NCBI RefSeq assembly: GCF_030253575.1 | Contig: NC_080558.1 | Span: 37,951,611-38,015,610, forward strand | Length of the DNA: 64,000 bases | From: Rhododendron vialii | Lineage: Eukaryota; Streptophyta; Magnoliopsida; Ericales; Ericaceae | Direction: 5' to 3' | Part shown: piece after piece, positions 1 to 64,000 of the stretch | Layout: each line of letters begins with the position of its first letter | How positions within the stretch are numbered: position 1 is the first letter of the stretch | Position numbers and translations under genes: made by a program | Notes under the pieces: model-generated | What the model was told of the DNA's origin: nothing | Seen by the model: only the letters and a program-made list of their open reading frames with translations | The model's database searches: none

Positions 1-329
1 ATGAGAACTAAACATATGCTCTCAGGGCACATATTACTTTAAGAATTAATTAAACATGGGCAGTTTGATCCGATCGATTTAAGATCACAATAGCCACAGT
101 TACTTGCAAGCCTCATCTCTTTCGGCTCTATGTTTCCACAGCTTGCAAATTCCTTCCCAAATCATCCCCGTAAGTGTTTAAATATACATACAAACATACC
201 TACGTACATTTGTATATTACACAGCATTAGTGATCAATATAATTTGTCACTTCGTAAATGGTTAAGAAAGGTATCACTGTCACGTAGCTAGCTAGACAAC
301 GACATGTAGTGATTGTACTTGGAGAATGC

Positions 330-373
330 TGAATAATTAGTGGGGGAAAAGTGAATAATTAGTGGGGGAAAAG
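330..373. repeat. 22-bp direct tandem duplication
   Basis: The unit TGAATAATTAGTGGGGGAAAAG occurs twice head to tail (330-351 and 352-373) with no mismatch. It is a small local duplication with no evident function. Confidence 0.85.
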
Positions 374-434
374 AAAGTAGGTAAAAGTAAGGAGGGGTGA
401 AGTGTGAGAAGGACTGAAGGAGGGAATGGGAGAT

Positions 435-618
435 GGTGCTGTGCAGTGGAGTGCACAGCACCGTGCTATGAATCTCTGAGCCGTCGGATCATGCATCCGA
501 CGGCTTGGATCTCATCTTGGCAATCAACGGTTCTCGATCGTTCATTGTCGAGATGAGATCCAAGCCGTCGAATGCACAATTCGACAGCTCGGAACTGCAC
601 AGTACGGTGCACAACACC
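435..618. mobile_element. Small foldback MITE
   Basis: The ends are inverted copies, GGTGCTGTGCA at the left and TGCACAACACC at the right. A GC-rich core folds on itself (CCGTCGGA at 482-489 against TCCGACGG at 496-503; GGATCTCATCT against AGATGAGATCC further out). The 184-bp length and symmetry fit a non-autonomous foldback element. No clean target duplication was seen, so the superfamily is unknown. Confidence 0.5.
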
Positions 619-892
619 AACCCCAAATCCCTGAAGGAGGGGGTCAAGTGTGAGAAGGAAATCAATAATGTGATCACATGAGAATGTGAAAAGGCGATGA
701 GACGACCCAAATGAAGCGGGCTAATTTGGTTTTCCAAGGGAGTAAGGCCCCGTTCCAGTTCCTATTAGTATTTTTTAAGAAGATAATTTCAAGCTCAAAA
801 ATTATGTGTTTACGCAAATAATTTTCTTAGAAATATGGATCATATTTGATAGATCTCATTGAGATCTTTTATGTCTTGCTCACGTCAAGGTT

Positions 893-1018
893 CATGCGTC
901 ACCCCTTAAAGAGTTGAGCTATATAACCCACATGCATTTGAGAGCAAGGATGGAGCATGCATCACCCCTTAAAGAGTTGAGCTATATAACCCACATGCGT
1001 TTGAGAGCAAGGATGGAG
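893..1018. repeat. 63-bp tandem duplication
   Basis: The unit beginning CATGCRTCACCCCTTAAAGAG is present twice (893-955 and 956-1018) with only one or two mismatches. A related single copy begins near 32373, within the segment that matches this region. Confidence 0.85.
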
Positions 1019-2096
1019 CTGGGAAGGTCTAGTAAGGGCGGCCACCACGGCAAAATTTTAGAAAATACAATTATTAATTATTAAAAAAAATTATCCCCAA
1101 CTCATATAAACTCACCACCGCTATTTTATTTTTTTCCTTATTTTTTGTTATATAGTAATCCTAAATCCTCTATTTTTTTTTTTTTTTTTGAAGAAAGGAG
1201 ACCTAAAATAGTATTCCAAAACTAAATTAGTTTTTTTCGTACTCTATGTGCAAATGACAAACATCATTTACTATAGTTTTTATTGTGTTATTTTAATTTT
1301 TCCTAGAGTCGATGAATATTCATATTGCAATGCATCTTTTTATTTTTTAGTATACATTTCGCAGACTTGTGGATACTGCCAATCGGGGGTGCTTGGCAGC
1401 GGTGTGACCCAAGGATGGGACCAGGGGGGGTCTAGAGGCGGTGACCGCCACGATAAGAATTTTAGAAAATGTAATTAGTATATGTAAAAAAAAATTATGC
1501 CCAACTTTTATAGTCTCGCCACCACTAAATTTTTTTAGTATACATTTCGCCACTGCTAGGATAAAATCCTGATTCCATCCTTGGGTGTCGAGCTAGCGGC
1601 CAATCCAGCCGTTTATGCGCTCGGATTAGATCCGTGTGTGCCGGGATGAACGGCCAAATCGACCACTCGGCACCGCTGCTAAGCACCCCCGCTTGACAGC
1701 ATATCCTCCAATCCTTCGCATTTAAAATTCTAGTTTCGTCTCTGTGAGAGTGAAAGCACAATAATTAGCGTGAAATGTCTTCCAAAAACATTTATGATGG
1801 AGTAACAAAAGTTTTCCGTATATGTTTCACGAAACTAAAAAAACTTAACTTGTTCACTTTCTTATCTTATTATCCTACCTCTCTTAAAGAAGATCAAGTT
1901 TGGGGTGATTTTCGCTTGGCAATTTTTGTCCAATTTGGACAATTTTGGCCCTCGATTGTTGGGCTTGTGAATTGCCTCTATTGTCCAGAATTGTAATTTG
2001 GCTCTTACCCACATGGCGCGAAGAGGCGCCTCACTCACACGTACATCATCTCCCCACCACGCATAACACACCCATCCTCTCTCTACTGAATTGTCT

Positions 2097-2196
<100 letters not shown>

Positions 2197-2288
2197 GCCC
2201 ATCCACGGCCAAACGCCCCTGCTGCTCGCCAGTCGCCACCATTCGATCCGCTCGTCATTACTGCGAGACCCAGTGTTTCGATTTCCAA

Positions 2289-2551
2289 ATGGGATCAAAG
2301 GACCGGCTTCTAGAACCATTCCTAGGTCTAGCCGATTCGACATCGACGCTCTATCTAGACCTCTCCTTTGACCGCCTACTTGAGTCCAGGCCTTGTGATT
2401 CGGACCAGAACGATATGATAAGCGAGCGATGAAGATGGGTTCTGTGCTCCTCGAAGCCCATAAGAGATCTGCCAGAAAGCATGCCACAATGCACAACGCC
2501 GTCGTTTGGGCCCTGCCTCCTGATCTCACTACCAAAATTCGTGTCAATTGA
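2289..2551 (+). pseudogene. N-terminal fragment of an F-box/RNI-like gene
   Basis: From the ATG at 2289 the product reads MGSKDRLLEPFLGL and then LYLDLSFDRLLESRPC, to a stop at 2430-2432. A second frame starts at 2429 (MKMGSVLLEAHKRSARK, then HNAVVWALPPDLTTK) and stops at 2549-2551. Together these look like the beginning of the plant F-box protein family of Arabidopsis At4g02760, in which this segment leads into the F-box. The break at about 2429 is a frameshift, and the F-box and LRR parts were not found downstream. I infer a truncated, frameshifted copy or a captured fragment. The family assignment rests on remembered motif similarity and needs a database search. The CT-rich tract just upstream could be the remains of its leader. 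Confidence 0.45.
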
Positions 2552-4302
2552 TTTATTTTTTTGGGGGGTAAGTGGATATTTTTTTTTTTTTCGTAATTGG
2601 AAAGTTTTGTGTGTTGCATGTGGGGTTTTGAGTTGATTTAGATTAGGGAAATTTTTAGAAAGAAGAACATCTCTGTATTGTAATGGGATCAGACTTCTCT
2701 GTGTTTTGGGTGCTTTGGATTTTGTGCCCTGAGCACGCATGTCTCTCTTATCCCTAATTATTGAACTATTTCTCGTTCGTTGATTTTAGGGTTTGGGTTT
2801 TGGTTATTTGTTCGGTTGGAGTGCACAAAACTCTTTGACGATTTACCTGGAACACTGGATATGGAGTCTACTATTGTGATCAAGGTTTGATCTTCCACAA
2901 CTCTAATTTATTCTGTTTCTTTTTGTTATGATTCGCAGCATCAATTTTTAGTTTCCCATGTATTTTTTGTATGTGATTTATCGTGCATGTGTGATTTTGT
3001 TTCTATATAGCTGATTTGCATGTCTTTGTTAGTGCTAATTTCTTTGGGTTGCATGTATATATTTGTGATTTCCGTTTGGAATTTGTCTTTGAATAAACTT
3101 TGTATTTTTTCTGGTTGTTTTCCGGAGTTCTTTGCAGAGGGTGCAATCTAAATGTTACTTGCCAGAATGCATAAATTCTCAATTGGCTCAATGATAGAGT
3201 TTACATGGGCTATCCTCAATTTCCCACGATCCCAATGATTTGTATTTTGTGCCTTACTGATAGCTGACTGCACACCTCTATTTTGATTAAGGTAGGAGGA
3301 AGAACTCTAGACAATTTTGAATAAAGTTGTGCAAAGTTTGCTACTTGAGCCTTACCCGTCAGATTGATAGTTGCTGAGAAGGCTAGTATGATATTTCAAC
3401 TGGATTAAAATAGCTGTGTGTTTTGCCATTTTATAAACGAGTTTTTGTTAATCTCTTCCTATCTATTAATTGCAGCCTTGTGTTAGCTAGAATGAAGGAG
3501 TATCGTTCAATATTCAGTGTTCCATGGAAAGATCAGAGTAAGTTCGTAAATTCATTTTCTGATTCACAGAGTACATTATGACATATCCAGAGAAGAGCGC
3601 TTTTAAAAAAAAAAAAAAGGCTTTTCAAAAAAATATCCAGAGAAGAGCTGCAGCCTAAAATGTGTACATCACATCCCATAAAAGGACAGCCTCTACGATT
3701 ACACCCATCCAAGATGAAATTTATGTTGTTTTAGCTGTGGACTCTGCTATTTCTTTTACATTTCTGCTTCGGGCCCTTCCCTCTAAATCTTTGTATTTTC
3801 TATCATCAGGACAAAAAAGTGAATAAGTTGTATCTTCCTCTTGCTGCTGCTGCTCCTCTTCCTGTTGGAGTAATTACCCAAGCTATGTGACATGTCAATA
3901 TGGCTCCAAGAATTCTTTCGGAAGGTAACCAGCTCTGTTAACCCACATATTCATTTTAAACATTTTACTAAGTTGGGTTAGTGGCTAGAGTATGTCTATT
4001 GGTACTACCATACTGCAATGGATGAATGGTATGACCTGCACAGATGTGGTCATTTTTTGTGTATTTGTAGACTTTATTGAATTAAAAGAGCTTAATTGCA
4101 TTTTGCTAACTTGCGAGTAGGGGTGGCAAACGGGCGGGTTTGGGTCAAATTGGGTAAGTTGTTAGTGGATTGGGTCTTTAATGGGTTATTGACCCATTTA
4201 GACCCATTAACTATGAGTCTAATTACCCATACACATACCCATACCCAACCCAACCCATTTATTTTAAAGCAAACCCGACCCGCTCATTAACCCAATTACA
4301 TA

Positions 4303-4574
4303 CTCCCTCCGTCCCTTTATTATAGTCCAGTATTCCATTTTGGGCTGTCCCTTAATAAGTGTCCATTTGGTAAAGTTAGTGGGTAAAAGTTGGTAAATTG
4401 TCTATTTTGTCCCTAAAAGTAGATTCCATTTTGAAAAGTTAGTGAGTAAAAAGTGTAATGATGATGGGTAAGTAGGGAAAGTGGAGGAAAAAGTTGATGT
4501 GAAAGGTAAAATGATGATGTTTTTTTAATAAGTTGGAGTTACGAAGTAGGACATTTAAAAAGGGACGGAGGGAG
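4303..4574. mobile_element. Stowaway MITE
   Basis: The ends are CTCCCTCCGTCCC and GGGACGGAGGGAG with TA duplicated at both flanks (4301-4302 and 4575-4576). This is the standard signature of Tc1/mariner-derived Stowaway MITEs. It is nested in the hAT element at 4118-5362. Confidence 0.92.
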
Positions 4575-4576
4575 TA

Positions 4577-4835
4577 TATACTAAAATTTATGATCGAAAA
4601 ATAAGAAAAGTAAAAAAAAATTATGATCGAAACTCATAAATTTTTTCAAAAAGACGAGAATAAGTAATTTTTTTTGTCTTTATTCATAAAATTATAAGTT
4701 TCGATCAAATTTTTTTACTTTTCGGATTCCTCTCGTCGAAACAAATCAATAAGTCACAAAAGTTTGACACAAAACAAAAAAATGCAAAAAAAATTGAATA
4801 AAGACAAAAAAATAAGTCAATTTTTTAATCCAAAC
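4577..4835. repeat. AT-rich foldback repeat family, copy 1
   Basis: The stretch contains mirrored words such as ATGATCGAAACTCATAAA and TTATAAGTTTCGATCA, followed by CGGATTCCTCTCGTCGAAAC. Related sequence occurs near 28.37-28.70, 31.18-31.51, 31.92-32.12 and 34.67-35.24 kb, so this is a dispersed family. The boundaries are approximate. Confidence 0.55.
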
Positions 4836-5487
4836 CCTATGCGGGACTACCATGAGAGAAATTTATTCACGGCGGAGCACAATTTCACCGGTCTATTCGC
4901 GCAATTAATTGATAAGATGTGTTTTCAATTTTGACTGGTCAAAATAATTGTTTTATCGGTCACAATTGATTTTTAATTCGGACCGTTCAAAATATTTTTG
5001 GATGCGTGTGATTTAGCATAGAACAATTGAATAAAAGAAAGAGAGAGAAGGCCATGCTCCGGGGGGGAGAGAGAGAGAGAGAGAGAGAGAGAGGGGGCCA
5101 TACTCCTCGGCTTCCCAATTGCAAAAGAGACGGGAAACCTGGTAATTGGTAAAGAGGCAGGAATTTGGTGGGTTACTTTCATTACCCATATATTGAGTCA
5201 TTTAAGTTGATCCAATTGATGCCTAATTAAGACCCAACTAATAATGGGTTAGTTGGGTTTGGACCCATTCTTACCCAACTAATAAATGGGTTGGGTTGGG
5301 TCTATTTTTTAATTGATGGGTCTGAATTTGTTAATGGGTGTGAGTTCAATTTGCCACCCCTACTTGCGAGATATAAGAGATTAGGAAATAGTATGATAAT
5401 TGAAACAATAATAATTGGCTACATAAATACATGATTTCATCACAATAAGAAGCCACTATCCTTTGAATTTGGTTTCTAAAACAAAGA

Positions 5488-5666
5488 ACTTGCCGATGCT
5501 GAGACAAAGATAACTTTAAATCCTGTCTGGGAAAAGGTATATGATTTTCTATTGCATTCTGCTTCATTTTCCTTAATGTATTTGGTAAGAAATCAAACTC
5601 ATTAAACTCCTGCAGGGCTATTTCAGGAAAGGACGTGTATAAGAGGTGATGGAAAGATATGACGAT
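5488..5666 (+). pseudogene. TPR-protein gene fragment with nonsense codon
   Basis: Two exon-like blocks are joined by a GT-AG intron (5537-5615). The first ends LADAETKITLNPVWEK and the second (5616-5666) reads GYFRKGRV, stop, EVMERYDD. This matches the conserved TPR core of plant tetratricopeptide proteins, in which a Leu codon normally stands where TAA (5640-5642) is found. A GTAAGC donor follows. The upstream and downstream TPR exons were not found. I infer a decayed fragment. A 49-bp segment flanked by AG and GT (about 6857-6905) could be another piece, but I could not identify it. Confidence 0.5.
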
Positions 5667-5908
5667 GTAAGCATACCGTTCAATTAGTTCATTGGAATGC
5701 TTGAGAAAATTTATTATGTTTTCTGATGTCTTAACTGCCTACCTCATATAGGATATTTTAGTTTGATGTATAGTACACTCTAAAACTAGTTTCTCCGACA
5801 TCAAATTTTAGGCAGTAGTACTATTTAACTTCTAGAATTCCTGGAACTCCAAAATCTAATACTGATAAGAAGGTTTCGACAAACAGTAGCAGTTGTTTTT
5901 TAAAATTA

Positions 5909-6324
5909 AGGCTCCGTTTGTTTTGATGTAAAATGTTTTACAATGTAAAATATTTTCCATGTAAAATATTTTTTTAGAAAACAAATTTCAAACATTTATT
6001 TTGCAAAAATATTTTCAGAAATTAACAAAATAGTGTAGAGAGAGAAAGAGGGGGCTTAAACGTTGAAAAGATCTGAGATTATTGGAATTGAATGTGAGTC
6101 AGGACTGACGATCGAGGAAACTGAGTAGTGAGTATTACAGTAGAAGGCAATGAATTCATTTCGGAAAATAACTTACGAAATATTTAAGGGTAAGTCATTT
6201 TCATCCAATTGATGGAAAATGTTTTACATGTAAAATGTTTTCCTCATTTTTGACAAAACCAAACACTGAAAAATAGGTAAAACAATTTACAGGAAAATAT
6301 TTTACGTCCAAACACACGGAGCCT
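5909..6324. mobile_element. MITE, hAT-like
   Basis: The ends are AGGCTCCGTTTGTTTTGATG and, inverted, CGTCCAAACACACGGAGCCT. AATGTTTTACA and TGTAAAATGTTTT words mirror across the element, and AAAATT flanks both sides. The length is 416 bp with no ORF. The superfamily call is tentative because the target duplication is imperfect. Confidence 0.7.
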
Positions 6325-7544
6325 AAAATTTCAAAATCTACTATTGATATTTTGCGTACACACCTGGAGCAATTATTCAGTGTCCTTTCCCCTCTACACA
6401 TTCAGATGGAATCTATACACTTAATTCATCTAAAAACCTATTGTTGAAATTTATCATAAAATAGGCACTATAAAAGATTGTCACTTCTGCTCGAGCAATC
6501 ATTCAGAGGTCCTAAGACACAACGCTTCTCCACCACACATCCTAAACTCCACATTAATAAGTGGCGAGGAAGGATATTTGAGCAATTCGTGAAGTGCCTC
6601 AAGAGCACCCAATAATTTTCTATTCATTGCACACCAACATACCAACCAAAGTTGCCAGTATGAATAAGGGAATTGGGAAGGGATAGGGCACACCACACAT
6701 GCACATGGCACCTGGAATTGCAAATGTCTCAACATCTATTATCAATAGCAATTAAATTATATATACCGTCGGTGTAAATATTTTTTTCCTCCAAATCAAT
6801 TAGATTGTACTATGTTGCTCTGTTCTGTCTTCTGCTTCATCACTTGCCAACTCCAGGAAAACTGTAGATAATCCGAATCAGCTGAATCGTCTGGCCATGT
6901 CACAGGTACTACCAAATTCCTGAAAAAAAAAAAAAAAACAACCCTTTATGAGCAACATATCTAGAGCTTTGGTGGTGTTTTTTGCTTACAAGCCATCAAG
7001 TTACTCTTTTTCCCCTTATCCTCACCTCTTGGTCCTAAGTAAACCTGATTGCACAGAATTGACGCTCACGAGGCAGGTTGCCTTGTAAGAAAACTACAAC
7101 TACTAACAACTTTGAGTAGAAGAGATATTTGTCACATTTGTTAGTTTCTATGACATTACTTCAGTTGTAAATGACTATCCAGAACCATTGGAAGCAAGAT
7201 TTTGTATTTCAGCTAATAAGCACCGGGATTTTGGATCTCTTATACGATACTTTAAAACACTGGTTGGAAGCTCAGTGAGTATCAGCTGATATTCAAAATC
7301 AAGGACGGACTATGGCAGTTTCGTTGTCCCAAGGAGTTTCCAGTCCAAAGGAGTCACAGAGTGGGAGAAAAGGTTGTAGAGGTAATAATAACGTGTTGGC
7401 GACGAAAGAGATCATATGATTGAGGTAAAATGATGATGTAAGAGGTCTTATAATCAAGGTAAAGAAAAATGAAGAATGTCAAAAAATATGAGTACTTTTT
7501 CGATCGTGTCCCCGTGTCGTAGAAGATGGGAATATGGTTGTGTG
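6325..7544. other. Gene-free stretch
   Basis: No gene is recognised. It holds isolated exon-like blocks, for example TTTCAG followed by an open stretch at about 7213-7280. It may also hold the 3' end of the helicase gene, whose stop I could not place with confidence. Confidence 0.4.
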
Positions 7545-7547
7545 TCA

Positions 7548-7841
7548 CAGATTCAATTGTACATGGATAGCATCCAACGATTCCAACCAACCAGTGAAAC
7601 ATTTTGTATCACTGCTTAATCCAAGAAACCATATGATCCGTATTGCATACTTCAAAAAGTATCCTAGATTTGTGTAGCGGGCCGACCCGTGTAGTTTGGG
7701 ACAACCAGGTCCTATCGGACTACAGGCGCACCTCCTAGGCTCCAACAGTTGAGAATAATTCCCACCCATTTTTAAAACATTTGCGTTTCCATGACGATGC
7801 CATCTGCCACTTGAAAGCCTTTGTAAGATGGAAAACACTTC
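7548..7841 (-). pseudogene. Helicase exon 7, distal part
   Basis: Reading minus from 7841 the product is EVFSILQRLSSGRWHRH, then NANVLKMGGNYSQLLE. It corresponds to the conserved C-terminal block after the helicase core (…LSxLxxLSSGW…, …SSQLLE…). It continues in frame from exon 7a when the LTR and one copy of the target duplication are discounted. After SQLLE the sequence stops resembling the family, although the frame stays open to about 7548, so the true end is unclear. Confidence 0.7.
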
Positions 7842-7846
7842 CTTAC

Positions 7847-8715
7847 TGAAATTATGCGGAAGCGTTCAATCTACTCCTAGAGGGGGGGTGAATAGGAGTT
7901 TTAATAAAAATATACCAATTTTTAGATTTAAAAATTAATAAAGATAAACGGGTTGATTATCTCGATTAATCAAAAATAAAATAAAAAAGTACTGCAGTAG
8001 AATAAAAATTGTAACAAGAGACGCACGATTTACGTGGAAAAACTTAGGGTCCTAAATAACCCTAAGCCAAAACCACGGCCTAACACTACTGATTTATTGT
8101 ATTAATCAAAAAGAAGTACAGATTGCGAAATAGTAAATCCTTACCCAAGTCTTTACCTATTCTCGCCAATCTCCGATGTTCCCCGAGCTTCTTCAAGATC
8201 TAATAGATGCACCACGGACTTCACGCCCGATCTCCGGATTCAACCGGCTCCGAATCAATCTCCAAAAGATTCGGCCACAGCAGCAAACGGCACCAAAAAT
8301 CACGAACAGTGAATGAATGAATGATATGATGCAAAGCGTGATCTAAACAACTCAAACCGCGTTCGAAGATGCAAGAGGCAAGAACAAACAAAAATCGGAA
8401 TGCGGGACTGCCACACCAAAAATCCCTCAAGACCGTGCACCCCTTTCTTTCTTTTTAAAACAAAACTTTTGCCTCTGCCGAAAACAAAACAGTCGAGCTA
8501 GAGCAAAGAGACGGAACGTGGGCTGCAACCAATTAATCTCCGTTTCCAGAGAAAGAAGTCAGCGCAACCAAAAAAAAACTCTCGCCCACACCGAAGAAAA
8601 CAAAAACAGTACCGCCCTCCTTTCTTTCTTTCACATATCAGAAAAAAAAAATCTCTCACGCCTCTCGGTCAATTTTATCTTTTGTGCACTCTTTTTCTAT
8701 TAACCCAATGGGTCA

Positions 8716-8766
<51 letters not shown>

Positions 8767-9127
8767 AAAATAAAATCCTTGGCTTACCTAAAACGTAGAC
8801 AATCTTTCCTTTTGATAACATATTTTCCGAAGAGTAAATGACATATATATGGAAACGAGTATTTGGAGAGATTTATAGGAAAGACAAATGTGTAGAAATA
8901 AAATTTCTAATCTTGAAAATGATATGCATGATGTGCTGTGTAAAGCTTTTACCTTTCACGCAATTGGCTCGATTTCGTAGCGGTCAACTTGGCGCAGATA
9001 ATGGGAGGAGCATCGAGCGAGACACTACCCCTAATTATCCTACCCATTACAATCAAGTGGAGTCGATATAACAAAAGACACTAATGGAGGTTTTGGACAA
9101 CCCCGGAAAGTGCCAAAATATCTAACA
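7847..9127 (-). mobile_element. Solo LTR (SIRE/Copia type) inside helicase exon
   Basis: On the minus strand it begins TGTTAGATATTTTGG (9127 downward) and ends GCTTCCGCATAATTTCA at 7847. It is flanked by a perfect 5-bp duplication, CTTAC on the plus strand (7842-7846 and 9128-9132). No primer-binding site or internal region follows. It shares CACCCCCCCTCTAGGA near its end and GGCCGTGGTTTTGGCTTAGGGT with the LTR of the complete SIRE element at 9.4-21.2 kb, where the same landmarks occur. It is therefore a divergent relative in opposite orientation. An expanded (TA)n tract (8720-8763) lies in its promoter-proximal part. Confidence 0.9.
8720..8763. repeat. (TA)n microsatellite
   Basis: About 22 TA dinucleotides within the solo LTR, at a position compatible with an expanded TATA region of that LTR. 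Confidence 0.95.
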
Positions 9128-9190
9128 CTTACGAACACCTATATTCCTGATTTCGTAAATGGATTTCATAAATTCGTCACTGAAGCAAAC
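9128..9190 (-). pseudogene. Helicase exon 7, proximal part
   Basis: The acceptor CTATTTGTAG (9200-9191) is followed by 21 codons reading VCFSDEFMKSIYEIRNIGVR and then Lys. This is the block that follows RWK of exon 6 in the family, in the same phase (0). The final GTAAG is the target duplication of the solo LTR, and the reading frame resumes at 7841. Intron 6 is 12.2 kb now and would be about 430 bp without the SIRE element. Confidence 0.85.
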
Positions 9191-9408
9191 CTACAAATAG
9201 AAAAGGAAAGAAGATGATCCCTTCGTTATCGTTCCTTTTGGAAGAAATGAAGTTAGCACAAAGGTATTGAATAAAGGTATCGGAAAAAAGGTACCCATTG
9301 TCAAGTTTTCCCTAGTAAAATTTTTTCAGTTTCAAAAAAAAGGTGTATCGAAAAAGGTTAAATCACTTGTCGGCGTCACTATTTAGGAGCCGCGTTTTGT
9401 TTATGTTA

Positions 9409-10540
9409 TGTTAATGTAATTGGCGATTTCCGGATGCGACAAACCGTTGGAGTCTGTATTTATTCGATTTCCATTTGGGTTGGGAGGTGATTTTATTTTG
9501 TCTAGATTAGATACTCCGCCCGTTGGTTCAAGAGTTGATCACGAAGGCCGTGCCGTGCATTTTGCTTGGAAAGGTATATGCATCTCATGTGCATTTAGCT
9601 TAATATTTTTCCATGCATCATTAAAGCTATTCGGTGTCTTAATCTTTTATGAAATATCATTTATGCACTAACCTTATATTATTGGCCTTGTTTTATTTGA
9701 AGGAAAATTTTGTCTAAGGCCTTTTTAAGTGCTTGCGCCTTAGTAGCGCCTTAGCAACGCCTTACCAGACTAAGGCCCTTGCATGCGTGTTAAGAGAGCC
9801 TTAGTAGTGCCTTAGCCGAGTAAGGCCCTTGTACGCGTGCTAAGAGCGCCTTTAGAGGGCTCTCCAGGATTTTTCTTGCTTGGCCATATATAAGCTTGAT
9901 TTTCATTTTTCTAGGGCAAGAAGAGAGAGAATAGCCCACTTTAGAGAGAGAAAGCATTATCTTCTTTGCTCTTGTGCCTTCATTTGCATTTGGATGAGTT
10001 GAATCTAGAATTCACTCATCTTTGTTCAATCTAGAGAAATACTTTAATGATCCGTGTATTCTCTCTAGATTGATTCTTTTGCATAAAAACCTTCACTTTA
10101 CAAAATCCATACTTTCATGCCTATGATACTACTTGGCCGGATGATACCGGAGCCGTGGTGAACGGAGATCGAGGTGTTGGACTCGTGGTGGCTATGGGAT
10201 CAAGAAGGAGTTCGGGGAGCTACATCAAAGTGGTGGAGTTAGGATAAGCTTTTGGGGTAAAGTTGTTAATCCTCTCTTAGCACTTTGTAAACCTTTTGAT
10301 CTATAGCAATTTTGGTAGTTAGGCCGTGGTTTTATGCTTAGGGTGCGATTGACCCTAAGTAGTTTCCACGTATATCTCGGTGTTTGCGTTCTTTAGATTA
10401 ATTGCCCTTAACTTATATTATTAATTTGGATAGCATTGGCATGGAGTTTGGATAGTAGCTTGAATTATTGGTTGCTTTAAATTTAAATTGCGTCCTATTC
10501 ACCCCCCTCTAGGACTTTGTAGCGCATTAGATTATTTTCA
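9409..10540 (+). repeat. 5' LTR of SIRE element
   Basis: It starts TGTTAATGTAATTGG and ends TAGATTATTTTCA. It differs from the 3' LTR at 4 positions (near 9445, two within 9464-9466, and one near 9783). A TATA motif TATATAA at 9887-9893 is the likely promoter. Upstream, at about 9710-9865, lies a run of diverged repeats built on the word GCGCCTTAGTAG. Confidence 0.97.
9887..9893 (+). promoter_or_regulatory. LTR TATA box
   Basis: TATATAA preceded by GGCCA. The same motif is in the 3' LTR at 20506-20512. Its position about 480 bp into the LTR fits a U3/R boundary shortly downstream. No transcript evidence is available. Confidence 0.6.
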
Positions 10541-10541
10541 A

Positions 10542-10556
10542 TTGGTATCAGAGCGG
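10542..10556 (+). other. Primer-binding site (initiator Met-tRNA)
   Basis: TTGGTATCAGAGCGG follows the LTR after one base. TGGTATCAGAGC is complementary to the 3' end of plant initiator Met-tRNA, the usual primer of Copia elements. Confidence 0.93.
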
Positions 10557-10605
10557 GTTGCTCTTTGTTGGTGTAATTGCCTGAGTTTGATTCTGTGTTT
10601 GCGCT

Positions 10606-13600
10606 ATGGAACGTGATAATCATATGGAGGGTGCTTCTAATTCTCGACCTCCTTATTTTGACGGTAGTGACTACCCTCTTTGGAAAACGAAAATGAAAAA
10701 TCATTTAATATCCCTTGGCATTAAGGTTTGGAGATCCGTTTTGTATGGCTACGAAGAACCTACTATTGAAGATGCTATTACTAAGGAGATTAGAGTGAAA
10801 AAGGAGGCCGAGTGGGATTCCGGTGACATTACAAATTGTGAGACTAATGCACGCGCTTTAGGAGCCATCTTTGGTGCTATGTCTAGAAATGAAGTCACAC
10901 GTATATCCTCTTGTGTCACGGCTAAAGAGGCTTGGGACATTCTTCGTACTTCTCATGAGGGAATAGAGACGGTTAGGGTGTCTAAGCTTCAAATGTGCAC
11001 AACACGATTTGAACAACTTAAAATGCATGACGAGGAAAACTTTGATGGCTTTATCTCTAGGTTAACCGATATTGTCAACACTTTCCATAGTTTAGGTGAG
11101 CCACTCTCCGACCTTAAAGTGTGCCGCAAAATCCTTAGGTCTCTTCCCGAGAGGTTTAGAGTTAAGGTCACCGCTATAGAAGAACGTACGGATGTTGATA
11201 AGTTGACCTTTGCTGAACTTGTAGGAAAACTTCAAATCTTTGAGATCAACCACCTCTCCGATTTCAAACCCTCAAAGACTACCTCCAAATCTAATAACGG
11301 TATAGCCTTTAAGTCAGCTCGTGAGGAAACCTTTGAAACTTGTGAGGATGAAGATGATATAAGTGACGAAGAGATTGCCATGTTTGCTAAGAAATTTCGA
11401 AAATTCTTTAGGAAAGGAAACAATCTAGGTAAACCTTCTAAGCCATCTTCTAGTTTTAAGAAAAATGTCTTTGGAAACAATGATAAACAATTGTCGGTTG
11501 AAAAATCTAGAAAGCCACAAGGAATTCAATGTCACGAGTGTCATGGGTTCGGACACATTCAATCCGAGTGTGCTAATACTCTTAAGAAGAAAATGAAGAA
11601 AGGTCTTAAAGTCACTTGGGATGATGATAGTGATGAGGATGGTAGTGAGAGTGGTGGTCCAGAGAATGGTGAAGGAAATTCTCGTGTATCTGTGCTTGTT
11701 GCCTCTCTTGAATCCACGGAGGCATCTAAACTTCCTATATTGTCTAATACTTCTAGTGTTAAGACTTCAACTACTAGTGAGGATGAAAAAGAAGGTGATG
11801 AGGATATAGGTTCAATTCATGAAGCATATGATGAGATGTATCGTGAGTGTCTCACCCTTAAGAAGAAGAAGAAAGAGTTAGAAAGTGAGCTCAAGAGGAT
11901 AGAGAAAGAAAGGATGTCACTTAGGATTGAGCTAGATGATCTTAAGAAACACAATGCAAATCTAGTCGAAAAATTTGACACCGCGGAGAAGGAAAGAGTA
12001 GAAGGTTTGAGAGAGGTTGAGAAGGCGAGATCTAGGATTTGTGAGTTAGAGAGAGACCTAAGTGAGGCTAGTGAAGCTATTAGAAGAAATGATTGTGGAG
12101 CCACTAGGATTGCCGAGATGACACGCACGTTTAGAGATAAGAGTGGTCTAGGTTTCATAGATCCACCTTCCCTACAAATGGAGTCTAGTGACCCTAAGAA
12201 GAAAATCACATTTGTAAGTGCTGAAACCATAGTGAATCCATTCTCCTCTAGCAATGCTAAATCTTGTGAGAACGAGACACTTGTGAGTGCTAAGCCCGTA
12301 GCAAATTTACCTTCTTCTAGCATCTCAAAACCTATAGTGAATGAGTTTCTTGAGAAGAGAGTCCTCATTTGTCATCATTGCGGAAATGAGGGTCACATTC
12401 GACCTAAATGCTATCGTTTGAGGAGAGAGCTTCGAAAGAAAGGTCAAACTCAAAGACCTCAAAAGCGATTCGTTCCCCGGGGCGTTGTCCTTGGTCAATC
12501 CACTTTGGAGAGACCTCGTAACACTTCTCCCAAGCCTTTCAAAACTCAAGACAATGACTTTTTTGCTCAATTGAATGATCTTGCAACTCAAACTTCTCAT
12601 ATTGTGAAAGAAATTAACAAATTGAGTGTATTTGCCAAGATTTTTGATGTGAATGCTCTTGCTCGTGATAGAAACTTGAATGGTAATTCGCATACTCATG
12701 CTCATTCTAACAAAACATGGAAAAAGGTTGAAAATATTTGTCATGTTGCACACATCGCATATAGAGCTCATAATGCTTGCATTTGGTATCTTGATAGTGG
12801 TTGTTCTAGGCACATGACCGGGGATAGGGGTATGTTTGCCATGCTTGAAAACTATGATGGTGGTCTTGTGACGTTTGGTGATGGTAAAAAAGGAAAAGTG
12901 GTAGGTAGAGGCACTATTTCAACCCCCGGTCTCCCTACTTTGCATGATGTTCTATTTGTTGATGGTTTGAAAGCTAATCTCTTGAGCATAGGCCAATTTT
13001 GTGATAATGAGCATAATGTGCAATTTTCAAAAGATACGTGTTCCGTTCTTAATTCTAAGGGAGAATGTGTTGTTAAAGGAATTAGATCTTCGGATAATTG
13101 CTATTGTGTTGAACCTCATCCTTCTAACATGTGTCATCGTGTTCTACTTGATGATGTTGAATTGTGGCATCAACGCTTAGGTCATGTTAATTTTCTAGAA
13201 TTGTACAAAATTACCAATCGTGAGGTTGTGAGAGGTGTGCCCAAGCTTGCAAATGGGAAGGGTCTTGTGTGTGGTGGTTGTATGGAAGGAAAACAAATTA
13301 AGTCTCAACATAAGAAAACAAACATAATTGGTACCACTCGGCCTCTTGAGTTGGTACATATAGATCTCATGGGTCCTTCTAGAACTGAGAGCTTGGGAGG
13401 TAAAAAATACATTCTTGTTATGGTCGATGATTACTCTCGCTATTCCTGGGTTGGTTATCTTAGGGAAAAATCCGACGCTTGTGCTTCCTTTAAAATTTTG
13501 TGTAAACGTCTTCAAAATGAAAAAGGGTATTCATTAGTTCGTGTGAGGAGCGATCACGGTAAAGAATTTGAAAATCTTGGGCTTGACACGTATTGTGATG

Positions 13601-15915
13601 AAAATGGTATCAAACATGAGTTTTCAGCTCCTCGTACCCCCCAACAAAATGGGGTTGTTGAGAGAAAAAATCGAACTCTTCAAGAAATGGCACGCGTTAT
13701 GTTGCATGCCAAACGTGTTCCTCGTAATCTTTGGGCCGAAGCTATTAATACCGCATGCTACACTATTAATCGTGTTTATGTGAGGCCGGGAACTTCCCAA
13801 ACCCCTTATGAAATTTGGAATGGGCGAAAAGTTAAATACTTTAGGGTTTTCGGTAGTAAGTGCTACATTTTAAGAGAAGGAGATTCCTTGGGTAAGTTTG
13901 ATTCTAGGAGCGATGAGGGAATTTTTCTTGGGTATTCCATTAATAGTCGTGCTTATAGGGTTTATAACCTTAGAACTTCTACTCTTGTGGAGTCGGCAAA
14001 TGTTATTGTGGATGATACCGCTTTAGGAGATTCAACCCCTAGAAGTGACAATGATTTAGATCCTATTTGGGATATATTTGAGGGGGAGGTTGACCCGGGC
14101 AACATTATAGAAGGAGACTCTCATGTGGAAAGTGATGATGATCCAACGGAAGTTGTAGGAAATAGAGATGATGGAGTAGAAGATGATAGTGAGCCGGAGG
14201 GTAGTGAAACTATAGACGATGATGAACTTGGTCAACATAATCTTGTTCCTTTGTCTACCAAAGAACCTTCTGCTAGAGTCAAACTTCATCACCCTATAAC
14301 CCAAGTCATAGGCGATCCAAGTGATAAGATGAAAACTAGGAGGGAAATTAGGAATGAAGTCACCTTTGTGTGCTACACATCCTCCTTAGAGCCCAAGAAA
14401 GTGGAAGAAGCCTTAGGTGATGAGAGTTGGGTAGAGGCCATGCAAGAAGAACTCCAACAATTTACTAGGAACGATGTGTGGTACTTAGTCCCTAGACCAT
14501 CTCATACAAATGTCATAGGCACCAAGTGGATTTTTAAGAATAAAAAAGATGAGAGTGGTATTGTGGTAAGGAATAAGGCTAGGTTGGTGGCTCAAGGGTA
14601 CACACAAATGGAGGGAATAGACTTTGAAGAAACTTTTGCTCCGGTAGCTAGGTTGGAATCAATTAGGTTGTTATTTGCTATCGCTAGTCATCTTGGTTTT
14701 AAACTTTTTCAAATGGATGTGAAGAGTGCTTTTTTAAATGGTGACCTTAAGGAAGAAGTTTATGTTGAACAACCTAAAGGCTTTGTTGACCCATCGAATC
14801 CTTCTTATGTGTATCGTCTTCGAAAGGCTTTATATGGCCTTAAACAAGCTCCTCGTGCTTGGTATGAGCGTTTAACCGACCATCTTTTGAATACAGGTTT
14901 CGTTCGAGGGGGAGTGGACCGAACTTTGTTTATACGAAAGATTGATAGTGACATTGTCATTGCTCAAATTTACGTCGATGATATAGTGTTCGGATCCACT
15001 AGCATTAAACATGCTCATCATTTTGGTGCACAAATGTCTCACGAGTTTCAAATGAGCCTTATGGGAGAATTGACATATTTCCTTGGTTTTCAAATCAAAC
15101 AATTAAATGATGGAATTTTTATAAGTCAATCCACATATGCTAAAGACTTGGTTAAGAAATTTGGGTTAGAAGATGGTAAATGCACACGAACACCTATGAG
15201 CACAAGTGTAAAGATTGCTAAAGACTTTAAAGGAGTGAATGTGGATCCTACGCTCTATAGAAGCATGATAGGAAGTTTGTTGTATCTCACCGCTAGTCGT
15301 CCGGATATTGCTTTTAGTGTTGGTGTGTGCGCTAGGTATCAATCCGAACCAAAGGAATCACACTTAACCGCCGTCAAACGCATTATTCGTTATGTGAAAG
15401 GGACCTTGTCCTTAGGTTTGTGGTTTCCTAGAGGTACCAATATTGATTTAGCCGCTTTTTCGGATGCCGATTGGGCCGGAAGTGCCGACGATCGCAAAAG
15501 CACCTCGGGTGGGTGTTTCTATTTAGGAAATTGTCTAGTGGCTTGGCATAGTAAAAAGCAAAATTGTGTGTCATTATCCACGGCTGAGGCCGAATACATA
15601 GCGGCCGGTAGTTGTTGCACACAACTCTTGTGGATGAAGCAAATGTTGCAAGATTATGGTTTACCTCAAGGCACCATGACGGTATTTTGTGACAACACTA
15701 GCGCGATCAATATCTCCAAAAATCCGGTTCAACACTCTCGGACTAAGCATATCGATATTCGTCATCATTTCATCCGTGACCTTGTGGAGGATAAGGTCAT
15801 CTCTCTTGAGTTCATCCCTACACTTGATCAAAAGGCCGATCTTTTCACAAAACCTTTAGACTCCGCTAGATTCGAGTTTCTTAGGAAGTCTATTGGCTTG
15901 ATTTCTATCGATTGA
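10606..15915 (+). CDS. Gag-Pol polyprotein of SIRE-type Copia element
   Basis: A single uninterrupted frame of 1769 residues. The Gag domain begins near [17 protein letters not shown]. The first zinc knuckle, [14 protein letters not shown], starts at residue 309. A coiled coil rich in Glu, Lys and Arg lies at about 410-500, and the second knuckle, [14 protein letters not shown], starts at 589. The aspartic protease DSG starts at 730, followed by the GAG-pre-integrase motif (LWHQRLGH). The integrase catalytic triad is D920, D983 and E1019, with the usual 35-residue D-E spacing. The reverse transcriptase YVDD is at 1456-1459, and RNase H begins near D1620 ([18 protein letters not shown]). Pol order PR-INT-RT-RH is Copia. 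All catalytic residues I checked are present, so the copy may be competent. The ATG at 10606 lies 65 bases after the LTR end. Confidence 0.97.
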
Positions 15916-16567
15916 GGTTGGATAGTTTGCATGTCACTCGTGTGTGTTTCATCTCTTGTTTGTGTCTAGAGTGCATGTGTGTCTTTCATTTTCACTTTCG
16001 TGTCTATTTTTTTTGTTATTTTTTTTTAGTTTATTTTATTTGGGATAGCATTTTTTTTTTTTTTGGTTCTTGAGTGTGCTTGCTTGTCCACATGATTGCT
16101 TGCTCGTGTTAACTATACTCCTTGTATCATGTTTTAAGGTTAAGTTTGGCTTTTCTTGCAAATTGAGCTTTGAGCTTTGATGACACTTCATGCGCCCATA
16201 AAACTATGCATAATTGCCTATATTGTGAAGAGTTTCATTATGTCATTTGAATCTCATGCTCTCTACTATTTGTACACTCTCTCTTGGGGCTTGGTCCTTT
16301 TGGTGTCTAAGGGTTCTCAATTTGATTCTTGGTTGAATTCTACTTGTCTTGATCTTAGATTGACCAAATGTTTGAGGTTTACCTTTAGATGCTTTCCCCC
16401 ATTGATTCTACTCGAATGACCGCCTAGGGATTAGTGTGAAAGCTTCCCTTGGTGCATAAAAGAGTGAGATCCTTGTTTATTGTCTTTCATTTTTTTTTCT
16501 TTAAAAAAAAAAATCAAAAAAAAAAATCAAAAAAAAAAAAAAGAGGAGAAAACAACAAATTATATCC

Positions 16568-16663
16568 AGTTCTAGTCTTGGGGTTGTTGCTCTAGTGCAC
16601 CTCCTTTTCTTTATGAGTTCTAGTCTTGGAGTTGTTGCTCTAGTGCACCTCCTTTTCTTTATG
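16568..16663 (+). repeat. 48-bp tandem duplication
   Basis: Two copies (16568-16615 and 16616-16663) of a unit starting AGTTCTAGTCTTGG differ at one base. They lie in the non-coding spacer of the retrotransposon. Confidence 0.9.
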
Positions 16664-17639
16664 TGATCTCGCACCTTGGGCGAATGGCTACCTAATCATT
16701 GCACCATCCTAGGTGTGTGAGTCACTTGGGTCCATGAGAATGCGATATGGGGTTTGTGCGTGAAGTCTTTAGGTCCAAACGACTTATGGTTTGACTTCTA
16801 TCATCAAACTTGTGTGAATTCTTCTTGGGAATTGAATTGGGTATCCCTTGGCATTTTAAAGGGTCTCGCTCCACTCTCACGGAGTTCACTTGCTCACTTT
16901 GATAGCATAGAGCATGAAATTCTATTGAAAAAAAAACATGATTCTCTTTAAAATATATTCATGTTATGTTTAAGCTTTGTGTTATCATTTTGATGTCATT
17001 ACTGCTTCTCTCTCCATTTCAATGAAATTCCACGTTATACTTGAGCATGATACTTTGGAAATTTCTATTTTCTGTGTGCTTGATTTTTGGATGCTTGCAT
17101 GATCATATTTTATTTGGGCATTTTAGTAAGGGGGAGTCTTGTTGTGAGGGGGAGTAATTAGTCGTTGTGTCCCCTTATTTTATTTTCTTTTAGTCTTTAT
17201 GCCTTAGTTTTATTTTGGTGTAGGCATTCATTTTATTTTCTCCTGCTGTGTTTGCAATTCTGAGAGTAAAGGGCCTCCTTAGGGCCTTAGGAGGGCAGGT
17301 GCCTTCTCTAGCAGTTTTTAGCTTCGTTTCAATTTTCAGAAGATTCAGAGAGTGGGGCATTAAGAGGGCATTAATAGGGCAGTTGCGCTTGTCAGCAGGA
17401 GTTGGAACTCTCAAACTTCCGAGAGTAAGGGCCTTTGTGGGGCCTTAGTAGAGCACCTGCTCACTCTAACAGGTTTGTTTTGGAGGAGTTTCAGAAAGTT
17501 GGGGCGTGTACAGGGTTCTTACAGCGCTTTGTTTCTATGTCGCGCTGGTACGGGCTATAACAGGGCGTTAGTGGCGCACGGACCTCATCTGCTTATCTCA
17601 GCCGTTCGATTCGCGCCTCTTGTTCTGTTCCTCCTTCTC

Positions 17640-17834
17640 GCAGCTGCAGCGGATCAGCCCCATTAGCGCCCTTCCTCGCGTGTTTGTAGAGCGTTAGTGG
17701 GGCGGTTGCTTGCCCATTTTTGATCTGACCGTGCATCTCTTGACAACTGTCCCCGTTGTCCCTTGTGCAGCTGTAGCGGATAACATCTCCTTAGTGCCCT
17801 TTCTCGCGTGTTTACAGCGCTTCTGTAGCGCTCG
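17640..17834 (+). repeat. Imperfect GC-rich repeats upstream of third ORF
   Basis: Two blocks about 127 bp apart (17640-17703 and 17767-17834) share GCAGCTGYAGCGGAT, then TTAGYGCCCTTYCTCGCGTG and a TTTNYAGMGC word. Similar TTAGTGGNGC and TTAGTAGNGC words continue back to about 17265. They resemble the GCGCCTTAGTAG repeats in the U3 part of the LTR. Confidence 0.7.
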
Positions 17835-18061
17835 TTCATTGCCTGGATATATATTCTCCTAGCCAAATTTTTTTTTATTCATTCGAACCTTATCCAATTC
17901 TCTTTTTTTTTTGAGATGGCTTTTCCTACCTGAGCACAGCAGCTCCCGTACTTCTTCTGGGTTCCTCATCTAGGGCCTCCCTTCGACTTTGAGTGATTTA
18001 TTCACTCTCCGGTACGTAATTTCTTCCCATTCTCGTAGAAAATCTCAGCTTATTTACGGTC

Positions 18062-19393
18062 ATGGCTGGTAGTTCCTCGTCTCGTGCTGCTCCTAACGGC
18101 CCTAAACCATGGAGACGCCCATCTGAGTCCCGAGTCGGTTACAAGTTCTTTGTTAATGATGCAGCTCGTGCTTCGTATACGGAAACCTATTCTCAAAAAG
18201 CTGCAAATCTGTGTGAACGAAATGTTAATCTCTCGGATCTTGACTCCATGGGTTTTGATGCTCAGTTTAAGGCTCGTGGTTGGTCTGGTTTGTGTTCTGG
18301 TCATGTTTATGCTAATCCTGAAATGGTGCGTGAATTCTTTAGTAATATTGGTGATGTTAACTCTGAGAAGGGGTATTTCTTTACCACGGTGCGCAACGTT
18401 AAGCTGCGTTTCTCTATTGAGTCGATTTGTGCGTTGCTCAAAATGCCTCGTGTTTTCGATGCTCAATGGCTTTTTGATACCTCTATTACTCCTCCTCGCT
18501 CCGAAGTCATTCGTGAGCTCACCGATGGCTTGATAACACACATAGATGACATTCCTTCCGGTATCATGTCTCCCCATTATCACATGCTTAACAAAATTGT
18601 GTGCTCCCTCATAGAACCAAATGACCATAGTCACGGTGTGAATTTCCCTCGGGCTTGTCTTCTTTATGCTATCGGTCGGGGTTACTCTATTGACTTGGCT
18701 TCTAAGATTTGGTGGCAAATCTATGTGTATGCAACTCGTGCTCCGGGCACCGCTGGTCTTCCCTTCCAATCTTTGCTCACTCGGTTCATGCTTGACAAAG
18801 ATGTCCCCGAGCTTGACAATGAAATCTCCTTTACTCCTAAGGGTGCTATTTCTTCTAAAACCACACGTCTCTCAAAAGCTCAAGTAACCTTTTTGGCCAA
18901 TGCCAAACCTCCAAAGTTCATTCCCACACCCGAGTATCCTCCACTTGAAGCTGTTTTCGCTCCTCTCCACCCTCCTCCGGGGTATAATTCACCTTGGAAT
19001 GTCAATGTTCATGCTCCTGCATGTGACACTCCTCCTTGTCTTGCTCCGACGGCTGTGGAAGCTCCTGCCCCACCAATGGTGGCCTTGGCTCCTCCTCCTC
19101 CTCCACCCGAGTGGATGGAGTCTCTCCAAGGTCACTTTGATAAGGTGCATCTGAAGTTGGATGAGTTTGCGACCCATTTTGAGGCTTTTGACACACAGCT
19201 TTTGAAGATTGATGACTATAATGCTCAGTTTTCGGGGAGTTTTTCGAGGTTGCGCAATGACATGACTTACTTGGCTACTCAAATCAATGGGATGGCAGCT
19301 CAAATCAAGAGGTTGGAAACTCGTTTGGAACTTGATTACTCATCTCCGGTTGATGACATGGAGGCCGATGATGAGGACGGGTCTGATTCTTGA
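18062..19393 (+). CDS. Third ORF of SIRE element (putative plant transposon-protein domain, coiled coil)
   Basis: 443 residues from ATG 18062. Residues about 25-230 (YKFFVNDAARASY, RGWSGLCSGHVYANPEMVREF, RNVKLRFSIESICALLKMP) resemble the domain annotated as putative plant transposon protein (Transposase_32) in many plant genomes. A Pro-rich linker follows at about 295-355, then a heptad-like coiled coil at about 360-430, and an acidic tail. I see no signal peptide or membrane segment, so the label envelope-like used for SIRE third ORFs is positional only. The frame is intact, consistent with recent insertion. Its biochemical role is unknown. Codon use and position do not suggest a host gene. 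Confidence 0.8.
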   Translation: MAGSSSSRAAPNGPKPWRRPSESRVGYKFFVNDAARASYTETYSQKAANLCERNVNLSDLDSMGFDAQFKARGWSGLCSGHVYANPEMVREFFSNIGDVNSEKGYFFTTVRNVKLRFSIESICALLKMPRVFDAQWLFDTSITPPRSEVIRELTDGLITHIDDIPSGIMSPHYHMLNKIVCSLIEPNDHSHGVNFPRACLLYAIGRGYSIDLASKIWWQIYVYATRAPGTAGLPFQSLLTRFMLDKDVPELDNEISFTPKGAISSKTTRLSKAQVTFLANAKPPKFIPTPEYPPLEAVFAPLHPPPGYNSPWNVNVHAPACDTPPCLAPTAVEAPAPPMVALAPPPPPPEWMESLQGHFDKVHLKLDEFATHFEAFDTQLLKIDDYNAQFSGSFSRLRNDMTYLATQINGMAAQIKRLETRLELDYSSPVDDMEADDEDGSDS

Positions 19394-20015
19394 AGTGCTA
19401 CCTTGGCTTTCCTCCAAATTTTGGGATACTTCTTTGCTTCCCGGGACAAAAAGGGGGAGAAAGATCGGTTGCTTGTGTGGAGAGCCTTTGTGAGGTAGTT
19501 TGGTAGTTCGGCGAGGTTCATATTAGTAGCTATTTTATCTATCTTTTTGTTTAGCCCTTGCATGGGCTAGTTCGGCGAGGTTTATATTAGCAACTAGTTT
19601 ACATATCTTTTTATTTAGCCCTTGCGTGGGCTTGGTACTTAAGTTGGTACGTTTGCTCTGTTGCATGATAGTGCCCATGGTAGGGCATATGGTTTATGTT
19701 AATATGCGCGGCCGTGGCTAAGGTCGTTTTATCTCTACCTTAAATGCCTATATTGCTCTTTCTCTTCCATTAGCATTGCTTTAAATATGTTAGCTCCTCT
19801 TGGTAATTTGATTTCCGTTGCGCTAAATCCTTACTGCTGTCATATATCTATGCATGCTTGTTGCTTTGGTTGAGTTATCTTTTGCAGGATCATTTTGATT
19901 TATATGGAAGCTTTTGGTTTCTAGGTTGTTAGAGTTTTTAGAAGGTTCTCTAGCATTCTAGAATTTGTTTCCTTGTAATGAGTTTTTGTTGGAATGGTTT
20001 TGTCCCGGAAATGCC

Positions 20016-20026
20016 AAAGGGGGAGA
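20016..20026 (+). other. Polypurine tract
   Basis: AAAGGGGGAGA lies directly upstream of the 3' LTR start TTG-TGTTAATG, the plus-strand primer position. The same word family occurs earlier at about 17128-17153. Confidence 0.9.
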
Positions 20027-20027
20027 T

Positions 20028-21159
20028 TGTTAATGTAATTGGCGATTTCCGGATGCGACAAACCATTGGAGTCTGTATTTATTCTTTTTCCATTTGGGTT
20101 GGGAGGTGATTTTATTTTGTCTAGATTAGATACTCCGCCCGTTGGTTCAAGAGTTGATCACGAAGGCCGTGCCGTGCATTTTGCTTGGAAAGGTATATGC
20201 ATCTCATGTGCATTTAGCTTAATATTTTTCCATGCATCATTAAAGCTATTCGGTGTCTTAATCTTTTATGAAATATCATTTATGCACTAACCTTATATTA
20301 TTGGCCTTGTTTTATTTGAAGGAAAATTTTGTCTAAGGCCTTTTTAAGTGCTTGCGCCTTAGTAGCGCCTTAGCAACGCCTTACCAGACTAAGGCCCTTG
20401 CACGCGTGTTAAGAGAGCCTTAGTAGTGCCTTAGCCGAGTAAGGCCCTTGTACGCGTGCTAAGAGCGCCTTTAGAGGGCTCTCCAGGATTTTTCTTGCTT
20501 GGCCATATATAAGCTTGATTTTCATTTTTCTAGGGCAAGAAGAGAGAGAATAGCCCACTTTAGAGAGAGAAAGCATTATCTTCTTTGCTCTTGTGCCTTC
20601 ATTTGCATTTGGATGAGTTGAATCTAGAATTCACTCATCTTTGTTCAATCTAGAGAAATACTTTAATGATCCGTGTATTCTCTCTAGATTGATTCTTTTG
20701 CATAAAAACCTTCACTTTACAAAATCCATACTTTCATGCCTATGATACTACTTGGCCGGATGATACCGGAGCCGTGGTGAACGGAGATCGAGGTGTTGGA
20801 CTCGTGGTGGCTATGGGATCAAGAAGGAGTTCGGGGAGCTACATCAAAGTGGTGGAGTTAGGATAAGCTTTTGGGGTAAAGTTGTTAATCCTCTCTTAGC
20901 ACTTTGTAAACCTTTTGATCTATAGCAATTTTGGTAGTTAGGCCGTGGTTTTATGCTTAGGGTGCGATTGACCCTAAGTAGTTTCCACGTATATCTCGGT
21001 GTTTGCGTTCTTTAGATTAATTGCCCTTAACTTATATTATTAATTTGGATAGCATTGGCATGGAGTTTGGATAGTAGCTTGAATTATTGGTTGCTTTAAA
21101 TTTAAATTGCGTCCTATTCACCCCCCTCTAGGACTTTGTAGCGCATTAGATTATTTTCA
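20028..21159 (+). repeat. 3' LTR of SIRE element
   Basis: 1132 bp, the same length as the 5' LTR, with 4 substitutions between them by my reading. It ends TTATTTTCA and is followed by the target duplication TGTTA (21160-21164). An 83-codon ORF present in both LTRs (from 20039 and 9420) has no recognisable domain. Confidence 0.97.
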
Positions 21160-21374
21160 TGTTACCAACGTATGATTTTTAGTTTATGCAATGAAGCAGA
21201 GACAGCTTTGGTGTGTGAAACACAAAATTAGTCAAGGGATGACTACCTACTTGTAAAACACAAATTAGCTTATCGCAATCTTCCAATTTTATCATACTTA
21301 AATTATTGGTTGGAAATCATATGTACAATATGGTAATCAAGTTCCATTTTGTTTTACGAGTAAGGGAAGCATAC

Positions 21375-21591
21375 CTTCCACCTCATATTACGGAACAGCG
21401 GTGAATCAGTTATGAGTAATGTATCAAGTTGGTTAAGCTCAACTAAAGCACCCGCAACAGCTTGAGCCAAGTTCTTGTCATCATTAGCATCATAAAAGCA
21501 ATCCCGAGCCTTGGCATCGACAACAAGTTCTTTCCAAACAGAGCCGCTGTTAATCAAAGTAGCACCATCGCCCAGTATCCAGAGGCAATGC
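21375..21591 (-). pseudogene. Helicase exon 6
   Basis: The acceptor GGTGTAG (21598-21592) opens the exon in phase 2 and restores the Arg of ALTRAR. The product reads HCLWILGDGATLINSGSVW onward and ends MRWK before the donor GTATGC (21374 downward). This is the usual end of the helicase core in the family (C-LWILG-GATL--SGS-W). Confidence 0.9.
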
Positions 21592-21986
21592 CTACACCAT
21601 GAAAGCACAAATGCAAATTACAACACACTATTCAACCAACTTTTGGATAACAAGAAGGCGAGCTGATCTGCTTCGCTCAAGGAAGAAACAGCCCTTGGGG
21701 CAGAGCCGAGATTTCTAGACAGTGCGGTCAAATACCTAGAGTCAGTTTAGGCAGCAATAGGAAAGTTTCATTATTTTAGTGGGGGTCTTTGGGACAATTT
21801 TTTGGTATCTGTGGGGGCAAATGTGGGGGATTATCACTAAAATTTGGCCATTATAGGTCATCTTTCCAACTCAGTAGGGTCGCTTGACTCCACATTGCAA
21901 GTGCAACACATGGTAAAGCTAGTTATTACAATGTTCATTTATGCAAGGAGATAGAATGACATATGTTAAGCTATACAGAACAGTAC

Positions 21987-22248
21987 CTTGCGCGAGTGAG
22001 AGCCACATTTGTTCTTTGACGATTGGAAAGAAAGCCAACAGATCCACGCCCATTACACCGCACGGGAGAGATGATTATGAGATCCTCCTCACCACCTTGA
22101 AACCCATCAACAGATCGAACGTCTACTGAGAAGTCAGGGTAAGAATCCGTATTGTATGTTTGCCCAAGTTTTTCTTGGAGTGCAAATACTTGAGCTTTAT
22201 AAGGCGATATGCAACCAACCCTGAGCTTCTGTTTTGATGCCACAGATT
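21987..22248 (-). pseudogene. Helicase exon 5 (motifs V and VI)
   Basis: The acceptor GTCGCTGCAG precedes 22248 and the donor GTACTG follows 21987. The product contains [11 protein letters not shown], then motif V ([16 protein letters not shown]), then [14 protein letters not shown] (motif VI). These are the residues that couple ATP hydrolysis to strand movement in SF1 helicases. All are present. Confidence 0.92.
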
Positions 22249-22360
22249 CTGCAGCGACGCAAATGCAATCTAATTATTTACCACAATTTAGGCAGCAACA
22301 AACACTAGCAATTTAGAATTCTAAATCTTACCACGTTCTTCATTGAAAAGAGAAAAGTAC

Positions 22361-22673
22361 CTTTGAAGAGGCTTGCAACAATCTCAGAAACAACAGCCAC
22401 CTCCACCAAGTTTTTCGTGCTATGCCTATCAAGCTCCTCCTTCCCCTGGCTTACATTAATGAAAGAATAGGATCCATACATACCTCCTCGAAGAAGACGC
22501 CTCTCGTGGGCTTGTTCTTTGACATTCGGACCGTCCAAAATCTTACTTTCGTAGAACTCCCTATTTGGAAATGAACTTATCGATGGATGCATTCTGTACT
22601 GGACGTTAAGAAGATGCTTCTTATGTCCTAATATCACCAGCCTCTCGAATAAGCTTCTTCCAAATTCAGCCGA
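22361..22673 (-). pseudogene. Helicase exon 4 (motif IV)
   Basis: The acceptor ATATGCCAG is followed by SAEFGRSLFERLVILGHKK, LLNVQYRMHPSISSFPNREFY and GPNVKEQAHER. The donor is AAAG-GTACTT, phase 1. QYRMHP is the signature of the UPF1/SEN1 branch. Its 313-bp length fits the phases on both sides. Confidence 0.92.
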
Positions 22674-23552
22674 CTGGCATATCTATTAGTGATAGATTCG
22701 CAGAGTCAACAAAAAAAGACATATGTTTGAGTTGATCAAGTCAAACAAGTGATTGATTTTGTTTGATTCCTCATCAAGCAATCAAATTACTACTAGTACA
22801 CACTACACAGTCATTTCAAACTCGTAAGACCATAGCTTTCCAACTATTGAAAGCCTTATGTAAACTATCAGATTTCCATTTAAGCTAATTCTCATTTAAA
22901 ATCCACATCTATCCAAATGGAGCATTCGTGAATAGAAAAGAAACAAAAATAACAGACCTTGCTTTCAACCGTTGCAGGCAGTTGCCGTTCATCCCCAACG
23001 AGTATAGCATGACGGATACCAGAGAGCTGCAAAGGAACAGTGGATTCACATTCTATGAGCTGAGCAGCTTCGTCAATAACCAGCAGTTCCAGTGGTCTCA
23101 TTCCTTTTGTATGCAATGTAGCCGAGCTTGAAGCAGTGCAAAATATCAAGCACGCGTTTTGCAAGCAAAAACTCCAAATTTTATAGTGTGAAGTTAAAAT
23201 TGGCAAATGTATTGTTTCAGTAAGGAATCTAAGTATTTGAACAAGCTCTGTCTTCGAAGAACTCAAGCTTCCGAAGTGTTCAATCGTGTTCCCAACCTCG
23301 TCAACTCCATTGATCAGGACTTCTCTCAGACTCTTAATTGCAACAGCACGGGTATACATAGTTCCAATGGATTTTAGCAAATCGAGAGCCTTAATCATCT
23401 TCTTTACCACTTCCAATGAAATGAAAGCAGTCGGCAGATGCATGTACAAATCTGTAGTACGAAAGATGAGCTGATTTCCAATGAGTTTAAATCTCTTCAT
23501 GAAAAACTCCTCAAATGTCATCACCTTATCCGTCTTTTCTCCATTTTCTTTG

Positions 23553-23914
23553 TGTTGGTCGCGGGCCAGCATCCTGCCCACGCGGGTCGAACCGTGGCGC
23601 TTGGGGCCTGCTACGCTATGGTATAAGGAGATAGAGTTGCGCCTTTACCACTACCTGCGGGTTTTGGTAAGATGGTAAGCGGTTGATCCTACAAGTGGTA
23701 TCAGAGCCAAGGTCGCGGGTTCGACTCCCCTGGATGGCATGCTGCTTGCGGGCAGGTGCTGGGGGGGGGGGATTGTTGGTCGCGGGCCAGCATCCTGCCC
23801 ACGCGGGTCGAACCGTGGCGCTTGGGGCCTGCTACGCTATGGTATAAGGAGATAGAGTTGCGCCTTTACCACTACCTGCGGGTTTTGGTAAGATGGTAAG
23901 CGCTTGATCCTACA
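23553..23914. mobile_element. TRIM retrotransposon with 141-bp LTRs
   Basis: Two 141-bp terminal direct repeats (23553-23693 and 23774-23914) begin TGTTGGTCGCGGGCC and end TTGATCCTACA. They differ at one base (G/C near 23681). Between them lie 80 bp with the PBS TGGTATCAGAGCC (23696-23708) and a G-rich polypurine run before the second LTR. The TSD is CTTTG (23548-23552 and 23915-23919). There is no coding capacity, which defines a terminal-repeat retrotransposon in miniature. Just after the PBS, GCGGGTTCGACTCCCC (23715-23730) resembles a tRNA T-arm. The element introduces a stop (23910-23912) into the helicase frame. A related LTR is at 52348-52489. Confidence 0.96.
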
Positions 23915-23996
23915 CTTTGTTACTTCGAGTTGAGTCGTCCTTTTCCTCTCTTTTATCACACTCCAATATCCTTTTTCTCTTTGAACGCTCCTCCTC

Positions 23997-24155
23997 CTCC
24001 TCCTTTTCTGATTTCTTGTTTTCCTTCCAGGTCTGCCCAACAATTTTCCTCCTCCAAATTCTCTTTCGCTCCTCCTCCTTCTTCTTCTTTTCTGATTTCT
24101 TGTTTTCCTTCCAGGTCTGAACAATTTTCCTCCACCAAATTCTCTTTCCATCCAC
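23997..24155 (-). repeat. In-frame tandem duplication in helicase linker
   Basis: Two units of about 79 bp encode KIVQTWKENKKSEK- and KIVGQTWKENKKSEK-type segments followed by poly-Glu/Lys. The duplication keeps the frame and lengthens the charged linker between Walker A and Walker B. Confidence 0.8.
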
Positions 24156-25545
24156 GTCATTTGAATCTTGATGAATGGCTTCGTCTTTGTCTTCATTGCT
24201 AATAATCATCCAATTTCCAAAACTTTTATCCTCCTCCTTTTCTCCCTCGTCATCAGCCTTATTTTTCTCCTTTTTTCTTTCTTCCAAATACAAACGGTAC
24301 ATCTCTTCAGGGTCTTCGAGTAAACGTATCATCGATTCAACATTATGCTTCCACCCAGTCGATGAAGCAAGACAACTGGAGAGCGCATTAACCCGGTAAT
24401 CAAGAAATACATCGAAAAGGTCTTCATGATCATCAATCTCCATTCTTTTTTCATTGCCGAATAAAACTATGTCTCCCAATCCATAAGTATCATACTCCAG
24501 TGCAGGATTCACCAAACTCATAAGCCGCGAAGTAACTCCTAACACTGCTATGTTGGTTGGGGCACATGTCAGTGTTCTGCATTTTATCCTCAACAGAACA
24601 AACAGTAACGAAGCCACCGTCATTGTTTTCCCAGTTCCGGGAGGTCCCCATATAAGTTTGACAGTGTTTTGATGTTGACATTGTCCTGTGGCAACACAAC
24701 TTGACACAGCATCCCATTGGGAAGTGTCCAATTTAAAGGAGCTGATAGCATTTTCCATAATGGATTTGACAGCTTGGTTACTCTCTTCAGACAAGCACTT
24801 GCTACAACTTTCCTCAATCTGTAAAGGTTTGCGAAAAGTGAGACGATGCACGTAAGTACCTTTTATCTTCGCCCATACAAAACAATGGGATGATTGATGA
24901 GGAGTGCTACATTTTCAACTGGTTATAACCATAAAAATAAAATAAGGTTGAATGTCAACAAGCAAAAACTGCATTAAAAACCAGAGAAAAGGTACAACAA
25001 AAAGGGGGACAAGAGGTCAGCCGAAGGAAAATACATCTCAAAAAAGTGAGCAAAAAACTCTACGTATTCATCACACACTGCCTTCTAATCCCATGAGATC
25101 GAAAACACTGCATCATTTCAAAAGGATGTGAAACCGATCCCACCCAAAAGATCCCACCCAAAAGACACCGTATCCCTTAGAGGGCGTCATTGACTGTAAA
25201 ATGCCATTTGTTGTTTACATGGACAAGCTCGAGGTGAGATTTCTCGTCAAGGAAAGGTAACGAAAATCAACACCAGTTTGTTTACCATTTATCTCAGTAC
25301 TAAAAAACCGATCTCAATTTCTTGGAGAGGAAACATTTTCCTTATACTACCATATCTCATTCGAAATTTGGAAACTTAATTTTCCAAAGCCCTCTTCGTT
25401 TGTAAATCAAACAAGTAATGGAAATCAAATACTTGTACGTTTTCGTTTCCTTAATTTCTTTTCCTGTACTCATGTGATCCCCCTGATAAGAATGCATATT
25501 TTGTAACAATAAAAACAGGTAAAAAGACCGAATTGTGATTCTTAC

Positions 25546-26085
25546 AGTGGAATCGGGTTGCAGCACTCTACTAATGACGTTCATGTTCCTCTCCTCCAGC
25601 TCTGACCTCAATGCCATCCACATTCTCAAATTAGTTACCATGCTTGTAAGGTAAACAACAAAAAGACTTCGCCGCTTCCTATACTTTAGTCGATATCCAT
25701 ATTCACCCGGCACGATGAACTTTGAAGCCCGTATATCCATTTTTTCAGAACCACTTTCGCCCGCTGTATGAACAAAACCAATAAGATAAGGACATCCAGG
25801 CCTGTGTAGATCCTCCATACATTTTGGTCTGACATCTGTCAAGGCAATAAGATCTCCAAACTTGGGCTCATAACTTGCAGCGTCCCTCCTTCTATTGAAT
25901 GAAATGTTGTAGTACAAGTACCTGGGAGGTCTGGACATGTCAACGGACCATATCTCACGTGTAGGAGCGCGATGCACTGTCTGTATGCTTGAGAACAAAC
26001 CTTTGTGTGTTTCTTCAATGAGGGGGTTGATAAATGAGTCCATATAATCATTGGTTGATGAAAAGATCTCTGGAATTGGCTTAAC
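25546..26085 (-). pseudogene. Helicase exon 2
   Basis: 180 codons between the acceptor TTTTACCAG and the donor GTAAGA. The product starts VKPIPEIFSSTNDYMDSF and includes PLIEETHKGLFSSIQ, FGDLIALTDVRPK, a beta-rich domain and RSLFVVYLTSMVTNLRMW. It ends QPDST. This is the N-terminal accessory domain that precedes the ATPase in the MAGATAMA3-like branch. It is intact. Confidence 0.9.
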
Positions 26086-26529
26086 CTGGTAAAAGTTCAC
26101 AATTGTGACTACTTCCAAATGTACTTTCGTTTTCTAAGAGTTCGCAAGGAAATACAAGTGAATTATTAACGGATTTCCAGTTTTTCAGTAAGGGTGATTT
26201 TTTTTTTTTTTTCTTATAGAGTAAGGGTGTTGCTAATGCCAAAAATTGCATTTATGGACGTTCATTCAAACTCTTACAGAACATGGTGCATTTTTGTAGG
26301 TAAGACTTTAATTTGTCTCCTTTCCCTGGGTCAGTTAAATGAACCAAATAGGTTAATAGTAGCTTGTTCGAGATTAATTTGAAAACTTAACGAGTTTTGA
26401 AAAAAATTCAAGCTAACAAACCAATCTCAGACGAGCTTGAACTCAAACAGTTTGATCGTCGTTGAGGTCCTGAGGCCAAGTAAGAGCTCTCACAAGCCTA
26501 AACTAGATCGGACTAGACAAATTTATAAC

Positions 26530-26760
26530 CCAGTGTGTGGCCCGGCCCATTCCTCAATGTGAAAGAGTTTGTGTATTTGTGTGTGTAAGTGTACGTGGTT
26601 GTAAAAGAATTGTTGAACCTTGGTCCTCACTTTGGGCATACGGCATACCTGGATGATTTGGGGAGCAGGGTGGGTGCTTACGGGAATCGAACCATGTCCA
26701 TACGCATGGAAGTATAAAGGAGGCACCAATTGCACTCCATTCCACACGAACATGAAATAG
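26530..26760 (-). mobile_element. tRNA-derived SINE
   Basis: On the minus strand TGGAGTGCAATTGG (26739-26726) fits a Pol III A box. GGTTCGATTCC (26693-26683) is a perfect B box about 33 bp downstream, the normal tRNA spacing. No tRNA cloverleaf is evident and the tail is TG-rich, so I call a SINE rather than a tRNA gene. The ends are approximate. Confidence 0.65.
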
Positions 26761-27490
26761 TCTTTCAAAAATATCATAAACTACTAAAATTAGTGAAAGT
26801 GAGAATTAAAAATGTAAGCACAGAATAAGAATTGAGAGTGGGAGCGAAGGGCCCTACTAATCAGCTTCATTAGACATCATTATCCAACCAATTTTGGAGT
26901 TCAAGACAAAAACATGTAGGTCTCATCTAATGTGGTGAAACAACCATTCTACAACCACACACAAAGGGGTGAGCCCACCTCTTTGTAAGTGTGTGTACAC
27001 ACCCCTTTGGGAATGTATGTAAGTGTTTGTATGTTTGTGTGTGGCTATAAAATTATTGGTGGTGAAAATGGGCCTAGAGCACGAGGGGCACTGAATAATC
27101 CCGTCTTCTTTTAAAAATTAGGGGGTGTTTCCATTAACAAAAAATACTAAAAACTTAACATATTTTATCATTTTGTTTCTACTAATAAAAAAAATTTAGC
27201 ATTTTACCATCTCGTTTCCTCTAACAAAAAAGTTGTCAACATAAACTTTTTTTTTTTGCTACCATCAACAACTTATTCACTATCAGAAACAACTTAACAT
27301 TTCTCAATAATTTATTCACTATTGCCTATCAAAAAAATAATTTATTTACTATCGAAAACACCTAACAACTTCTCAATCCCAAATAAAAATTTACAAATTT
27401 TTCACTACGGAAAACACCCAACCCGTTACTCCATTCTCTTGGACAATAGTATGGGGTCCACCAAAAAAATGCTTAAATAATCTCTCCCTT

Positions 27491-28233
27491 AGGCCATTCA
27501 CAGTGGTATAATCAAAAAAGAATAATCAAAAGTTGACACATCAGCTTTTGATTATTCACTTAAGAGGTTTCTAAGCTTAATAATGTTAAGCTTCACTATG
27601 GTCACTTCTAGTCCATAACCAAAATATGGGGTCCACTACAATTTCACTCTCTATCTCCCTCCATTTTCTGTCATTCACTTCCCTCCATTTACGTTTTTTA
27701 TGGGTTAAAATATATCGATTCCCTCTCTTAATTTTGGAGAAAAAAATCGGTGACTTCCTTCCCTCCTATTATGAATTTTTTTTTTTTGGTGGTGTGTGTG
27801 TGTGTGTGTGGGTGGGTGGGTGGGAGGGGAATTGAAACAGGAAAGAAGAGTGAAACACCTTAATTTGGCGACGATGAGTTGAATTGTAGATGATCGAGAG
27901 ATATGAGTTTCACTTCTGAAGGAAAAGAAAGAGAAATAGTTTGTGGGTGAAGTGAAGAAGACATAGAGTAGGCAAAGAAACTTGGCTATATAAAATTTTT
28001 ATTCTTCAATTTTATTTTTTTTACCAAAAAAAAAAGAGTAGGCGAAGAAGAGAAAAAGAAAATACCAGTTGAAACACGTGTGTATACAAATTTTGGAATT
28101 AGTTAACTTATGTGGTGTAGGGTTCACAAATTTTGATTATTGAAAAAGGTTGCTAGTTTTGGTTATCCAAAGCCTAAAATTTAATTATTTCTAAGGATAT
28201 TGCTAAGTTTGATTATACCATTGTGAGCGATTT
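27491..28233. mobile_element. MITE with 25-bp terminal inverted repeats
   Basis: The left end GGCCATTCACAGTGGTATAA is mirrored by TTATACCATTGTGAGCGATT at the right. TAATCAAA and TTTGATTA words extend the match inward. The interior holds a GT-rich run (about 27790-27822) and no transposase. It sits in helicase intron 1. Confidence 0.75.
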
Positions 28234-28369
28234 TTTGTAACAACATTGTTAACTTTAAAAGTACCCGTTTTGATGTAAGAAAGAATCTCTCTCTCTCTCT
28301 CATTTGGAAGTCATTTTCACATCCGCTTTCAAAATCATGTTGATTGAGGGTGAGTACTTCTAAACTTAA

Positions 28370-28700
28370 CTTATTTTTTTATTTTGTGTGTTTTGTTCGG
28401 CTTTTTTGAATTTTTGTGAAAATTTTTATATTTTTATTTGGATTAATCATTCGTCCTGACAAGGAATCTAAAAAATACAAAATTATGACCAAAAGCAAAA
28501 AAGAAGCTCACTAAAGACAAAAAAAAAAAAAAAAGTATCAAACAATTGTCTTTTGGAGCTTAAGTGCCGTCTTATTTGAATTTTTTCAACATCAGTCCAT
28601 ATTTTTAAACATTTCCGATTTGTCTTGACGAGACGAACGATTAACTCCTAAAATTATGTGCAAAAGCCAAACAAAAAAAAAACGCAGATACATATAACAA
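28370..28700. repeat. AT-rich foldback repeat family, copy 2
   Basis: It shares GATTAATCATTCGTCCTGAC near its start and, inverted, TCTTGACGAGACGAACGATTAA near its end with the copies at 4.6, 31.2 and 34.7 kb. The ends are approximate. Confidence 0.55.
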
Positions 28701-29049
28701 CCAATGATTAATATTGTAGGCTTCAAAAAGTCGAGCTCTTTCTTAGTTGACTATTCTATTGACAATTCATAATTTTGTTTTACGAGAGATATGGTGGAAA
28801 ATCAATCAGATACAGTTATCATTACAGAAAGTATTCCTCTTGATCATGAGTTTTTTTACTCACACTGGACTCCTATTTCATTTATACCAAGATAAAAATC
28901 AGTACAAATATCGTGATGATTGACATTCAATGAATAGAAATTTAGCACGATTAATGATAACACCTCTAAAAATGGATGATTTCATCGTGGATTATTTTCG
29001 GGCCTACAAATAGAAAACTAGGGTGGATTATAGAGGAGTCAACTTACTT

Positions 29050-29250
29050 TTAAGTATAACTTAACCCTAAAGGATGGGCAAAGTAGGTGCTTGACCATAA
29101 GGTCTCATGTTCGAGTTTCTCGGAAATTAATCATTCCTAACCTTGGGGCTACTGGTGGTTATGTCCAATAATTATCTTCAGGGTCCTGAGATTAGTCGAA
29201 GTACACGCAAGTTGGTCCGAACATCCGATTATAAAAAATAAAAATAAAAA
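29050..29250 (+). mobile_element. tRNA-derived SINE, Au-like
   Basis: GATGGGCAAAGTAGGTG followed by a B-box-like TGTTCGAGTTT (29109-29119). The 3' part reads GATTAGTCGAAGTACACGCA, then AACATCCGATTATAAAAAAT and an A-rich tail, an arrangement I recall for Au-type plant SINEs. A diverged 3' fragment of the same kind lies at about 57290-57330. Confidence 0.6.
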
Positions 29251-29503
29251 AAACTTTTATGTATAACCCATGTACATACAGAAAGTGCAAACATTCTATT
29301 TCCCTCTGGACATTAAAAAAGAAAAGAAAAGGTGCATACATGCATTTTGTCCTTTTGAATTGCATTGGGACGTATACGGTAGACCTTTACTAGTATTTCT
29401 TTTGATCATCCCCGTAGACATTAATAATCAACCACTTTTGTGGTCAGGAAAATGCTAAAAAAGCTGTCAATTATTATTAAGGTTACAAAAAGAAGAAGCA
29501 AAC

Positions 29504-30358
29504 ACTCCTCCGTTTCATTTTCGTCGTTCATTATTCTGTTTGTTTGTTTTTTTATGTCTTGTGTCTATATCTTTTAGTGTAAATTTTGGAAAATATGTAA
29601 TATGAATCTTGTTTGATAGATCTTGATTAGTTCTATAATACAAAATTTTCAAAATTATGAAAAATATTATAGATTGAAAGATATAAATAATTAAAAAATG
29701 GGGCAAAGTCTACTTTCACCCCCTATGGTTATCGTCATGTGCGGATACTCTCCTCATGGTTCAAAACTGGCCACATAATTTACATGTGGTTTTGAAAATG
29801 TGCTGATAGACCTCCTGACGTCATGTTTTCCATCCGTATCAACGGAGATGTATCTCACACGCCTTTAAAATGTAATTTGAGTCGTTCATAATATATTAAA
29901 TAAAGAATAAAGTATTTCTGTAAAAAATCTTCTCGATCAGGTATCAATAACCCAGTGATCTAATTTTTAGTAAATTCAAATTTGAAATTATAATTTCATA
30001 ATAAAATCAATTCGACTATGAGCTTTTTATTTTTTGATTGACTCGAATTTTGGCATAGATGTAGTACTCGTCAAAATTTACAATATCAACGGTTTGGATT
30101 TAAAAAAGAAAAAGAATCAATGGACATGATGAGGATATATATCGGTCTTTTAATATTATGTCCGTTAATATAAATAGGAAATATGACGGCATGTGGTCTA
30201 TCCGCATATTTTCAAAACCACAAGTATATTATGTGGTCAGTTTTGAACCATGAAGAAAGTATCCGCACATAATGATAACTACAGGAGGGTCAAAGTGGAC
30301 TTTTCCTAAAAAAATTACACACAATTCAAAAATGCACAATGAAAATGGAACGGAAGAG
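29504..30358. mobile_element. Degenerate Stowaway-like MITE hosting a second MITE
   Basis: The outer arms ACTCCTCCGTTTCATTTTCG (29504) and GAAAATGGAACGGAAGAGT (ending near 30358) are inverted copies of the Stowaway end motif. Only the right flank keeps a TA. The middle is occupied by the element at 29700-30306. Confidence 0.65.
29700..30306. mobile_element. Nested MITE with long inverted ends (Mutator-like)
   Basis: Arms of more than 100 bp. Left: GGGCAAAGTCTACTTTCACC, then ATGTGCGGATACTCTCCTCA. Right, inverted: AAAGTCCACTTTGACCCTCC, then ATGTGCGGATACTTTCTTCA. The flanks are TAAAAAAT and TAAAAAAAT, a near 9-bp duplication. No ORF is present. The long ends and the 8-9-bp flanks suggest a Mutator-derived MITE. 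Confidence 0.75.
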
Positions 30359-30467
30359 TAATAATTTACTGCTACTCCTACTACGTACTACTATAGAACA
30401 AGCTAGCTAGCTAGGTAAAAAGAAGAAATTAAGGAAGGAGTAGTCTCATGCATGTTGAAATCCAAAC

Positions 30468-30605
30468 CTTGGCCTTGTAAAGATCTTTGTTGAGCACATC
30501 GGCAAGAGACCAAGAGAAGACCAAGTCAATTAAGCCTTCACCCTTCGATTCTCTCTTCTTTACATTTTTTTGCTTTTTGTACCCCTTCTTTACATACCTT
30601 CCCAT
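30468..30605 (-). pseudogene. Helicase exon 1 with start codon
   Basis: 46 codons from ATG 30605 to the donor AAG-GTTTGG. After a Lys-rich start it reads GLIDLVFSWSLADVLNKDLY, the conserved N-terminal signature of this helicase branch. The last codons join in phase 0 to KPIPEIF of exon 2, 4.4 kb away. No earlier ATG lies in the open stretch upstream in this frame. Confidence 0.88.
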
Positions 30606-30798
30606 ACTTGTTGTATAATATCCCCACAAATTATGAAACCCACTTCGGTTTCAACTCAGATGTGTACAATAACCTGAAAAAACAAAAAAAAACACACAAC
30701 TGAGATCGAGAAGGATTTTCCGACGAAAGTTAGTATTGTTAAAAATGCGTTCATTTACAAACACACACATTGGGAGAAGGATTTTCCGACGTACTTTC

Positions 30799-30829
<31 letters not shown>

Positions 30830-30846
30830 AGGAAGGAAGGAAGGAA

Positions 30847-30854
30847 TATATATA
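30847..30854 (-). promoter_or_regulatory. Putative TATA box of helicase gene
   Basis: TATATATA lies about 240 bp upstream of the ATG and is followed by CT-rich runs (CTTCC and CTCT repeats at about 30802-30846) typical of plant leaders. The leader also carries a 17-bp word GTCGGAAAATCCTTCTC twice. Confidence 0.5.
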
Positions 30855-31177
30855 GGTCGCTCCCATTTCCGAGCTTTTAAAGGTTTCAATGCGCGTAAGA
30901 CGTCATAAAGAGGAAATGCCGTACAATTTTCACCAGCAGCAACAGAAGAAGAAGAAAAAGGGACGGGAATTTACCCTACGCAATAAGAAAAGAAATTTCA
31001 TGTGGAGCCCTGGGCAGCACCGGCCAGCAACAAAATGGAGTACCTTCTTTTAGAGAGAGAGAGAGAGAGAGAGAGGATCGTATAGACTCGCAGAAATAGG
31101 GAAGAGAAGTGGGAACTGGGAAGTTCATGAACATGAATGACGAGGAGAGAGAAACAGAGAGTGTTTCTTCATTTACG

Positions 31178-31514
31178 AATAAGCTATTTGGCTTATTTTT
31201 TGTCTTTATTTTAATTTTTTGTACATTTGTTAATTTTTTGTCAATTTTTTTAAGATTATTATTCCGTCATGACAAGAGAAATCTAAAAAGTAAAAAAAAA
31301 TTACTATTGAAATTCAATTTTTTTAATAAAGACGAAAAAATTGGTTTATTGATTTATTTTTGTTTTTATTCAAAAAAAATTGATCGTAATTTTTCACTTT
31401 TTAGACTCCTCTCGTCATAACAAAGCAATAATCCTCAAAAAATCGATGATAAGCTAACAAATGCGAAAAAAAAATTGAATAAGTATAAAAAAAAAATAAG
31501 GCAAATGACTTATT
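31178..31514. mobile_element. AT-rich foldback element, copy 3
   Basis: It starts AATAAGCTATTTGGCTTATT and ends AATAAGGCAAATGACTTATT, with inner words (CATGACAAGAGAAATCTAAA against TTTTAGACTCCTCTCGTCAT) pairing across 337 bp. It is the most complete copy of the family in the window. It stands upstream of the helicase promoter. Confidence 0.65.
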
Positions 31515-32218
31515 AAACCGAATTAAGAGGTGACGAGAAGTACCGGGAAAAAGTGCTACATATAACAACACACACAACATCTCATATAGATATGAAGCCC
31601 AAACATACTAATTAGGCGTGTAAGCCCCAACATGTATGTGAGAGATTGTATTTATTATTGTGTTTAGATTATTGTATTTCTAACATTTTTGGTACATGAA
31701 TGAATGTTGAGGAGAGAGAAATAGGTCTGTAGCCAGTTATTGGGTACTCTCTACAATTAAGAGATCGTCATCATACAGTATGGGTCACTCCTTATCTCTC
31801 AACCGCTCGACAAAAGTGAATGATAATATTCCTATCTCATGATTTGTCACTACGTGTAATTGATTACGAGCATCACGTAGCTAGGCAATCACATGCACGT
31901 GATACCTCGGGAACATTGACTTTTTTTATTTAAAAGTGATTATTTTTTAAAATACTTAAGTAAAAGTAAAAAAAAATTACTTTTCTGATTCATCTCGTTG
32001 AGAGGAACCAATAAAATCACAAAAAAAATGACGCAAAATTAATAAATTTAAAAAAAAAATCAAATAAAGAGAAAACCATAACTTTTAAAAAAAAATTAAA
32101 AGTACAACTTTATGCAGAATAGTAAAGTAAAAGCAAGGAGGGGTCAAAGTGAGAAGGACAATGAAAGACGACCAAAACGAAGCAGGTTTTGGTTTTCCAA
32201 TGGAGTAAGTTAACGAAG

Positions 32219-32254
<36 letters not shown>

Positions 32255-34671
32255 ACCCCAAAAAAAAAGTTAACGAAGCGGGTTTTGGTTTTCCAAGGGA
32301 GTAAGTTATCCAGCCGGGCCTAGTGAGTGGATGCGCAGTACAAACACAGGGAGTCGTGCTCACGTCAAGGTTTATGCATCACACCTTAACAGCTAATAAG
32401 CCACAGTCACACGCGTGCGCACGCGTACACGTACGAGAGCGACAATACAATCATTAGCGATTTTAGCGTGAACATGTCTTCCAAAAACACCCATGGCAAT
32501 TTGTAGGATATCTTGGAGAGCTCTGACATAAAATTCACTGACAACAGGTATTGGATAACCACATTTCATGCGGTTGAATTCTTGCTCGTGTCAACTCTCT
32601 CGCATTCTCGATCAATCAATACTTTTCATGTGCTACCGGGTTGCACATGGGGGGAGTGTTTGATTCCGTCTCACATCACTCAAGCTAAGCCTACTCAAAC
32701 TTGATTAACATAATCTAGATGGCACTCTCCACATATTGCTATTTGCTTTTAGGTTGAAAGTTGGAACATTTCAAGAAATCTAACACCACCCCCGCCAAAA
32801 TTAACGAGAGCAAAAATTGACAACACTCGTCTGGAAGATCACTAGAACGAGAACGAAGGAAATTCACATTTAGCTAAGCTAAGCTTTTCTACTCGATAGA
32901 TGTGAAAATAGACTTTGTATCGTCATGCCTTCGATTTTTACCACTAGATTTTAGTATACGTATTTGTCATGGCTGTGAGAATATATGATTTGCGACAAAA
33001 GTTTGCAAGGTTTGTTATACAAAAATTTAAAAAAAAAAAATTAACTTTTACAATTGCTTATAATCCAAAAGATTTGATTTCGACAACACTCTACCAGTTA
33101 CGGGGAATGATTTGGGAAGGAATTTGCAAGCTGTGGAAACGTAGAGCCGAAAGAGACGAGGCTTGTAAGTAACTGTGGCTATTGTGATCATAAATCTGAT
33201 CAAACTGCAATTGTTTAATTAATTCTTGAAGTAATATGTGCCCCGAGGACATATGTTTAGTTCTCATTGAAGATGTCCAACTACACCCACTAGTATAGAA
33301 AATTGTAGAAGTAATAAATAGTTTTGCTAATATTGAACCAAGAGAAAAGCTTGTTTCCAGGCGAGACCACCAAATTACCCTTTTGCATTTCCCGCTGTGT
33401 TATCTTTTCAATTTCCTTCTATTTTTCTAGCCCTTTGGTGTTTCAGAACATGGGTACACCACATCATAAACAAAGATGATAGACAAAAGAGAAAGTAATT
33501 AATTGTTTACCCCGTTAAGTAGTATAAGCAAGAAGAAAAGGGGAAAAAAAGAAGCGAAGAGAGGGCTGAAGATGAAAAAAAAAAAGTGCTTAGCATTGTA
33601 CGGTACACTCTTTATAATAATTACTACAGTATATTCTTGAATGAGTTATTGATGTTTTTATTAATCAATTTTTATTTAAAACTCCCCAAGCAAAATATAA
33701 AATAAAATTGTTGGCTTATTGTTTGGTTTAATGTTTTCTGGGTTTTTTTTTTTTTTTTATCAACAGTCTTTTGTGAATCCTTTTCATATTTAATATTAGT
33801 CTTTACTCTGTTACTTCTATGTTTTGTTTCATCAAAATGAAATAGTGAAGTTATCATATTGCTCCAAATTTTTTTCTAATGTTTAACAATTAATTTTGCT
33901 AAAATTAAGTTTTTCAAGAGCTCATGAAAAACGATGAAAGAAAAAAAAAAACTCATGAAGAACTAAGCAAACAATTACTCGATCGTAAGTTCCATCTTAT
34001 GTTTTTGATGGTTGGGTACTTCTTAATCTTAATCTTAGTTCCAAATTAAAGTTAAGGGCATTTTCGTCTAAAAATTATAAAGTGTAATCTTTCCAGAAAC
34101 CCAATTTATTACTTCTGTAAATTCCCATATTAGTGGGTGACTCATTTAATGAAAACTAACATATACCCTTGGGGCACATATTAACAAACCCCCCCTCCCC
34201 CTTCTTTAATTTGAACAACAAGCTAATTATATTTCTCTAAACCATACAAAACATTAATTTGGGATTAATGTGTTGTGATCTTCAAAACTTTATTAGTGGT
34301 TTTGTCTCCCCTTTTATACCCCAAGTGGTTCAAATTAACTTCAAAGTCAAAGCACGGGGAGACCAAAAAATTATTACTACGTAACTCCTCATGAACCAGA
34401 AATAGTTATCTTACATATGAATCAGAAATAGATATCTTACATATGAGAAAATCTTATTTCCGGAGTAGTCATAAATAAGAGTTTACAGCGCTCAATTTCA
34501 ACCGTCCAAAACACTTTTGAACGGTCGCGATGGACTGCTGTTGTAAACAAGTTGTTTCCGGCTACTCTGAAAATAAGTATTTCTCCTTACATATTCACTG
34601 AATCAAATGAGATTTCTTCCCTACTACAAGGGATTTTAAATGATTGTCAGTCATAATCTTCATAATTTAGG

Positions 34672-35240
34672 CTGAGTTTTTGTTTGTGTGTTTGGTTTGT
34701 TTTTTTCTGAATTTTTGTTAGGTATGCACCATATTTTTTGATTGATTATTCATCTTGATGAGAAAAGTTTAAAAGTACTCCCTCCGTTCCAATTTATTTG
34801 TCCTTTTTTCACTGTTTGGAACCTTCTACAAAATTGTCTATATGTTTCAATTTATAAATGCAGTATGTATCTTGTTTGATAGATTTCAATTTGTGCTATA
34901 ATATGATGTTTTCGAAATTATACAAAACATTATAACTTGTGAGATATAGACAATTTTTCGAAGGGCATATATGTCAAAATTGGACAAACAAATTGGGATG
35001 GAGGGAGTAAAAATTTAAATTTATGATCAAAAGCAAAAAAACAAGTTCACTAAATATGAAAAAAGGACCAAATAGCTGTATTTTTTTGTCTAAAGTGTCA
35101 TTTTTTATAAACTTTTTTCAACATCAATCCACATTTTTTTACTTTTCTAATTCTTCTTGTCGAGACGAATGATTAACCCAAAAAATAATGACCAAAACTC
35201 AACAAAAAATTGCGAAAAGCAAAAATACCTAAAAATAATT
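34672..35240. repeat. AT-rich foldback repeat, copy 4, split by a Stowaway
   Basis: The left arm ends TTCATCTTGATGAGAAAAG and the right arm contains CTTTTCTAATTCTTCTTGTC, so the arms are inverted. A Stowaway MITE (34778-35007) separates them. Confidence 0.6.
34778..35007. mobile_element. Stowaway MITE
   Basis: CTCCCTCCGTTCC at the left, GGATGGAGGGAG at the right, TA at both flanks (34776-34777 and 35008-35009). 230 bp, no ORF. Confidence 0.92.
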
Positions 35241-36335
35241 TAAACAAAAAAGTTTACCTTGGATCCCACTGTAACTTTGATAACAAGAAATGTTGCGCCG
35301 TGATATGGTTTCCCCACTACTACAAAAAACTAAAAAGAGGCCCAATATAGTTCATAACACTAAATCCATGAAACTGTCCATAAAACAATCTGGATAGTCC
35401 AAATTGAACAGTTTCATAAATTCAGTGTCATGGATCCTACGATTTTTGAACTAAAAATATCACATGTTTTATCCGTGATTGTTATTGTCTAATCACAATT
35501 TTAAAACCGTGGCGAATCAGGCCGTAATTAAAAGTCTTGACAATCGTTAGCCTCGAAACCATTTTTTTAATAACTTGAAATTCGACTGAATGGACAAACT
35601 AATTCGGAAAACAATTTGTCCTTTCCACTCATAGGACAATTTAAAGGCTCAACCATCAAAACTCAAAGTACACAATCAACAGTCCATCAGCAATAATGCC
35701 GGCCCCGGTAGGTGGCAAAGGCTCAACCATGAATTGATAACAATGCGAGTAAGAATCTAACATCAAATCCAAAACTACTAGTGCACCTTCGGTATTCATT
35801 CGGCTCAACTTTAAGGGACAACCTCTCCCCCTATAGGCCGAAATTTCGTTGATTGTGTCGTCTCATCTGGCTCGAGCCAACTGATCGACCAACATTTTAT
35901 AGGAGTAAATCGGGAGCTGCCACAAATATCCCACCAAACATGCAAGGCATGATTACATGCAATCAAGTTTTCCACAGTGAACAAACATGTGAATCAGATA
36001 GGTCCGGAATCGATTGGAATGCCTCTACAATTGGCAGGTATAAAATAGGATCTGCATTCTACCATATGCTTGAGCACTGTTATTATTGGACCTCAGGAGC
36101 AAGAACGAGCGAGAAAAAAGAAAGATGAAAAGTAGAAAAAGGAAATTGAAGCAGCAATAAAACCAACACAGAGCCCCGACAGCACAAGGCGTAGGACTAG
36201 AACGCTGTCCGTCTTTCCAGGAATATGGGCGAGGCATCGGAAAGGTTGGATGTCAAGCCGAAGCCAATGAATCAATCACAAGTGCGCAACCGCATCTTTC
36301 AACCAACAGTTGTGTCACCATTCGACAATTCATAA

Positions 36336-36827
36336 TCATCTTGTTTGGCGTGTGTTGTAGGACTTGCAGTTGGGGCATTTCTGACCTACGATATGAAACT
36401 GCACTTCTGATGTGCTACCACAGTCGTTGCAAAGGATCCAGACCTGTAAGTATGTTGTCGTCAGTAATCCCCATATTGGGATATGAAATGCAGATGCATA
36501 AAAGATCAAAAAGAAAAGAAATGCAGATGCATAGCCTCTCTTTTTATTTTATTTTTAATTTCTTCGTGTTTGTTTCACATATTTTGGAAACAAAAACACT
36601 AAAATGTTTGAATGCACATTGTTTCATTTCTTTGCCAAAAGAACATTTTGAAGAAAACAAAGCATCTTTTTGGTGTTTCCTCAGATGCGGCCAGCAGGTA
36701 GTTGTCAGAAATTTTCCCAAAAACAATTTATCATAGAAATCGTGTTTCCTGGAAACTTACAGAAAGGAAAAGAAAAAAGAAAATGAAACAAAACAAGTTT
36801 CCGTATGTGGGTTTACGTGTGTAGGTG

Positions 36828-36863
<36 letters not shown>

Positions 36864-39800
36864 CCATCTTGTTTTGGTAAGGTTCCGGCATGGGTGTAGC
36901 CGCAATCTCCACATCAAATTTCTCCCATACCTTCGACATATCACAAACCGACTTGGAGCAGAGAGGACATGCATACCTATTCAAAGCCCGTAAATAAATA
37001 TGAAGATTTCATCAAACCTAAAAGGTGAAAAGTAAAGCAACATTTGATTTCGTAAGACACTCACTGGTAATGCTCCTGCATCTCCTTCAGGCAGCTCTTG
37101 TGAATAGTATGCCCACAGGGCATAACGATCACATCATTTCTCGACTCGAATAGATACTGCACAGCTGTTTTCTGTTAGAAGTTGCTTTAAAGAAAATCTC
37201 AAATCCTCGTAGACGAGACTGCCAAATGGATAACGACATATTACCTCAAAGCAAACAGGGCAGTCATGATGCATTGCTCCTTCCACACACGGGTGGCTAT
37301 TCTTCAAGAGAACAGAGTAGCAGCATCCTGAATATTATAACCACAACATTATTAGCACAACCAATGAAGATTCATTCCTGTTCCCACCCCCTAATATGGG
37401 GTTATCGCAAGCAGGAGGAAATTTTAGAAAGGCAGCCATGACTTACGGCATTTATTGCAATGGAAAAAGTTCTCCCGCCCGCCAATCCTGCAACAAAAGC
37501 AAAGTTGTCACAAGATGCACGGAAAAACACATCGCACAGAGAGAACTACACAAGGAAAGCAAGACAATAACTATAAGATTGCAAGTTCAGCTGTTTGATT
37601 GCAAGTGTACAAAACAATCTCTTAAGTCCTAACCATTTACAATCTTGTGCCAAGGGGAACTTGCCCCGGATAATCATTCTGATATTTAAGGACACATTCT
37701 TGGGTAGTACCACTAACATCAAACAAACTTGCAAGAGAGGTGCCTTGAGAATTAGCACCTAGTTACCATATATTCAACTACACTTTTATTTTTCTTCCTT
37801 GAGTTGGGAATTTTTCTTTTCCTAGAAGATAACTTTCGTCTGCAAATGAAATTATGGTGATAAAAACACGTGCTAAAATGAGACGAAGAATGATTCATAC
37901 CTGCATATGCCACATCCATCGCAATGATACTGCTTCTTCAATATCTGCAAAACGGTAAGCAAAATGCTTAGATGAACCTCATCAAATTCATACAAGTCAA
38001 AGGAGCAAATGCTAGGTACCACTCCACATGTTTAAATGTGTTAGAGAAATTGTCCAGAAGACATCGCATTTTAGCCTTTTTCCCACTGTTCAGGAAATCA
38101 AACAATACCGTCACCGTCTTTCAGCCTATGCGCTGCATTAGACTTTCACCACTCACATAAGGAAATGATGAATAAGAAAAGGAGCATCCACTCACATCGT
38201 CATCAAACAGCTTGCAAGTCTCACAGAAGTATCTTCCCATACACACGCCACAACTGATACAGATTTGCCGAACCTAGTTACAGCAACCAGCACAAAGATA
38301 CAGAACACAGTCAGATATTTTCCCTCAAAATTAATTGCGAACAGATACTCAAATGGATCAATAAAATTCTGAAAACTTTGAAATCCTTTCTATTTCAGAG
38401 CCAATAGAAGATTCTGAATCTTTTTCGAAATTCTTGAATACGTAATAGTTTATTCGTCCTATATATTCTCTATGAAACTGGGGTCTAGATCATTTGCCTA
38501 ATTTAAAACTCAGGTTGCAATGTAGTTTGACATGGAGAAGCTGCAAACCAGACCGAATCATGACTCACCTCTTGTTCAGTGCCACATAGTGAACATATGA
38601 CCTGAAAAGAAAAGGTAAAAGGTATGTAATAATCTGTACTAAGAAATCCAAGGAACAAAATATAGGGAGGGGGGAGCTGTCAAGGTCCTCAAGGACACAG
38701 AAAGAAAGTAAAGCAGTCTGTGAAATGTACAAGGGCTACCTGTTGGACTAGATGGCGTGGAATGTCATGTCTATGCTTTTGATCAACATTGATACCATTC
38801 TGCAAACACAAATATCAAGTAGGTCAACATACCTAAATGTCCTCCAACGGCTAATGTCAAACTAGCTATACCAACACAGAAACTATGCAAAACAGCACTA
38901 CAATGTTCTCATCCCACTGAGCCCTACATCATTGTCACCGAGACCCATTTCCATTGTCAAAAAAAAAAAAAATACAGCTTGCTATTCTGAACACGACTAT
39001 CCATGGCAGTATCTACTCTTACCAAGTTGGTCAACCAGACTACAAGACTCAACCAAAACCATCAATGAATCATCAACTTTGTGTGCAATAAATGTGCTAA
39101 GGGTTCTAGACAAAATAAAGGCAAGAAAATCCTCAGTCATGATATCTGATATAAAGATGACCAATTACTACTCCATTAAGAATTCATCCTTTGCCATTTA
39201 CACGTCCTAAATATATCGAGAGTAGTCAGCAATTTTATCAAGCGCGGATAGTTAATCCAATAAGAACCAAAGTCACATTAACTGGATTGAGACAGAGCTC
39301 TTACTTCCTGAGGCTTTCGTTTTTATTCCTCTAACATCTTATTCAATTTTTTCTCACAATTCACAGTCGACAACTTAGATTTAAGCACAAATTACTTCTG
39401 AAAATTCCCCAAACATGGGTTGCTTATACCCTCGCATGGTGATTACCATGTGGCAGGTCGTAGTCAATTATCTTCACAGCAACCAAAAACAACAAAGAAA
39501 GAAATGAAAGAAACTTAAGTATACAATCAGAATAAACTAACCTTGGCCTCATTATGACAATGACGACAATCAAAAATCTCATTGCAACACGGAGCTCTAA
39601 TCTGACATCTTCGTCTGTAATGAGGACACCTGTCCAATGATGCACATAATATTACCAGATTTGCGCAAGGGACAAGTATCAAATGATTAGAAGGAAGCAC
39701 ACAAGGACCATACCCATACTGCATGCGTCCTCGATCCAGAAGTTCTGTGCTGGTTGTTTTTGCATCACAAATTAGTTCTTCCCTCGGCAAACATTCTCTA

Positions 39801-39892
39801 CACGGACCATGAGAGCGCAAGTCAACTGTCTCCATGTTCTGTGCTTCATGGGTCTTTTGTTGGAGGTTTTCAGGCTCAAAGTTAAGTGCCAT
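36336..39892 (-). CDS. CHY/CTCHY/RING zinc-finger E3 ubiquitin ligase, RZFP34/CHYR1-like
   Basis: Eleven coding exons, all GT-AG with matching phases: 39892-39714, 39629-39542, 38799-38740, 38601-38569, 38273-38196, 37944-37901, 37487-37447, 37327-37245, 37156-37065, 36976-36865 and 36443-36336. They total 918 bp (305 residues plus stop TGA at 36338-36336). The CHY finger starts at residue 61 ([15 protein letters not shown], then [11 protein letters not shown]). The CTCHY finger follows ([18 protein letters not shown], then [11 protein letters not shown]). The RING runs from C197 (CPVCFEYLFES) through [11 protein letters not shown] to CPLC at 236-239 (C3H2C3). A C-terminal zinc ribbon (LCNDC, CPNC) completes the family layout. 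Such proteins transfer ubiquitin from E2 enzymes; Arabidopsis relatives act in ABA and drought or defence signalling. The [11 protein letters not shown] stretch before the CHY finger looks closer to RZFP34/CHYR1 than to MIEL1. No break was seen. Confidence 0.95.
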
Positions 39893-42800
39893 TAATTCAA
39901 AAGACAGCCTAGTAGCCTGTTAGGAGCCTAAAGCACCTGCATTTAGGAACTAGTTAAGAAGGGATTCTAAAAACGTGTGAAGGCATATCAAGTTAACTCC
40001 CCATCCAAGCAGGCAAACACCGCATGAAAGCGTTGCTTTCTCGCCTACTGCAGCAGACAATTGAAATCGGCAACAAGATAATCCAACTAAGGTTGAACAG
40101 CTCCAATCAGCAAAACTCCAAGAGAAAGATTCATCACAAGATCTACAAGGATCCATATAATAACTAAAAATGCAGCCACTGAGAAACTCCAAAGTCTTCA
40201 GATGTGCATAGTAACCTTTGCATGGTTGAGTCTTCAAGAACTTCAAACCCATCTAAATCGGACACCACCAGTGGACCCCCAAACCTATGGTAAAACCAGT
40301 AGCAATATCAAATGTGTTCTGAATGATACATATTCAGGGGGAAAGAGCGCACGAGATTGCAGAGATGAGTTAAGCTGATTGTCCATCAACGACACGCCTA
40401 CCTCAATCTGAGATTCTGCACCGTGAAATCTTCAACAAGTATAACTTACCCAGTAAGTACATCATTGAGGCTCCATGGGCTTCTCTTCAGTCAGAAGATT
40501 CTAGCTCATTCAACATCGAAGCCTGCTTGGCTGCAAGTAAAGACATCTGAACAAATCTAGGGTTCTCGAGTTTTAAAATAGGAAATCCTTGCCTAGGGTG
40601 AAGTTTGTCTATGATAACAAGGACTTCAAGGAGTTTAAAATATAAAGAGAAGAAAGAATTTGAGAAAACGTGCCCATGAGTCTGTTCAAGTTTTCGAGTT
40701 CCATTTCCTAAACTTCTGCCACTGCTATTGATGCAACAACTCTGAAAGACACGTATAGTCCACATGCATGGTGTCCATATTTACGGGTTCAAATGATATA
40801 TGGCTTGAGTAGCAGGAAGATGAAAAGAAGATTGGACAAAGGAAAAACCATATGTTAAAAAGAGTCATAGTTGGTAGCTTAGGTTAGATCTTTACTCAAC
40901 TGAAAAACAAAAGTTTACAGAAGCAGACAACGAGGAATGTTTGAGAGCCTGAATCGCCTCTCTTACAGCTTGGGTCTGAAACGTCACCTGGGTCTCCACG
41001 AGACGTCAGGCTGCACCTGCACTTGTCTCTGCTTCAAGAAGGGAGATACGGAATCCTGTGGATTCACTGTTCTTCTGTGGAGGTGGTAAGATGCCGAAAT
41101 GACAGTCCGTTAATAATCATATGAAGCGGCATTTTCAACAAGTGTTAGTTTGACCCTCAGACTTCAAATGGCATACACTTTTAGAACTGATTTGCCAAAA
41201 GTGTTGAAAGGCATCTTGAAAAAAATCCTTCCCTTCTTCTGGATAGAGGCGTCCTGCTCATCCTCCAGTTTAGATGGCCTAACCATAGGAAAAATTTGAA
41301 CCCTAAAGAAACCACCTAAACATAATTGGTCAAGTTATGCATCCTTCCATCTGAAGGGACTTTGACACGACTTATGTTGGTTGCAATACACAATCAACAG
41401 CATTGTTCGTAGAGAGGTGGAATGTCTCAAGTAAAAGTCCATCTAAATCTAGAGAAGTTCCATCTGTTCCTCTAAGGTAGAAAAGATAATATAGCTTTTT
41501 TGGGGTGCTTCGGAAGGAGATATTATAGGCAATAAATTGTGTTCTAACGTAGTCCCAAACCTTGACCAAAATGATTGCTTTCATCCATGAAGTTGTAGCA
41601 CAAATTATTGAACATATGGGAAATGTAACTAAAAAAATCAGTGAATCAGTTTATCTTCCCCCAATTCTTTATTCAATCTCTCTTGCCTTACAAGAAACAT
41701 AACTAAACTATTGAATTAGTTGAGCTTCTCCCACTTCTATATTCACGCTCTCTTGCTTTTGTCAGCGGTATTTTTCCCCATTTGAAATGAGAAATAACAA
41801 CAGAAACGACTCATCATCTGGCAAGAATTCTGACCTGAGACTAAGAGTAAGAATACATAATCCTTTAGTCTCAATACCCAATACATGACTTGCTAACAGC
41901 ACACAACTATCCAATGAACCAGTACTCAAGCACACCAAAATCTCAAGTTCAACAGCTTCACACGTAAGAAGTGTCGAGCTATCCTCAACCAGCCAACAGA
42001 AGTTAGCAAGACTATTCCTGTTGAACCCCTTAAAGCCATGGAGCATCTGTAAAAGGCTTCACATTCTCTTTCAAATTAAAATGCCAAAAAAACACAAGAA
42101 GATCATCCTAGTTCCTGAATCGGCAGTACCAGAAATTTCAGTCCTTTTTCGTTTTCGTGCAAGTTCAAGGAACTAAAAGGCCTATTCTCTTGTAGATCTC
42201 TTCTAGATATCTATATTCAAAATCTACAAGTCTCAGAAGGACTTCAGGATCCGCGGTAAAAAAAAAAACTAATAATACCTCCATCTCTGCCATTTTAGGC
42301 AATTACAAATTCTCAGAGACAACCCTAATTCCTCAATCGGCTTTAACAAAACTTTCCGTAACACTACATGGTATAGACCTATCGCACCCATAAGCATATA
42401 TAGTTTAACAAGACAAAGGCAGTACCCGATGGTCCCAACTTGAACATAACTCTAGACAAAGAATACCAAAAACAATAGAGTCGCACCAGATGGAAACAGC
42501 AAAAATTCATGCAAAGTTATCAAATCAAGCACTTACAGTCTTCCATGAAATTAAATCTGACAGAACAAGAGGGCCAACAGCAAACCCTATTTGACACTAG
42601 TATACATATCAAACAGACGAGACACACAACAAAATCATCAACACAAAAAACACACCAAATCAAGAGAATATTAAACAATTACGAATTAGAACAATTCATA
42701 TACGGCCACAATTTCATATAAGGCATCCTAATCTTACTTAAAAGGGGAACCTACACAAGTACAAGCTAAAACCTAGACCGCAAGAGAAGATACCAAGACA

Positions 42801-43590
42801 AAATTACGAAAACCTAATTCTAAAATACGCGAAAAAGAATGGGAAAACCTAATCATACATCCGTTTCTCTGAAACATAGAAAAGATAAAATATGTAATTC
42901 CTTCAAAAAACCTAAAACCTAAACCATACAACCAATGTTCTAAAAGTCGCTAGGCGTTAGTCGGGCAGAACAGGGGCTCCTGGTGCCTAGAGGCCCACTA
43001 ATCGGCTGACTCATTCAGTAGGCGGCCAACTAGTCGGACCATAGGACGATTTTAATCTAGGCGTTGGACCCTGCCAAGCGTGGGGCTGCCTAGACTGATT
43101 GAACAGTGCTTACAACAGGCATTTTTTTATCCCTTCGACAAACTCTTAACAGATATCAAATACTACAACTCAACACCAAGCTTGATTGACAAAAACACCG
43201 TGAGAAGAGCAAAAAAAGAAAAATCAAACCTCCATTTGGGCTCGTATCTCAAGATTTTTCGTCAACCAAAGTTTAACGGACCCTAATTACGCGCACAAAA
43301 GTGAACTACTTGTTATGCTGTGATTCCTACCTTAAATTCAACCGGAAATCTACGAAACACAATGTGCGATGGAAAAGTAACACAGCAAATCAACGAAGAA
43401 AACAGATTAGCGATGAGAAATTTCTGATACTCAAACAAAACGAACTTTCGATTTCTCGTCGCCGGCTGATCGAAGCTCCGGTGCGAATTCGCCGACACGG
43501 CGTTGAACCTTGTGCGCGTGGATTTTTCTTAGAGAGAGAAAGTGGTGGTAATAGTTTTAGAGAGAGAGACACGGCAAGGTGGGATGTGAG
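39893..43590 (-). other. 5' leader and upstream introns of RING gene
   Basis: No coding sequence recognised. The TATA box at 43615-43623 and a CT-rich transcribed-looking stretch (about 43510-43590, CTCTCTCTAAAAC and CTTTCTCTCTCTAAG) suggest that transcription starts about 3.7 kb before the ATG. That implies one or more 5' UTR introns. Acceptor-like sites lie just ahead of the ATG (AAATGCAG, CTCCTAACAG). Exact UTR exons cannot be fixed without cDNA. Confidence 0.5.
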
Positions 43591-43614
43591 AGAAAGGCTT
43601 TGGATGGGATGGGG

Positions 43615-43623
43615 CTTTTTATA
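43615..43623 (-). promoter_or_regulatory. Putative TATA box of RING gene
   Basis: Minus-strand TATAAAAAG in the context GGGGACTATAAAAAGCCCC, the best TATA match in the interval, followed about 30 bp downstream by a pyrimidine-rich leader. Confidence 0.6.
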
Positions 43624-45174
43624 GTCCCCACTCCCCGCCGGTCAAATCTGGCTCTTCGAGAGACTTATCTTTTTTTTTTTTTTTTTTTGATCAGTCGGGA
43701 GACTTATCTTTTGAAGGCGACAAAATGAAAGCGGCCGGGTCGTCCACCGTGAATGTACGTTAATACCCTCGAGCCGAGTGAAATATCACAAGCAAGTAGT
43801 TGAATGAAAAAGAGTCTCAGCGATGCTGAAACAAAAATGATATTCACACAATAATTCAAAATTAAACTGTGTTAATGCACAAAACGATATCATTTTAGAG
43901 TTTCTTCATCAATTTTTTGAGTACTAAAATCAATTTTCATTTCCATACTGAAAATGTACATATGTCATGTGAGCCCATTTTAGAGTTTCAAAAAAATAAT
44001 TCAAATTTTACAAATTTCTAAATAATTTTTTGAGCAAATTGCAAAAAAAATCATCTCAATTGAATATTTATAAGTGATTAATCTAATCTTTAAAGTTTCA
44101 TTTAGAATTTATAATCCAAATTCCAAATGAAAAATTTTAAAATTGGATAAATCAGTTTCATGTATTTAATTGAGCAAAATTTTCTGAAGGCCATTCAAAA
44201 TATTGTTTTAAGATTATTAATGAATGACATGGATCACTCGTGTGTGACCTAAAAGTATGCCATGCATGGCATGTGCATTTTTCGTACCCGTAGCATTTGT
44301 TGAAAGAAAAAAAAAAAAAAAAGCTTTGATTTCCTACAAAAGTGCCCAAGCAAATGCCGTCAAAAAAAATGGGCCTACAAAAATGTTGAACCCGCACTTC
44401 TAAACATGTAATTGAGAGATAGATTAAAAAATTAGAATAATAATTGAAGAAAAAATTTATGAAGTATTTAAAGATTAGTCCTCCAACCAAGTATGGGTTA
44501 TGTTTTCATTATGTCCACTTTTCTCTTACCCTATTATACCACAAAACCTTTCCCAACAAGCACCTCATTTTCCTTATGTCGACTCAAATTCGATATAAAT
44601 GATTTATACGCTCTAAAATAACATAGGGCACAACTCAATAGGGTATGACTCCAATAGTTTACGTTTTTTTATATTTTTCTTGTGTGTGTATATATATACT
44701 AATTTTTAAAATTACGAATTAACCCAAAACAAATTATATTTTTGATTCCATCATTGAAACGAATCATTTGAAACAAATTATTTAAATATTTAACTCGTTC
44801 ACAACCCTAGACACTTATCTTTAAACAAGAGAGATCATGGAAGTTCGCATGGACATGAGTCCTACGCGAACTTCTCACTTACCCATTGTTACACGATGAA
44901 GAAGTTTTTGGGTGTCGAACAAGTACCAAACACGCGGTATCTCTATTGACGATCTCAACCATCCAAACATATTTTGAATGATCTGATTTTTAGGGTGAAG
45001 AAAAGAAAGGGAGAGAAAGTGGTTAGGTAAGGAAAGAAAGAGGAAATAGTAAATTTAAACCGTTTAAAAACACGTTTGGAATGGCGGACACGTATTGCAA
45101 CCAAAAATTTCTCCACATGACGGGGTCTCTGACAAATTGCAGGACACAAGGGCGGCTGAAGCGTACCGTCGCGT

Positions 45175-45408
45175 GACGTGGACAGATCCCCATACCTAGT
45201 CATTTCCTTTCGGAACCCGAGAGGGGACACACAAGAAAAACAAGTACGATCTTGACACGTGTTACGTTGTTGTTTTTGTATCCGGCACGTGTCCACATCA
45301 CAACCGACCATTAATGATGGGCTTAGCCATTAATCAAGGAGCTGACGTGGATGGATTAGGATCGCGTTTAATCAAAGAGATACCACCAGCTAGGTTAATC
45401 CCCCACGT
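45175..45408. promoter_or_regulatory. Cluster of ACGT-core (G-box/ABRE-like) motifs
   Basis: Five ACGT cores in 234 bp: TGACGTGGAC (45174-45183), GACACGTGTT (CACGTG 45256-45261), GGCACGTGTCC (CACGTG 45286-45291), TGACGTGGAT (45343-45352) and CCCACGTTA (about 45402-45410). G-box and ABRE elements bind bZIP and bHLH factors. The cluster lies about 1.6 kb upstream of the RING gene's TATA box. A link to that gene is inference. Confidence 0.4.
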
Positions 45409-45559
45409 TATCCATATAGTGTGCTTGTTAAAGTGAATCCTGATAGGGATGGCAACTTGTTCCTTCTTTCTTTTTTTTGCCATATTTTATAGTTAGCGGA
45501 AGTTAACAAGAAGTTAGTCAATGAGGAGGCTCAAAGCCCGCTTCGTAAAGCAAAATTTT

Positions 45560-45690
45560 TTTTTATTTTTTAAGAAGATAATTTCAAGCTCAAAAATTAT
45601 GAGTTTATTAAAATTTAAAAATATGCAATATGAATCTTATTTGAAAAATCTCATCTAAATCTTTTATACAGTGAAAAAAATTTGAAAATT
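45560..45690 (+). repeat. Dispersed repeat shared with 759-875
   Basis: TTTTTTAAGAAGATAATTTC followed by AAGCTCAAAAATTATG is identical in the two places, and similarity continues for about 100 bp (GAATCTTATTTGAAAAATCT-type sequence). Type unknown; possibly a hAT or MITE remnant. Confidence 0.65.
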
Positions 45691-46119
45691 TATTTTTCAT
45701 TTATATTATTTTTTAGTTTGAAAATGTGAAATAAACTGCTTATTTTTTAAGAAGGTTTCTGAAACAAGACCTCAGAGGCTATCCATAACCCTAAAATCCA
45801 AAACTCTGCCCTCCGTGGGACTCGAACCTTGAGCTCTACGAGAGAGAAACATGAACAAACAATCTCACCAAATATGATTTCTCGCAATTTGTTCCATTCT
45901 TCATGGATATTTGTCCCCAATAATTGCGGTTATATATGGGCGGTAGGGATGTACACCTGCCCGGAATGCGATCACACGATTTTTATAATAAGGGTTTTGA
46001 ATTGGTGTTTAAGCCTACGAAATTGGGTTGGGTTGAGTTTTTAAAAACATTAAACAAATGAGATGGGCTTTGGATTATCTTCTGACTTGTTTCTTTCAGG
46101 CTCTTTCCACTAATTTATG

Positions 46120-46258
46120 GTGTGTTTTACAAACTAAAATAAGTAGTTTTTATTTTTTGAATTAAAGATGATGTGTTGTGAGAGAATAATATGTCTCGTA
46201 TAGCAAAAAATAAGTATTTAAAAAATAATAATTTTAGCGGGACGGAGCCTGCTAGTAT
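46120..46258 (-). repeat. Dispersed repeat, inverted partner of 48203-48345
   Basis: On the minus strand it reads GCTCCGTCCCGCTAAAATTA, then ATACTTATTTTTTGC, ATATTATTCTCTCACAACA and CATCTTTAATTCAAAAAAT. The same order is present on the plus strand at 48203-48345. Probably a hAT-like MITE remnant. Confidence 0.55.
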
Positions 46259-47342
46259 GTTTATTTAGTGTACTAGTGACTGAAAATACTAAAAACAAAA
46301 GATATCTATAGATGCTATTGATCTAGTTTGTAGAATACGGAAGAAAAAGTTTATTAGGAGGTGATTTAGTTTTAAAAACAATTTCATAAGAGAAATTGCA
46401 TAATATTATTTACCACGTTTAACATACACTCTGAAAAGAGATCGATGTCAAATGCCAAATGGTATTCATATTGCACATTCAGTCAGGCCGGTTTGACTAT
46501 AATTTTTTATGTAAAAAAATTTCTCTTCAAGACAAATTAATAATTCAAAAATATTTGTGACGCAATACGAACAAAAGTTCAAAAATGAGCTAAAATAAAT
46601 GAGTTAGTCCAATTAATTAATGCTCCCTTAGATGAAGCATAAAATTGCATATTTTCACCACTTTAATTGTGGTTCACTTTTCGTACTACCATGTGTGAAA
46701 TTTGAGCAAAAGTGATCACCATCTATCTAGTATTATACAGTGTTAGTTCAATTTCGGCGAAAATTGCAAGTTTGGGCATTTGGAAATGACCAACTTGCCC
46801 TTTTTGTTAGATCGGCGGAATAGAGGCTACTATTTGAATGCATAAGGTTGTAATACATCACTGGAATGATATATAAAATATTATCGCGTCATTATAAATT
46901 GTAAGTCTTAAAATTTTGGAATGCGTCAGTACTAGAATCAGAGTAAACTATATCTATATATTGTCACTTTGTTTTGTGTAGTAAGCATTTCACAGAAAGA
47001 TCTCTCCATTCAATTTTTCAAAATAAGAACCCGGCCGGAGTCACCATCACTTGTGTGAGGGAAGAAGAAGATACCAAATTGAGAAAAGAATAAAGGAAAA
47101 AGCTAGCCAATCAACACTAATGCCATTTAACCCTAAAATCCCAATGCATAAATAAAGAAAAGAAACAATTTTAGTAATACAACTTAAATAACTTATTTGG
47201 TATTCAAGGAGTACCGATTGGTACATGTTTCAAATAAGTGCAAACCATTATTTAGAAAAATCCAAACATAAACAAACACAACTTAATGCAATAACAAAAC
47301 AGGGATATATAGCAAGGCTTCCATGGGAGGATGCATGGGAGG

Positions 47343-50300
47343 CTAAGTATTGATGTTGCAGATTTTGGTGGAGCAGTTATCCAAGCACCTCTCCTGTTTT
47401 TTCTCATCTGCAAAGATTTGAACACAAAAATTAATGTAAAGATGCCAATTTGTTTAGAGGCAGAGAAAAGCATGGATCTCCAAGGGCAAATTAGGAAATT
47501 CATTGCGCACGGGTTACAAAGATGGCTACATTCCATATATACACGCTACTATAAAAAGTCATGTGAAGACCGATTGGATTTGTGAAGCTTGATTTGGTTT
47601 TAGTTTGCCATTTCGCAGACCATGTCGGGATTTGACCTAGAAATATATATAAGTGTGTGTGTGTACGTAGTAGCTGGTGTATGCTGTAACTTGTACTCTT
47701 CTTCATTTGATACACACTAAAAACTAGAGTGAATCGCGGATGTGCGCGATTGTTATTTGGTTTGACTATTTTACCCCTTTTTTCTTCTGCATCAAAATTA
47801 CTTCTCAAATCTAGGATCAAAACACAATTATAAGCTTTTCTGTGTCACAATTGTAAGCTACTATTATTTCCAATTTCCAAAACTTCGAACAACTCTAGGG
47901 TTTATGCCGGGCGAATTATGCATGTCAATCCCCCGGATTATTCGACAAGATTAGGTTCGTTGATCTTTCTTTAAGATGAATCTGGCCGTATTTGCAGTTA
48001 AGAAGCCATTAATTACAAGACTAATTTTTCATTTAATAAGGTGGTTGAAATCAGAGGCTCCTAATTGATTAGAAAGGAGTCACATTTTGTACTTTTCTTT
48101 CACTTCTTGTTGAAAAGGTAAAGAACACACCTATCTTTCAACTCAAAATGTCCAGATTTTTTGAATCTTGTAGCTACTAGACACCGTTCTCATTTTTCCA
48201 AGGTTCTTATTTTTTAAGTACTTATTTTTCACTTTACGATACATGTTATTCTTTCACAATATATCACCTTTAATTTAAAAAATAAAGTAGTACTTAGTTT
48301 TTTTCAAACAAGTACTTATTTTTCTTAGCGAAACGGGGATCCAAATGTTATTATGGATGTAAATAATTTGAAATATAAATTTTTCCTTACAAATTTCTTT
48401 GAAGGACTTATATGTGGTATATATAAAATGGAAAAGTAATAACAAAAGTGGCTAGTACTATTTATTGAAGCAATAATTCCGCACCCTTATCGGTATGGGC
48501 CTCCCTTCAATGATTTGTCTCTCATAGTATGCCATTATTGATTTGTTTGTTGATTCAAAAAAAAATTCCCAAGGGAAAAAAAAAAAAAAAAAAACCAATA
48601 AACAAATCAAGGACACTGTACCTTTCACGTTCTGAGAACTTCTGTGCATATTTTTTTAATTTTTTTATTTGGAAAAATTATATATGAATACGACTTTAAT
48701 CTATTTAGGTGCTCTATACAGGTCCACAACGCCCGATTGTTAACTTCATGGCTCCGAAAATAACAGAAGTGCTCGCACGCTGACCCGGTCACCCGATTAC
48801 ACAAAAAAAACACTCTTTCAAATGCAGCCACAACTATTCGGTTTCTGGGGAAGGGGTCTGTGTTGTGCCCAAGGGCAAGGGTCCTGTCCAGTCCCCATTA
48901 CAATCAGTTTGGACCCATTTGTGGGCTCGGGAAGGGCCCATAATAATGATCGGAATTGTTCACTTTTAGAACTCGTCGAGAATGTTGGCCACGCTAAAAA
49001 TCACGTTGATCAGATATCGTTTGATATGATTTCGAAATGCATTTATCTCCGGATAATTGTGTCAAATGAGTTGCAATCCAGTGTAGCACTTTTTTTCCCA
49101 AACTAAATGCATTTCGAAATCATATCAAATGATATCCGATCAACATAATTTTTTACGTAATAAATGTTCTCGATGAGCTCTAAAATGTGAACGGTTCCGA
49201 TCATTGTTGTGGGCTCGAAAAAGACCCACGAATAATCCAAATTGGACCAAACTGGTTGGAATGGGACTGGACAGGACCTTTGCCCTGTGCCCAGGGGTTT
49301 CCCACGCGGGCTGCACGGCCAATATTGGATTCACTTTGAGCCCAGCTATTTGGTAGTAATTTTTTCTCCTCAAAGAGGTGATCCATAAAACATTTCAATC
49401 TCATCGGACATATGTAGCCAAACGATCGAAGCACATTTCCCAAAACAAAATTGTTTCGATCACATAGTCGCTGATGCCGATCAACTTAAAAGTATTACAT
49501 GGGTCACCTGCTCGATGATACGAAAAAATGAACGAACTCAAATCAAATAACCAAGTCCAAGATGAGCCTGATATAGCCCAGTGTCTCGTGGCTAATGCAG
49601 TCAGTCTAGACCACATTTTTGTGATGGAAACGAAATGAAACGTACTATTTTTAGAACATGAGTATGGAGTTTAGAGTGTTTGAGAATCGAGGATATATCT
49701 TCAACTGGGACTGAAACCAAACCTCATCTAGAAACATGCATGAAAATTTTCCTTTTTTTTGGGCAACAAAATTTTATTAATAACGAAAATTTTCCTATTT
49801 GACAAGTAAGAAAATTTCAACTTCCAAATGGGGTGACAAGAGCCATGCACCACATTATGCACTTCAAATTTTGGAAAAAATGAGTTAAAATCATACAAAA
49901 AGATGAAATGTAAACTACACATCGAAACCAATTGACCACTTTGTATGCACGTTCATTCTAGGAGTACTCCTAAACAAAATTCATAAGTGGAAACACAATA
50001 TACTCTCCCGTCCCTAAATAAATGTCTGATGCGCAAACTTAACCCTTTAAAAAGATGTATTTTTTCGTAAAAGAAATCGAATTTTTTTTCCACAAATCAG
50101 TAGATATCAATGAATTTTTTTTTAAGTTGCGAAAAAAATTTAATATTTTGAAAGAAAAAATACATCTTTTTAAAAGCCTGGATTTGCGCGCCGAACATTT
50201 ATTCAGGAATAGAAGGAGTAGGACACGGGGAACTACAGAGACGTAGTGCACTGTCCGAGCCATCCATCTCTACAACACTTTTGAACAGTTAGGACTTAGG

Positions 50301-50747
50301 AAAGTGTGTAGTACTACTGCGCCCCCACACTACAGGTTTCCGTTTCATATACTATATGTGTGTGTGTATGCATATATGTTAGTCGTATACTATATAGCTA
50401 TACATATATAGAGCGAGACATGCATGGATGAGAGATGATTGAGAGTACCACATACCAGAGCTATATCTGCTGACACATTGCTGCAATGAGCAACCAAGCT
50501 GGCAGTAGTACCGGTTATTATCAGAGCCAGAGGCAGGGTTAGCAAAGCAGCTACCCACACACTGGAAATAGCAAGGCAGCCTCTCATTCGGGTTTGTCCC
50601 GGTCTGGAGAATGCACTCGTTGTAGCACCCTCCCCAGCACGCGTACCCCGTTCTGATCACTTCCGTCGGCTGCGCTATCCCCCCTATCCCGTCCTGTGAT
50701 AACACCAACACCCCAACGAGAACAACGAGAACTGCCCAGTACCCCAT
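47343..50747 (-). CDS. Secreted 12-cysteine thionin-like peptide, two exons
   Basis: Exon 1 is 50747-50456 and exon 2 is 47407-47343. The donor CTCTG-GTATGTG joins the acceptor ATCTTTGCAG in phase 1, giving a 118-residue product with stop at 47345-47343. Residues 1-25 form a signal peptide (MGYWAVLVVLVGVLVLSQDG). The mature part has twelve cysteines in four C-x3-C-x3/4-C groups: CWGGCYNEC, CYFQCVGSC, CQLGCSLQQC and, in exon 2, CLDNCSTKIC. This resembles the plant thionin-like family annotated in Arabidopsis, secreted peptides of uncertain role. Exon 2 alone looks like noise; its in-phase cysteines and the family's short final block support it. The 3-kb intron carries a foldback element (48855-49306) and other repeats. 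The cysteine layout makes a peptide gene very likely, but the family name is less sure. Confidence 0.8.
48203..48345 (+). repeat. Dispersed repeat, inverted partner of 46120-46258
   Basis: TTCTTATTTTTTAAGTACTT, then ACATGTTATTCTTTCACAA and CACCTTTAATTTAAAAAAT, ending GCGAAACGGGGAT. It lies in the intron of the thionin-like gene. Confidence 0.55.
48855..49306. mobile_element. Foldback element FB1 with ~200-bp arms
   Basis: The left arm contains GGGTCCTGTCCAGTCCCC, AATGATCGGAATTGTTCAC and TTTGATATGATTTCGAAATG. The right arm read on the minus strand contains GGTCCTGTCCAGTCCCATTC, AATGATCGGAACCGTTCAC and TTTGATATGATTTCGAAATG. The arms are about 200 bp with a short centre and no ORF. A relative lies at 57868-58300. 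Confidence 0.75.
50003..50218. mobile_element. Degenerate Stowaway-like MITE
   Basis: CTCTCCCGTCCCTAAATAAA at the left, TTTATTCAGGAATAGAAGGAG at the right, TA at both flanks. AAAAAGATGTATTTTTTCG and GAAAAAATACATCTTTTT pair across the interior. It lies 3' to exon 1 of the thionin-like gene, inside its intron. Confidence 0.7.
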
Positions 50748-50830
50748 TTTCCTCCTTTCGAACTTCTCTCTGGGTTTTTTTCTGGGTGGTCAATTTTGAT
50801 TTGGGGTGATTTGATTTCTACAGGCATGGA

Positions 50831-50838
50831 TTTATAGG
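50831..50838 (-). promoter_or_regulatory. TATA box of thionin-like gene
   Basis: Minus-strand CTATAAAT in CACCCTATAAATCCATG, 84 bp upstream of the ATG at 50747. This spacing is ordinary for a plant TATA promoter with a short leader of about 55 bp. Confidence 0.7.
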
Positions 50839-51013
50839 GTGTGGAGAACCTAATCTTGGGGCTCATTAATGGAGGAACTGTGCTAGCTGAGGGGGTGAGG
50901 TGGGGTTTGATAATTAATGAATGTGATTAGGAGGATATATGGTTACTAACATTAATTACTAATTAATCTTATTTTATTTTATTTTATTTTTTCCGCCAGA
51001 CAGCGAAATATTA

Positions 51014-51242
51014 CTCCCTCCGTCCCAAATTGTTATGTCTGTTTTCTTTTTGGGTCTATCTCAAAAAACTGTCTGTATTTTACAATTTATAATATTTTTT
51101 TATGATTTCAAAATCTTTGTTAAACAAAATTAATTGAGATCTACCAAATAAAATCCATATTCAATATAAAAAATACTACAAATAAAGATATAGACAATTT
51201 TTCCAAAAAGGAAACAAGCACAACAATTTAAGACGGAGGGAG
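51014..51242. mobile_element. Stowaway MITE upstream of thionin-like gene
   Basis: CTCCCTCCGTCCC at the left, GACGGAGGGAG at the right, TA at both flanks (51012-51013 and 51243-51244). It is about 180 bp upstream of the TATA box and so within the proximal promoter region. Confidence 0.92.
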
Positions 51243-51269
51243 TAGTATGTTAGTTAAGTTAGATTATTA

Positions 51270-51350
51270 TAAAGGGTTCCATCAGCTTGAACCCATAACC
51301 TCCCAGCACCTATGTCACACAACCAATTGAGCTAGAAGCCCCGATCAATT
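51270..51350 (-). mobile_element. tRNA-derived SINE remnant
   Basis: On the minus strand TAGCTCAATTGGT (51334-51322) is an excellent A box. GGGTTCAAGCTG (51294-51283) is a B-box match about 30 bp downstream. The acceptor stem does not pair with the 3' side, so it is a SINE head rather than a tRNA gene. Confidence 0.6.
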
Positions 51351-52347
51351 TTGTTTTATTAATCCACCCTCCTTTTTATGTAAAGAGGTAGGAGAATTAC
51401 ATTTGAAGAATTATGATAACCGGACATTTCATCAATCATGTGAGATTTATAATAACTTAGTCAAATCCAATACATAATCCAAGAAAGTACGCCATACGAG
51501 AAAGAAAATAAACTAGTAATAGTGAAAAACTCCTATAAAGAAGAACTAATAATCAATTCGGCAAGAGTTGACTCGGTAACATCTTGGTAGAGATTGACTC
51601 GGTAACTAGACTAGTTCTAGTTGGTTTGAATCAATAAATTTCTTCTTTATCAAAGAGGTTTAACTAACAAGTACTACTGCATTTATGAAATCCAAACTAC
51701 CACATTTTACAAATTAACTTACCTTAACCATACGTGTGGCAACTGAGTTGTCCTTGTAACATTGTTTTGAGGATTTCAGTTTGATTAGCTACCCAGATTT
51801 TATATATATTACTAGAAAATGGAATCTTCTTCGGTCTTTAATTTGAATTAAATGAGACGTGACGATTTGAATTTGAATCGTTTATTGTCGCGATTAAGTG
51901 ATTCGGATTTGCTCAGATAACTCTTACAGGTAAGATTATCGTTTTCGTTTTTTGTTCTTGTTTATGTTTTTTTGTTCTTGTTTTGTTGTTTTTGGGCCTA
52001 TAAGCTACGCAATTTGTTTTCGATTTGTATCAAAATAACTTGCGTTTTCTTTCCGGTCAAAAAAAAAAAATTTCTTTTTGGGGAGTTAATAATTAACCAT
52101 TGTACTTAAAAAAAAAAAAAACTAGTGTATATAGAACTTAGATTTCTGAATGGAAGAAAAAACGTAGAGCAATTTAAGAAAATTTAGCTGCTAAAGAGGC
52201 TTTTGTCCCTACATATATATATCCTTCTCTTGTAACCAGGGGTGGTAGTTCAAGCGACTAAGGCAGACGGGTTAAAAAACAACCTTCCTTTTTCACCGGT
52301 CCTAAATTGAGTTGATTTAGAACCAGATGGTTGGGCTGTGGGGGTAT

Positions 52348-52489
52348 TGTTTGTTGCGGGCTTATATTTTGCCCACACGGGTCGAATTGTGGCGTTTGGG
52401 GTCTGCTACGCTTTAGTCTAAAAAAATAGAGTTACGCCTTTACCATTATCTGTGAGTTTTGGTAAAATGGTAAGCACTTGATCCTAACA
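52348..52489 (+). mobile_element. TRIM-type LTR with PBS downstream and PPT-like tract upstream
   Basis: 142 bp from TGTTTGTTGCGGGC to CTTGATCCTAACA, matching the TRIM LTR at 23.55 kb along its length (GCCCACACGGGTCGAA, TTTGGGGTCTGCTACGCTTT, TTGGTAAAATGGTAAGCACT). It is immediately followed by ATTGGTATCAGAGTCAAGG, the PBS. It is preceded by GCTGTGGGGGTAT, like the polypurine run before the TRIM's second LTR. It is much more diverged than the copy in the helicase. No second LTR was found on either side. Confidence 0.8.
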
Positions 52490-53314
52490 ATTGGTATCAG
52501 AGTCAAGGTGGAGGGGATTTCCCTCATGTCCTCTTGAATTTCAGTGGGGTTCTGGTGACGGATCCCTCATCGTGGTGATGGACATATGTTTTCCTCTCCA
52601 ACCGGATCAGCCTATGGCTCAAAATCCAGATATTTCAAGGGAGTTTTTTTTTATAAGGCAAAAGGAAATTTTATAATCTCTAAAATTGTTACAAATATTA
52701 AAGGAACTTAGGTTGACGGCATTAGACTTCTAAATCTAAGAACAAAAAATTCCTAAATCTAGTGGTAATTCTGTGCCCCAAGACCCAAGACTTAATCCCT
52801 TAATTGGCAATAAGTCAACCAATTGGAGCACTCATTGAGACAAACCTCACACCTCTAAAACGCCGTAAAGCCTAGATAAAACAATTAAAACAATTGGGAC
52901 GCAGCCCAAACACCCATATTCCAAGAAAGGTCAACTACGCTGGTCGCCTCAACCTACCTTTAACCGAGCAAAATATACATATAATATGTAAGTAGTATTT
53001 ATGTATATCCTCTAGTAATGGTGTGGTTGAAAAGGCCTAGGTCGTTCTACTGCTCCCTTTGTCGTAGAGTTTGGTGTGGTTGTAAAGGCCTATCGGTCAT
53101 TCTACTTGCTCCGGTCCTTTGTCTTAAAGTTTGGCATTAATGTTCTCGTTTAGTAAATGAGGAAGGAAAAATGTTTATCCAAAAATAATGAGGAAGGAAA
53201 ATAATTTTTAATCTATTTATTCTTATAAATGTATTAATATTTTTGTCTTTTTTGGTTTAAAATTATGCACAGTGTATTTTCAAAGCGCGATAAAAAAAAA
53301 ATTTATTCTAGAAC

Positions 53315-53400
53315 CACATCCAAACACACACCCACACATACAAGTGTGTGGGCCCCACACACTTGTGTGTGTGGGTGTGTATATGGGCGTGTGTTTTGGG
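53315..53400. repeat. AC/GT palindrome
   Basis: CACACCCACACATACAAGTG is mirrored by CACTTGTGTGTGTGGGTGTG around the centre GTGTGGGCCCCACAC. Arms of about 27 bp with one mismatch could form a cruciform. Confidence 0.75.
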
Positions 53401-53449
53401 TGCGGAGGTATAATTACTCAAAAAAAATTCGATGTGTATTTATGAAAAG

Positions 53450-53678
53450 GGAAATTTTTATAAATGGTCCCTCTAGTTTGCATGAATTTTTATTTTCGTC
53501 CCTTTAGTATCAATTGTGTTACTTTTAGTCCTATAATTTGCATTCTGTCTCAATTTCGTCCCTCTCGCTTATGGCGTTAATGAAACAAACGGAATTGGAG
53601 GACAAAATTGTCATTTCTCCTCACAGAGGGACTAAATTGAGATTTCATGTAAACTAGAGGGACTATTTCTATAATTTT
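53450..53678. mobile_element. MITE, copy A of an inverted pair
   Basis: The ends are GGAAATTTTTATAAATGGTC (left) and its approximate complement GACTATTTCTATAATTTT (right), with CCCTCTAGTTTGCATG and CATGTAAACTAGAGGG arms. The centre contains GGCGTTAATGAAACAAACGG. The same element is at 54624-54851 in the opposite orientation. Confidence 0.75.
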
Positions 53679-53697
53679 GTTTTTGTAAATAAATTTA

Positions 53698-54021
53698 GGG
53701 CGCCGCTATTCGCAGCCCTCTATTTACTCCCGTAGCCCACTAAATTTCGGTAAATGATTGTTGAAAATCATAAATAACATTTCGGTAAATTGCTGTTGAA
53801 AACAAGATTATATTTCGGTAACTATATGTCGAAAATATGTTCAACTTTCGGTAAACAACTGCCGAATATGCATTTTCGGTAAACATCTGTTGAAAAAAAT
53901 ATTATATTTCGGTAATTGGACGCTGAAAATATATCTCAATTTCAGTAACTAACTGTCGAGTATAATTGGAAATTTTTAACGGGCTATGGGAGTAAATAGA
54001 GGGCTGCGAATAGCAGCGCCC
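53698..54021. mobile_element. MITE with seven internal TTTCGGTAA repeats
   Basis: The 43-bp terminal arms are GGGCGCCGCTATTCGCAGCC at the left and GGCTGCGAATAGCAGCGCCC at the right. The flanks are TAAATTTA on both sides (53690-53697 and 54022-54029), an 8-bp duplication that is itself palindromic. Between the arms stand about seven units of 26-36 bp, each of the form ATTTCGGTAA-N5-CTGTYGAAAAT. The short length and lack of an ORF make it non-autonomous. An 8-bp duplication fits hAT, but the ends are not typical of it. Confidence 0.8.
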
Positions 54022-54623
54022 TAAATTTAAAATACATCATATATAATATATTTCTCATCTCATTTTATATTGAATAATAAAAAATATGTTGAAATTTTGT
54101 AAAGTTTTAATTATATACATCATAAAAAATATGAGAAAATTCAAAAAACAACCCTTATGATAATTATCTTGGTCTTGTATTTTTTTTTCAATTGAATTTT
54201 CACTATCGTTATTTTTTTTGTCACATGATTAAAAAGAAAAAGTTGTTCAGTAGTATTTAGAAATCTTGTAATTGTGTTTAATTAAGCAATGAAACACTAT
54301 TAAATATTAAGAGATCAAATACATTAAAAAAAGGGTATAAGTGTATTTATTTTGTGACTTACTCATAAGATCACTCATATAACAAATAAACACGGATTTT
54401 AAACATTTTTTTTATTGGGTGAAAAAATAAGAAGATTATAAGAACATGATACAAAGACATTAGCTAAGAGGTTGATTTGTGCATTTTCTAATATTTTTGT
54501 AATATGTAATGAAATATAAATTTTTCAATATAGTTTGATTACCCAATAAAAAATAATTCAGTTGTCAAATACATTACTTATGGTCTTTTTTATTTTATTT
54601 GCAAAAAACGAAAGTAAAATGTA

Positions 54624-54851
54624 AAATTTTAAAAATAATCCCTCTGGTTTGCATAAAATTTCAATTTGGTCCCTCTGTGAGAGAAAATGACAATTTTGCC
54701 CTTCAATTCAGTTTGTTTCATGGACGGCGTCAGGGAGAAGGGCGAAATTGAGATGGAATGAAAACTACAGGGTTAAAATTGATACAATTAATAGTAGAGG
54801 GACGAAAATGAGAACTCGTGCAAACTAGAGGGACCATTTTTAAAAATTTCC
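54624..54851. mobile_element. MITE, copy B of an inverted pair
   Basis: Left AAAATTTTAAAAATAATCCC, right GGGACCATTTTTAAAAATTTCC, with inner CCCTCTGGTTTGCATAAA and TTTCATGGACGGCGTCAGGG. Read on the minus strand it aligns with 53450-53678 along its whole length. Confidence 0.75.
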
Positions 54852-55964
54852 TTTATGAAAAATATATAGAGTGCAGAAATTATTTTTCAATGAAGAATAT
54901 CATGTGCTACTTCAATTCTATGCGTTATTCTAGTTAAAATGGTCATATATCACAGCTCTCAAGATATTCGGGAACGCCAACCCGGCCCTACCGTAAGAAA
55001 GTGATGAGATGTAGCATTGCGACAGTCCTGCCACCTAATTTTGCAGGATTCATTTTACATGTAAGAGAAATTTCTTTATACAAATTAGCCCCACGAACAC
55101 AGAAAGTTACTCGCTTTCGCACATAAAACTTAAGAGAGATCAATCCCGAAGTTTCAAATCTTGATCATCGGTTCAAGTTCTGAAATAGTGGAATATTTCA
55201 AGCATGCGCAAGGAATATTGAAATAGATTTTGAACAAAAGACCGCAAACTCCGAAGTCTCCGATATTTGACCATCCTGCCAAGTACTCGTGAACTACAAT
55301 AATCATGAGCGTGGTTGAAACATGCGTAATGAATCGTATTTTGAAATTCGGTGGCTCACTGCCCCGACTAATTATTGGGGACTTTCGAAATATCAGTGGC
55401 CTACTCAAAAAGTATGAATAGCGAGAGGCAAAAAATGGCCTTGCGCGGATTAATATCTTCGAGCCGACAAATCTGCTGTTGACTTTTCCATGAAAACAAA
55501 ATACTGCTACAATCTTATCGAATTGGATTATGGAAATGAAACGGAAAAGGGGATGAAGAGAGAAAATTTTATACCTTGTTCTCTTTACAATTCAAAAAGA
55601 ATTTAAAAAAAAATTCTCCCTAGATTCCTTCTACTTTCAATATTTCTCTCTCTATCTTTCTCTACTTATTATTCCTACTATTTTTTAAAAAATATTTCAA
55701 ACACTAATCCAAACATATCATAATATCACAGGATCAACCCCCAAATTTAATTGTTTGGTGGGTATACGTCATCAATCTTGTGGGCTTTGGAGTAGGTTAA
55801 AAGAACAATGCAATTTTATCACCTTTCGGTGCATTAAATTGTTACAATGTCACTTCTCAATCAAAAGATAAAAAGCAGTAGAAGTCACATGTTTGTCTCC
55901 ATAAATGATAGTAACATGATTGCAGGCATGTGCTTGCAGCAACATTTAGCTCTAATATATAGTA

Positions 55965-56198
55965 CTCCTTCCGTCCCAAAATGGATGACAATTTTTAAAA
56001 CTCGTGTTATTTTTCATCGCTTATATCTTTCAATATATAATATTTTTCATGAGTTTGAAAATTTTGTATAATAGAACTAATCAAGAACTATCAAACAAGA
56101 TCCATATTGCATATATTTTGAGATTCATATTGAAATATATAAGTAATTGAAATTGGCACAGATATCAAAAATTGACATCCAATTTGGGACGGAGGGAG
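55965..56198. mobile_element. Stowaway MITE
   Basis: CTCCTTCCGTCCC at the left, GGGACGGAGGGAG at the right, TA at both flanks (55963-55964 and 56199-56200). Confidence 0.9.
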
Positions 56199-56286
56199 TA
56201 AGAGGGATGGTAACTGTTTCTTTTTTAACTCAAATTGAGACCTTGAATGGCTATATAGAAGAAGGTTGCTTATATAGCCCTATAAC

Positions 56287-57150
56287 GGCCCATTTGGATG
56301 GATGATTTATTTTGGATGGATATAAAATGATGGTATATTTGAAGGTGGATATGTAACGAGGAGTGATATGTTAAGAAGGATGGTTCCACCTCTTAAGAAT
56401 GGTGGATTTGTAATGAGGTATTTGAATGATTTTTTGAGAATGAGGATATAAAAGGTGAATATGATGGGATTAGATGTTGAATGACTAAATTGCCCCCACT
56501 TAGATTTTTAAATGATCAAAATTTGTTTACTTAATTATAATTAAAGTAAATACATATTTATTATTAATTATGGGATAAAATAATTCATTTTATTTTACAA
56601 ATGTTTAAACCATATTATTTATTAGAAAAAAATATTATTTTCCAAATTTTAAAAAAAAAATGTAATTGAAAAGTATTTTTTTTATAAAAAAAATTATAAT
56701 TCCCATACACAGTTATGGGCCTTATGGCTAAAAATACAATGGGCTCACATATACCCCATGCGCCCATCATATATACCTGAGATATACACAATCCTCGTTT
56801 TTATCGTTTCCTCAAAAAAAAAACCATTCCAGAGGTACAACTCCTCTTTCAACGCCGATGTGAACGACACAATCCCATTCTTCTCCAATGCCGACGAGCT
56901 CTATGAGGTACCACCCACCCACCCCCCTGTTCTTCTTCTTCGTAAAACATTGTGTGGGGGTGAGGGAGGATTTGTTAACGATAGGGATGAGGCTCCGCTT
57001 GGCAAATCCACCCAAAACACTGTTGGAGGTGGATTTGTAGTCCCAACAATGTTTTAATCGACCCTCCCAAAAATGGAACCAAAGACCAGATATGGGTGGG
57101 ACCAAGAGATGAAATCCGGGCGGCTCCAAATCCGGCATCCAAACAGGGCG
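56287..57150. mobile_element. Candidate hAT-like element with exon-like insert
   Basis: The ends GGCCCATTTGGATGGATGAT and ATCCGGCATCCAAACAGGGC are partial inverted repeats. Inside, at about 56800-56910, an open stretch ending FFSNADELYE before a GTACC donor looks like a piece of a gene exon. No transposase. The boundaries and the capture idea are tentative. Confidence 0.35.
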
Positions 57151-57867
57151 TAAAAGGTTAGTACATTGGTTGATGGGTTTGCTTTCCACACAATTGATCA
57201 AGGTTGATTCTTGAGACAGACCGTAATAATTTCTTGTGAGTTTCCTAGTTCCAGAGTGGATGGTCTACCTTTGATCAAAACGAGGAGGGAATCAGTTGAG
57301 GTGTGCGTAAACTGACCCGAACACCGGACACCCCTGACCCTCTAACCAAAGAGAAAAAGAAGGTTGTTTGACAATACTACTTGAAAAGGGTGGAGTCATG
57401 ATTTATGAGCAGGGGATCCATTCCAGAAATATACTAGATCTTTTTCTTGTTAATTTAATAAAAAAAAAGAAAAGAAGCAGTATAGTACTTTGACTATCCT
57501 TAGGTAATAGCTAATGTGCAAAAAATGTCGCATGAAAAGTGCATAAAAATCTGCAAAATGTATGTTGATATTCCCAAACTTTTCTTTGAAATTTCAACTT
57601 TTTGGCCATTCTGTGCATTCACGCATATTAGTTGAAATTTGTATCAATATAAATTGTGTTTTCTAAGAAAATTATTTAGTGTTGAAAGGAGCAAAGTCAT
57701 AATTTTCGTGGGAGTTCTTGATGCTTGGGCAATTCCACCTTACTTGTGGGGTCAAATTGATCAAATCAATTGATCAAGGGAGAGAGTTGGAAAATAGTGG
57801 TACCTCAGGTCCTCGGCATATGGTTAAAAAAGAAGATCATGAGTGTGCATGGTTCACTACCATGGGT

Positions 57868-58300
57868 GAAGGTCCGGTCCAGTTTTTCTTATGTCTAGTC
57901 CGGTCCAATTACAATGATCGAAATCATTTATTTTGTAGAGCTCGTCGATTATGGTAATCACGCTAAAAATTAGCTTGATTGAACCTCGATAGATACATGA
58001 ACGAAATACTTAATTTTTGTTATTGCATTTTTCTTGTACAAATATGTTTTGTTTATGTATCTATCGATGTGCAATCAGGCAAGTAATTTTTTGCGTAGAT
58101 GACGTTGACATACTCGATGAGGTCTACAAAATGAACGGTGTCCGAGCAACGTGATTTTTGGCGTAGTCAATGTTCTCGACGAGCTTCAAAAAAAGTGAAC
58201 GGTTCCGATTATTGTTGTGGGCCCAGAAAGAACCCACAAATAATCCAAAACTGGACCTGACTGGTTGGAAGAAAAGACTGGACGAGATCCTCTCCCAAGG
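57868..58300. mobile_element. Foldback element FB2, related to FB1
   Basis: The left arm has TCCGGTCCAATTACAATGAT and GTAGAGCTCGTCGATTATGG. The right arm inverted has TTGAAGCTCGTCGAGAACAT and AATAATCGGAACCGTTCAC. The centre (58000-58080) is a second palindrome, CGATAGATACATGA against TATGTATCTATCG. The words are shared with FB1 at 48.9 kb. Confidence 0.65.
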
Positions 58301-60262
58301 CCGCAATGGAGAGAGGTTGGTTGTCATCACTCGAACTTGTGCCACAACACTGTTACTATACACGAGGAAAAAAATTAGCAGTCAGTCGTCCCCGGTCGGA
58401 GTTTGAGCCCATCACCATGAATCTTTCATCAAGCCAGAAAAATGCGTTACTGGGGCACTGTAAAACCAAAATTTCTGGTGACAGCCAACTTCCGGCAACA
58501 TTCCACGGACACCATGACCTTAAAAAGTTAAGACTTTAAAAATTGCCTTTGACAATTGGAGTGGGGGTTAGTTTGGATTCTAAATAAAGTAGATAATTAA
58601 ATGTTTATCCTATTTTTCACTTAGCGAATGCATAGTTGTGTGAAATAATTGGTTGAATTATATAAAAAGCAATAATAGTTTGATTCAAATACAACTACAC
58701 TACCAATTTCAAAAAAAAAAAAAAAAAGCTGAACTCTTCAAAAAATAAACTAGACTAAAAAAACTAAAAAAAAGTGGAGGGAGGGCTGTGCCCACTACTC
58801 TACTAGTATTAAACATCGCTCTGTGTAACATCACGTCTTATCTTGAAAGTCTACATGGATGATCTTGAGCATATAACAAATCTTATGGACTACTACTAAT
58901 ACCTTGGCTTTAAGCATTTTGGACTTTAAGCATTTCGGACCATGCAGGGCGCGCCGGCCCCGGGGTAAGCCCACGGTCTCAAGCAACCCCGGCCTTCATA
59001 CTGATGCAAGCACCCAGCATTGGTTATTGCATGTCATACTTTTTTTTGTTGATCCTTTTGCATGTCGTACATGGATGCGAGTAGAACTGAACTAATTGTA
59101 GCTAGCTGCTCACTTAGGGGATCGGAAGCTACTGTCAATGTTACGATGAATTGGTAGCTCTTGCTTTTTCTTTTGTTATTGTTTGCGGAACAAATCTTTA
59201 ATTTCCTTGTATTTAATTTGCATCTAAAATGTTTGGCAAAAGAATCTTCTTATCAGGGTCGTCGTTGTTGACTTTCAAGGTAATTTTTTTTATTTTTTTT
59301 TTATTTTTGAGATAACAGAGTGAAAATGAGCTCCTTGAAGTTAATAAATCTTTTCCTTGTTTTTAATGGGGAAGTATGACAGCATGCTAGCTAGGTTTTG
59401 AAGGGGCACAATCAGGTCATATTGAACCTGCGGAGTTCAGTTTTCTGACCACACAAAGTTCGAGTTCTCTTCGAAGGGACTCTTAAGGCAATGTCGTACA
59501 ATACAGATCGAGGTTGGCCCAGGAATATTTGATTCGTCGTTTAGGCTTGAAAAGGATGTTTTATCACTGAATACAGCTGCCAACAAATCTAGTTACTTCT
59601 GTATGTATCTGGTGCATGTCCGCATCTGGGGCTTGTCTTCCAGTCTAGCACACTAATTATCTAAGATACTAGGCTATTTAGGCAAGATGGGTGGGTAATT
59701 TTTCAATACTTTAATCCGTTTGCTTCATCAGGTACCATTAGCAGATTTTGGTTATTGGACAAATCTGTAAATTGCCTTGGTTTTGGGATAAAGGAGGTGG
59801 TTGCCAATGGCGGAACCAAGATTTACGCAAGGTGGGGGCACAAACCTTTAAGGGAAAAAATAAAATAAAGAGCGAATATGTGGAACAAAATAAAAACGTC
59901 CCTCATTGAGTAAAAAAAAAAACAAGTAAATAAAGACCAATTTTTTCAAACAATCAAAAGATGCATCAAGAGCTCTAATCTGTTTGCAAAATAGAAAGTT
60001 GAAACAACATTAATTAAGAGATACAATATGTCTGATATAGGAGTAGCTTTAGATTAACATTTTTAGTAGCTTTAGATTAACATTTTTTATTTTTTTTTGT
60101 AAGTTCTAAACTAACATTAAAACCTTTTAATTTCAAGTCGCAAAACTCAATTTGAATAATAATTATTGGGTGGCTCAGAGGCAGTGGATAATTTTTCCTT
60201 ATTGGGTGGAGGGGGGGAGGGGGTTGTGGGGAGAGGAGGGGAGAAAAAGTGAAGGGTGCTGT

Positions 60263-60366
60263 TAAATACAACTGCGAATTTATTACATGTAGCCAATTCA
60301 TAAAAGAAAATTTTGAGATTTTCTTTTATGAATTGGCTACATGTAGTAAATTCGCAGTTGTATTTA
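60263..60366. repeat. 104-bp near-perfect hairpin
   Basis: The arms at 60263-60311 and 60318-60366 are 49 bp each with one mismatch and a 6-base loop (TTTGAG). The stem includes ACATGTAGCCAATTCATAAA and its complement. It stands inside an AT-rich, TE-like stretch (about 59805-60545) that has no ORF of note. Confidence 0.95.
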
Positions 60367-61830
60367 GCCGGGCCCAAAGTAAATGAAGTCCAATCAAAAT
60401 CCCTTTTATGCGTGTGTATGGGGAGAGAGAGAGAGTACCAGAGTAAAACACATAACAGCTGAAAAAAACACCACAACTGGAAAAACGGCGGGTGGGGGCA
60501 CGCGATCCGACGTGTCTCACCTTAGGTCTGCCCCTGACCTCAGGGCTGGGGCAAAAAAAAAATAATAATTTTGAGTTACATTAAAATATAAAAAGTTTTC
60601 TATAACGGCACAAACGGTGGTATTGGTTTGGCACTGCTGCAGGCTGTTTCAATCCCAGAAAACCGAGTTCAATTCCCTGAACCCCCGGGTCCCTTTCTTT
60701 TTAACCATTTTTGTTCTACTTCTACCTTTTGTTTTCCGAAAATTTCAAAAACGTCCTTGAGCTTGTCACGAATTCTCAAAACAACGCATGGACTTTAACT
60801 AATAACAAAAAGACACATGAACTTGTTATTCCTTCAACAATTAGGCCCCAGTCGTCTCATTCAGTCAATTTGTAATGGATGGAGATAACGGAAGGCAACA
60901 CCTTCCCTTTTCTTTTTAATTTATAGTTTCAAAAGTAATGTATAAGTGATATGTTCTTACATTTGATTAAAAAAAGTCATAACTAAAATAAATCGAGCAA
61001 GTTAACATGGATTTTATTTTTACCTTCGAACTATCATTTCACAAGAGAGATTAAAGACATTGGCTATGATCTTAATTGAATATAAGGCGCTATTCCACTA
61101 AGAGCATTTTTGGACATTTGGGTTTTTTTTTTATTATAAATTTTTTACGCTTTTCGAGACAAGTCATTCTTCTCATATCTATCAACTAAAAAGCCCAAAA
61201 ACAAAAAATTAGTGGAACGACCTCAAGTTCTTGGATAAATAAAGTATGATGACTCAATTGAATATTTTGCTTCAAAAAATATGAGGAGAATTTATTTTCT
61301 TTGAATTGGATTGTGCTAATTACAAAGCTCTATAATCAGGGTTTACATTCTGATATTATTCAAGCTAAAATAACAATGTAATTTATATTTTTTTGTACTT
61401 GTATATTTCTTTATTTTGTATGACTTAATTGAAAGTGGACAACAAAGCATGATGTTGGGCTAGGGCAACCCAATTGTCGGGGCCGGCACTGGGGCCATGT
61501 GGTATGGCTTGTGGATCAAAATTAAAGTACTGGGTCAGTGGTCTACATAGGTCTGTACAAAGCTGTAACCTGAACCGTTAGACGCATTGTAGCAATCCGT
61601 ATTTTTAAAAAGAAAGGTAATACTAAAGAATCCAGTTTATTTTCTTATAATATGTAAATTTTGTTTTAAAAGTAAAGGGCCAATTGAAGTAATTTTTTGA
61701 GGTGTCGTCAACATTATTCTTTCTGGAAATTATTGATGGAAGTAATGGAGTAGAGTGGCCTGGCTAGCTCACTAGGTGGGAGGCAGGGGATTGGAATGAA
61801 TTGGTGATATAATCTTGGTGATACTGCATT

Positions 61831-61924
61831 TTGTTGTGATTTTTTTATGATCGTTTATGGCCTTATGATGAGTTTGTTGTGATTTTTTTATGATCGTTTA
61901 TGGCCTTATGATGAGTTTGTTGTG
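61831..61924. repeat. 43-bp tandem repeat, 2.2 copies
   Basis: The unit TTGTTGTGATTTTTTTATGA followed by TCGTTTATGGCCTTATGATG and AGT is repeated without mismatch (61831-61873 and 61874-61916) and begins a third time. Confidence 0.95.
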
Positions 61925-63199
61925 GCTTATTTAATTTAGTTATGAATAGCTTTATGAATTTTGTGGTCTAGAAGTAAATATTTGTGGTTAAATAAGGTTA
62001 CTTGTTGCATGACCAATTCTTCAGGTCACATTTTGCTGATGTGGTGTGATCTAAGCCCTTTGTTGGGTGCATAACTGCATAGATACGTCCTTAAAAAGGT
62101 TGTGTATTGAAACATTTCCTCTCTTTGAGAGCTATTTTCAACCTTTTTGGGATTGACATGCGGCGTTGTTCATAACGGCGAGACCTAGCTATTATTACGG
62201 CCACGACGTATTTTGTGGTGTCAGAAAATTGGAACTACACAATACTTACATAATCTCCGGGGTATTTCCTTCATTACTCTCATCTTGTACTCTTTTTGAT
62301 ATTGTGCTTTTTATTGAACTTGTGTCATATTAAATATGATAATGAGGCTGAATTATGCCACGAATTTGATTGATCTACGTACAAGCTCACCTGGGCTCAA
62401 GAAATAATTATGAGTCAAGCAAGGTAATAATTATTTTAGGGCTTTTATGCGTCCAGTTGGCGCATACAGATGATTAGATCTTGGGTGGGGCTCGGTATGG
62501 TACGGAGATGATTTGGTAACAAGGTCCCATATGTTTAATCTGTTATGTCATTGATTAAGTTAATTTCTTTGTTTTGAGCCATTCCTTGTATTGTTTACTT
62601 CCCATGTAATTTGTGCTGATAGGTACAAGACGAACTAGTGGCGACCTAATTGGAGAATTAAAGTACTTGAATTTAGGCGATTTATTTGAAATTTTTTTTT
62701 TTTTTTACTTTTTGTATGTATTTGAAAGATTAGGAAGTACCTAAAAAAATAAAAATTTAGGGCCCATCAATTGTAATATTTTGAAGCATTACTTATTTTT
62801 ACTGCACTGTAAAAATTTGGGTTGTCACATGTGGGTTAGCACAGGGCACAGGTGCATTGAACGGTTTCAGACATGGTGTTTTAAAGTTTTATGTGTAGCA
62901 TTGTTCAGTACAATAAGAAGGGACCCTAATAAGAATTCTTTCCCTTTTCTTTTCTCTTTATCATTTATCAGTAATACAAGAAGAATTCTTTACAATGAAC
63001 ACAAGACCTTGAAACAACTCCTTAGTCCCCGACTCCCCACCATATAACAAAACCTCATTTCAAAGGACAAAAATCAACAAATTTGATTGGGCTTGAATAG
63101 ATCAGAGAGGACAGGTTATATTCCCGGTATTTGCTCCATGGGCAAAAAGAGGTAAAGATTATGACTCAGAAATGGAACAAGAATAATGCAATCTAAACA

Positions 63200-64000
63200 C
63201 TATCCAAAGGGGTTTCCTCCTGCTGATGACAGAGAATTTGTAGTAGTTGGTGCTGCTGGGAATCTGCCACCGGGCTGCTGAATTGGGTTCAAAGAAGCGA
63301 AAGCATCTTCCCTTCCTGTATGCATCATTTGTGGTCTGCAATGTAGAAAATTGAAGCATGTAAATAGTAATTCTTTAAGAAGCAAATTTCATGTCATATT
63401 TAGCAGATAACCTTGGGAGAGTTAAAAACAGCAGATGACAGAAGAAAAGTGTTGTCTACGCATATAATACTTCCCGATTGTAGGCCCCAAATTGGTATAT
63501 TCCATACATCAGCAACTACAAACTAATAAAGAGGTTTTTAGAACACAAAGTTAAAGTTAAATAAGCTAGAGCACATTGGTACATCTTAAAAATTCAACAC
63601 TCACTTCTCCAGATAAGAAGGAATAAAGTGCCAACGGCTTCCACTTGGTGAATTCAGGCTTTTCTATCATTTTTGTAACTCCATGAAGTGCAATTTGACA
63701 AGTTTTAATGGTTTATCTAAGAGGGGGAGCTGCATTCAAGAAAATGCATAAAGCAGAAATTGACTAACGGGTGAGTTCATTGTTTATCGCGCTGTCACAA
63801 AGCAAGACAAATCTTCACAAATATTTTTGCATATTATGTAATTTGTCTACAAAGGATAGTTTTGTAAAGATAATCCAAGCAAGAATATTTACCTGGAAAA
63901 CGGGAAGCCATTGTGGAATTGCTGTTCATTGAAAGCCCCTGAAACTATTGACTGGCCGTAAGAGAATATACCAAAGATATGTCGTACAAATGAAAGTGAA
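63200..64000 (-). CDS. 3' exons of unidentified gene ending in an NPF motif (partial)
   Basis: The last exon, 63335-63200, opens after the acceptor TTTCTACATTGCAG. The product reads PQMMHTGREDAFASLNPIQQ, then PGGRFPAAPTTTNSLSSAGG, and ends NPFG with stop at 63202-63200. The previous exon ends at 63893 (donor CCAG-GTAAAT) with FNEQQFHNGFPFS. The two join in phase 2. The 5' end lies beyond the window. The G/P/Q/N-rich, disordered tail with a C-terminal Asn-Pro-Phe, a ligand for EH domains in endocytic adaptors, would suit an ArfGAP of the AGD14 type or another trafficking protein. I cannot name it from this piece. Confidence 0.6.

Follow-up and report, generated by a model that had tools for sequence, protein, structure and literature searches.

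Exon structure and identity of the helicase gene

The window (the whole stretch of 64,000 nt of Rhododendron vialii DNA that was analysed) carried on its minus strand a helicase gene of the DUF6469/UPF1-SEN1 type, with a footprint from about 30605 to 6796. Compared with two annotated proteins of R. simsii, P0001 (Rhsim02G0186700, a P-loop NTPase/helicase) and P0002, its first seven exons were recognized as follows:

30468..30605, minus strand: exon 1, with the start codon at 30605, 89% identity to residues 1-47 of P0001 and a GT donor
25546..26085, minus strand: exon 2, matched by P0001 in tblastn; the ORF holding it contains DUF6469 (PF20073, E 2.2e-11)
22958..24818, minus strand: exon 3, with Walker A GPPGTGKT, a K/E-rich linker, DEAA and GDERQLPA, split by a TRIM
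22361..22682, minus strand: exon 4, 96% identity to residues 728-834 of P0001
21987..22248, minus strand: exon 5, 94% identity to residues 835-924 of P0001
21375..21591, minus strand: exon 6, matching P0001
9128..9190, minus strand: exon 7, part preceding a solo LTR, 90-95% identity to P0001 and P0002
7740..7841, minus strand: exon 7, part following the solo LTR, 86-89% identity to P0001 and P0002; homology stops at SQLLE

The N-terminal DUF6469 domain (PF20073) was followed by an SF1 helicase core containing the Walker A, DEAA and later motifs. This core matched SEN1 (5mzn, E 8e-54) as well as UPF1 and SMUBP2 chains. PF13086 (AAA_11) was matched on both halves of exon 3, the frame of which continues across the duplicated site, and the start of exon 4 at 22682 includes the residues ICQ, present in relatives. 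The Pfam domains and the chain matches thus agree with the first-pass annotation in pointing to one UPF1/SEN1-type helicase gene, and the spliced model bore out that its exons join in phase. "MAGATAMA3-like" is merely a name used by some sources; the protein is a member of a DUF6469-bearing plant family, for which several entries per Rhododendron species were found among the best 120 of 1,533 matches.

The blocks are spread over 23.7 kb and homology is interrupted at 7740, as might be expected of different genes juxtaposed by chance. Such a joining has a negligible probability and is ruled out by the colinearity of the blocks with a single protein, P0001, from residue 1 to 1048; GT-AG splice sites and a consistent phase were also found across the blocks. 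No RNA family reached its gathering threshold within the window.

Three LTR-type elements in the gene

Within about 10.3 kb of the gene, three LTR-type elements were located, each flanked by a target site duplication (TSD):

23553..23914, plus strand: TRIM of 362 bp with two 141-bp LTRs, antisense to the helicase gene, in exon 3
23915..23919 (upstream copy) and 23548-23552, minus strand: perfect 5-bp TSD of the TRIM, CAAAG (CTTTG on the plus strand)
9409..21159, plus strand: full-length Sirevirus (Ty1/copia, SIRE lineage) of 11,751 bp with Pfam domains, antisense to the helicase gene, in intron 6
21160..21164 (upstream copy) and 9404-9408, minus strand: perfect 5-bp TSD of the Sirevirus, TAACA (TGTTA on the plus strand)
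7847..9127, minus strand: solo LTR of 1,281 bp with TG...CA ends, sense to the helicase gene, in exon 7
9128..9132 (upstream copy) and 7842-7846, minus strand: perfect 5-bp TSD of the solo LTR, GTAAG (CTTAC on the plus strand)

TRIMs are defined by short direct LTRs, a tRNA primer binding site (PBS), a polypurine tract (PPT), a lack of coding capacity and a 5-bp TSD, all of which were found in the exon 3 element: its PBS is of the Met-tRNA type (TATCAGAGC at 23699), a G-run precedes the 3' LTR, and there is no long ORF. Its LTRs were identical at 140 of 141 positions, a divergence (1/141; 95% CI 0.02-3.9%) that bounds its age poorly. The TRIM supplies a stop codon directly past its junction, and a transcript reading into it is predicted to encode 528 residues, keeping Walker A and losing DEAA and the second RecA domain.

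The LTRs of the Sirevirus (1,132 bp) differed at 4 positions (0.35%), its gag-pol ORF was open (10606-15915), and a second ORF (18062-19393) matched PF20167. The junction of the 5' LTR and the PBS, ATTGGTATCAGAGC at 10541, has the arrangement CA-ATTGG-TATCAGAGC, and the PPT, AGGGGGAG at 20018, is 10 bp upstream of the 3' LTR. Further copies of the PPT octamer were observed in the linker at 17129, 17147 and 19452 and also inside gag-pol at 14081 and 14907, a region of Sireviruses in which it is called rare in the available text of PMC2829016. Near the 3' end of the LTR (9409-10540) is a polyC-rich integrase signal, CACCCCCCTCTAGG, judged by the published description rather than by the alignment figure of that paper; a TATA-like box, TATATAA, was located at 9887, about mid-LTR, and CGG-CCG palindromic motifs occurred at two places only. 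The solo LTR, which has no internal region, also contains the polyC motif, within one of three short modules that it has in common with the Sirevirus LTR.

At fixed ends, a 5-bp match is expected by chance with a probability of 0.0013, and three such matches with 2e-9. The three independent insertions proposed earlier, two in coding exons, with the duplications CTTTG, TGTTA and CTTAC, were exact in all particulars, and both exon insertion sites are uninterrupted in P0001 and P0002 at the level of the annotated proteins. For an inverted repeat in intron 1 (29719-30288), no convincing flanking TSD was found. The TRIM, the Sirevirus and the solo LTR are unrelated insertions that accumulated in this copy, the last probably being the remnant of LTR-LTR recombination.

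The first-pass annotation had offered a favoured target or relaxed selection as the cause of this cluster. The cluster might reflect a preference of the elements for this locus and not a loss of constraint: at the published densities of R. simsii, with 14,334 elements, and of R. ovatum, with 12,765, which stand in for R. vialii, even two elements at one given locus have a probability of only 0.025-0.033, and TRIMs are reported in the available text of PMC4717578 as enriched in or near genes, with an average of 2.7% annotated as exons. However, the elements belong to different families, lie in both orientations and have unrelated TSDs, a few percent per locus would be common among thousands of unconstrained loci, and a repeat-pair screen found no pair inside the neighbouring CHY-RING gene (36339-39892). 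A favoured target is thus quite unlikely and not needed, whereas relaxed selection on a redundant copy fits the data.

Missing 3' end and coding capacity

The end of the gene had previously been placed at the stop near 7548. Family homology stops at 7740 instead, and two further features were recognized downstream:

7548..7739, minus strand: foreign or rearranged sequence where exon 7 should have its final 67 codons (counted on P0001), open by chance up to the stop
6796..6919, minus strand: orphaned exon 8 (NLVVPVTWPDDSADSDYL... up to a stop), similar to the tails of P0008, P0010 and P0011 (E 6e-5)

The DNA of exon 8 also gave a match to P0002 (E 5e-15), read in a different frame, with supported homology extending to about 6862. 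The terminal exon NLVVPVTWP, as in relatives, is cut off. In tblastn with the tails of five relatives, no convincing family homology was detected in 7548..7739 (best stray match E 0.12), and blastn revealed no clear second copy of the segment past 7740 within the window (best other match E 0.012). The stray match of the tails, at about 7525-7472, is colinear and on the correct strand and agrees with P0008 and P0011 at 8 of 18 residues; it was taken as chance, as the closest relatives, P0001 and P0002, lack it. The C-terminal segment past SQLLE, present in all five relatives compared, is absent from this copy; judged from these alignments, its absence is a lesion and not the sign of a different family, and a separate deletion or rearrangement probably took the end of exon 7. 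For annotators this is a warning, as the stop near 7548 resembles a natural end yet sits in replaced sequence.

Over 1,045 readable codons no other stop or frameshift was found; the earlier view of a frame otherwise open holds for these codons, but not for the conserved end of exon 7, which is gone, or for exon 8, which is cut off. Relative to its intact relatives, the coding sequence is disabled by the stop at the TRIM junction, the solo LTR in exon 7 and the lost tail, as in a pseudogene.

A shortened helicase might still be made if the inserts were spliced out or tolerated. Across the TRIM, 84 frame-keeping, stop-free GT-AG pairs were found, the best of which (score 1.5, with approximate matrices) exceeds two of the six real introns of the gene (0.2 and -0.2); nine were found across the solo LTR (top score -4.0), which with its TSD forms GTAAGT and TTTCAG at its ends. 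This GTAAGT/TTTCAG pair, considered as an intron born of the TSD, was rejected: it shifts the frame by one, and the frame-keeping pairs are no better than shuffles. Without the stop filter, the best pair was reached by 261 of 300 block-shuffled sequences for the TRIM and by 157 of 300 for the solo LTR. Splicing past the inserts is therefore possible on paper, with scores no better than those of shuffled sequence. With the C-terminal segment of all five relatives absent as well, continued function is very unlikely, and no full-length protein would be made from this copy.

Timing of the loss and comparison with known systems

P0001 shared 90.4% identity with the helicase copy over 1,033 aligned residues and the same exon order, and bears a chromosome-2 locus tag; unlike the helicase copy, it has neither the TRIM nor the solo LTR, and its exon 7 end is complete. 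By sequence comparison it may be an orthologue or a paralogue. The R. molle matches of two neighbouring genes also bear chromosome-2 tags. The assignment of the window to R. vialii, taken as most likely, is supported by one neighbouring peptide that matched in 118 of 118 residues; among the 120 matches listed of 841 for the CHY-RING gene, none was from R. vialii.

In a Tajima-type relative-rate test with P0002 as outgroup, 37 unique changes were counted in the helicase copy versus 33 in the intact P0001, and three other outgroups gave 29/28, 30/27 and 31/32. The end branches of the protein tree were 0.063 and 0.060, respectively; the clade of the helicase copy, P0001 and P0002 was supported 100/100, and the pairing of the helicase copy with P0001 only 82/71. 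Since the protein branch of the copy does not exceed that of P0001 in length and the Sirevirus LTRs are nearly identical, the copy appears to have been constrained until recently. The rate test, the tree and the LTR divergence (4/1,132) thus agree with the earlier suggestion of recent function, and under neutrality, at assumed rates, escaping any further disabling change for longer than 0.5-1.9 My would have a probability below 0.05. Otherwise-invariant columns were changed in 13 of 253 cases in the helicase copy, 9 of 255 in P0001 and 14 of 246 in P0002 versus 1-2 in three other sequences, a count biased by the close relatives that these three have within the set; it fits an older relaxation of the whole clade of the helicase copy, P0001 and P0002.

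The four R. vialii entries among the best 120 of 1,533 matches shared at most 73% identity with the helicase copy, which suggests that no long protein has been deposited for the locus, fragments of less than 576 residues lying outside the candidates. A literature search found no paper on the locus, which does not prove that none exists.

The locus is very probably a dispersed member of a multicopy helicase gene family (DUF6469 UPF1/SEN1-type) in Rhododendron, protein-coding until recently and now a pseudogene with three LTR-element insertions and a separately lost exon 7 end. It is best read as a dispensable member of a multigene family, recently pseudogenised: the copy would be dispensable because paralogues remain, and the first lesion would have freed later ones from selection.

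It is possible, though on balance doubtful, that the locus is not a fixed pseudogene and that this null allele is still segregating alongside intact ones in the species; this would extend the pseudogene explanation and not contradict it. Heterozygosity of R. vialii, taken from the available text of PMC10338486, is 0.89% by k-mers, or 0.69% as the SNP count over syntenic length (arithmetic done here). The Sirevirus LTR divergence is 0.40 of the former (interval 0.11-1.01) and 0.51 of the latter, and under neutrality a second haplotype would lack the element with a probability of about 0.60-0.67; the Sirevirus thus looks younger than the typical split of the two haplotypes, so that intact alleles may persist. 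The argument, however, covers the Sirevirus only, which is intronic, and its interval reaches 1, while the age of the TRIM is poorly bounded and the solo LTR is without a date. If alleles do segregate, unbroken ones may persist in R. vialii, whose populations are very small, and genotyping could take the place of clocks in ordering the four lesions.

Gene death is mostly seen long afterwards, when the first lesion is indistinguishable from later ones. Here, given the near-clean frame, three perfect target marks and intact annotated relatives free of the exon inserts, one could measure in which order the events happened and when selection began to relax. As a recently pseudogenised family member, the copy is a clear case of an ordinary process, the value of which lies mainly in its freshness and in the unbroken copies that may exist.

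As in a phenotypic floral-gene allele, a TRIM lies inside a plant coding sequence here, but alongside other lesions and in a copy that is probably redundant. With Sireviruses as described in the available text of PMC2829016, the intron 6 element shares the PBS junction, the position of the PPT octamer, the polyC-rich motif and the TATA-like motif; it differs in its extra ORF, which matches PF20167 and not a named envelope, and perhaps in the scarcity of CGG-CCG palindromes in its LTR. In the pearl millet d2 allele of ABCB1, according to the available text of PMC6686935, a coding exon holds an LTR retrotransposon, with another LTR element upstream of that gene, and a construct carrying a solo LTR in exon 1 failed to rescue. 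No phenotype is known for the helicase copy, with its three insertions and lost tail, whereas the two insertions of d2 have a known one.

Structure of the helicase gene and its inserts

The UPF1/SEN1-type helicase gene of the DUF6469 group and the elements lying within it were placed in the window as follows.

Exons of the helicase gene and inserts (target site duplications, TSD, on the gene strand)
30605–30468, minus strand, exon 1
26085–25546, minus strand, exon 2, its open reading frame carrying DUF6469
24818–22958, minus strand, exon 3, split by the TRIM, with AAA_11 on each half
22682–22361, minus strand, exon 4
22248–21987, minus strand, exon 5
21591–21375, minus strand, exon 6
from 9190, minus strand, exon 7, split by the solo LTR
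23553–23914, TRIM of 362 bp in exon 3, TSD CAAAG
9409–21159, Sirevirus-type element of 11,751 bp in intron 6, TSD TAACA
7847–9127, solo LTR of 1,281 bp in exon 7, TSD GTAAG

Because the protein possessed DUF6469 and AAA_11 domains and matched solved SEN1, UPF1 and SMUBP2 chains in sequence comparison, the helicase identity proposed in the first-pass annotation is right; MAGATAMA 3 is a label that some sources put on family members. The three insertions it described, two of them in coding exons, were likewise confirmed, since all three were flanked by a perfect 5-bp duplication, and three such matches at fixed ends have a chance probability of about 2e-9. In the R. simsii relatives P0001 (Rhsim02G0186700) and P0002 (RhsimUnG0008700), both exon sites were uninterrupted at the protein level, and the window frame crossed both in the relatives' phase once each duplication was counted a single time. 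The P0002 annotation runs past the helicase into PF14372/PF05699 domains, which we take to be of hAT-transposase type; this extension is probably an annotation join with an adjacent element.

The intron 6 element showed most of the Sirevirus hallmarks described in PMC2829016. The primer binding site junction was at 10541, a polypurine tract octamer was located at 20018, 10 bases ahead of the 3′ LTR, and recurred at upstream positions, and the LTR contained a TATA-like box as well as a polyC motif close to its end, CGG-CCG palindromes occurring in two places only. The gag-pol frame was open and encoded copia-type domains. A second open frame on the element's coding strand (18062–19393), matching PF20167 ("putative plant transposon protein"), sits between gag-pol and the 3′ LTR, the place of the envelope frame in envelope-containing Sireviruses (PMC2829016). 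The modules that the solo LTR had in common with the Sirevirus LTR were short, spanning 62 (82%), 76 (75%) and 23 (96%) aligned columns, the last containing the polyC motif, so the solo LTR probably came from a related yet different family. A TRIM relative at 52340–52515, which looked older and was about 81% identical, comprised one LTR and the beginning of the internal region.

The K/E-rich linker of exon 3, whose length differs between the relatives seen, contained an imperfect 66-nt repeat in two copies at 84-nt spacing (23975–24124). Intron 1 contained a MITE-like 131-nt inverted repeat (29719–30288), for which a target duplication was sought and no clear one was found.

The lost end of exon 7

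With the inserts discounted, 1,045 codons were read without stop or frameshift; the claim of an otherwise open frame thus held over this length and failed at the 3′ end, where the end of exon 7 was replaced and exon 8 cut off. Family homology ceased at 7740, after the residues SQLLE. A conserved segment follows SQLLE in all five relatives compared (P0001, P0002, P0008, P0010 and P0011), being 67 residues long in P0001, and the next residues in P0008, P0010 and P0011 are NLVVPVTWP, the start of the exon 8 peptide; for this exon the P0002 annotation uses another frame, and the P0001 annotation has a different end. When the five tails were searched by tblastn against 6000–7745, exon 8 was found retained at 6919–6796 (E 6e-5), and the conserved segment was absent, the best match besides exon 8 having E 0.12. 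Since the segment is absent and exon 8 still lies downstream, the stop near 7548, previously taken as the gene end, closes a chance reading through replaced sequence. The first reading therefore missed one lesion; the insertions are real and were correctly spotted, although slightly under-described.

Age and setting of the breakage

Function until recently, as first proposed, was supported by several measures, including the lack of other disabling changes. With P0002 as outgroup, unique changes numbered 37 in the window copy and 33 in P0001; with P0003, P0008 and P0006 they were 29/28, 30/27 and 31/32, respectively. In a 25-row tree the end branches were 0.063 (window) and 0.060 (P0001), their sum being similar to the 0.074 + 0.045 of a second R. 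simsii/R. vialii pair in the family; support was only 82/71 for the window copy with P0001, and 100/100 for the trio with P0002. As a counter-signal, these three showed 9–14 changes at columns invariant elsewhere versus 1–2 in three other rows, a comparison biased because the latter have close relatives in the set.

The Sirevirus LTRs differed at 4 of 1,132 sites, which gives about 0.14 My at the rate of 1.3e-8 per site per year used in PMC12837525. The TRIM LTRs differed at 1 of 141 sites, too few for a date. At an alternative substitution rate of 6.5e-9 per site per year, LTR divergence puts the Sirevirus at 0.27 My. The lack of other disabling changes would cap the unconstrained time at roughly 0.5–1.9 My (95%), given the rates of mutation and indels that were assumed. 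LTR divergence was 0.40 (interval 0.11–1.01) of the 0.89% k-mer heterozygosity given for R. vialii in PMC10338486, and 0.51 of the 0.69% obtained from the SNP count over syntenic length in that source. A neutral model puts the probability that the second haplotype lacks the Sirevirus (this element alone, not the coding lesions) at about 0.60–0.67, an estimate independent of mutation rate that assumes neutrality, R. vialii as the species and the same rates in LTRs and genome.

Among the best 120 of 1,533 matches (proteins under 576 residues not being candidates), family entries numbered at least four in R. simsii, five in R. molle, four in R. griersonianum and four in R. vialii, two of the latter being isoforms of one gene; no close R. 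vialii protein was among them, the top of the four reaching 73%. Because several members per species were thus listed in four Rhododendron species, a redundant copy may have tolerated insertions, which would suffice to account for the cluster; of the two explanations offered earlier, relaxed selection is enough and a favoured target is not required. For the 10,335 bp of the footprint (30605–6862 minus inserts), LTR-element densities taken from R. simsii and R. ovatum (PMC12837525), which may or may not include TRIMs, gave P 0.025–0.033 for at least two elements at one given locus, which would be unremarkable provided that thousands of loci are unconstrained. TRIMs are reported to be enriched near genes (PMC4717578).

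Two further genes were located in the window.

Neighbouring genes
36339–39892, CHY-RING gene, intact-looking, its matches being named E3 ligase RZFP34
50747–50457 and 47426–47346, exons of a thionin-like peptide gene, named from a distant match

The peptide was identical to R. vialii LOC131315578 over 118 of 118 residues, which makes R. vialii the probable source of the window; the one point against this is that for CHY-RING no R. vialii entry was among the best 120 of 841 matches (90% clusters). R. molle has both genes under consecutive chromosome-2 tags, Rhmol02G0234600 and Rhmol02G0234700, and its five helicase copies among the matches listed were all tagged chromosome 8; P0001 is likewise on chromosome 2 in R. 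simsii by its locus tag. Inverted repeat copies (1–169 and 33103–33267, 89–95% alike, 33 kb apart) flank the helicase gene, and an element resembling a DNA transposon, with 242-nt inverted arms 944 nt apart and shorter inverted repeats nested, was observed at 53437–54864.

Splicing around the inserts and a published precedent

Candidate in-frame, stop-free splice pairs skipping an insert, scored with approximate matrices, numbered 84 for the TRIM (top score 1.5, exceeding two of the six real introns) and nine for the solo LTR (top score -4.0). With the stop filter off, the top pairs were no better than in block-shuffled sequence, being reached by 261 (TRIM) and 157 (solo LTR) of 300 shuffles. 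Even with the inserts spliced out, the tail loss would persist. The solo LTR and its duplication (9128–9132, 7842–7846) create GTAAGT and TTTCAG at opposite ends of the insert; as an intron this pair is one base off exact removal and was rejected.

The breakage is ordinary in kind, and the main interest of this copy is its freshness. Insertion of an LTR element into a coding exon has a published precedent in the pearl millet d2 allele of ABCB1, where one element occupies exon 1 and another lies upstream; a construct carrying a solo LTR in exon 1 gave no rescue (PMC6686935).
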